Part shown: positions 1 through 30,683 of the stretch, in pieces
Position numbering within the stretch: the stretch's first letter is position 1
Layout: each line of letters starts with the position of its first letter
IMG/VR virus record: IMGVR_UViG_3300032736_000027
Location: 1-30,683 of that record
DNA from: a virus
Length of the DNA stretch: 30,683 nucleotides
Reading direction: 5' to 3' (one strand)
Made by a program: the position numbers and the translations under genes
Notes under the pieces: generated by a model
What the model was told of the DNA's origin: nothing
The model's input: the letters and a program-made list of their open reading frames with translations, nothing else
Databases searched by the model: none

Positions 1-264
1 ACTTAAATTTCTTCTACCAAATTGGTTTAATATCATCCACTCTTTTACATCTTCTTCACTTTTAAAACTTTTACTTTCGGTTTGATAATCAATATCCCAC
101 TTAGTAGCAATTTCATAACGGTTATGACCATCAATTATAAACCCGTTCCAAGTTAGTATCTTTTCCCTAATACCTTCTTCTAAGCAATTTGCTTCTAGTT
201 GTTTAAATTCTTCATTTGTTAATGCTGGTATTAACTTTTTAAATTCTTCTTTAATTTGTATCAT
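1..264 (-). CDS. ParB/sulfiredoxin-like domain protein (3' end cut by window edge)
   Basis: The reading frame begins at 264 and is still open at position 1, giving 88 codons and no stop. Around residues 41-54 it reads GFIIDGHNRYEIA, the GxxxDGHNR signature of ParB/Srx-fold nuclease or nucleotide-binding domains. A W-M-I-L-N-Q-F-G-R-R-N-L stretch near the cut end is also typical of phage ParB-like proteins. Such phage proteins are usually DNA-binding regulators or NTP-dependent factors rather than true partition proteins, and nothing here shows partner genes for partition. An in-frame ATG at 306 would add 14 residues. I prefer 264 because the domain begins directly after it. The gene is the last visible one after the lysis cassette on the same strand. 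Confidence 0.75.
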   Translation of the reverse strand, partial: MIQIKEEFKKLIPALTNEEFKQLEANCLEEGIREKILTWNGFIIDGHNRYEIATKWDIDYQTESKSFKSEEDVKEWMILNQFGRRNLS

Positions 265-421
265 ATTATTTAAAATGAAAAAACCTTTCACGCTTTCGGG
301 GTGCATCCCTACTAACGCAAAAAGTTTAAACGTTTTTATTTATTTGAATTATGCACAAATCCTTGTGCAAATATAGTCTTTTATTGCATAAAAATACTAT
401 ATTTTAACATAATTTATGAAA
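265..421 (-). promoter_or_regulatory. Intergenic leader with possible host-type -7 box and hairpin
   Basis: This AT-rich gap lies between the holin-like gene and the ParB-like gene. On the minus strand TATATTTG (375-368) fits the Bacteroidota TAnnTTTG -7 box, but no TTTG lies at the expected distance upstream, so the promoter is weakly supported. TGCACAA (352-358) and TTGTGCA (363-369) form a 7-bp stem with a 4-base loop. It could be a weak terminator for the lysis transcript or part of the leader of the next gene. Confidence 0.35.
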
Positions 422-892
422 CTATTTTTTCATTTTTTGAATCTTCTCTAAACTTCTACCGCCAAAATAAGCACCGTAAACCAATAATAATAAAGAAGAT
501 AACAAGTTTATCCAATCGTCTTTTACTACAAAGCCATTTAAAGAACTGTCGATAACTATAAATATAGCCATTGAAACTGTTAAAAATATCATTAGTAAAG
601 GTCTTACATTTTTTGAAAGCCAAGAATCGCTTTGCATATCGCTATTCCACCGTTTACTAATCTCCTCCATTTCTCGCATATCAGCATCTAGCTGTTTGAA
701 AAGAAACTCTTTATCCTCGTTTGGTAGGTCTGAGTTGTTTATCTTATCCGCTAAAGACCTCAAGCCATCAATGCCTGTAATAGTTCCAGCAATGTTTAAT
801 ATCTCAGGTGCTATTACCTTACCTTGTTTAGCCAACCACCTAATAGCATCCCCTACTCTTGTAGTTCCTTTTTCGTTTTTATATCCAGACAT
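422..892 (-). CDS. Holin-like membrane protein
   Basis: This 156-aa protein has a charged helical N-terminal part (residues 1-95) and two strong hydrophobic segments at about 98-116 and 127-146, followed by a short basic tail. The S-W-L-S-K-N-V-R-P sequence just before the first segment resembles the GTA/phage 3TM-holin family. Its position directly after the lysozyme gene, with only a 9-base gap, supports a role in permeabilising the inner membrane at lysis. Holins are poorly conserved, so the call rests on topology, this local motif and location. A membrane-anchored structural or accessory protein is the main alternative. Confidence 0.65.
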   Translation of the reverse strand: MSGYKNEKGTTRVGDAIRWLAKQGKVIAPEILNIAGTITGIDGLRSLADKINNSDLPNEDKEFLFKQLDADMREMEEISKRWNSDMQSDSWLSKNVRPLLMIFLTVSMAIFIVIDSSLNGFVVKDDWINLLSSLLLLVYGAYFGGRSLEKIQKMKK

Positions 893-901
893 AATAAATA
901 T

Positions 902-1348
902 TTAAGAAAAATATAATTCAGCTTCTTCTTTTCTCCTTCTTTCAAGTCCTTTTAGCACAACACCACCAGCACGAACCCATTTTTTAAACTCATTTGAAAT
1001 TTGAGGGTCGCAAGAATTAATGTTAATTTTTTTAAGCAAAGTACTTTTTTGTAAAGCTCCCAAACCTAAATTATAAGAGAATGATACAAGTGCATCAAAT
1101 TGGTTTACATTTATATTTGCCTTAACGTATTTCTCAACTCCAACTTCGTATGTTTTTAACATTTCTTTCAAAAGTTCTTCAGCGTATTCTTTTGAAATTG
1201 AAGGGTCTGAAAGTGAAACCTTCGCTCCGTTTGGATAGTAGGTTGCACCGTAGCCAATTGTAGGCACATCTGCTGGACATTTATAAGGTTCTGACCTAAA
1301 CCCTTCGTATTTTTTTATAAGTTCAATACCGTTGATTCCTGTTTTCAT
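902..1348 (-). CDS. T4-type lysozyme (endolysin, glycoside hydrolase 24)
   Basis: This 148-aa muramidase hydrolyses the MurNAc-GlcNAc bond of peptidoglycan. The catalytic pattern E-x8-(D/C)-x5-T is visible as E15, C24 and T30, followed by the family sequence IGYGAT. Further family blocks are NQFDALVSFSYNLG (about 102-115) and a C-terminal G-L-x-R-R-R-x-E segment. The central catalytic position is Cys, as in a known subset of this family. No signal peptide or signal-arrest-release segment is visible, so export probably depends on a holin. The neighbours are a one-TM micro-protein upstream and a holin-like gene downstream, which together form a compact lysis cassette. Confidence 0.93.
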   Translation of the reverse strand: MKTGINGIELIKKYEGFRSEPYKCPADVPTIGYGATYYPNGAKVSLSDPSISKEYAEELLKEMLKTYEVGVEKYVKANINVNQFDALVSFSYNLGLGALQKSTLLKKININSCDPQISNEFKKWVRAGGVVLKGLERRRKEEAELYFS

Positions 1349-1513
1349 TTACTTATCATTTTTTTTTTCTTTAGTCAATGCCCACCACCTTTGTGCTGTA
1401 TATCCAATAGATACCAGTATCAATATTATTCTAAGGGCGTTATCTATGTTCGTGATAGAAATTGAAAAAGTTAATGCGTTTAATATGTATATCTTCAAAT
1501 CTTGGAAATTCAT
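1349..1513 (-). CDS. 54-aa single-pass membrane micro-protein of the lysis cassette
   Basis: An open frame from 1513 to 1349 encodes 54 residues beginning MNFQDLKIYILNALTF. One hydrophobic segment lies at about 26-42 (ALRIILILVSIGYTAQ), then WW and a basic K-rich tail. Its start overlaps the previous stop as TAATG, and its TAA is immediately followed by the lysozyme ATG, so translation is probably coupled on both sides. The position between small tail-end genes and the lysozyme suggests a second holin, antiholin or pinholin-like role. That is inference from topology and context only. Confidence 0.72.
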   Translation of the reverse strand: MNFQDLKIYILNALTFSISITNIDNALRIILILVSIGYTAQRWWALTKEKKNDK

Positions 1514-1719
1514 TATGGTAGTACTTCAAGGGATTGTTTTAAGGCATTTACAAAAGCCTGCTTACCAAAATTTAACTGCTGTAAATTAAACTCAGAACTT
1601 TGTATTTTTCTAGTTAGGTCTGAAATGTGGTTAACAATTGTTTTTTGTTCTTGTGTTAAATCTTCAAAGAAATATTCTTTGTCATCAATAGTAATGGGTG
1701 TTTTTTTGTTTTTTTCCAT
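1513..1719 (-). CDS. Small coiled-coil phage protein
   Basis: This 68-aa protein starts with a short beta-like segment (P-I-T-I-D-D-K-E-Y-F-F-E-D-L) and continues as a long amphipathic helix. This is the pattern of widespread small phage proteins that begin ITIDGKEY-like and end in a coiled coil. The family has no assigned function that I can name. It ends in TAA overlapping the next ATG by one base. It lies between the tail-fibre gene and the lysis cassette, so late expression is likely. Confidence 0.7.
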   Translation of the reverse strand: MEKNKKTPITIDDKEYFFEDLTQEQKTIVNHISDLTRKIQSSEFNLQQLNFGKQAFVNALKQSLEVLP

Positions 1720-1740
1720 TTTAATTGTATTTATTGATTG

Positions 1741-1956
1741 TTAAATTACTGCATTTATTTGTGCAGCTTGTTCTGCGGTTAATGCTTCTAAAAACCATTC
1801 TTTTCCTAACATAATGCTTAGGTGTTCTACATTTCTGTCAATAGTTGCTTGTTCATCTTCTGTTACAGATTCTTTAGCTTTTAATTCAGCAATAAGGTTT
1901 ACACTGTCAAATGCAGCACTAATTGATTGGGCGATTTCTTCTTGTGTTAGTTCCAT
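1741..1956 (-). CDS. Small hypothetical acidic protein
   Basis: This 71-aa protein is predicted to be mostly helical and acidic, with a conserved-looking M-L-G-K-E-W-F motif near residues 49-55. It has no membrane segment and no recognised domain. It begins 4 bases after the tail-fibre stop, so it is in the same transcription unit. The second half reads A-L-T-A-E-Q-A-A-Q-I-N-A-V-I, a helix seen at the ends of small phage helper proteins. A tail-fibre assembly role is possible from its position but not shown. Confidence 0.65.
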   Translation of the reverse strand: MELTQEEIAQSISAAFDSVNLIAELKAKESVTEDEQATIDRNVEHLSIMLGKEWFLEALTAEQAAQINAVI

Positions 1957-1960
1957 TTTT

Positions 1961-3142
1961 TTATTTGTTTTTTAATAGTTCAATTTCAGCTTTTAGTTCC
2001 TGTATTGCTTTTACAAGTACAGGTATTAAATTTGTTTCGTTGTATCTTAGTTTATCTTGATTTTCAGAGTTTATAATTACAGAATTATCTCCTTCAAGTT
2101 CTAATATATCTTGCGCTTTAAATCCATATCTAAGGTCGCCAACTGCTACATCAGAATCTCTACTTTCTTTAAATTTGTAAGATAATGGTTTAAGTTTAGA
2201 AACAAAGTCTAATCCGTGTGGTACTTCTCCAAAGTTAGTTTTATCACGTGCATCAGAAACTACAGTCCAAGCTACTTGTATATCAGCATTGGTAACCGAA
2301 GTACTGCCCATTGATATACGATTGTTTTCCGTGGTTATATCATAAGCAGGTAGATAAGTCCCTGCATTATTAAGCGACCCAATAACAATGTTACCGCTTC
2401 CTGTGGTGTTATTTAGTAAAGCATACATCCCATTAGCTACGTTACTACTACCAGTTGTGTTTGAGTACAAAGCCTGCCTCCCATTAGCTGTGTTGTAATT
2501 ACCAGTTGTGTTGGAGTACAAAGCATACATCCCATTAGCTGTGTTGTTACTACCAGTTGTGTTGGAGTACAAAGCATACATCCCATTAGCTGCGTTGTTA
2601 CCACCAGTTGTATTTGAGAACAAAGCCGCATACCCATTAGCTGCGTTGTTACTACCAGTTGTGTTGTAGTACAAAGCCTGATACCCATTAGCTGTGTTGT
2701 TACTACCAGTTGTATTTAAGTACAAAGCCTGCCTCCCATTAGCTGTGTTATAACTACCAGTTGTGTTTAAGTACAAAGCCTGATACCCAACACCAACATT
2801 TCTATTATCTGTTCCATCATCGTTTAGTCCAGCTCCCTCACCTATGAATACGCTATTACCGCCGTCGTTCAAAGCAATCTTACCTACAACATCAAGTTTT
2901 TCTGTTGGCGTAGTCGTTCCGATACCTACGTTAGTCCCATCATCATAAATAATACTATTGCCAATAGTATTTGAATCTATCCATTTAGTACCGTAGTTAG
3001 CAGTACCAGTTCCATCTACATAACTTCCGCCATCGAAATAAAGTTCTGTAAAGTTATCGTTAATCTTGTCAAAAGCAGTTCTTAAAGGGTCGCCTGTACC
3101 ATCATTTGCAACTGTTCCAATTCCTATTGTTTGTTTTGCCAT
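1961..3142 (-). CDS. Tail fibre/spike with 17-residue repeats and C-terminal S74 intramolecular chaperone
   Basis: This 393-aa protein has three parts. Residues 1-36 (QTIGIGTVANDGTGDPLRTA, then DNFTELY) match the N-terminal anchor found on many phage tail fibres. Residues 122-255 contain eight copies of a 17-residue repeat of the form ALYxNTTGxxNTANGxx, likely a beta-helical or YadA-head-like shaft. Residues 296-393 are a Peptidase_S74 chaperone domain beginning SDARDK, with L-K-P-L-S-Y-K-F and a C-terminal coiled coil. In this family the domain aids trimerisation and then cleaves itself off at the Ser of the S-D pair, so cleavage near residue 296 is expected. It probably binds the host surface. 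Confidence 0.9.
   Translation of the reverse strand: MAKQTIGIGTVANDGTGDPLRTAFDKINDNFTELYFDGGSYVDGTGTANYGTKWIDSNTIGNSIIYDDGTNVGIGTTTPTEKLDVVGKIALNDGGNSVFIGEGAGLNDDGTDNRNVGVGYQALYLNTTGSYNTANGRQALYLNTTGSNNTANGYQALYYNTTGSNNAANGYAALFSNTTGGNNAANGMYALYSNTTGSNNTANGMYALYSNTTGNYNTANGRQALYSNTTGSSNVANGMYALLNNTTGSGNIVIGSLNNAGTYLPAYDITTENNRISMGSTSVTNADIQVAWTVVSDARDKTNFGEVPHGLDFVSKLKPLSYKFKESRDSDVAVGDLRYGFKAQDILELEGDNSVIINSENQDKLRYNETNLIPVLVKAIQELKAEIELLKNK
2378..2779 (-). repeat. In-frame 51-bp tandem repeat array in the tail-fibre gene
   Basis: Eight units of 51 bp encode the 17-residue ALYxNTTG repeats (units start at residues 122, 139, 156, 173, 190, 207, 224 and 241). Adjacent units are near-identical at the DNA level, for example around 2510-2610. 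Unequal recombination or slippage could therefore change fibre length in whole units without breaking the frame. The repeats also create a spurious repetitive frame in another phase. Confidence 0.95.
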
Positions 3143-3155
3143 TTTTTATTTTTTT

Positions 3156-3356
3156 TTAAAGTTGTGTTATATCCGCTGTTAATAATGTTGTGTCTGCTAA
3201 ATATTTTGTGGTATCTGCTGTAAGTGCAAAGGTTAACCAACAAGATGGAGCAGAAATGTCATTTATTGCATTAGTACTCCAAAATGTATCAGCTCCAAAA
3301 GAACCGTATTGCTCCATATCACAATATACAATTCCCCAATTTATAGTATTACTCAT
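3156..3356 (-). CDS. Small hypothetical protein next to tail fibre
   Basis: This 66-aa protein begins MSNTINWGIVYCDMEQYGSF and ends with three T-A-D-T-T/T-A-D-I-T units. It is rich in aromatic and small polar residues and has no membrane helix. It lies between two tail-tip or fibre genes with gaps of 11-13 bases, so it is co-transcribed with them. The sequence looks like a small structural or fibre-attachment protein, but I recognise no characterised family. Confidence 0.62.
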   Translation of the reverse strand: MSNTINWGIVYCDMEQYGSFGADTFWSTNAINDISAPSCWLTFALTADTTKYLADTTLLTADITQL

Positions 3357-3367
3357 ATTTATTTATT

Positions 3368-4006
3368 TTAAATGGTATATTTCCAAACTATCGATACTCT
3401 TAATTTTCCTAAGTTTCCAGCGCTAACTAATTTGAAGTTAATACTATCGCCAACAACAAAAGCACCCGAAGTTAAAGCTACGACTAAAGCAGTATCAGCT
3501 ACTAAGTCAAAATCAGTATTATTACCTATTTCAGTAGCACCATTGTACATATACAAACCGTTAGTATCAACTGAATTTTCTCCTTTTATTATAACTTTAA
3601 CAACGTCCCCACTATATGGTGGAATTATAATGCTTTGCGTGTCTAACGAAGCAGTTTCAGTTAGTGAATTTATAGGTATATAGTAGTTCCCAAATCCTGT
3701 AATATCAAAATTGTGATGTGTAACATTATAGGCGTAAGGTATTTGCCACTCAACACCCGTTCCCGTAGACACCAAAACGTTCCCATCAGACCCAACATTA
3801 CCAGCACCATCCAGTAATTCGTCCCCTATCTTTAAAGAACCTCCATTTATTTCAACAGAATCCTGTGCAACGCTTATTGGGCAAACATTACCGTACCCAT
3901 CACTTAATGGTGTTGGTGTGGATGCTGTAAAAGCTGCATCATCCTCAGTCTTTACAATTCCAGCATAGCTGTCTTTAATCCTTTGTCCTGTTAATGTAGT
4001 CCCCAT
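3368..4006 (-). CDS. Probable tail-tip/receptor-binding structural protein
   Basis: This 212-aa, beta-rich protein begins MGTTLTGQRIKDSYAGIVKT. The segment S-L-K-I-G-D-E-L-L-D-G-A-G-N-V-G-S-D-G-N-V-L-V-S-T-G-T-G-V-E-W, around residues 55-88, is a fibre-like motif common on phage fibres and spikes. The C-terminal half is a jelly-roll-like alternation of hydrophobic and polar residues ending SIVWKYTI. It sits between the head-tail connector region and the S74 fibre. The likely role is a fibre or attachment protein of the tail tip. The family assignment is by composition and position rather than a catalytic motif. Confidence 0.6.
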   Translation of the reverse strand: MGTTLTGQRIKDSYAGIVKTEDDAAFTASTPTPLSDGYGNVCPISVAQDSVEINGGSLKIGDELLDGAGNVGSDGNVLVSTGTGVEWQIPYAYNVTHHNFDITGFGNYYIPINSLTETASLDTQSIIIPPYSGDVVKVIIKGENSVDTNGLYMYNGATEIGNNTDFDLVADTALVVALTSGAFVVGDSINFKLVSAGNLGKLRVSIVWKYTI

Positions 4007-4106
4007 TCTTTATTAGTTGTTTTTGCTCAGTCGATAATCGCTCTATAAAGCGATTTAGCGACTTTACATATTTATCTTTTATTTTATACTTGTTTATGCC
4101 CTCCAT
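3975..4106 (-). CDS. Possible 43-aa coupled micro-ORF
   Basis: A 43-codon frame starts at 4106 with ATG overlapping the previous stop as TAATG and ends at 3975, 32 bases inside the next gene in another frame. The product is basic and helical (MEGINKYKIKDKYVKSLNRF and onward). TAATG junctions are used repeatedly in this genome, which favours translation. The overlap with the following gene and the hairpin 4036-4055 inside it leave open that this is only an intergenic leader. Confidence 0.4.
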   Translation of the reverse strand: MEGINKYKIKDKYVKSLNRFIERLSTEQKQLIKNGDYINRTKD

Positions 4107-4612
4107 TACAATACCCAACCGATATTATTAACATCCCGATCTGGGTACATAGATTCCGAAGAAGAAATGTACTCAGGATATAGTTCAGAATGAAAATTCA
4201 TATACCCAAGAAACCTATTTGTGTAAAAAGATGCCTTGTCATTTGCCCTAGTCGTTAATAATGCAATTTCAGAATGGTCTGGTGCATCGCTATTATCAGA
4301 ACGGTGTTTGTAAATCCCACCGTTGCTAATTGTATAGGCTGCAAAAGGAATGTACTCAGCTTGTGTAAACCACGCTAGCATCGGTTTAATATAGTCGTCT
4401 AGTAATAGCTTATAATCTGCATTTCCACCATCGTTAATCGTTCCTGCAATTATTAAAGACTGTAATTTTTTATATAAATTTGTGCCTAGATAGTTTTGAA
4501 TGTGAATATCTTGAGCAGTTTCAATAAATTGAACTATTTTATCCTCATCCACATCTCCTGAAATTATAGACTTTCTTTTGATATACTTCGGACTTACAAA
4601 TAATGCTGTCAT
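4106..4612 (-). CDS. Probable head-tail connector (DUF6712-like)
   Basis: This 168-aa protein follows the portal gene with a TAATG overlap. The N-terminal half (residues 7-55) is helical, with F-I-E-T-A-Q-D-I-H-I-Q-N-Y-L-G-T-N-L-Y, the hallmark of connector or adaptor proteins in phages of Bacteroidota. A long helix-turn region with W-F-T-Q-A-E-Y-I-P follows. Adaptor proteins of this type (gp6/gp15-like) form a ring beneath the portal. I cannot confirm the fold, but position and sequence style agree. Confidence 0.6.
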   Translation of the reverse strand: MTALFVSPKYIKRKSIISGDVDEDKIVQFIETAQDIHIQNYLGTNLYKKLQSLIIAGTINDGGNADYKLLLDDYIKPMLAWFTQAEYIPFAAYTISNGGIYKHRSDNSDAPDHSEIALLTTRANDKASFYTNRFLGYMNFHSELYPEYISSSESMYPDRDVNNIGWVL

Positions 4613-6330
4613 TAGTTTTTTCCAGTTAGTTTATTCCACATTCTTTTTAAATATGCTCCTCCATTCGGCATATCAATAGGTCTTACTCCCATTTCTTCAG
4701 GATTAGAAGGTATTATAAGACCGTCCGCAACCGCCTCCTGAATATTAACCTCTCCACTACCTATTTTTCTATACACACGCAACTCCCAGAAATGATGACA
4801 GTTTTTACCACCTTTATATTTTAAAAGTGAATAATTTGCTCTATTGTGACCAAACTTATTATTTACACCTCTAAAGCTCATTTGATTTATATCCTCTTTT
4901 CTGAAAACAATATCTCCAGCGGTTAAAAGTTCCATTCTAGTACAAAATTGTCGGCTTCCAGAAGACGCTCTTATTGGCACATAGGCGTATCTTACTTTGT
5001 AGATGCCATCATCTTCAATAGATGATGCATCGGGGTTTGCATCGGCTAGTTTTACGCCCGTTTCGGCATCACAGCTATGTACTAGCTCCCAAGAACTATC
5101 TACGGTTTCACCAAGGGCTTCTAATTGCGTGAATAAATCATTAAATTCCTCATCTGTTAGTTCCGTATTATCAGCAGATAGCTTTTCACCTGTTTCTTGT
5201 TCTTTTACGATACTTGTAGATATGTTATCCAGCTCAACAAACTCAATAGGTTGTAATGTTACAAAGTAAAGCGAAAGATATATTTTATTAAAAGCTAAAA
5301 TATCATCTAAAGCATTGATTATATTTTGCTGAAATGGTCTGATCACAATATTATCCATTAATATAGATGCGGTACGTAGTTCTTCAGCGTTATTTCCAAA
5401 ACCTGTATTATCTTTAATACCTAAAAGGATAGGGGAAACAATACCGTGTCCAAGCATTATCTTTTCTCTACTTTCATCTGCTAAAAATTGGTATTGGGCG
5501 TGTGCATCAGGCAAATGCACCGCATCAATAGTGGCAGCTGTATCTTTATCGTCATTAAAGGCTAAAATGAACTTCCCCGATGAAGAACTCCCGCTAAATT
5601 TGTCTATTATTTTACGCTCCAGCATCTCCTGAATCTCCTCGGAAGGTTGCCCATTATTAAAGTTGATTAACAAAGACGGTTGCAGTCCATTTTCTATGTT
5701 TGAAAGATGGTAATTTGATACTTCTTCCTCTAGTTGGCTGTATTGCAATGAAGATTGATAGTCACAGGGCGAATAATAATAAAAGCCAGATACATAAGGC
5801 TTAACTATATACACTTCGGTAGTATCTTTTTTATCCCCGTTCTTGAAAGTCGGTATTCTTTGCGGTTTTTCGCTAGGTTTCATATCCCGCCACTTAGGAT
5901 GGTAGTAATACGCCTTTATAACACCGTCAGAAGTCTTTTCAGCTCTTAGGGTTTCCATTGGATGATGCTTAATAGCTATTATCTTTGTTTTCGTTTTATT
6001 GTAAACAATTTTTATAGCAGCCTGTCCTAATAGTTTCCTATCCCCAACCATTTTTCGGAGTTCACGCTCATCGATTAGTTGCTTCATTTCAATATAAGCA
6101 TCCCTATTGATATTTCGGTCGGTGGCTTCAAGACCACGACCGAAAATCATATCACTAATTCCATTTATACATCTTGCATTCGTTGGAGAGCCTAAATATC
6201 GCTCTATAATGATATTAAAATAGTCGTTAGAATCTCCATAGCCAATCCATTCCTTACTAGATACTTCTTGGATAGTTGGTCTTTCGTAGTTTGCCAAATT
6301 TACTACTCTTATATTTTTCTTTTTTTCCAT
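4612..6330 (-). CDS. Portal protein
   Basis: This 572-aa protein is the DNA-passage ring subunit at the capsid vertex. Portal features include an N-terminal region with A-R-C-I-N-G-I-S-D-M-I-F-G-R-G, a middle domain with N-Y-H-L-S-N-I-E-N-G-L-Q-P-S, and a wing/stem region with P-I-L-L-G-I-K-D-N-T-G-F-G-N-N-A-E-E-L-R-T-A (about residues 302-323), typical of SPP1/HK97-class portals in Bacteroidota phages. The C-terminal ~130 residues carry a separate-looking block with S-R-Q-F-C-T-R-M and N-C-H-H-F-W-E-L-R-V-Y, a common extension in this lineage with no function known to me. It is about 100 residues longer than many siphovirus portals because of that extension. Confidence 0.88.
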   Translation of the reverse strand: MEKKKNIRVVNLANYERPTIQEVSSKEWIGYGDSNDYFNIIIERYLGSPTNARCINGISDMIFGRGLEATDRNINRDAYIEMKQLIDERELRKMVGDRKLLGQAAIKIVYNKTKTKIIAIKHHPMETLRAEKTSDGVIKAYYYHPKWRDMKPSEKPQRIPTFKNGDKKDTTEVYIVKPYVSGFYYYSPCDYQSSLQYSQLEEEVSNYHLSNIENGLQPSLLINFNNGQPSEEIQEMLERKIIDKFSGSSSSGKFILAFNDDKDTAATIDAVHLPDAHAQYQFLADESREKIMLGHGIVSPILLGIKDNTGFGNNAEELRTASILMDNIVIRPFQQNIINALDDILAFNKIYLSLYFVTLQPIEFVELDNISTSIVKEQETGEKLSADNTELTDEEFNDLFTQLEALGETVDSSWELVHSCDAETGVKLADANPDASSIEDDGIYKVRYAYVPIRASSGSRQFCTRMELLTAGDIVFRKEDINQMSFRGVNNKFGHNRANYSLLKYKGGKNCHHFWELRVYRKIGSGEVNIQEAVADGLIIPSNPEEMGVRPIDMPNGGAYLKRMWNKLTGKN

Positions 6331-6335
6331 ATTAA

Positions 6336-6683
6336 TTATTCTATAATAATATATTCGTCATCTTCACCTTCGGTATCAATTGTGAACTCGTTAGTATTGA
6401 GAGTATGTACGTATGTAGACTGTGAAGTTGAATATAGCTTATCCCGATAAAGTAAACTTGCCCCATTCATTACTTCTAAAAAATATATTGAATTTTCTTC
6501 TAAAATTGTAAAATCACAATCTAATTGGCAATAATTACTGGTGTATGTAGGCGTTACCGTTATCGTTTCAGACACATAAGTTCCATCTTGCCTAATAGTA
6601 ACATCCACGTCATTTGTGACGTTATAATCTCTAGTAATTACTAGAAGCGTATTTGTTCCCAACGTTGGGTTTACTCGTTTCAT
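6336..6683 (-). CDS. Small beta-rich structural protein (first gene after a late promoter)
   Basis: This 115-aa protein starts MKRVNPTLGTNTLLVITRDY and is predicted to be all-beta, ending in an acidic tail (EGEDDEYIIIE). Its ATG (6683-6681) begins 2 bases beyond the conserved late promoter element at 6686-6714, so its transcript may have almost no leader. No alternative Met follows nearby. Position directly before the portal suggests a virion or assembly factor. An immunoglobulin-like or capsid-decorating role is possible but unproven. Confidence 0.6.
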   Translation of the reverse strand: MKRVNPTLGTNTLLVITRDYNVTNDVDVTIRQDGTYVSETITVTPTYTSNYCQLDCDFTILEENSIYFLEVMNGASLLYRDKLYSTSQSTYVHTLNTNEFTIDTEGEDDEYIIIE

Positions 6684-6685
6684 AT

Positions 6686-6714
6686 TATAATACTAAAAAA
6701 GTACGTTTTTGTTT
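6686..6714 (-). promoter_or_regulatory. Phage late-type promoter, copy 1 (portal-fibre-lysis module)
   Basis: On the minus strand AAACAAAAA (6714-6706) is followed by exactly 10 bases and TAGTATTATA (6695-6686). The same two blocks with the same spacing occur at four other places in the window. The spacer CGTACTTTTT is almost identical to that of the plus-strand copy at 16944. The start codon at 6683 lies 2 bases downstream. Confidence 0.85.
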
Positions 6715-6725
6715 TTTTTTATATT

Positions 6726-6751
6726 AAAAAAGGGGTGACAAACGCCACCCC
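6726..6751 (-). terminator. Rho-independent terminator after the 175-aa tail protein gene
   Basis: On the minus strand GGGGTG (6751-6746) pairs with CACCCC (6737-6732), with an 8-base loop, and is followed by TTTTT(T). It lies between the stop at 6779 and the promoter at 6714, so it separates two transcription units. Confidence 0.88.
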
Positions 6752-6778
6752 CATTGATAAAAATAAAGAAAAAAATTA

Positions 6779-7306
6779 TTAACCAATTACAATTACACCA
6801 CCAGCATCAACTAAATTAGTATATAGGAAATTAGCAGGAGTTTTTTCAGTTCCAGTTAAGGAAATTGTATATCCGCTTAAATCTCCCATAGCCAATCCAG
6901 TTACAATAGTTCCGCCAGTAACTGACATACCATTATATAAACCAGCAACAAAGAAACTACCATTTTGGTCTTCAACAATTACATGAGGATGTCCAAAAGT
7001 TATAAGTTTAATCTCTTTGTGGTCTTCTTTTGTTAATTTTGGTAAGGTTAACTCTATAACCTGCTCGAAAGCAGTAGTACCGTTTTCCACAGAAGACTGA
7101 ATATTTTGAGTTAAAGATGAAGAAAAATGTACTTCATATTTGTAGCAATTTACAGCAGCTCCAAGGGTATCAATTACATCCGTATCTGAGACATTATAAA
7201 CAATTCCGTCAAAATCGCCATAATTTACAAAATAGATATTTTTTATTCCCCCTACTGAATCTTTGCAGGGTTTTAATCTCCCTAAGGATAAGTTTTCGCA
7301 AGCCAT
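6779..7306 (-). CDS. Probable major tail tube protein
   Basis: This 175-aa protein begins MACENLSLGRLKPCKDSVGG and contains I-K-N-I-Y-F-V-N-Y-G-D-F, E-N-G-T-T-A-F-E-Q-V-I-E-L, and S-G-Y-T-I-S-L-T-G-T-E-K near the C-terminus. This layout (MAC...GGIK.VYF.NY, then ENGT..FEQ, then a final beta hairpin) is recurrent in Bacteroidota phages next to capsid genes and fits a tail-tube or closely related beta-barrel virion protein. It sits alone between two strong terminators, directly after major capsid. It would thus be made by partial read-through at high level, as expected for an abundant virion protein. A head decoration role is the main alternative. Confidence 0.6.
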   Translation of the reverse strand: MACENLSLGRLKPCKDSVGGIKNIYFVNYGDFDGIVYNVSDTDVIDTLGAAVNCYKYEVHFSSSLTQNIQSSVENGTTAFEQVIELTLPKLTKEDHKEIKLITFGHPHVIVEDQNGSFFVAGLYNGMSVTGGTIVTGLAMGDLSGYTISLTGTEKTPANFLYTNLVDAGGVIVIG

Positions 7307-7345
7307 TATTTTTGGGTTTTATAAGATTATTAAAGTTCGTTTAAT

Positions 7346-7365
7346 GGGGAGGTTTTACCCTCCCC
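7346..7365 (-). terminator. Terminator after major capsid gene
   Basis: GGGGAGG (7346-7352) pairs perfectly with CCTCCCC (7359-7365) around a 6-base loop. Flanking GTTTAA (7339-7344) and TTAAAC (7368-7373) extend the dyad. The hairpin lies 16 bases beyond the capsid stop and upstream of the 7306 start. It probably attenuates rather than fully blocks transcription, since no promoter is visible for the following gene. Confidence 0.85.
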
Positions 7366-7380
7366 TTTTAAACTTAAATA

Positions 7381-8304
7381 TTAAGAGTAGTAAACTACTT
7401 CAGCACCGTAAGCGTAATTTACGCCAGCAGTATATCGCATCACAAATCTACAGTTTTGAGAACCGTCCAAGTCGCTCATATCAAGAATTTTAACCTCGTT
7501 TAAATCGCTTAGTAAAGAAGTTCCAAAAAACAAGTTAGAAGCCTGTGCCGCTACAATTTCATTAGAAGGCAAGCCTTCAGCTAAAAATATTTTAACACCA
7601 TCGAAAACTAAATCTCCAAGAGCTTGGTTAGTTCCTCTGCCTTCAAATCCATTTGCTCCTAAACCCGAAGCACCAAATCCACCTAAAGCACGAGTATATG
7701 CTCTGTAAACGTTTTGTGGTACATAGATGAATAAATCTTCTTTACCGTAAAGAGCAGCAGGGATAGCATCAACAACTTTTCCAAGTTCTTCAATAACATT
7801 TGCAGCAGTAACAGTAGTCCCAACAACATCCACAACAGTAGCATCAGCTAAAAAACGAGCTAAAAAGCCATCATATTCACCAGCGTTACCAGTAGCACCT
7901 TGCCAGATAATAGTTTCGTTAGCAGTAGCAACTTCAGCAGCAGTTTTCGCTATAATGAAATCAGAAAGGTTAGGAGGAAGGTTGTCATTAGCAGAAAGAC
8001 CCATTGCAATTGCTTCCCAATCATCTCTAAAGTCTGCTTTACATAAAGTAAAGTTTACTTGAAATTCTTCAGGTTGTAGGATGTTTTCAGTTAGCGTAAT
8101 AGTTCCAGTTGGTGTAAAATCACAAGTACCATCTTTTATCAAGTCGCTCATTGCAACTTTTTTCAAAACTTGTTTGAATTTTACATTTGGTTTTACTGTA
8201 ACCCCACCATTTCTAATAGTAGAAGGGTTTAAAAGAGCTGCTTGGATGTAAGGTAAAGCAAGTTCTCCAGCATAAGTAGTAGTTACGTTTGTAGTAGTAG
8301 CCAT
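7381..8304 (-). CDS. Major capsid protein (HK97-fold family)
   Basis: This 307-aa protein has the size and sequence style of HK97-fold capsid proteins of Bacteroidota phages: an N-terminal arm, then F-T-L-C-K-A-D-F-R-D-D-W-E-A (about 96-109), an E-loop/P-domain region, and a C-terminal A-domain with R-F-V-M-R-Y-T-A-G-V-N-Y-A-Y-G-A-E-V-V-Y-Y. It lies directly after a protease and a scaffold-like gene, the canonical order of a procapsid operon. A strong hairpin terminator follows. Composition is rich in Ala/Gly/Thr with more GC-rich codons than the early genes, consistent with high expression. Confidence 0.88.
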   Translation of the reverse strand: MATTTNVTTTYAGELALPYIQAALLNPSTIRNGGVTVKPNVKFKQVLKKVAMSDLIKDGTCDFTPTGTITLTENILQPEEFQVNFTLCKADFRDDWEAIAMGLSANDNLPPNLSDFIIAKTAAEVATANETIIWQGATGNAGEYDGFLARFLADATVVDVVGTTVTAANVIEELGKVVDAIPAALYGKEDLFIYVPQNVYRAYTRALGGFGASGLGANGFEGRGTNQALGDLVFDGVKIFLAEGLPSNEIVAAQASNLFFGTSLLSDLNEVKILDMSDLDGSQNCRFVMRYTAGVNYAYGAEVVYYS

Positions 8305-8329
8305 TTTTTAATTGTTTTTTATTGTTAAA

Positions 8330-8779
8330 TTATTTTTTAAATAAACTCTCAAAAACATAATCTTGAGTTGTTTTTTGTCTGCCCTGAGAATATAAGTGTA
8401 AATTTTTAGCCTCAACTTTAACCTCTGGGTTGTGTTTTAAAGTATCGGTGCTGTCATTAGATGAAAGTTGTTGGTCAACAGCGGCATCTTCTTTAGGAAG
8501 TTCCTCTGGTACGTCTTTACTTTCTTCAGGAGAAATAACTTCAAGTACTTTAGTGTACATTTCTTTCATTTCTTTGATAGCGTCATCAAATTCAGCTCTT
8601 GAAATATACTCAACTGAAGGGGCATCCTCTTTAGGTGCATCAGCAACGGGTACATCTTCAATAGGAGCATCGGCAAGGGCAACCTTTTCGATAACTTCCG
8701 CTATGTTAGCTTCGTCTTTTTTCAAAGCAGAATCCGCCAACTTCACGATTTCATTAAATAAATCTTTTGGTGTTTTCAT
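8330..8779 (-). CDS. Probable capsid scaffolding protein
   Basis: This 149-aa protein is strongly acidic and low-complexity, with a run of A-D-A-P-x-E-D-V/A-P type units around residues 36-55. A helical segment (R-A-E-F-D-D-A-I-K-E-M-K-E-M-Y-T-K-V) follows, and then a basic C-terminal tail (Y-V-F-E-S-L-F-K-K). Scaffold proteins are typically acidic, helical, poorly conserved, and have a basic C-terminal hook that contacts the capsid. It lies between the XkdF-type protease and major capsid, exactly where a scaffold is expected. The assignment is by composition and order. Confidence 0.72.
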   Translation of the reverse strand: MKTPKDLFNEIVKLADSALKKDEANIAEVIEKVALADAPIEDVPVADAPKEDAPSVEYISRAEFDDAIKEMKEMYTKVLEVISPEESKDVPEELPKEDAAVDQQLSSNDSTDTLKHNPEVKVEAKNLHLYSQGRQKTTQDYVFESLFKK

Positions 8780-8834
8780 AATTAATTAAACATTTTATAC
8801 ATTAATACTAAATAAACAATCTTTTGTATTATTT

Positions 8835-8984
8835 TCAAATATTACCAATCCCTTGGTTTATCAATTCCCCTTTGCAACACTTAGATGAGTATGTTTTACC
8901 ATCTTTGCATAAACACCCCCTTTTACCACCCTTTGGAGATGAATAAGAACCAACATCTTTAGGGTCTATTATTTTCTTTTTCAT
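8835..8984 (-). CDS. 49-aa Cys-rich small protein in the head module
   Basis: This frame runs 8984-8835 and encodes 49 residues. Its ATG overlaps the stop of the protease gene as ATGA, so it is probably translationally coupled. The product is basic and contains G-K-R-G-C-L-C-K-D-G-K-T-Y-S-S-K-C-C-K-G, a CxC...CC arrangement that could bind a metal or form disulfides, and it ends Q-G-I-G-N-I. I recognise this pattern from small proteins of Bacteroidota phages beside the capsid genes, but no function is known to me. Confidence 0.82.
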   Translation of the reverse strand: MKKKIIDPKDVGSYSSPKGGKRGCLCKDGKTYSSKCCKGELINQGIGNI

Positions 8985-9577
8985 AATTCAGGATTTAATT
9001 CCTCTAACAATCTTTTTATTTTATTCATAACGCTCAAATCTTCTTCATCAATTTCTTGCCCCTCGTTAAACATACCCTCAATAGAAAAACCTAAATACTT
9101 ACCTTCTTTTACATCTTTCCAAACATCCTCGTTCTCAATCCGCATAGCAACCGCCCAAGAACCTTTAGCAGCTTTTAAACCATAGACAGCAGTCTTATCT
9201 TTTTCAGTATCTTCAACAATCCAAGATTCTGTAAGATATACACCCTCCACTTCCATTTCGTGTTCTACCGTTGCATTGTGAATTTTCAAAGATTTTAGAT
9301 ATTTTTCAGCAGCTTTTCTTACCGTTTCTTTACTGAAAGTTATATTGTATTCAGATACACCATTATTACGGTATATCTTTTTGTCAGGAACTAAGGCTAG
9401 TCCTATAACTAGCCTTTGCTCCTCATCCATTGTTTTCAATTCAATTTTATGCTCAGATAACGCTATCCAATTTTCTTCGGTTGCAGGAAATTCAACTAAG
9501 GAAATAGCATCTATTCCAGAATCATCTGAATCGTCTATAAATAATTCTACAGTTTCTAAATCGTCGTAGTTTCTCAT
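8981..9577 (-). CDS. Prohead protease, XkdF-like
   Basis: This 198-aa protein matches the phage XkdF family of putative serine proteases. Recognisable blocks are R-L-V-I-G-L-A-L-V-P-D-K-K-I-Y-R (55-70), a beta/alpha core, A-T-V-E-H-E (102-107), E-S-W-I-V-E-D (117-123), A-K-G-S-W-A-V-A-M-R-I (137-147) and G-K-Y-L-G-F-S-I-E-G (159-168). By analogy with prohead proteases, H106 and S165 are candidate catalytic residues. It probably matures the capsid or removes the scaffold. It is the first gene after the promoter at 9594-9622 and heads the procapsid operon. Confidence 0.88.
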   Translation of the reverse strand: MRNYDDLETVELFIDDSDDSGIDAISLVEFPATEENWIALSEHKIELKTMDEEQRLVIGLALVPDKKIYRNNGVSEYNITFSKETVRKAAEKYLKSLKIHNATVEHEMEVEGVYLTESWIVEDTEKDKTAVYGLKAAKGSWAVAMRIENEDVWKDVKEGKYLGFSIEGMFNEGQEIDEEDLSVMNKIKRLLEELNPEL

Positions 9578-9593
9578 TTTTATTATTTTATAT

Positions 9594-9622
9594 TATAATA
9601 CTATTTTTTTTGTTTTTTGTTT
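9594..9622 (-). promoter_or_regulatory. Phage late-type promoter, copy 2 (head module)
   Basis: On the minus strand AAACAAAAA (9622-9614), 10 bases, then TAGTATTATA (9603-9594). The upstream block reaches the first base of the tape-measure stop codon. The protease ATG at 9577 is 16 bases downstream of the element, with no obvious Shine-Dalgarno sequence. Confidence 0.85.
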
Positions 9623-11541
9623 TAAATTCCAGCAGCAGCAATTGCATTTGATTCTATATCTCCAGCCTTTTTAACATCATCGTAAACTACATACGCTCTT
9701 GTTGGTTCAGAAGTAGAACCTGCAACCGTTTCAGCCAATTGGTTTTGACTGCTAGCACCTACAACGTTGAAGTTTGGAGTGAAACCTCCACCTCCTCCTC
9801 CTCCTCCAGAAGGAGCAGAACCTCCACCTCCGCCACCTCTCGGAAGTTTAACTGCCATTATAGCTTTTACATTTGCCAATCCACTAGCGACCGCTACGCC
9901 AGCAGCTAGCGCAGCTCTAATTGGTGCGTCTGGTGTTGGTATGGACAACTGACTTGCATAAGCTTGTTGTGCGGACAAATATGTAGATATTAATGTACTA
10001 GCTGCGGAAGCAACTTTCCCAGCAGCTGTTTCTTTTCCTATTAAATTTCCTATACTACTTAAAGCATTAGCGTAAGAACCTAAAGCTCCTATTTTAGCAT
10101 CGGCTTCTAGTTTTGATATTTTTTTTAAAGCATCTGCATTTTCTTTAGCTAAAGCCACCTCTTTTTCGCCTGCTTCCTTTTCGGTTTTTACAGTTTCATC
10201 TGAAGCCTCTTTTACTATTGCATTAATCCTATCCCAACTTTCTTGCTCTACTGCTTCAATTAATTCTTTTGAAGCTCCTAACGCTTCTAGCTCAATTATA
10301 TCAGCTTCAGCTTTTCTTTCTATTTCTGCTATTTCTCTTTCAAGTCCTTTTAAAAAATAAAAATCTTCTACATCACTTATTTTTTGCAGACCCTCAGCTT
10401 GTTTTTTTGCCTTCTCATCTTGTTTTTTTGCCTTCTCATCACTAATTTTTTTCTCTGCCTCATCAGCCTTAATTTTATCATCCGTAATTTTTTGACTTGC
10501 AGCAGCTCCTTGACTTTCTAATCCAGAAATTTTAGTAGTAAGTAATTTTTTTTCTTGCAGCCGTTTAGTATCTAATTCAGTTACTTTTGCTATTGCTTCG
10601 GCTTCAGCGGTTAAAGCTTCTTTGTTAGATTTATATAATGTATTTTCAGAAACAAGCGCGTCCCTTCTCAATACAGCAACCTCTATTTCTTTAGCCGTTA
10701 AATCATCTTCAATTGCGGAAGCTTCTTTTAAAAATTTCAGCCGTTCCGCTTGCGAATATTTATTTTTTTCTTCTGCTTTGTTTCTTAAATCTGCTTTCTT
10801 TTGTTCGGCATTAGCTCGCTCTATTATTAGAGCTCTTTCAACGGTGTCGGCTTTTGCTCTTTTATCGGCTATAACTCCAGCAGCTTCATTATCCTTTTTT
10901 AATTGTTCTGCATATTCTTTTGTGCCTTTTACTAACTTTCCTAATTTTACTGATACATCTGTAACACCGAGAGCAACCTTACCCATAGCATTGACGGCAA
11001 CGATACCAGCTTCTTCAAATTTGCCCGTAAAAAATAAACCAATAGCCTTCCCGACTGCTGGTATTAATTCCAGCATACCGTTAAATCTATTTATAATGTT
11101 ATCTTTTATTAAATTGCCTAGATTTTTAATTGATTGTACTGGATTCTCAAAAACACCAATTACTAAATCTCCAAAGTCGCTAAGTACATCAATTAAGTTT
11201 CCAGTAACAGAACCAATAACCCCCATTAATTTAGCAAACTTATTTTGCCCTCCTTCGCTGGATTTAAAAGCGGCAATGATAGCGGATATTGTAATAATCA
11301 GCAAGCCTAAACCGCTCAAAGCAATGGCAACACCAACAGATTTGAACCCTAGCGCAACGCCTTTAATACCGCCCACCATATTTCTAAATCCACTAACCGC
11401 TCCCCCAGTCATTGAATCCAGCTTACTTGTCAATGCACCACTACTAGCACCAACGCCATTAATGCCTGTTTTTAGTTTTTGAGTTTCTCCGATTGCAGCA
11501 GAAGCATCAACATTTATCTTTATGTTATTTTCAATATCCAT
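9622..11541 (-). CDS. Tail tape measure protein
   Basis: This 639-aa protein sets tail length. Residues ~55-135 hold hydrophobic segments (for example V-G-V-A-I-A-L-S-G-L-G-L-L-I-I-T-I). Residues ~210-480 are charged, Ala/Lys/Glu-rich coiled coil. Residues ~490-570 are a second hydrophobic Ala-rich region. A glycine-rich linker (two G-rich runs around S-A-P-S) leads to a C-terminal F-N-V-V-G-A-S-S-Q-N-Q-L-A-E-T-V and A-Y-V-V-Y-D-D-V-K block. That C-terminal signature recurs in tape measures of Bacteroidota phages. Using the usual ~1.5 Angstrom per residue, the length predicts a tail of roughly 95 nm. Confidence 0.9.
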   Translation of the reverse strand: MDIENNIKINVDASAAIGETQKLKTGINGVGASSGALTSKLDSMTGGAVSGFRNMVGGIKGVALGFKSVGVAIALSGLGLLIITISAIIAAFKSSEGGQNKFAKLMGVIGSVTGNLIDVLSDFGDLVIGVFENPVQSIKNLGNLIKDNIINRFNGMLELIPAVGKAIGLFFTGKFEEAGIVAVNAMGKVALGVTDVSVKLGKLVKGTKEYAEQLKKDNEAAGVIADKRAKADTVERALIIERANAEQKKADLRNKAEEKNKYSQAERLKFLKEASAIEDDLTAKEIEVAVLRRDALVSENTLYKSNKEALTAEAEAIAKVTELDTKRLQEKKLLTTKISGLESQGAAASQKITDDKIKADEAEKKISDEKAKKQDEKAKKQAEGLQKISDVEDFYFLKGLEREIAEIERKAEADIIELEALGASKELIEAVEQESWDRINAIVKEASDETVKTEKEAGEKEVALAKENADALKKISKLEADAKIGALGSYANALSSIGNLIGKETAAGKVASAASTLISTYLSAQQAYASQLSIPTPDAPIRAALAAGVAVASGLANVKAIMAVKLPRGGGGGGSAPSGGGGGGGGFTPNFNVVGASSQNQLAETVAGSTSEPTRAYVVYDDVKKAGDIESNAIAAAGI

Positions 11542-11543
11542 AA

Positions 11544-11684
11544 TTATTTTAAATTGCGTTTAATGTATTTTTTTATATCCTTCCATTGTGATGGAGCTTC
11601 GTACTTTCCTTTCGCAATATCGATATCTTCATCTTTAATATAGAAATCGTTGGAATTTAGCATTGTTAAAATATTCTTTATCAT
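11544..11684 (-). CDS. 46-aa small protein before the tape measure gene
   Basis: A 46-codon frame runs 11684-11544 and ends 2 bases before the tape-measure ATG; it starts 10 bases after the upstream stop. The product is charged and helical (D-F-Y-I-K-D-E-D-I-D-I-A-K-G-K-Y, then P-S-Q-W-K-D-I-K-K-Y-I-K-R). The exact fit between two genes and the protein-like sequence support a real gene. Function is unknown. A tail-assembly helper is suggested only by position. Confidence 0.72.
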   Translation of the reverse strand: MIKNILTMLNSNDFYIKDEDIDIAKGKYEAPSQWKDIKKYIKRNLK

Positions 11685-11694
11685 AATTATTTAT

Positions 11695-14004
11695 TTATGC
11701 AAGCGTTGTGGGTTCGTTCCAATCTTCTGTTTTATCTTCCCAGAAAGTTTCTTCAGTAGTCCAAGTCAGCTCCCCATCTTTAGGAACTACATATATTGTA
11801 TCGTAATCTGTAATTCTTAGTAAATTTAAAACGGTTTTTCCGTTTGTTAAATTTGTCTTTATGCTATCAATCAAAAAAGCAGTACCACCAATTTCAATAG
11901 TATCGTTTAACTTTATTTTTAAAAATACTAATGGTGGAAAATAACAATCAACTACAACCCTCCTTGCATAAGGTGAATATATTCCTGATATGTATTTTTT
12001 ATAAAAGTTATTAAATAATGAATTTTCATTTTCTTCGTATGTAAATTCATCTACCTCAGCATTAAAATGCAATGTTTGAACACCATTATTCATAACATTT
12101 GAAGGGCGGTTATAATTTCCGTTAGAAATATAGTCGTTTGACCATTTAACATAACTTGCAGAATATAGCGGCTTATTATTTATGTACATTAGTAAAACTT
12201 CCCCGATAGTTGGCTCTGGTAAATTTTCCTTGTTATCGTTTACAAACCAGCCCCATTGTAGATTTGTGCTAGCGTTATTATGAACCTTTATCATCCTGTC
12301 AAACATCATCTTTTCGAACTTAGGTTCTACGCTATAAGCACCACCATCGAACAGTAAAGAATCTGAAGTTCCAGAACCTTCTCCTAGGCTTTCAGCTTTA
12401 AACTCTACGCTTCCAAAATCATCTCCCGTAAGTTCTCTTTGATTAATAGCTAAGTAAGTTTTACTTTCAGGAAATTTTAAACTAATAGAGCTGTACGGTG
12501 CAATTCTTTCAACTGATGAGCTTGAAATATCCACGTATTTTGTAATGTCATAAGAATAGCCACTACTATAAAAATCATCCAAACTTTTAATATTTATTTT
12601 ATAAGTACCATCAATTTGAACATCCTCAATAGCTACTAAGTTGAAAGTTTTGAATAAGTCTGATAAAAAATCTACAATTTTCTTTTTAGGCATTGACTGA
12701 GGCACTAAAATATCAGATACTAAAGATATAGACCCACCCGTCAATCCATACTCGGCTAACGTAGTACCCCCGCCACCACCAGATTCTTCAACTCTATCTA
12801 AAGATAATGTAGGCGTAATCGTAGAAATGGTATTGTCCGCAATTACGGTACAAACCATTTTCCAAGTTGAATTAAATTGGAAGCCAATATTTAAAACGTT
12901 AATTGTATCTCCGCTTCCAGCTTCTATGTTGGTGATTTCACGTGTAGAAAATAAAGACCCATCTCTATATATTTTCAGCTGCATACTAAAAACTCCTACA
13001 GACCCAATAGAATCAACATTGAATTGGCAGTTATAATAAACAAACTCACCTCCACCAGCTACAGATTCTAGCGGTCTTAATTCAGTCCCAGATAAAAAGT
13101 CCCATTCATTATCTCCACCAACAATATTTAAATTTCTAGTAAAGGTAAAAGTTTCATTAGCGTTTACACCTTGTCGATATGTTAAATATCCTTTTTCTCG
13201 ATGCAACCAAATAAACAAATCAAAAAAGAAAGGAGAATTATTTAACCATTCTTTATTAAATTGAATTTGAGGGAAATCCTCCTCAATAGCTTCTATTATT
13301 TTAATGGCTCTTATGGCTGGTTTTAAATCCGTAAAGTCTAACCTGTCCGCACCAACAACAGTATATTCAGCAGCTCTTTCTTCATTTGTAAGAATCCTGT
13401 GCATACCTTGCTCATCATATTCAAAGCCTCTAGTATGTGATAAAAATGGATATTTAATATCACCGTTTGCATTTCTAGTAATAACAGGCTCCGCTCCTGA
13501 AAAGTCAAAAGCTAATCCAGCTTCAAAACCATCTATAATATTTGCTATTGAATTCTCGTGATTAAACTTGCCTAACGATGTTAAATCTTTAAGTTCAGAA
13601 GTCCCTAGTATGTCTTTTAATGATGACAGTTCCCCAAAGAACTGTACATCATAAGATGAAGGATAATTATCTTTTAAACTTACCTTATTCAGCTTTATAT
13701 ATCCTTTTTTATAATCAAACCCGTTAAGTTTTAATATTGCTGCGTGTTTTTTCCTAGAATCAAAGCCATTTAATACATTATGATTGTGGAAATACTTAAA
13801 TATCTTATTGTTAATCTTCGATGCTGGTAGTTTAAACTGATTAGTATATGCAGTCATTACCTTACCAATATCCTTGGCATCCTTTATAGAATCATTTAGA
13901 GATATATTCACGCTAGTATCTAGGTCTGCGTGTGTCCAATTATCAATTAACTCATTATTAGCGTCTAATTCGGTGCTATTTATGTATAAACTTACTTGAA
14001 TCAT
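11695..14004 (-). CDS. Large tail-tip/baseplate protein
   Basis: This 769-aa protein begins MIQVSLYINSTELDANNELI. It contains F-K-L-P-A-S-K-I-N-N-K-I-F-K-Y-F-H-N and N-G-F-D-S-R-K-K-H-A-A-I-L (residues ~57-90), a block widespread in tail genes of Bacteroidota phages. The middle is beta-rich with a glycine run (G-G-G-G-G-T). The last ~200 residues resemble a hub or tip protein, with Y-A-R-R-V-V-V-D-C-Y-F and a closing beta domain. Size and place in the tail operon fit a tail-associated or baseplate hub protein that anchors fibres. No lytic domain motif is visible. Confidence 0.68.
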   Translation of the reverse strand: MIQVSLYINSTELDANNELIDNWTHADLDTSVNISLNDSIKDAKDIGKVMTAYTNQFKLPASKINNKIFKYFHNHNVLNGFDSRKKHAAILKLNGFDYKKGYIKLNKVSLKDNYPSSYDVQFFGELSSLKDILGTSELKDLTSLGKFNHENSIANIIDGFEAGLAFDFSGAEPVITRNANGDIKYPFLSHTRGFEYDEQGMHRILTNEERAAEYTVVGADRLDFTDLKPAIRAIKIIEAIEEDFPQIQFNKEWLNNSPFFFDLFIWLHREKGYLTYRQGVNANETFTFTRNLNIVGGDNEWDFLSGTELRPLESVAGGGEFVYYNCQFNVDSIGSVGVFSMQLKIYRDGSLFSTREITNIEAGSGDTINVLNIGFQFNSTWKMVCTVIADNTISTITPTLSLDRVEESGGGGGTTLAEYGLTGGSISLVSDILVPQSMPKKKIVDFLSDLFKTFNLVAIEDVQIDGTYKINIKSLDDFYSSGYSYDITKYVDISSSSVERIAPYSSISLKFPESKTYLAINQRELTGDDFGSVEFKAESLGEGSGTSDSLLFDGGAYSVEPKFEKMMFDRMIKVHNNASTNLQWGWFVNDNKENLPEPTIGEVLLMYINNKPLYSASYVKWSNDYISNGNYNRPSNVMNNGVQTLHFNAEVDEFTYEENENSLFNNFYKKYISGIYSPYARRVVVDCYFPPLVFLKIKLNDTIEIGGTAFLIDSIKTNLTNGKTVLNLLRITDYDTIYVVPKDGELTWTTEETFWEDKTEDWNEPTTLA

Positions 14005-15114
14005 CTATCTTACGGTGTTAATTCTGTCAGCTGCTGCTTCAAATTTAAAAGTATAGTTAATCATTTTATCATTTAACCTATTCTTAACATCCATATCTTT
14101 AGAAGTAAGGTTAACGGGAACGACAAAGCTCTGGCTAGACTTTGGAATCCATCCGATCCCCAACGTAGTACTATCAACTATTATCCAAACTTGTTCGCTT
14201 AACATCATTTCGATAAAAATATCATTATCTTCTTCAAGATACCAGCCTGTATTTAGTGAAATATTTATCTTTCCATTCTTATTCAATATAGAATCTTGAT
14301 GTCTAGTACTATTGTAGTCTCCACTTACTAATAAATTACGTTTAAATTTGTCATCTTCGGTTTTTATAGATACATCAAACCTTCCGAATGTATTTAATTC
14401 CTGAGTTGCACCGTATCGGTTTACAAAAAATATTTGTTGAACGCCATATCTTGTACAATCTTCATATTGAAAGTAAACAATTTCGTCAACCCTGCCCCCC
14501 GAAAAATTAAATATAATCCTGTCGGCATATATTCCTGTGTATGCGTTAGATATGTATTCAATTACAGAATCTGTATTTTCCGTAGGCGTTAATCCCGTAA
14601 CGGTTCTAAAAGTACTCCACGTATTAACATAACCAGCGTCTAAAGTTTGCATTATATACCCATCTAAAAAGTCCTGTAATACTGGAGTTTTAATAATATT
14701 ATTAGGGGCGGTTCTTAAAATGCTTTGCCCCATTAATACCTGCTTATAATATTGGTAATTTATACCATCTTCAAAATAACTAAATCCATCAAGTCCTGTA
14801 AGAATTACAGCGGTGTCCGTTCCCGTTGTATCATCAGCATCCACCCAAGTCAATGTATATTTAACCCATACGGCATTACTGTCTTGCGTTCCGGTAAAAT
14901 AAACCTCAACGTAATTCCTAGCGAACTCCGCTATGTCTATTGCCGAAGTACCACTAAAAGCTGTTGAGCGTAATTGTATGCTTGGCGTTGCAGGTACGTC
15001 CGCCAAATTGCCATTCCAGATATATAAATCTAGCCTAATATAATTTAAGTTTACTCTATATTTGCTGACCCAATACGGGGAGCGTAGAAACATTTTAAGA
15101 GTTGGTAGTGCCAT
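14005..15114 (-). CDS. Tail structural protein
   Basis: This 369-aa protein abuts the 769-aa tail gene (the stop is directly followed by the next ATG) and overlaps the preceding gene by 20 bases. It is predicted mostly beta with many aromatic residues. Recognisable style blocks include S-P-Y-W-V-S-K near the N-terminus and N-T-G-W-Y-L-E-E-D-N-D-I-F-I-E-M-M-L-S-E-Q-V-W near residue 290. Distal-tail (Dit-like) proteins stand at the equivalent place in many siphoviruses, just before the hub. I infer a tail-tip or distal-tail role, without a diagnostic motif. Confidence 0.6.
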   Translation of the reverse strand: MALPTLKMFLRSPYWVSKYRVNLNYIRLDLYIWNGNLADVPATPSIQLRSTAFSGTSAIDIAEFARNYVEVYFTGTQDSNAVWVKYTLTWVDADDTTGTDTAVILTGLDGFSYFEDGINYQYYKQVLMGQSILRTAPNNIIKTPVLQDFLDGYIMQTLDAGYVNTWSTFRTVTGLTPTENTDSVIEYISNAYTGIYADRIIFNFSGGRVDEIVYFQYEDCTRYGVQQIFFVNRYGATQELNTFGRFDVSIKTEDDKFKRNLLVSGDYNSTRHQDSILNKNGKINISLNTGWYLEEDNDIFIEMMLSEQVWIIVDSTTLGIGWIPKSSQSFVVPVNLTSKDMDVKNRLNDKMINYTFKFEAAADRINTVR

Positions 15115-15595
15115 TGTTTTTTAATGATTTTAATAATTCGTCTGAAACTTCTATCGATACGTTTATTGTTAATTCTTTTGATAATTCTTGTATTACATTT
15201 TTGCTTAAAGCAAAATTTAAAATCTTACTACCACCATAACCAAATCTTTTGATAGTACCTTTATTATAAATAGAACGCGCTATTGCAATTGCTCCAGCTT
15301 CTTTTTTTACAAACCTTCCAGTTTTTTTGCTCCTTGCCCTAATCCCTTTTTTATCCATCCATTGCATTATGGATTGAATATCTGGAAAAGCCTTTTTAGG
15401 TCTTAACCCCTCATTGATAGCACCAAGTACTTTACTGAAATATATTTCTAAATAGTTTTCCCCAGTTTTATATCTTATAGAATTGTAAGTTTTGCCAGAT
15501 GCGTAAGTCCCATCTTGTTTTAACCTATCCTTTATAGATTCGGTAATACTCTTACCATACTTTTCTAATATAGATGCTGTACCTTTAGAATCCAT
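15095..15595 (-). CDS. HK97 gp10-like neck/tail-joining protein
   Basis: This 166-aa, basic protein has the general pattern of HK97-gp10/neck proteins: an N-terminal helix (residues 8-25), then G-K-T-Y-N-S-I-R-Y and F-S-K-V-L-G-A-I-N-E-G. A mid-protein A-R-S-K-K-T-G-R-F-V-K-K segment is followed by A-I-A-I-A-R-S-I-Y-N-K-G-T-I-K-R-F-G-Y. It lies between the 152-aa protein and tail structural genes, with a 1-base or zero gap, as gp10-like proteins usually do. The likely role is head-tail joining or tail completion. Confidence 0.62.
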   Translation of the reverse strand: MDSKGTASILEKYGKSITESIKDRLKQDGTYASGKTYNSIRYKTGENYLEIYFSKVLGAINEGLRPKKAFPDIQSIMQWMDKKGIRARSKKTGRFVKKEAGAIAIARSIYNKGTIKRFGYGGSKILNFALSKNVIQELSKELTINVSIEVSDELLKSLKNNGTTNS

Positions 15596-16054
15596 TTAAC
15601 AGATGCTTATATCATTCGGAACTGTAATTACAAAAGTGATGCCCCAACCAGCTAATTTATTTTCAAATTCTTCGTATAGCATTTCAGCTTCAGGATTGTT
15701 AACTAAAACATATTGCTGTTCAGCTAAAGCACCCCTAGTACTCCTCACCGATTCTATTAAACTGTTTACAACTTGAAGTTGTGTATTTAACACATCTTGC
15801 AAGTTGTTAGAACCATAAAATGTATTTTCATATTCCTTACTTTCATCAACAACATCCAAACACATTAAGTCAATAGTGAATTTAATAGTAGAGCCTTCCA
15901 TAGATGCCTTATTCATCCAGAAATGAGATACTGGGAATATAGTGGTCTTACTAGTATCTATACTTTTGAAATCCCCAAATGATACGTGGTTAACATTTGT
16001 ATCATTTTCCAAATGTCCTTTAATAGCATCTAATATGTTATAAACTTGTTTCAT
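15596..16054 (-). CDS. Probable tail terminator/completion protein
   Basis: This 152-aa alpha/beta protein begins with a helix (Y-N-I-L-D-A-I-K-G-H-L), followed by alternating strands with F-P-V-S-H-F-W-M-N, F-T-I-D-L-M-C-L-D-V-V-D, and a final W-G-I-T-F-V-I-T-V-P. The ATG overlaps the stop of the frameshifted chaperone product as ATGA, which suggests coupling to the shifted reading. Size, fold style and place before a gp10-like gene match tail terminator or tail-to-head joining proteins. No sequence signature proves it. Confidence 0.55.
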   Translation of the reverse strand: MKQVYNILDAIKGHLENDTNVNHVSFGDFKSIDTSKTTIFPVSHFWMNKASMEGSTIKFTIDLMCLDVVDESKEYENTFYGSNNLQDVLNTQLQVVNSLIESVRSTRGALAEQQYVLVNNPEAEMLYEEFENKLAGWGITFVITVPNDISIC

Positions 16055-16835
16055 CTTCTAGCTTTTTTAATCCTGTCGGCTTCTAATTTATTTTTTTCCT
16101 TTTCAAATTGTAACCACGTTAAGGCTTCGTGGATTTGTATATCGGTAACCTTGTTAAGTCTAAGAGCATTTCCTCCAGCGAGGGCATAGAGGCTTTGATA
16201 CCAACCATACTTTCCTGCAAAAGCTGATTCTGCTCCTCCGACAATTCCATTTCCTCCAGAGCTTTCATTGAAAAGTTCATAGTATGTATCGATAATTTCA
16301 TTCCTAAACGATAAAAAAAAACCATCGCTCCTAAAGCAATCCCTAAAGGCATCTCTTGCATTATATAAGAATGCTTTTCAGTCCCTTCGTATTCCGTAAT
16401 ATTATAAAAATCCTTTTTACTCCATTGTTTTGGAACGGGTCTAAATAAAACCGCCATAGCCTTATGCCAATCTTCAACATTCCCAAGGTAATTATCTAAA
16501 TCTATATATTCCCCTAGTGATATTTTAGATAGGTTTGGTATAAAGCCAAACTCTATCGTTACATCATCTGTTCCCGTTATCTTAAACCTCCTTAATAAAG
16601 GCGTTTCCTCTTTAAACAACTCGGATATGTGATTCCCTACAGCCTCAAACTCATCAACGGGCATCTTATTAACTGTGATCAAGTCCACGCCACAAATAAT
16701 TTCTATAAGCTTCATATTTAAAAAGCCAGTAGTATCGTTATCCTTGTTAGCTTCGTATATTTTCATATACTTTTGATAGTCTTTTAACTTAATATCGTTA
16801 ATGGACTTCGGTAATTTTAATTTTGTTGCAAGCAT
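16051..16835 (-). CDS. Tail assembly chaperone -1 frameshift (G-T-like) product
   Basis: A -1 slip at T-TTT-TTT (16320-16314) joins 174 zero-frame codons to an 87-residue -1 frame that starts at 16314 and stops at 16051, giving 261 residues. The -1 part has a folded-protein look: E-I-I-D-T-Y-Y-E-L-F-N-E, then K-Y-G-W-Y-Q-S-L-Y-A-L-A-G-G, then E-A-L-T-W-L-Q-F-E-K-E-K-N-K-L-E. Its TGA overlaps the next ATG. The stretch 16051-16118 has no other coding explanation. Frameshifted G/GT chaperones at this operon position are well established in long-tailed phages; efficiency here is unknown. Confidence 0.82.
16119..16835 (-). CDS. Tail assembly chaperone, unshifted (G-like) product
   Basis: This 238-aa product is the zero-frame version. 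It is helical and begins MLATKLKLPKSINDIKLKDY, with V-L-F-R-P-V-P-K-Q-W near residue 136. At codons 172-174 it crosses a run of nine T residues (16321-16313). Beyond the slip site the zero frame continues for 64 residues (L-G-M-K-L-S-I-H-T onward to T-K-P), which also look protein-like. It is the first gene of the tail operon after the promoter at 16854-16882. Chaperones of this type coat the tape measure before tube assembly. Confidence 0.72.
   Translation of the reverse strand: MLATKLKLPKSINDIKLKDYQKYMKIYEANKDNDTTGFLNMKLIEIICGVDLITVNKMPVDEFEAVGNHISELFKEETPLLRRFKITGTDDVTIEFGFIPNLSKISLGEYIDLDNYLGNVEDWHKAMAVLFRPVPKQWSKKDFYNITEYEGTEKHSYIMQEMPLGIALGAMVFFYRLGMKLSIHTMNFSMKALEEMELSEEQNQLLQESMVGIKASMPSLEEMLLDLTRLPIYKSTKP
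16314..16320 (-). promoter_or_regulatory. -1 frameshift slippery site T TTT TTT
   Basis: In the zero frame the codons are GTT TTT TTT TAT, so T TTT TTT allows both tRNAs to re-pair perfectly one base back. The site lies in nine consecutive T residues on the coding strand. After slippage the frame reads TTA TCG TTT and stays open for 87 residues. Confidence 0.82.
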
Positions 16836-16853
16836 ATTTCTTTATTAATATAC

Positions 16854-16882
16854 TATAATACTAAAATAATGACTTTTTGTTT
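16854..16882 (-). promoter_or_regulatory. Phage late-type promoter, copy 3 (tail module)
   Basis: On the minus strand AAACAAAAA (16882-16874), 10 bases, then TAGTATTATA (16863-16854). The chaperone ATG is 18 bases downstream. It is back-to-back with the plus-strand copy at 16944-16972, leaving about 60 bases between the two. Confidence 0.85.
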
Positions 16883-16943
16883 TATTATAAGAAAAATTTA
16901 TAGTACTATAAGAAAAAACTATTGAAAAAGTGGCTTAAATACA

Positions 16944-16972
16944 AAACAAAAACGTACTTTTATAGTATTATA
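16944..16972 (+). promoter_or_regulatory. Phage late-type promoter, copy 4 (divergent, into gene-poor region)
   Basis: AAACAAAAA (16944-16952), 10 bases CGTACTTTTA, then TAGTATTATA (16963-16972). This is the only copy on the plus strand. It points away from the tail module into about 750 bases lacking a convincing gene, which implies a transcript that is mainly RNA or encodes only a micro-protein. Confidence 0.83.
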
Positions 16973-17001
16973 TATATAGAAGGTTAAATAGACCTTAATC
17001 T

Positions 17002-17160
17002 ATGGAAGGAGGAAACTCCTATAAACTTCAAGATGGTTTAATAAACCTGCACTTGTTGGGTCGGATAACCCTATCCGTTGGCATTGCAGTTATTCTTTAT
17101 TGTTTTCTAGCACCCAGTAACTATTCAACCAACCGAACCATAAAACCGCTAACAAGTTAA
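17002..17160 (+). CDS. Alternative reading of the RNA region: 52-aa membrane micro-protein
   Basis: An ATG at 17002, 29 bases after the promoter element, opens 52 codons ending TAA at 17160. The product, MEGGNSYKLQDGLINLHLLG and onward, has one hydrophobic stretch (I-T-L-S-V-G-I-A-V-I-L-Y-C-F-L). The stems described for the RNA fall inside this frame, so either the frame is chance or both functions coexist. I rate the protein reading lower because the sequence symmetry is better explained by RNA pairing. Confidence 0.25.
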   Translation: MEGGNSYKLQDGLINLHLLGRITLSVGIAVILYCFLAPSNYSTNRTIKPLTS

Positions 17161-17351
17161 TTAGCAATTAATATCTAAAAACAATTGAGGGGTGCAAAAT
17201 ACCTTTTGTAAAATATAAAAGAAAGGTGGGGTTGCCCTCAAAGGCAAACACACCACAAACAAAAAAGTATAACCATAGGTGATAATATACATCTATTAAG
17301 TATAACCAAATACATTCTACTTTATAAATATCTACTTAACAATATATATAT

Positions 17352-17390
17352 GTTTATATTTTTCTCGCTTTGAGGCTTCAAAATATAAAC
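17352..17390. repeat. 11-bp perfect inverted repeat, possible end of divergent RNA
   Basis: GTTTATATTTT (17352-17362) and AAAATATAAAC (17380-17390) flank a 17-base centre that itself contains CTC...GAG. There is no long T run after it, so a terminator role is tentative. A protein-binding dyad is the alternative. Confidence 0.5.
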
Positions 17391-17425
17391 TATAAAACCA
17401 ATAAAGTAAAATACCTTCAACTATA

Positions 17426-17504
17426 TTGAAAACATTAAAATGCATTACTCAATTTTCATAACATTCCTTTTACGTTGAAAACATTAAAATGCATTACTCA
17501 ATTT
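17426..17504 (+). repeat. 30-bp perfect direct repeat, two copies, 49-bp period
   Basis: The same 30 bases occur at 17426-17455 and 17475-17504, with a 19-base non-repeated spacer. Each copy has weak internal symmetry: TTGA at one end, TCAA near the other and AATGCATT in the middle. Two copies with no cas genes do not make a CRISPR array. Their place beside iteron-like repeats suggests a protein-binding site in an origin or regulatory region. Confidence 0.9.
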
Positions 17505-17520
17505 CTAAATCTTTCAATTT

Positions 17521-17650
17521 ACATAAAAACTTATCAACAACTTGTTAACAACTTATTATCTATAAACTTTAACAAAACTTTAACAAAACTTTAACGTATT
17601 GATAACTAAATAGTTATAAGTGTAAAATTTAACATAAAGTTAACATAATA
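17521..17650. other. Candidate replication origin with 11-bp phased repeats and DnaA-box-like site
   Basis: This very AT-rich stretch holds AAACTTTAAC three times (17564, 17575, 17586; period 11) and TTAACATAA twice (17629, 17640; period 11). It also holds the perfect dyad ATAACTA-AA-TAGTTAT (17602-17617) and TTATCAACA (17531-17539), one mismatch from the DnaA box TTATCCACA. Repeats in helical phase plus a DnaA-like box are typical of initiator-bound origins. The phage also encodes a protein with a DnaA domain-IV signature (20689-21210). A regulatory region is the alternative. Confidence 0.5.
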
Positions 17651-17724
17651 TTGAGAAAAATAGTTGTTAAATACAGATTTCTAATTTCTATTAATTTTCA
17701 AGGCGTTACAAAATTGTTTAGATA

Positions 17725-17928
17725 TTATATTGATGTTATTGTTGTATATTTATTAAACATATTCAGCAGCTTAAAATGGTTTAAGTTTGGCTTATAATAT
17801 TCGTGTAGGTTATCGGTCAATGTGAATGATGTGATGCTATTGTTCTTGTTAGTATTATATACTACAAATGTCTTATTACTTGAGGCTATCTTAATAGCCT
17901 GTATGCTGGTCATTGTATGTTTATTCAT
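17725..17928 (-). CDS. Small hypothetical protein
   Basis: This 67-aa protein is rich in Asn, Thr and Ile (N-K-H-T-M-T-S-I-Q-A-I-K-I-A and onward) and has no membrane segment or domain I recognise. It is the last of three small minus-strand genes that run away from the 18309-18343 dyad. Gaps of 4 bases and 10 bases to its upstream partners suggest an operon. The same-strand spacing is the main support that it is real. Confidence 0.55.
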   Translation of the reverse strand: MNKHTMTSIQAIKIASSNKTFVVYNTNKNNSITSFTLTDNLHEYYKPNLNHFKLLNMFNKYTTITSI

Positions 17929-17932
17929 AAGG

Positions 17933-18058
17933 TTACTTGTTAAGGTTGTTAATACTTTGCTGTAGGGCTTCTAGTTTAGCCCTTAGATAACTTTGGTCAA
18001 GTACATCGGCATAGATGATAAGGTCGTCTATTTGTTCGGTTATTGTTTGCGTGGTCAT
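17933..18058 (-). CDS. 41-aa hypothetical micro-protein
   Basis: A 41-codon frame runs 18058-17933, between two other small genes with gaps of 10 and 4 bases. The product is one long amphipathic helix (E-Q-I-D-D-L-I-I-Y-A-D-V-L and L-R-A-K-L-E-A-L-Q-Q-S-I), probably a coiled coil. The snug fit and regular heptads support translation. Function is unknown. Confidence 0.65.
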   Translation of the reverse strand: MTTQTITEQIDDLIIYADVLDQSYLRAKLEALQQSINNLNK

Positions 18059-18068
18059 ATCTATTTAT

Positions 18069-18260
18069 TTATAATTGGGTTTGTATTTTAGATGTTAGAA
18101 TGATACCTGTTAAGTAAATTGTATCACCCATTAAGTTCATCTGTTCTATTCGGTTATTGTTGTCGTCTAGTTGGTAAACTAAAGTCAAGGATCCTTTAAC
18201 TTCTTTTACTTCAACTAAATCCCCTGAAGGTGCTGTTATTATTTTTCTAGTATTAAGCAT
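18069..18260 (-). CDS. Small hypothetical protein
   Basis: This 63-aa protein reads M-L-N-T-R-K-I-I-T-A-P-S-G-D-L-V-E-V-K-E and is predicted to be a small beta barrel or sheet, with charged D-D-N-N-N-R in a turn. It is the first of three minus-strand micro-genes that diverge from the two plus-strand genes across a palindromic intergenic region. No catalytic or DNA-binding motif is visible. Confidence 0.6.
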   Translation of the reverse strand: MLNTRKIITAPSGDLVEVKEVKGSLTLVYQLDDNNNRIEQMNLMGDTIYLTGIILTSKIQTQL

Positions 18261-18308
18261 ATCTATTTGTTTATAATGTAAATGTAATACTTATATTTGG
18301 TTATTAAT

Positions 18309-18343
18309 ATATGTTAAAGTTTTTTAACGAAACTTTAACATAT
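18309..18343. promoter_or_regulatory. Perfect 14-bp palindrome (operator-like) between divergent genes
   Basis: ATATGTTAAAGTTT (18309-18322) and AAACTTTAACATAT (18330-18343) form a perfect inverted repeat around 7 bases. Each arm contains AAACTTTAAC, the 10-mer that forms the iterons at 17564-17595. A one-mismatch copy lies at 18373-18382. A shared binding protein for origin and divergent promoters is the simplest explanation. Confidence 0.7.
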
Positions 18344-18361
18344 TAGTATTTATATAGGTTG

Positions 18362-18369
18362 TATATTTG
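18362..18369 (+). promoter_or_regulatory. Host-type -7 box for the plus-strand gene pair
   Basis: TATATTTG matches TAnnTTTG and lies 22 bases before the ATG at 18392. No clear TTTG -33 box is present, and the region upstream at the expected distance is the palindrome, which suggests activator or repressor control. Confidence 0.5.
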
Positions 18370-18391
18370 TTTAAACTTTAAATAAAATATT

Positions 18392-18607
18392 ATGATAAAA
18401 ACTTATGAAATTGAATTGTATTATGAACCTATTACGGTGGAAGTTGAAGTAATAGCTGGTGAGGATAGTAGCTACGACTACTGCGGCAGTTCCGCTACTA
18501 TAAACATCCTATCTGTGTATAGCCGAAAGTATCAAACTTTCTTTACTGAAAAGATGTTATGGAGATATTCTATTAAGATTGAAGAAATATTAAAAGAACT
18601 AATTTAA
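18392..18607 (+). CDS. Small hypothetical plus-strand protein
   Basis: This 71-aa protein begins MIKTYEIELYYEPITVEVEV. It has an acidic beta-rich half containing G-E-D-S-S-Y-D-Y-C-G-S-S-A and a helical C-terminal end. With the next gene it is one of only two convincing genes on the plus strand, and they are 10 bases apart. The pair diverges from the minus-strand micro-genes and may be expressed early from a TAnnTTTG promoter. Small divergent acidic phage genes often act on host defence or takeover, but no motif proves that here. Confidence 0.68.
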   Translation: MIKTYEIELYYEPITVEVEVIAGEDSSYDYCGSSATINILSVYSRKYQTFFTEKMLWRYSIKIEEILKELI

Positions 18608-18617
18608 AAATAAAGAT

Positions 18618-18803
18618 ATGGATTATAGTAAAATTGATAATGTAGAAATTGATGGTATAGATACAAATGACTATCCAGACTTTTGCGATGCTTATATAGC
18701 TTCAGCAGATTATGATGGTGTACCTATGACAGATGAGCAACTGGATGAGGTTAACGATAACTCAGACTTTGTATATGCTTGCATAGAAAACCATTTGTTT
18801 TAA
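18618..18803 (+). CDS. Extremely acidic 61-aa protein (possible DNA mimic)
   Basis: This 61-aa product contains 14 Asp and 4 Glu but one Lys and no Arg, for a net charge near -17. The pattern D-Y-P-D-F-C-D-A-Y-I-A-S-A-D-Y-D-G followed by M-T-D-E-Q-L-D-E is, as far as I recall, shared by small proteins in unrelated phages. Such charge is seen in DNA-mimic inhibitors (for example Ocr-type anti-restriction proteins), but the fold here is unknown. It ends directly before the bidirectional hairpin at 18809-18840, which it shares with terL. Confidence 0.72.
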   Translation: MDYSKIDNVEIDGIDTNDYPDFCDAYIASADYDGVPMTDEQLDEVNDNSDFVYACIENHLF

Positions 18804-18808
18804 AATTA

Positions 18809-18840
18809 AAAGGGAACTACCTAACTGAGTAGTTCCCTTT
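18809..18840. terminator. Bidirectional terminator shared by the plus-strand pair and terL
   Basis: AAAGGGAACTAC (18809-18820) and GTAGTTCCCTTT (18829-18840) are a perfect 12-bp stem with an 8-base loop. A-rich and T-rich flanks lie on either side, so it can work in both directions. The terL stop codon at 18817-18819 lies inside the stem, and the last codons of terL form one arm. Confidence 0.85.
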
Positions 18841-20031
18841 ATTCTTACCGTCTGCTAAGAACATAACTCCGTACCTTATAGCATCAAGGTAGTGGTTGTA
18901 TTTATCTATTGGTATTGTCCCTTTTTCCTTCCAAGTATAATTATTAAGTTCCCTAATGATTCCGTGGCTATTCCTATCTATGATTAGATTGTAGTCTTGA
19001 ACCAATGCAATCCCCGAAAGTATGGAACCCTGTTTTTGTTTTGCTGGCTGTATATTTAACCCAGCATCTTTCAGCTCTTGTATTAATCTAGGCTCGTGGT
19101 TATCACATATTACTAAGTCAAGTCCAGCGTGTTGCTTATTCTTTGCTGCTATTTCGCTTGTACTCATTCCTGCCTTTCCGTAACATTCCCTTACATATAC
19201 TTCTCTCTTAAAGTCATCAACTGAAACCTTTACCAAGGTAGTCAAATCTGTGGAAAATCCAAAATCCTGACCGAAGCAAGTTTTATTTAATTCCACATAG
19301 TTTCCTGTTTTCCAATTTGTATATACTGCACCATCCTGCTGGTTTATCCATCCACCTAGTATTTGATGCTCATACTTCTCAGGTCTTTTAAGTTTCATTT
19401 CGTAGATGCTTTGCAAGAAACTATCAGGAAGGTTTGCTTTATTATCTTTGTAAGTTGTATGGATGTAAGTGGTGTCTGTGTGGACACCATTCCATCCAGC
19501 CTCTACTCCTCTGGTTTCAAAGAATCTTTTATATATCCAATGTTCTTTAGTTGTCGGGTTTAATATTAATATAACTCTATTAACATTCTTATTTGAACGT
19601 ACTGACAAATCTATTTTATCAAATATTTCTTCATCGACTAATTCTTCAGCTTCATCAACTACAAAGGTAGTAACTCCTGCTAATGATTTTAATGCTGCCG
19701 TTTGGTTTCCACTAGATGTTTTAATACCTTTAAACATAATTAAGGAATCGGTATGCATATTTATGATCTCATCTCTGGTAACTCTAAAGTCATCATTAGC
19801 ACCCATAATCCCTATTTTATCTACAAACTCTGGTATAATAGATGTATGTGCTGAGGTCATTGTGTATCGTGTAAATAATACCTTATGCCCATTCTCATAC
19901 GTCAATGAATTTAGAAATAGGTTTACTGCAAATGACTTACCCGAACCCCGACCGCCTGTAACTATGTAGTACCTAGTTGAACTTTGAAATAGTGGTATAT
20001 ATTTTTCGTGAACATTTATTTTCAAGCTCAT
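18817..20031 (-). CDS. terL: Terminase large subunit
   Basis: This 404-aa protein is the DNA-packaging motor and nuclease. Walker A is GGRGSGKS (26-33), and Walker B with the catalytic Glu is FVVDEAEE (123-130). Motif III-like V-I-L-I-L-N-P-T follows at about 153-160. The C-terminal RNase H-fold nuclease has Asp in G-Q-D-F-G-F (D256), V-I-C-D-N-H-E (D310) and H-Y-L-D-A-I-R-Y (D383). The length and motif spacing match the Terminase_3 family. The ATG overlaps the terS stop by 4 bases. Both lie under promoter copy 5 and end at the hairpin 18809-18840. Confidence 0.96.
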   Translation of the reverse strand: MSLKINVHEKYIPLFQSSTRYYIVTGGRGSGKSFAVNLFLNSLTYENGHKVLFTRYTMTSAHTSIIPEFVDKIGIMGANDDFRVTRDEIINMHTDSLIMFKGIKTSSGNQTAALKSLAGVTTFVVDEAEELVDEEIFDKIDLSVRSNKNVNRVILILNPTTKEHWIYKRFFETRGVEAGWNGVHTDTTYIHTTYKDNKANLPDSFLQSIYEMKLKRPEKYEHQILGGWINQQDGAVYTNWKTGNYVELNKTCFGQDFGFSTDLTTLVKVSVDDFKREVYVRECYGKAGMSTSEIAAKNKQHAGLDLVICDNHEPRLIQELKDAGLNIQPAKQKQGSILSGIALVQDYNLIIDRNSHGIIRELNNYTWKEKGTIPIDKYNHYLDAIRYGVMFLADGKNKGNYSVR

Positions 20032-20411
20032 TCTTCTTCGTGGTTTACATCGATTGTATTATCTACCTGCTTAGTTTCTCCAGTATTATTTATGAATTGT
20101 ATTATTGGAGCTTTTAATTGAGGTTTAACAGATGCTTTATTGTCCCCACTTTTACCATAGGAGTAGTTCATAAGCATTTCTAGATGCTTATAACTGCCAT
20201 CTTTAGCAGCTTTAGCAACCTCATCCCATACTGCATCTTCAGAACCAAATATATTCCTAATTGCTTTCTGTGATAATTGTTGTGCCCTGTTCTTTTTGGC
20301 TTTTGTAATTTGTGGCTTTGAAACTTGTCCTTCATTCCGAATTACTTTGACCCTATCTTTCCTTTTGTTGTATTTCCGACCGTCATTTGTCCGCTTGTTA
20401 TTGTTTTCCAT
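20028..20411 (-). CDS. Terminase small subunit (candidate)
   Basis: This 127-aa, strongly basic protein lies directly before terL with an ATGA overlap, the standard place for the DNA-recognition subunit. The N-terminal 40 residues are very rich in Lys/Arg/Asn. The central F-G-S-E-D-A-V-W-D-E-V-A-K-A-A-K-D-G-S-Y segment then L-E-M-L-M-N-Y-S-Y-G-K resembles small-terminase-like proteins of Bacteroidota phages. The acidic C-terminal end (V-N-H-E-E-E) may contact TerL. Its ATG is 2 bases beyond the late promoter element, so the mRNA may be leaderless. Confidence 0.72.
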   Translation of the reverse strand: MENNNKRTNDGRKYNKRKDRVKVIRNEGQVSKPQITKAKKNRAQQLSQKAIRNIFGSEDAVWDEVAKAAKDGSYKHLEMLMNYSYGKSGDNKASVKPQLKAPIIQFINNTGETKQVDNTIDVNHEEE

Positions 20412-20413
20412 AC

Positions 20414-20442
20414 TATAATATTACTTTTTGTGCTTTTTGTTT
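20414..20442 (-). promoter_or_regulatory. Phage late-type promoter, copy 5 (terminase genes)
   Basis: On the minus strand AAACAAAAA (20442-20434), 10 bases, then TAATATTATA (20423-20414), the only copy with A in place of G at the third position. The upstream block covers two bases of the preceding stop codon. The terS ATG starts 2 bases after the element. Confidence 0.82.
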
Positions 20443-20692
20443 ATAAATTGCGTTTTTCAAACATATTATTGTATAATTCTTGTATTTTTTTGTATAAATT
20501 TGCATCTTGTTTGTAAAATTCATTCCCTAATTGGTTTCTAGTTCCTTTTTGAATGTTTATTTTAACCTTTGGGACTTCTTTGTATGTTGTTTTTTGGTTT
20601 TTAGCAACTATCGGAAATACTGTGATACCTTTATCCCAACACCATTGAACAGCTTTTATATTTTCAGTAAAATATAAATTTCTATTTCTCAT
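20441..20692 (-). CDS. Small basic hypothetical protein
   Basis: This 83-aa, strongly basic protein includes A-V-Q-W-C-W-D-K-G-I-T-V-F-P-I-V-A-K near residue 14 and a lysine-rich middle. The ATG overlaps the previous stop by 4 bases. It contains nothing I recognise as a domain; the charge would allow nucleic-acid binding. It is the last gene of the block that begins at the promoter at 22697. Confidence 0.65.
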   Translation of the reverse strand: MRNRNLYFTENIKAVQWCWDKGITVFPIVAKNQKTTYKEVPKVKINIQKGTRNQLGNEFYKQDANLYKKIQELYNNMFEKRNL

Positions 20693-21210
20693 ATCATTGT
20701 AAGTATAGCGTTCGCCCTGAATCTATATATTTCTTGCTTCTCTTGTGAAAGTTCCCTGTATTTAAGCTCGTGTTCTTCAAGTTGCAACCTTTTAGCCTCC
20801 CTAATATTATTTTTATGTATTAATCTTTCCGCATTGAATTTAGCTTTTAACTTTATAATTCTCTCAACTAAAACCATTTCTTTATAAGTCATTTTTCCAT
20901 CTTCAAACTTTATAACATCTTCATAACATTCTATAAATTCAATACAATCCTCATATAGTTTTTTGTAAAATATATCTCTTTCAACCTCATTAAATAACTT
21001 CAAAGAATGTATAATTGTTGCGTGGTTTCTATTTATTTCGTCACCAATATCTTGAAATATTCCACCGATAACATCCCTAGCGATTTTAGAATATACAACC
21101 CTAGCCATAACATACTCAAACTTCCTGCAACTAGAACGGATATCCAAATCCGTTCTTTTAATTATAAAATCTGCTAATCCTTTTAACCTTTGTGTTTTGT
21201 CTTTCTTCAT
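20689..21210 (-). CDS. Protein with DnaA domain-IV-like DNA-binding region
   Basis: This 173-aa protein has at residues ~28-72 the pattern of the DnaA C-terminal domain: R-K-F-E-Y-V-M-A-R-V-V-Y, a hydrophobic helix, I-G-D-E-I-N, then RNHATIIHS (61-69), which mirrors the DnaA signature (G)RDHTTVLHA that contacts DnaA boxes. The rest is charged helix and possible coiled coil, with no ATPase domain. In DnaA this domain recognises TTATNCACA-type boxes. Here it may bind the origin-like region at 17521-17650 or act as a competitor of host DnaA. The ATG overlaps the preceding stop (ATGA). Confidence 0.72.
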   Translation of the reverse strand: MKKDKTQRLKGLADFIIKRTDLDIRSSCRKFEYVMARVVYSKIARDVIGGIFQDIGDEINRNHATIIHSLKLFNEVERDIFYKKLYEDCIEFIECYEDVIKFEDGKMTYKEMVLVERIIKLKAKFNAERLIHKNNIREAKRLQLEEHELKYRELSQEKQEIYRFRANAILTMI

Positions 21211-21410
21211 TTCAATTTATATTTTTCCTTGTGTAAATCTAATGCTTTTTTTATACCTGAGCAGGCTTCAAACTCCTCTGTAATTTCTAATTCTTTTATA
21301 AACTCCTCGCAATCTCTTATTGTTAATTCAAAATTCAATAGCTTAAAAGCATAAACAGCATAATACAATGATGCTTGATCTTCAAATGTTCCCTCGTTGT
21401 GTACCTGCAT
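21207..21410 (-). CDS. Small hypothetical acidic protein
   Basis: This 67-aa helical protein contains L-Y-Y-A-V-Y-A-F-K-L-L-N-F-E-L-T and E-F-I-K-E-L-E-I-T-E-E-F-E-A. No domain is recognised. It overlaps the next gene by 4 bases and begins 3 bases after the exonuclease stop, so it belongs to the same operon. The acidic amphipathic helices could support a protein-protein role, but none is evident. Confidence 0.65.
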   Translation of the reverse strand: MQVHNEGTFEDQASLYYAVYAFKLLNFELTIRDCEEFIKELEITEEFEACSGIKKALDLHKEKYKLK

Positions 21411-21413
21411 ATG

Positions 21414-22073
21414 CTAAAATACGTCTAGCCTAAGCAACAAATAGCATCTTATATACATTTCTTTAGCTTTAGACCTATAAAGTCCTTTAAACAGTCTGTA
21501 AACCGCTGCACGCATCTCATATTCGCTTTTGTTTAATAAGTTTGCTTCACACCACTTTTTGCCTTTACCTTTTATATAGTTTACATTATCGGACTGGTCA
21601 CCAATTACCATCTGGCTGTAAAAATTATACAAAGCTCCTTCTTTTGAAACTATTGTAATATCTCCACTCCTATAATTGTAGATAGTACCCTCTACTTGCT
21701 GGTAGTCTTTATCGATTGAGATTATAATAGAATTATCTTTTCCGTAATGCTTATGATACTTCACTACTAAGTCGTCAGTTTCTATTCCTTTTCTATTTTG
21801 AACGTTTAAATTATCCTTTACAAATTGTATAAGTTCTTCAAAGAATTTAGGTTTGTCAGAAGTTCGATTTGCTTTGTAGCTTAAATCGACCTTCTTACGA
21901 TAGTTATTTGTACAGAAACCTACAGGAATAACCTCAGTAACCTTAAATCTATTCTTAACCGCATATACAGCATCGTTATATTTTGAATAAAACTTTTCTA
22001 TTGCTTCTTCCAAATCATCTGAACCGTAGCAAGCTTCATAAATCAAACTATCTATATCAAATATTCCTACCAT
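21414..22073 (-). CDS. 5'-3' exonuclease / flap endonuclease (PIN-like)
   Basis: This 219-aa protein matches phage 5'-3' exonucleases. Metal-binding acidic motifs are G-I-F-D-I-D-S-L (N-terminus), G-I-E-T-D-D-L-V (about 96-103), I-I-S-I-D-K-D-Y-Q-Q (about 116-125) and G-D-Q-S-D-N-V (about 158-164). After the last comes I-K-G-K-G-K-K, the helix-hairpin-like segment that grips DNA. It probably removes RNA primers or processes flaps in replication. It is in an operon with a nucleotide-metabolism protein and the DnaA-like protein. Confidence 0.9.
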   Translation of the reverse strand: MVGIFDIDSLIYEACYGSDDLEEAIEKFYSKYNDAVYAVKNRFKVTEVIPVGFCTNNYRKKVDLSYKANRTSDKPKFFEELIQFVKDNLNVQNRKGIETDDLVVKYHKHYGKDNSIIISIDKDYQQVEGTIYNYRSGDITIVSKEGALYNFYSQMVIGDQSDNVNYIKGKGKKWCEANLLNKSEYEMRAAVYRLFKGLYRSKAKEMYIRCYLLLRLDVF

Positions 22074-22074
22074 A

Positions 22075-22413
22075 TCATTTTTCTTTATTTGTTTCTAATT
22101 CCTTTTGTAAGTTCGCTAAGGCTCTCCAAGCTACCTTTGTGCTGTGAAGTATGCCATCGGTATCTATTGTGCCAGCTTCAAGTAAATGCCTAGTAAGGGC
22201 ATCTAATTCATCACCACTTTTAGACCTATCCCAATGTAAAGGCTTTCCTTTGTGATGTTGATCATTTCCAACCTGTGAACATTTAGCAACTTCTTTAATT
22301 GCATCAGGAAAATACATAAGAACGCCAGAATAAACAGGTGTTTCCTTTCTTTCAGTTGCTTCTAAAGTATGGTTAATATTTTGCATTTCGTGCCATTTAG
22401 TATTGGAGTCCAT
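22075..22413 (-). CDS. dATP/dGTP diphosphohydrolase-family protein (former DUF5664)
   Basis: This 112-aa protein carries the family blocks Y-S-G-V-L-M-Y-F-P-D-A-I-K-E-V-A (28-43), G-N-D-Q-H-H-K-G-K-P-L-H-W-D-R-S-K-S-G-D-E (49-69) and K-V-A-W-R-A-L-A (93-100). The conserved His, Asp and Glu residues are suited to metal-dependent nucleotide hydrolysis, as expected for the family named dATP/dGTP diphosphohydrolase N-terminal domain. In some phages relatives act in nucleotide-pool reshaping, including base Z biosynthesis, but no PurZ or DpoZ-like gene is in this window. It overlaps the preceding gene by 17 bases. Confidence 0.82.
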   Translation of the reverse strand: MDSNTKWHEMQNINHTLEATERKETPVYSGVLMYFPDAIKEVAKCSQVGNDQHHKGKPLHWDRSKSGDELDALTRHLLEAGTIDTDGILHSTKVAWRALANLQKELETNKEK

Positions 22414-22651
22414 ATTGTTTTTTTAAATTAATAATATCTTTGTTTTTCTTCTCCATTATTTCAGAATTTAAAAACTTCAAATCTTCAATATACATTTCCA
22501 TTCTGTTTACATACAAAGCCTGTTGCATCATTAAGTGAGTGAGCCTGTGAAGTTGTGAATTGTAACTTGGGGCTTTCCCTAGCCATTCTTTAACTATACC
22601 CAAAGATTCTATTTGGTCTGCATACGCTAATATCCTATCTGTTTCTGTCAT
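22397..22651 (-). CDS. Small helical protein, first gene of the host-promoter operon
   Basis: This 84-aa protein is almost entirely helical, with L-T-H-L-M-M-Q-Q-A-L-Y-V-N-R-M-E-M-Y around residue 38 and a basic C-terminal end. It is the first gene after the host-type promoter at 22669-22697, 17 bases from its -7 box. No domain is recognised. It overlaps the next gene by 17 bases in a different frame. Because it leads the replication block it may be an early accessory or regulatory protein. Confidence 0.7.
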   Translation of the reverse strand: MTETDRILAYADQIESLGIVKEWLGKAPSYNSQLHRLTHLMMQQALYVNRMEMYIEDLKFLNSEIMEKKNKDIINLKKQYGLQY

Positions 22652-22668
22652 TTTGTTTTAATTAAATT

Positions 22669-22697
22669 CAAATGTAAAAAACTAATTAACATACAAA
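22669..22697 (-). promoter_or_regulatory. Bacteroidota-type promoter TTTG-N17-TACATTTG
   Basis: On the minus strand TTTG (22697-22694), 17 bases, then TACATTTG (22676-22669), a full match to TAnnTTTG with accepted flavobacterial spacing. The ATG lies 17 bases beyond the -7 box. A strong terminator sits directly upstream, so this starts a separate unit read by host RNA polymerase. Confidence 0.85.
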
Positions 22698-22710
22698 AGA
22701 ATTTTAACAT

Positions 22711-22742
22711 AATATTAACGCCCATACAAGGGCGTTAATATT
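22711..22742. terminator. Terminator hairpin, 13-bp perfect stem
   Basis: AATATTAACGCCC (22711-22723) and GGGCGTTAATATT (22730-22742) pair perfectly around a 6-base loop. It follows the phosphoesterase stop at 22748 and precedes the promoter at 22697. The stem is AT-rich on both sides, so it may work in both directions. Confidence 0.85.
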
Positions 22743-22747
22743 TAACA

Positions 22748-23461
22748 TTACAATTCCATTAATAAATTCATAGGTGTATGTCCACCTATTATAACGCCAC
22801 AACCGATAACAGGCTTCTTTCCAACCTTAGCATAAGCAAACGCATACTCATTATGGTCTATACCGCAGCCTACTTGCATTCCCCAAATCCTAAAATTAGC
22901 ACCAACAAAGTGCTGTGTGTAACATTGAGTATGTAGATGCCCTTGTACTGTGTTCATCATATCAGCCCTGCATTTTGCTGAAGCAGTCCCAGCCTCCCCA
23001 TGTATATACTGAACGCCATCCACTACAACTCTTTCGGTAAAGTTCCAATTTGGGGTATTTAAAACTTCTGAGTACGACCTTATCCACCTAGAAGGAATAC
23101 CTCCCGTTTGAGCTTTCCTAGATATCAACCTATCGTGGTTTCCTATAATTACATCTGCATCTGGAAAAGCCTTATACCACCTAGAAAGTTTTGCAATAGC
23201 AAAAGCCAATTCATCTTCGCCACCTAGACCATCCGCTGAAGTTTCGTGATAACTAGAATAATGGTTATCAATTACATCTCCTATAAATATAACTCTATTA
23301 CAATTGTACTTTGCATAGGTTTCTTTACAGAATTTTAAATAACCTTCCAAACAAAAAGGCTCGTGCAAATCTCCTATCACTAAAATTCTACTTTCTTTTT
23401 TAGTAAGGTTGTCGTATGCCGCCCGTAGGTTTCCTTTTATCCTTGGTCTAAAGTCCATCAT
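22748..23461 (-). CDS. Calcineurin-like metallophosphoesterase
   Basis: This 237-aa protein carries the full metallophosphoesterase set: GDLH (30-33), GDVIDNH (61-67), GNHD (107-110), H154 in I-H-G-E-A-G, and GHLH (174-177), which together bind two metal ions. Phage relatives cleave phosphodiesters or phosphomonoesters, and some act in nucleotide or cyclic-nucleotide turnover. The true substrate cannot be told from sequence. The ATG overlaps the preceding gene by 14 bases, and a terminator follows at once. Confidence 0.9.
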   Translation of the reverse strand: MMDFRPRIKGNLRAAYDNLTKKESRILVIGDLHEPFCLEGYLKFCKETYAKYNCNRVIFIGDVIDNHYSSYHETSADGLGGEDELAFAIAKLSRWYKAFPDADVIIGNHDRLISRKAQTGGIPSRWIRSYSEVLNTPNWNFTERVVVDGVQYIHGEAGTASAKCRADMMNTVQGHLHTQCYTQHFVGANFRIWGMQVGCGIDHNEYAFAYAKVGKKPVIGCGVIIGGHTPMNLLMEL

Positions 23462-23948
23462 TATTGTTCAATTCATTAACTAAATCCTGACTTTCTGTAA
23501 AGTATGCATGCAGCTTATTTACATTTTTTATAAAACCTTTATGCGAACAATTAACACAACCGCTAGGTGCAGCTTCATTTTTGCCAAATACAAAGTTATA
23601 AATACCTATAATTCTCTGCTGGTTTTTACCGTCAATCCTATCTCTAGTACGTGAGAAAAAAGACTTTAAATAAAGATAATCTTCCTCATCTAGGCAATTA
23701 ACCGCTTTACTACCAAATGGTAGCTTATCGTTTATTAAATCTTTACGCTTATCACATCCGCAATCCTCACCAAAAAAATCTTTAATAACCTTTTTAATAC
23801 CTGTGGCTTCTGTGATTTTATCAATCACATCGCCAACACCTTTTAATTCTTTATCTATTTGAGCCTGTTTGAAATCAGACCATTGTTTGTACTCTTTTGT
23901 TCGCTTATCAATACTTTCGTAATAAGCCTCATCTTTAAAGTTTGTCAT
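23448..23948 (-). CDS. Conserved Cys-containing phage protein (possible metal-binding)
   Basis: I place the start at 23948 (166 aa) rather than 23993 because the longer version would overlap the sigma gene by 59 bases and adds a non-conserved-looking lead. The protein reads K-G-V-G-D-V-I-D-K-I-T-E-A-T-G-I-K-K-V, then E-D-C-G-C-D-K-R-K, and later G-C-V-N-C-S-H-K-G. The CxC and CxxC pairs could bind a metal. The style is common in Bacteroidota phages. I do not recognise a characterised family; its place after the sigma factor gene makes a transcription-related or nucleotide role possible. Confidence 0.7.
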   Translation of the reverse strand: MTNFKDEAYYESIDKRTKEYKQWSDFKQAQIDKELKGVGDVIDKITEATGIKKVIKDFFGEDCGCDKRKDLINDKLPFGSKAVNCLDEEDYLYLKSFFSRTRDRIDGKNQQRIIGIYNFVFGKNEAAPSGCVNCSHKGFIKNVNKLHAYFTESQDLVNELNNNDGL

Positions 23949-24465
23949 AATTTTCTTTTTTAAAGTTAATATAGTCGTCGCTATGCTTGTCAATTATTAT
24001 TTCTTTATACTTTTTTAGGTTTGAATAGATATGCGTTAAGCTTGTACCTGTTTGCTCCCTAATATCACGCATTGAGAAGTCTGTTAGATAGTATGTATTA
24101 AATAGTTTACTATGATACTTTCCCCAGCTATTAGATTCGTTTCTAATTTTACTCATCAATGAAGTAAAAGCTGCTTCCATCTCAATAGAAGGTTCCTCGT
24201 ATTGGTCATAGTAAAATTCTTGAAAGTTAACGTAATTGTTTTCTTCGTTCATCATAGTTCTAATTCCGTTCCTTAATGAAACAAACATATAGAAGGTATT
24301 AACCTCGTTATCTTTTAAAATTAGCTTATCGTAAATTGTTTCAGAATACTTATGAAGGCGTAGGTATGTTTCCTGTACTACATCTTCAACATAGGAAGGG
24401 GGGCAACCAAGCCCCCTGACTATTGAAATCCATTCATTATGCCTTTTGGCTAGTAGCTCCAGCAT
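23935..24465 (-). CDS. Small RNA polymerase sigma factor (sigma-70/ECF-like)
   Basis: This 176-aa protein has the outline of an ECF-like sigma factor. Residues 24-40 (S-Y-V-E-D-V-V-Q-E-T-Y-L-R-L-H-K-Y) match region 2.1/2.2, where ECF factors read D-x-x-Q-D-x-F-x-x-x. A region 2.3-2.4-like segment follows (N-T-F-Y-M-F-V-S-L-R-N-G-I-R). Region 4 appears at 122-156 with L-F-N-T-Y-Y-L-T-D-F-S-M-R-D-I-R-E-Q-T-G-T-S-L-T-H-I, the typical HTH for -35 recognition. It is therefore the best candidate to direct host RNA polymerase to the AAACAAAAA-N10-TARTATTATA promoters. That link is inference. Confidence 0.82.
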   Translation of the reverse strand: MLELLAKRHNEWISIVRGLGCPPSYVEDVVQETYLRLHKYSETIYDKLILKDNEVNTFYMFVSLRNGIRTMMNEENNYVNFQEFYYDQYEEPSIEMEAAFTSLMSKIRNESNSWGKYHSKLFNTYYLTDFSMRDIREQTGTSLTHIYSNLKKYKEIIIDKHSDDYINFKKENYDKL

Positions 24466-24710
24466 TATTCTACATCTTTAATGTATTTAACTTCACCGTT
24501 GTCTAGGTTAATTTCTAAAGACCCGTATTTTTCTTTTAAAACTGCTTTCAGTTCGTTTAGTTTATTTTCATTTTTACCGAAGTGATGTATAAATTTTTGT
24601 TGTTCAAATTCTAGCAGTCCAATAGTTTGAGATATTTCCATTCTATCATTTCTCAACTGCTTTAATTCTTTTAATTCGGCTTTTGTTAATTTTAATTTTG
24701 GTGCTTTCAT
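24465..24710 (-). CDS. Small coiled-coil protein with duplicated start region
   Basis: This 81-aa protein is a basic coiled coil (L-T-K-A-E-L-K-E-L-K-Q-L-R-N) with a short beta tail (S-L-E-I-N-L-D-N-G-E-V-K-Y). It overlaps the sigma gene start by one base (TAATG), so expression is tied to it. A 22-bp tandem duplication covers its first codons and leader. The upstream duplicate ATG is out of frame and would encode only a short peptide. A regulator of the sigma factor is possible from the coupling but not shown. Confidence 0.75.
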   Translation of the reverse strand: MKAPKLKLTKAELKELKQLRNDRMEISQTIGLLEFEQQKFIHHFGKNENKLNELKAVLKEKYGSLEINLDNGEVKYIKDVE

Positions 24711-24742
24711 AATTTAATTTTGGTGCTTTCATAATTTAATTT
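24699..24742 (-). repeat. 22-bp tandem duplication of a translation start region
   Basis: Two perfect, adjacent 22-base units (24699-24720 and 24721-24742) each contain the ATG and first codons MKAP of the downstream gene. The length is not divisible by 3, so the two starts lie in different frames. It looks recent because the copies are identical. Confidence 0.92.
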
Positions 24743-24882
24743 TAAATGGCATTATCAATTACTTGTATTATTTCCCGAAGTTCTGAGCGTTCAAAAGTTC
24801 CTGTTAATGTATCTTTGTACGTTTGAATTGTCAATAGATAATAATCTTCCTTGACTTCTTTAATTATTACTTTTGCTTTCAT
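24742..24882 (-). CDS. 46-aa hypothetical protein
   Basis: A 46-codon frame runs 24882-24742 and ends at the edge of the tandem duplication. The product begins M-K-A-K-V-I-I-K-E-V-K-E-D-Y-Y-L-L-T-I-Q and continues with T-F-E-R-S-E-L-R-E-I-I-Q, a small beta-alpha fold. The starts here and at 24710 share M-K-A, which may reflect shared origin of the leader. No function is recognised. Confidence 0.7.
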   Translation of the reverse strand: MKAKVIIKEVKEDYYLLTIQTYKDTLTGTFERSELREIIQVIDNAI

Positions 24883-24900
24883 TTTTAAATATAGTTAAAA

Positions 24901-25143
24901 TTATGTTAATAATGGGCTATTTAGATAGTTAATATAATTGTTAATTGAATTAAAATCTTTAGAAGTTCCGTTTTCTATTTCTTTTACTTTTGTCAATGAT
25001 ATTCCAGTCCATTTAGATATATCCTTTTGCGTTTCTTTTCTGGTGGATTTACACATATTTACGCAATAAGATAGTCGGGTTCTAAACCCTACGTCATCAA
25101 TCCAAGTAAATAATAGTTGACCTTCCAACTCTTTTATATACAT
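24901..25143 (-). CDS. HTH (Cro/C1/XRE-like) DNA-binding protein
   Basis: This 80-aa protein has an N-terminal helical lead followed by K-E-T-Q-K-D-I-S-K-W-T-G-I-S-L-T-K-V-K-E-I-E-N-G (about 36-59). The layout Q-x-D-x-x-x-x-x-G-I-S-x-x-x-x-x-x-I-E-x-G is that of an XRE-family helix-turn-helix. It is likely a small transcriptional regulator of the early region. It might bind dyads such as those at 26308-26329 and 18309-18343, but the target cannot be told. Confidence 0.72.
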   Translation of the reverse strand: MYIKELEGQLLFTWIDDVGFRTRLSYCVNMCKSTRKETQKDISKWTGISLTKVKEIENGTSKDFNSINNYINYLNSPLLT

Positions 25144-25208
25144 AACTTGTTTGTTATTAATTAGTTAAATTATTTGTGCTTGATATAAGTAGTTAGGCAC
25201 AATAAAAA
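25144..25208 (-). repeat. Palindromic gap: attC-like arm after the 61-aa gene
   Basis: On the minus strand GTGCCTAAC (25200-25192) follows the 61-aa gene and is the exact reverse complement of GTTAGGCAC upstream of the same gene (25423-25415). TTGTGC/GCACAA (25174-25179 with 25197-25202) also forms a short stem. Confidence 0.55.
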
Positions 25209-25394
25209 TTACTGCTTTCGTGCCATCATTCGGACGCATTCTTCTTTCAGCATTTTTAGTCCACTTGCTTTTGTTACATCTGCTGCGTAATCTTCACCAG
25301 CTTTGTGTTTTCGGATTATCTCTTTTTCGAGTTCCTTTAGTTCTTTATCATAGTCTAAAAACTGCTCGTGTATCATTTTAATTAAGTCGCTCAT
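25209..25394 (-). CDS. Small charged helical protein bracketed by inverted repeats
   Basis: This 61-aa protein is charged and helical (Y-D-K-E-L-K-E-L-E-K-E-I-I-R-K-H) and ends C-V-R-M-M-A-R-K-Q. No domain is recognised. Its flanks are near-perfect 21-base inverted arms (25192-25212 and 25403-25423, 18/21 matching) with a perfect 9-bp core. The left arm covers its stop codon; the right arm ends 9 bases before its start. It is the clearest of the cassette-like units in this region. Confidence 0.7.
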   Translation of the reverse strand: MSDLIKMIHEQFLDYDKELKELEKEIIRKHKAGEDYAADVTKASGLKMLKEECVRMMARKQ

Positions 25395-25515
25395 TTTATA
25401 CCGTAATTTTAAAAGTGCCTAACAATAAATAAAATGAATAAAGCATGTTAGGTTTATGCATTTATTCAAGTGTCGTAGTTGCTTTACTACATTTTATTAG
25501 AGCCGTTGTACACAA
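25395..25515 (-). repeat. attC-like imperfect palindrome between two small genes
   Basis: This 121-base gap holds nested dyads. TGAATAAAGCAT (25435-25446) pairs with ATGCATTTATTCA (25456-25468) with one bulge. GTAGT/ACTAC (25475-25479 with 25486-25490) forms a small hairpin. The ends are GTTGTACA (25505-25512) and GTGCCTAAC (25415-25423). On the minus strand this reads TGTACAAC ... GTTAGGCAC, the order inverse core ... core of an integron attC site, and GTTAGGC fits GTTRRRY exactly. Confidence 0.55.
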
Positions 25516-25758
25516 TTAAAAAATATCGTGTAAGTGGTCACTTTTAAAGTTCATTCCTCCTAAATCTTCTTCTTTAGGTGGTTTTATTACTCCATCAAGT
25601 TTAGGTTTCCAATTAGGGAAAACCATTTGGAACTGTTTGATAGCATCTCTTACAGTGCTTGGTGTGTATGTATGTCTGCCATCAGCATATCTAATTGCCA
25701 TCCAAATGGTTTCTTCAAACGCATACTTTAATTTTTCTATTTTTTGTTTATCTGTCAT
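25516..25758 (-). CDS. Conserved small phage protein bracketed by inverted repeats
   Basis: This 80-aa protein contains F-E-E-T-I-W-M-A-I-R-Y-A-D-G-R-H-T-Y-T-P followed by V-R-D-A-I-K-Q-F, a pattern I recognise from unrelated phages, without known function. The gene is flanked by GTTGTACA (25505-25512) and TGTACAAC (25778-25785). Beyond these lie the matching A/T blocks TTAAAAAATATC and GATATTTTTTAA. The end of the gene itself contributes to one arm. Confidence 0.75.
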   Translation of the reverse strand: MTDKQKIEKLKYAFEETIWMAIRYADGRHTYTPSTVRDAIKQFQMVFPNWKPKLDGVIKPPKEEDLGGMNFKSDHLHDIF

Positions 25759-25835
25759 AATGATATTTTTTAAAAGATGTACAACATTATATAAAAGGCA
25801 TTAAAACGACCTTTTATATTTAGCGTTGTGTGCCA
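25759..25835 (-). repeat. attC-like palindrome with 10-bp stem
   Basis: ATATAAAAGG (25789-25798) pairs perfectly with CCTTTTATAT (25810-25819). Outside this ACAAC (25781-25785) faces GTTGT (25825-25829). On the minus strand it reads GGCACACAAC ... GTTGTACA. It could equally serve as a terminator for the gene at 26168-25836. Confidence 0.55.
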
Positions 25836-26168
25836 TTACTCAATACACTTCAATTCGCTTCTAAAAAAGTAAGGGCAAGACCATTTTTTTTTATCTACTT
25901 TAAGTTTAACCATTTTACTTTTTTTAAGGTTGTCAATTACGCCTGTTTTTATAACAGTTGCACCACTTCCATAATTGCAAATTACTCTATCACCTTCCTT
26001 TAAGTTTTCAAATGTTTCTAAATCCATATCTCTAAAATTAACGACACACAACAAAGGAACTGAGGGTATCTCGGTTGAAATGCCCTTTGCCTTTGAAATG
26101 CTTCGATATTTGACGGTCAATGATTTTAGACATAGCTCAATTTTGCCAGTATTTAACTTTTTTGGCAT
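25836..26168 (-). CDS. Hypothetical protein in the cassette-like block
   Basis: This 110-aa basic protein includes P-L-L-C-V-V-N-F-R-D-M-D and N-L-K-E-G-D-R-V-I-C-N-Y-G-S-G-A-T-V, a beta-barrel-like stretch (possible SH3- or OB-like loop). Nothing identifies a function. Unlike its two neighbours, no gene-specific partner of its downstream GTTGTGTGCC (25825-25834) is found upstream, so the cassette idea is weaker here. Confidence 0.62.
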   Translation of the reverse strand: MPKKLNTGKIELCLKSLTVKYRSISKAKGISTEIPSVPLLCVVNFRDMDLETFENLKEGDRVICNYGSGATVIKTGVIDNLKKSKMVKLKVDKKKWSCPYFFRSELKCIE

Positions 26169-26371
26169 ATTTTGGATTTACTCATTTTTGCCAATACTGT
26201 ATATAGTTAATGCGCCAATGAAGGTCAGTGCTTTATTCAATCGTTTGTGGTAGGCGCACTAACCATATATCTAACCGTTATATTCAATGTTTGTTTTTAC
26301 TCGCATTATTATACCCTTTTGCGTATAATGTTGACTATTATCATCATTTTACACACTTTTGTGTATAATAA
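26169..26371 (-). promoter_or_regulatory. 203-base gap with three hairpins (operator- or attC-like)
   Basis: No gene is seen. GTTAATGCGCC (26206-26216) and GGCGCACTAAC (26253-26263) form a 10-of-11 bp outer dyad. ATTATAC/GTATAAT (26308-26314 with 26323-26329) and TTACACAC-TTTT-GTGTATAA (26349-26368) are two similar hairpins with the shared minus-strand form TTATACRCAAAAG. They may be repeated operators upstream of the 26168 gene. Confidence 0.5.
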
Positions 26372-26776
26372 TCAACAAACACAAAATATAACACAGAGCC
26401 AACCTGCACTTATTAAGTCTCTAACAAAAGCTCTAAATTCTGCAATACCTTGCTTATCAAATATTTCATAAGCTTGTTTCATACTCTCAGGATCTCCTCT
26501 TAATACCTCAATAAACCATATTGGGTTATCTAAATATTCATCTTTCCAGGGTTTGACTTGTTTATCTGTAACTTTAATCTCACAACCTTCGTAAGGCGCA
26601 CCGTCATCATTATATAATCGAGTTGCTTCAAAACAATACAAATCCGTTTCAAATACTCTACCATCAAATGATATTACTTTCATTTCTATTTCTTCATCTT
26701 CTAAATGATCCAATGGATCATCTATGGCATCTTCTCTAACGTACCATACATCGTCTATTTTAATTCTATTTTCCAT
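26372..26776 (-). CDS. Acidic hypothetical protein with odd C-terminal tail
   Basis: This 134-aa acidic protein includes N-P-I-W-F-I-E-V-L-R-G-D-P-E-S-M and F-R-A-F-V-R-D-L-I-S-A-G-W-L. After G-W-L it ends in the unlike, hydrophobic and Cys-rich tail C-V-I-F-C-V-C. That suggests the ancestral stop was lost and the frame now reads into the neighbouring intergenic palindrome region. No domain is recognised. The gap to the next gene upstream is 73 bases. Confidence 0.68.
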   Translation of the reverse strand: MENRIKIDDVWYVREDAIDDPLDHLEDEEIEMKVISFDGRVFETDLYCFEATRLYNDDGAPYEGCEIKVTDKQVKPWKDEYLDNPIWFIEVLRGDPESMKQAYEIFDKQGIAEFRAFVRDLISAGWLCVIFCVC

Positions 26777-26849
26777 ATTATTATTGTTTATTTATAGTTA
26801 AATTTAGCAACTATTAGTTTGTATAATCCTTTATTTTTTAACATAATTT

Positions 26850-27686
26850 CTAATAGTTTAAATATGGAAATTCAGAACTTACAACTTCGGGAAAACCATA
26901 ATTATTTATTTTAAATTCAAAATCTTCAAAACTGTGGTTTCTACTTCTTTTACATTTTACTTGTATGATATTGCTATCTTCTTCCCTGTTTAATGAAATT
27001 TGCGTTTCTGCTTTTTTTTCGCAAAAAGAACCCAAATGTCCAGTAGGCTTGTCACTTCCATAATTGCTATGTATTACGGTCAATATATGGCAGTTTTTAT
27101 TTGCGCTCCACTCCATTAGTTTCTGGACGCATTTATTACTTTGCTCAATATCATTAACATCTGAAACCAAATCCGCAAGCCCATCAATTATTATCAAACC
27201 AATATCATTTTCTTCGTGTTCGTAAACCTTATGTTCTATAAATCCCATCCTGTGAATATACGGTATTGTTCTTAGTGAGTATGTTTCATATTTGCCGTAA
27301 TCTCCAGCCATATCAGCAGTCCTTCTAAAAGACCTTTGGCAATGCCATTTTCCTTGTTCAGTATCAAAATGCAATACCCTTTTATTATCCCGTATGCCTT
27401 TGAATTTATTACCTCCCCATTTATTATTTCCTGACAAATATACTGAAGTTATTAATGAAACGAAATAACTTTTATAACTTTTCGGTGGTGCTTGAATAAA
27501 GGAAAAATTTCCGTAAGTTGCCATTGGTGTGTCGCTAATTATACTGCCTTTTCTTGTTGAATATTCGTGAGTTCCGAATGTAAGTGCCACAGGTGGTAAT
27601 GGTATTTCTTCGTCAAGTTTAACGAAAACTTCATCTTCCAGAAGTTCGTAATACATTCTATTTTCTTCTTTTTTATCATCGAACAT
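26850..27686 (-). CDS. RecA-fold ATPase (RepA/AAA_25-like, helicase or recombination)
   Basis: This 278-aa protein has a P-loop at 65-73 reading Q-A-P-P-K-S-Y-K-S, a variant of the GxxxxGK(S/T) Walker A that keeps K-S but replaces the glycines. Walker B is at 163-171 (G-L-I-I-I-D-G-L-A-D). The sensor-like V-I-H-S-N-Y-G-S and G-H-L-G-S-F-C follow. The family includes replicative helicase RepA-like and phage recombination ATPases. With SSB and an annealing protein nearby, a role in replication or recombination is most likely. The nucleotide-binding details are unusual but shared by this type in Bacteroidota phages. Confidence 0.8.
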   Translation of the reverse strand: MFDDKKEENRMYYELLEDEVFVKLDEEIPLPPVALTFGTHEYSTRKGSIISDTPMATYGNFSFIQAPPKSYKSYFVSLITSVYLSGNNKWGGNKFKGIRDNKRVLHFDTEQGKWHCQRSFRRTADMAGDYGKYETYSLRTIPYIHRMGFIEHKVYEHEENDIGLIIIDGLADLVSDVNDIEQSNKCVQKLMEWSANKNCHILTVIHSNYGSDKPTGHLGSFCEKKAETQISLNREEDSNIIQVKCKRSRNHSFEDFEFKINNYGFPEVVSSEFPYLNY

Positions 27687-27716
27687 TTATTCATCTTTTG
27701 CGGTTTATTTGTGTTT

Positions 27717-28529
27717 TTATGAAAATAAGGTAATTGTTTGTTTTTCTATTAATGTTTTAGCAAACCCAAATTCCTCCAAATCTTTGTTTGCCTGAATAAC
27801 CTCTTCTTCCCATTCTTTAGCTTGTTTATAAAAATCTTTTTTTATCTCAAATCCAACTCCTTTCCTTTTTTTATTATTACAAGCAATTAAAGTACTTCCA
27901 GAACCACAACATGGGTCTATAACAACATCACCCTCGTCTGAAAATATTTCAATTAGTTTTTCAAGTAATTTAACAGGCTTTTGAGTAGGATGTATTTTTC
28001 TAATTAATGGATTTGAAATATCATCCCTTTCCCAATCGATACAATTAAATATCATTTTACCTTTATTATTAAATTTAGGCAGTTTTTCTCTATAAAAAAT
28101 CAAACCATATTCGCAATTCCCAACAACTTTCATATTTGCTTTTAATACCTGAGCGGAGAAGTTCTTACGAAATACTAAATTTATATAATTATTTAAACCG
28201 TGTTTTTTAGCTAATTCTATTAGATACATTTGTTGGTCAAATCCACAAAACATAATCATACAAGGAGCTTGCCCTTTTTCTTTTGGCTCTTTTTTTAACA
28301 TTTGGCTACAAAAGTGCATAAATTCAGCAGGTTTAAAATTTTTATCCGTATCGAAAAATTCAGTTCCTGCAAGTTTGCTTTCTCCTTTTTTATTATCCCC
28401 GTCCTCATACCATGCTGGATTGGAAGCATAGGCGTTTATCCCTAGGTTATAAGGAATATCCGCAATAATTAACTGAGCTTTATGAAGGCTATATCTTTTA
28501 AAGTTTTGAAAGTGGTCGTTATAAATCAT
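27717..28529 (-). CDS. DNA methyltransferase (N4/N6, beta-type motif order)
   Basis: This 270-aa protein carries catalytic motif IV as DIPY (24-27, standing for DPPY). Motif IV comes before the AdoMet motif I (DPCCGSGST, 205-213), with HPTQKP (180-185) just before the latter, the order of the N6_N4_Mtase family. Phage enzymes of this type often protect DNA from host restriction. No restriction endonuclease partner is visible. It has a terminator upstream and a short leader. The DIPY variant keeps the Asp, Pro and Tyr needed for catalysis. Confidence 0.9.
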   Translation of the reverse strand: MIYNDHFQNFKRYSLHKAQLIIADIPYNLGINAYASNPAWYEDGDNKKGESKLAGTEFFDTDKNFKPAEFMHFCSQMLKKEPKEKGQAPCMIMFCGFDQQMYLIELAKKHGLNNYINLVFRKNFSAQVLKANMKVVGNCEYGLIFYREKLPKFNNKGKMIFNCIDWERDDISNPLIRKIHPTQKPVKLLEKLIEIFSDEGDVVIDPCCGSGSTLIACNNKKRKGVGFEIKKDFYKQAKEWEEEVIQANKDLEEFGFAKTLIEKQTITLFS

Positions 28530-28560
28530 AATTTATTTTAAGTTTATTTGTGTGTTTAAT

Positions 28561-28593
28561 TAACAAGGGCAACCTATGAAGTTGCCCTTGTTA
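28561..28593. terminator. Terminator hairpin after SSB
   Basis: TAACAAGGGCAAC (28561-28573) and GTTGCCCTTGTTA (28581-28593) pair perfectly over 13 bp around a 7-base loop, 7 bases after the SSB stop. It separates SSB from the methyltransferase gene. Confidence 0.87.
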
Positions 28594-28599
28594 TAAAAT

Positions 28600-28905
28600 T
28601 TAAAAAGGTAGATCATACTCATCAACAGCATCCACCGTAATAGCCTCAGTAGCTTCTTTTTTATCGGCTTTAGTAATACCGTTCTCATGTACCCATACTA
28701 CTTGACCGTTCCCGATATACGCCTTATTAGCTTTAGCATCCCGCTCTTCTTTTGTTTGCGACAAACTTACAGATGTATTATTTCCGTATCTAGTTTCATC
28801 GTTAATACTCATAGTTAAGTTTACATAATTTCCTTTTTTACCTTTAACAATTTTGTCAGAAGGTATTTTTGAAAGGTCTAAATTAAAATTTACAATTGCA
28901 CTCAT
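28600..28905 (-). CDS. ssb: Single-stranded DNA-binding protein
   Basis: This 101-aa protein has an OB-like core: G-K-K-G-N-Y-V-N-L-T-M-S-I-N-D-E, then G-N-N-T-S-V-S-L-S-Q-T-K-E-E-R, and G-N-G-Q-V-V-W-V. It ends D-A-V-D-E-Y-D-L-P-F, the acidic P-F tail by which SSBs recruit partner proteins. It is shorter than cellular SSB, as is normal for phage versions in Bacteroidota. Neighbours with replication and recombination roles agree. A strong terminator follows. Confidence 0.83.
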   Translation of the reverse strand: MSAIVNFNLDLSKIPSDKIVKGKKGNYVNLTMSINDETRYGNNTSVSLSQTKEERDAKANKAYIGNGQVVWVHENGITKADKKEATEAITVDAVDEYDLPF

Positions 28906-28938
28906 AGTTTTCTTCTTTATTTATTAGTTATTATTAAA

Positions 28939-29328
28939 TTAATTTTTACGTTTAAAATCTTCGCTTTCATCTTCGCCAAATACTCCAAGCTCATAGAATC
29001 CTGTTAGTTTCAGAACCGCCCTACTCATTGCACGCTTCTCAGCCATCTCCATAACATACCAGCTATTTGTATTTCCGTCTTTATGCGTAGCACCTTTTAA
29101 GGCACTTCCAAAAGTTTCAATATTTACATCTTCTTTTTTTGCAGAAGCTTTTACCACCGAAAAGTTAGGATCGCATTTAATAACATCATAGTTAATACTT
29201 ATTTGTTCTTTAGCTTGAATTTTATCTACGCCACTTCTAGTAATGATAATATAATGCTGATGCTTGAAAACATCGTCTTTTGTCAATTCGTATTTTAAAT
29301 ACAATTCTTTTAGTTTATCTACATTCAT
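28939..29328 (-). CDS. Probable single-strand annealing protein (Sak/Erf/Rad52-like)
   Basis: This 129-aa protein has a beta-rich middle (E-Q-I-S-I-N-Y-D-V-I-K-C, V-V-K-A-S-A-K-K) followed by the helix M-A-E-K-R-A-M-S-R-A-V-L-K-L-T-G (about 94-109). The last recalls A-E-T-R-A-I-G-R-A-L of Erf/Sak annealing proteins. It then ends E-L-G-V-F-G-E-D-E. The gene directly precedes SSB with a 33-base gap, a standard arrangement for phage recombination genes. The similarity is by motif, so the exact family remains open. Confidence 0.55.
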   Translation of the reverse strand: MNVDKLKELYLKYELTKDDVFKHQHYIIITRSGVDKIQAKEQISINYDVIKCDPNFSVVKASAKKEDVNIETFGSALKGATHKDGNTNSWYVMEMAEKRAMSRAVLKLTGFYELGVFGEDESEDFKRKN

Positions 29329-29340
29329 AATTTATTTGTT

Positions 29341-29514
29341 TTAATCTTGGTCAAATATTTCACTCCTAATTACTCTTTTATAATCTTCTGGACAATCTTT
29401 CTCCAGTATTTCAAATAAATAAGTTGTTAATTCAACTTCTTTATTTCTAAGTTCTAAATTTGCGTTTTCTAACGCTTCAATTCTAAAATTAAGATAAGAT
29501 ACAAGGTCGTACAT
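29341..29514 (-). CDS. 57-aa helical hypothetical protein
   Basis: A 57-codon frame runs 29514-29341. The product is a single coiled coil (L-N-F-R-I-E-A-L-E-N-A-N-L-E-L-R-N) plus a C-terminal helix with C-P-E-D-Y-K-R-V. Its start is one base after the previous stop. The fit in the gene array and heptad pattern support it. No function is recognised. Confidence 0.72.
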   Translation of the reverse strand: MYDLVSYLNFRIEALENANLELRNKEVELTTYLFEILEKDCPEDYKRVIRSEIFDQD

Positions 29515-29515
29515 A

Positions 29516-29668
29516 TTAATGTTTTTTAATATAACTTGGGTTGTTTATAAATTCGTTCATCATAAAGTCTTCTTTAAGCATTGTAATAGGATTAATTTTC
29601 AAATCCCAAAACTGTTTTCGCTCATCATTCTCTCGCATTTCTAAAAAGTAATCTTTTGCTTTTTTCAT
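29516..29668 (-). CDS. 50-aa hypothetical protein
   Basis: A 50-codon frame runs 29668-29516. The product is basic and helical (K-A-K-D-Y-F-L-E-M-R-E-N-D-E-R-K-Q-F-W) and ends N-P-S-Y-I-K-K-H. It is the first gene after the AT-rich region 29690-29740 and one base from the next gene. Nothing suggests a specific role. Confidence 0.7.
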   Translation of the reverse strand: MKKAKDYFLEMRENDERKQFWDLKINPITMLKEDFMMNEFINNPSYIKKH

Positions 29669-29689
29669 ATTATATTTTTTATTAAAGTT

Positions 29690-29740
29690 CAAATATATAT
29701 ATATTATTATTGTTAAAAAACATTTTAACGTTTTTTTAAC
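29690..29740 (-). promoter_or_regulatory. Promoter/dyad region before the 50-aa gene
   Basis: TATATTTG (29697-29690, minus strand) fits the -7 box, with no TTTG at the expected distance. GTTAAAAAAC (29712-29721) and GTTTTTTTAAC (29730-29740) form an AT-rich dyad that overlaps the stop of the gene at 29725. It could be an operator or a weak terminator. Confidence 0.45.
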
Positions 29741-30159
29741 AAAATAGAAATAACCTCATCACAGTCCTTTTGGCTTTGTGGCTTAAATAATACTACATTA
29801 GGTCTGTTGTTAACTATCCATTTTTTAAATAGCTTCCAACGCATAGGAAAAGATTCATTTGCCCTACCTTTACATTCTATTATAAACCCATTCCCGATAA
29901 AATCAGGCGTATATTTAATAGGTAGTATATTATTATTCCCCCTGTTTTCCATAGGCTTAATAGTGGTTCTTTCATAACAATTAACATTAAAATTAAATCC
30001 CTCAACAAGTATAAATTCCTCGCCTTCATAAACAGCATCTAACTTTGCTACTTTCAATGCTTTATACATATATGCTTCAAGCATCGATTGAAACTTTATC
30101 CCGTCTATTTCTGTTTTTTTAGACTGAACTAATTTCTTACCTTTTTTTCTAATGTACAT
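29725..30159 (-). CDS. PD-(D/E)xK endonuclease (DUF1064/T7 endonuclease I-like)
   Basis: This 144-aa protein has the active-site pattern E28 (S-M-L-E-A-Y-M-Y), P-D (85-86, Y-T-P-D-F-I) and E-x-K (95-97, I-I-E-C-K-G-R), followed by M-R-W-K-L-F-K-K-W. That is the layout of small phage Holliday-junction or structure-specific nucleases such as the DUF1064 group. It probably trims or resolves branched replication products before packaging. The N-terminal end is very basic. It overlaps the upstream gene by 11 bases. Confidence 0.8.
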   Translation of the reverse strand: MYIRKKGKKLVQSKKTEIDGIKFQSMLEAYMYKALKVAKLDAVYEGEEFILVEGFNFNVNCYERTTIKPMENRGNNNILPIKYTPDFIGNGFIIECKGRANESFPMRWKLFKKWIVNNRPNVVLFKPQSQKDCDEVISILLKKR

Positions 30160-30565
30160 AAAGCGCAGGTTTTTTTAAATAATTTTCAGTATCAAAATAA
30201 ACATATTTCTCGCTAATCCCTATCCTATCAATACCACGTATTATTAAATTTTTAACTATAAAAATACGCTTTGCAGGATTTAATGCAGATATTTTAACAG
30301 CTTTACCAACTCTAAAAGGCGAAGATGTAGGAAGTCCTAATATATCCGCATACTTTTGAGATGTATAAGCTAAATCAATTCTTATATGCCAATTAGGAAA
30401 TTCAGAAAATATATCATCTAGAATTAAAATAGGTTCTCGCTCCATAAACCTGTATGCACTACCTTCAGCATCCGGGGAATCAAACAGTTCCCAATACAAA
30501 TGGTTTAATCCTTCAGTATTGTAATGTATCCTATCTTTTTTTACAAACTTTTTCCTGTTATACAT
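30149..30565 (-). CDS. Hypothetical protein, first complete gene on the right
   Basis: This 138-aa, basic protein includes P-I-L-I-L-D-D-I-F-S-E-F-P-N-W-H-I-R-I-D-L-A-Y and S-P-F-R-V-G-K-A-V-K-I-S-A-L-N-P. It looks like a mixed alpha/beta soluble protein. I recognise no family. It overlaps the nuclease gene by 11 bases, so the two are probably co-expressed and may work together. Confidence 0.6.
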   Translation of the reverse strand: MYNRKKFVKKDRIHYNTEGLNHLYWELFDSPDAEGSAYRFMEREPILILDDIFSEFPNWHIRIDLAYTSQKYADILGLPTSSPFRVGKAVKISALNPAKRIFIVKNLIIRGIDRIGISEKYVYFDTENYLKKPALYVH

Positions 30566-30683
30566 TTATTTTATATATGAAAAGTTCCATAAACTGTACT
30601 TTATAATGATATTTTACCTTAAATATATCATTTTCACTTTAATGGTGTATTTATTTTAAGAATACTAATCAACGTTTTTAAAT
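30566..30683. promoter_or_regulatory. Right-edge gap with an imperfect palindrome
   Basis: No gene is seen in these 118 bases. GATATTTTA (30608-30616) and TAAATATATC (30620-30629) form an imperfect palindrome that could be an operator for the 30565 gene. No clear TAnnTTTG or late-type promoter is visible. Confidence 0.35.

Follow-up and report, generated by a model that had tools for sequence, protein, structure and literature searches.

In phage T4, the late genes are transcribed with a phage-encoded sigma factor, gp55, and the late promoters, whose activity is coupled to the sliding clamp, consist of a -10 element alone (TATAAATA). To our knowledge, late gene control in marine Bacteroidota phages is almost undescribed. 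Phages phiEco32, SU10, and 7-11 carry an ECF sigma factor (gp36) together with middle and late promoters, according to the available text of PMC4281155 and PMC4331800. Among bacterial sigma factors, SigW of Bacillus subtilis has the consensus TGAAAC-N16,17-CGTA(T) (PMC2375139). Regarding phage RNAs, the GOLLD RNA rises at lysis (PMC12286853).

The window analyzed here is a whole IMG/VR contig record of 30,683 bp, for which megablast among phages returned no near relative. Annotation with PHROGs and Pfam identified genes encoding a holin, an endolysin, a tail fibre, a portal, an S78-type protease, a tape measure-like protein, a terminase, an exonuclease, a phosphoesterase, and a methyltransferase, and all genes identified in this way lie on the minus strand. 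Additionally, the tail-fibre gene contains seven or more 51-bp tandem repeats (2428-2790), and a DnaA C-terminal-like DNA-binding domain (Pfam Bac_DnaA_C, E 1.3e-7) is encoded at 20689-21210 (-).

Promoter-like sites in the window

The motif AAACAAAAA-N10-TARTATTATA, proposed as a phage promoter in an earlier sequence-only reading, occurred at five exact sites in the record (0.00 expected from 100 shuffles), with the coordinates, strands, and 10-base gap precisely as that reading had given them, and no further match was found in the window even at 3 mismatches (0.46 expected). The -10 block was TAGTATTATA at four sites and TAATATTATA at one, the same 4:1 split. All five sites were intergenic, overlapping neighbouring genes by at most 2 nt, and the four attributed to module heads did precede terS, the first tail-module gene, the protease gene, and the gene preceding the portal. 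The promoters and associated elements are as follows.

6686..6714, minus strand: predicted late promoter 1, AAACAAAAA-N10-TAGTATTATA, preceding the gene (6336-6683) that heads the connector/portal operon
6731..6752, minus strand: predicted intrinsic terminator, 9 bp, GGGGGTG..CACCCCT plus T-run, ending the preceding unit just upstream of promoter 1
8801..8829, minus strand: predicted sixth late promoter, weaker, ATACAAAAG-N10-TAGTATTAAT, before the scaffold gene (8330-8779)
9594..9622, minus strand: predicted late promoter 2, before the head-maturation protease gene (8981-9577), predicted leader about 14 nt
16854..16882, minus strand: predicted late promoter 3, before the first tail/structural module gene (16119-16835), predicted leader about 16 nt
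16944..16972, plus strand: predicted late promoter 4, proposed driver of a structured ncRNA
18840-18809, minus strand: predicted terminator closing the terS-terL unit (hairpin search)
18817..20031, minus strand: large terminase gene (PHROGs/Pfam annotation)
20028..20411, minus strand: probable small terminase gene (terS), first of the packaging unit, preceding TerL, with homologs in the same place
20414..20442, minus strand: predicted late promoter 5, TAATATTATA variant, before terS

Promoters 3 and 4 are divergent. At four of the five sites the conserved block continues 3' to TARTATTATARTAT, and among the 2.9 million viral contigs searched, this extended motif was found in 5 only; these five all carry homologs of the head genes of the window phage, with the motif preceding the same genes. 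When a PWM trained solely on the sites of relatives was run on the window, it recovered all five sites and added one more, at 8829 (-), ahead of the scaffold gene; the earlier count of five is thus right for exact matches and short by one weaker site. The sixth scored 16.3 against a shuffle maximum of 16.7 with the relatives-only PWM and 17.0 against 13.4 once the window sites entered the matrix, and it has a counterpart at the corresponding place in G004-G007.

With respect to promoter type, the -35 block contains AAC followed after about 16-17 nt by the (C)GT position of the -10, as in ECF-type promoters, and AAAC-N16-AGTAT is present at four window sites; the C of CGT is replaced by A, and on that point the window departs from the type. 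The TAnnTTTG box (the Bacteroidota sigma-ABfr promoter box at -7) was absent from every site, in agreement with the sequence-only reading, and the phiEco32-type -10 motif tAATGTATAtA was not encountered at the window sites, which have TARTATTATA instead. Scans of the window with sigma-70-like consensus sequences remained at background (68 matches, 67 expected), and host-type promoters for the early genes showed no enrichment (12 against 10.3 expected by chance). Counting dyads de novo in each genome was abandoned because coding repeats swamped the counts.

Conservation in related phages and a candidate sigma factor

TerL relatives were fetched from IMG/VR, many of the records were read whole, and orthologs were mapped. 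The closest relatives carry [AG]AACAAAA-N14-TTATATAGT-ATG before terS, in a second group AAAC-N16/17-GTTATCTTA, or a sequence close to it, precedes terS, the first tail gene, the ortholog of the gene at 6336, the protease, and the scaffold, and a third, broad group shows ATAAAC...CGTTATA...ATG, often right after a hairpin-like repeat with a T-run. At orthologous genes, the -10 therefore varies by lineage (TTATATAGT, GTTATCTTA, CGTTATA), with several sites per genome switching together; the C of CGT is present in group D and in P12024S. Because the sites within one genome share a variant and orthologous sites elsewhere share another, a trans-acting reader that itself changes is indicated. With a leave-one-genome-out PWM, every genome from G004 to G009 gave 4-5 sites, most of which outscored all shuffles, and the ortholog of promoter 1 is present in G004-G008, G010, G012, and L296-L300; no clear promoter site was seen at terS of G010, G012, G013, and G015. 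Together with the absence of the host box and the rarity of the motif elsewhere, the orthologous positions in relatives give good support to the dedicated late promoter class proposed earlier. Among distant phages, L244 (4969) and L251 (3938) combine the same TAGTATTATA -10 with a TATACA-like -35 and seem to have converged on the -10 of the window. A contig from a 'Euryarchaeota' MAG (L302) encodes a terminase 51% identical to that of the window phage and is probably mis-binned phage DNA.

Among cultivated phages, Nonlabens phage P12024S has a TerL 51% identical to that of the window phage, and its gp33, situated about 0.85 kb before terL, is annotated as Sigma-70 region 2. In this genome, AAAC-N16/17-CGTTA stands directly before gp1, gp5, gp8, gp35, gp41, gp44, and gp45, which accounts for seven of the nine genome matches (1.16 expected), and P12024L has the same seven sites. 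Both phages also encode an ECF sigma.

In the window, one open reading frame resembled a sigma factor by profile annotation:

23935..24465, minus strand: predicted phage ECF-like sigma factor, 176 aa, with sigma2 and sigma4 (profile, fold, and family matches)

Members of this family turned up in 35 of 40 related records; in most of these, the gene shares its strand with terL and lies a few kb or less away from it. A profile built from a 50-member alignment had SigW as its best match among PDB sequences (E 5.9e-6), and 47 of the 50 members matched the TIGR02937 sigma70-ECF model and 44 a Bacteroidota ECF family; the window protein itself matched TIGR02937 at 1.3e-5, with a curated ECF score of 24.9 bits below the cut-off of 42.9. 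Its AlphaFold model (pLDDT 90.5) consists of two confident helical domains joined by a low-confidence linker, and the top Foldseek matches were all ECF sigmas (E. coli sigmaE, SigL, SigH, SigW), with modest E-values (best 4.7e-3). The predicted domains, sigma2 and sigma4 with neither sigma3 nor sigma1.1, are those of the ECF (group IV) sigmas. The -10 class tracks the sigma tree with 6 changes, compared to 14.4 in shuffles (shuffle minimum 11), an agreement that is not independent proof because sigma and promoter share ancestry. Two records contained altered sigma genes: G017 bears a second, broken fragment with three stops (6209-6535) beside the intact gene, and G021 (L185/L186), possibly two phages or a chimera, carries terL twice (at 415 and 31438), together with a sigma frame interrupted by two stops.

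A host-encoded ECF sigma could also read these promoters, the phage exploiting it while its own sigma-like protein does something else. ECF sigmas are indeed numerous in Bacteroidota, and a Bacteroidota ECF model matches the phage family, but such a reader is hard to reconcile with promoter sequences that differ between phages at orthologous sites and switch together within one phage, with a sigma gene nearly universal in the group, and with Riemerella phage RAP44 (43% TerL identity), a flavobacterial phage in which neither the ECF sigma nor the motif was found. We therefore consider a host sigma unlikely. A phage RNA polymerase reading the motif in place of host core and sigma could have escaped the window if the record is incomplete, relatives reaching 35-41 kb; no RNA polymerase gene is annotated in the complete relative P12024S, however, and the -35/-10 layout is sigma-like, which leaves this option with a very small probability. 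The phage-encoded sigma remains the preferred reader. In this respect the sequence-only reading had correctly recognized a promoter class and had missed both the nature of its two blocks, the -35 and -10 elements of a promoter of the ECF type, and the presence of a candidate sigma gene in the phage.

Start-codon distances and a candidate structured RNA

The distance from the AAAC of the -35 to the start codon was 31-33 nt in all 23 promoters listed across the group, and (C/A)GT lay 10-11 nt from the start codon in 20 of these. In the window, the ATG of terS and that of the gene beginning at 6683 both lie 31 nt downstream of the first A of AAAC. Transcription would start at about 32 nt after this A, and the protease, scaffold, and tail mRNAs would then carry leaders of 14-19 nt. 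Since the promoter-to-start distance is fixed, the terS and portal-operon mRNAs are predicted to be leaderless; these heads and others are probably leaderless or nearly so. The sequence-only reading had missed this closeness of motif and ATG at two genes, where transcripts are predicted to begin on the start codon or only a few bases from it, leaving no normal leader. Of the transcripts predicted for Flavobacterium johnsoniae, 87% carry a leader longer than 10 nt (PMC6847099), which would make leaderless late mRNAs unusual for the phylum.

That the motif abuts the ATG of two genes in the window, and does so in many relatives as well, could suggest an mRNA-level translation signal before late genes. 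Other sites, however, lie 16-21 nt upstream of the starts, one precedes an ncRNA, and terS of G009 keeps the motif although its leader is 20 nt, the ATG being about 20 nt further on; because of this last case, we do not regard the motif as a translation signal and assign that explanation a negligible weight. If the motif were instead an operator, bound by a phage activator or repressor working with the host primary sigma, candidate proteins would be the DnaA_C-like product of 20689-21210 and an HTH protein at 24901-25143, but the missing TAnnTTTG box, the two-block spacing of an ECF promoter, and the fixed start-codon distance all favour a core promoter, and we judge an operator somewhat less probable even than a host sigma.

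The plus-strand promoter had been said to drive a gene-poor region. The site is indeed there, but the region behind it contains the following elements, which the sequence-only reading had missed.

16976..17206, plus strand: predicted structured ncRNA, 5' part, with covarying helices shared with six relatives
16980-16995 and 17035-17047, plus strand: predicted ncRNA hairpins within 16976-17206
17088-17092/17118-17122, plus strand: predicted helix Pa, crossing P1 and P2
17099-17105/17179-17185, plus strand: predicted helix P1, crossing P2
17110-17115/17190-17195, plus strand: predicted helix P2, crossing P1
17420..17510, plus strand: two 33-nt repeats, (TTTACG)TTGAAAACATTAAAATGCATTACTCAATTT, with similar repeats downstream of the RNA core in G008-G010

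P1 and P2 are predicted to interlock as a pseudoknot, with Pa enclosing the 5' strands of both, and perhaps the repeats form the 3' part of an RNA extending to 17510. In six relatives, a promoter of the type proper to the group stands on the strand opposite the tail module and precedes an RNA sharing this core, and the two sides of Pa, P1, and P2 remain complementary in each of the seven phages despite differing sequence. Twelve of 19 pairs change on both sides and no cell is unpaired, as counted in a hand-made, N-padded alignment that was fitted to the structure and leans towards it; MAFFT alignments of the full RNA misplaced the core in G003, hence the hand alignment. Slid controls fell to 31-49% paired. 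Four of the seven phages were found by promoter position rather than complementarity; for the complementarity search, about 1.4 chance matches were expected in the 3.3 Mb scanned, and the matches also showing Pa were all at the syntenic place. By eye, five of the phages have a GNRA loop (GAGA or GCAA) on a second hairpin. Rfam gave only chance-level matches on 16700-18900 of the window (E 4-5) and none at the gathering threshold on L167 and L172, the search for the structured ncRNA had no match in P12024S, and no tRNA was found in the window. A 52-aa ORF at 17002-17160, considered as a small membrane protein, was dismissed because the same stretch has covarying helices shared with six other phages. 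The best reading is that the plus-strand site drives a pseudoknotted ncRNA rather than a protein. The closeness to the terminase suggests, as speculation, a role in packaging, assembly, or lysis timing.

Proposed mechanism and comparison with known systems

Taken as a whole, the motif appears to be the late promoter of a flavobacterial phage, of the ECF-sigma type with an AAAC -35 and a (T)AGTATTATA -10, read by the phage's own sigma, a reading to which we give a probability of about 0.86. Early and middle transcription would produce the sigma (23935-24465), which would bind host core RNA polymerase and redirect it to six sites. Five of these would head the terS-terL, tail, scaffold/capsid, protease, and portal units, and one, placed divergently, would transcribe the pseudoknotted late ncRNA. 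We infer the contact between sigma and promoter, the late timing, and the start sites from the genomic evidence. Whether a large group of flavobacterial phages combines a fast-diverging ECF sigma, start-fused promoters, leaderless structural mRNAs, and one promoter copy for a new class of late ncRNA possibly acting in packaging or assembly is, in our judgement, an even call. The probable reader, its sites, and their co-switching are legible from sequence and thus offer candidate orthogonal sigma-promoter pairs, and late genes of uncultured phages could be annotated on the same basis. Likewise, the predicted leaderless mRNAs would test leaderless initiation by Bacteroidota ribosomes, and the ncRNA, with its defined predicted promoter, is a new candidate for a structured RNA.

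When compared to known systems, GOLLD and ROOL resemble the window ncRNA as large pseudoknotted phage ncRNAs of unassigned function, while the window RNA has no Rfam match, no tRNA island, and a smaller known core. T4 gp55 shares with the proposed reader the role of a phage sigma for late genes and an AT-rich -10, and the window phage differs in its clear -35. The window AAAC-N16-(A)GTAT has the geometry of SigW promoters, and AAAC-N16/17-CGTTA of P12024S is nearly canonical; in contrast, SigW is a bacterial stress sigma with an anti-sigma, and the window -10 is AT-rich, with the C of CGT replaced. In phiEco32, SU10, and 7-11, as far as the available text describes them, a phage ECF sigma likewise directs host core RNA polymerase to a few promoters of structural units, but these are enterobacterial podoviruses whose motif tAATGTATAtA lies 6-8 nt upstream of the start, and the available text of PMC4281155 and PMC4331800 mentions no AAAC -35, leaderless pattern, or ncRNA. 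Such a system was not found for Bacteroidota phages in the literature searched, whose scope left out most subscription papers. The earlier statement that the promoter class is undescribed thus holds for the motif and the phage group but not for the principle, since phage ECF sigmas with late promoters are already known from phiEco32 and 7-11.
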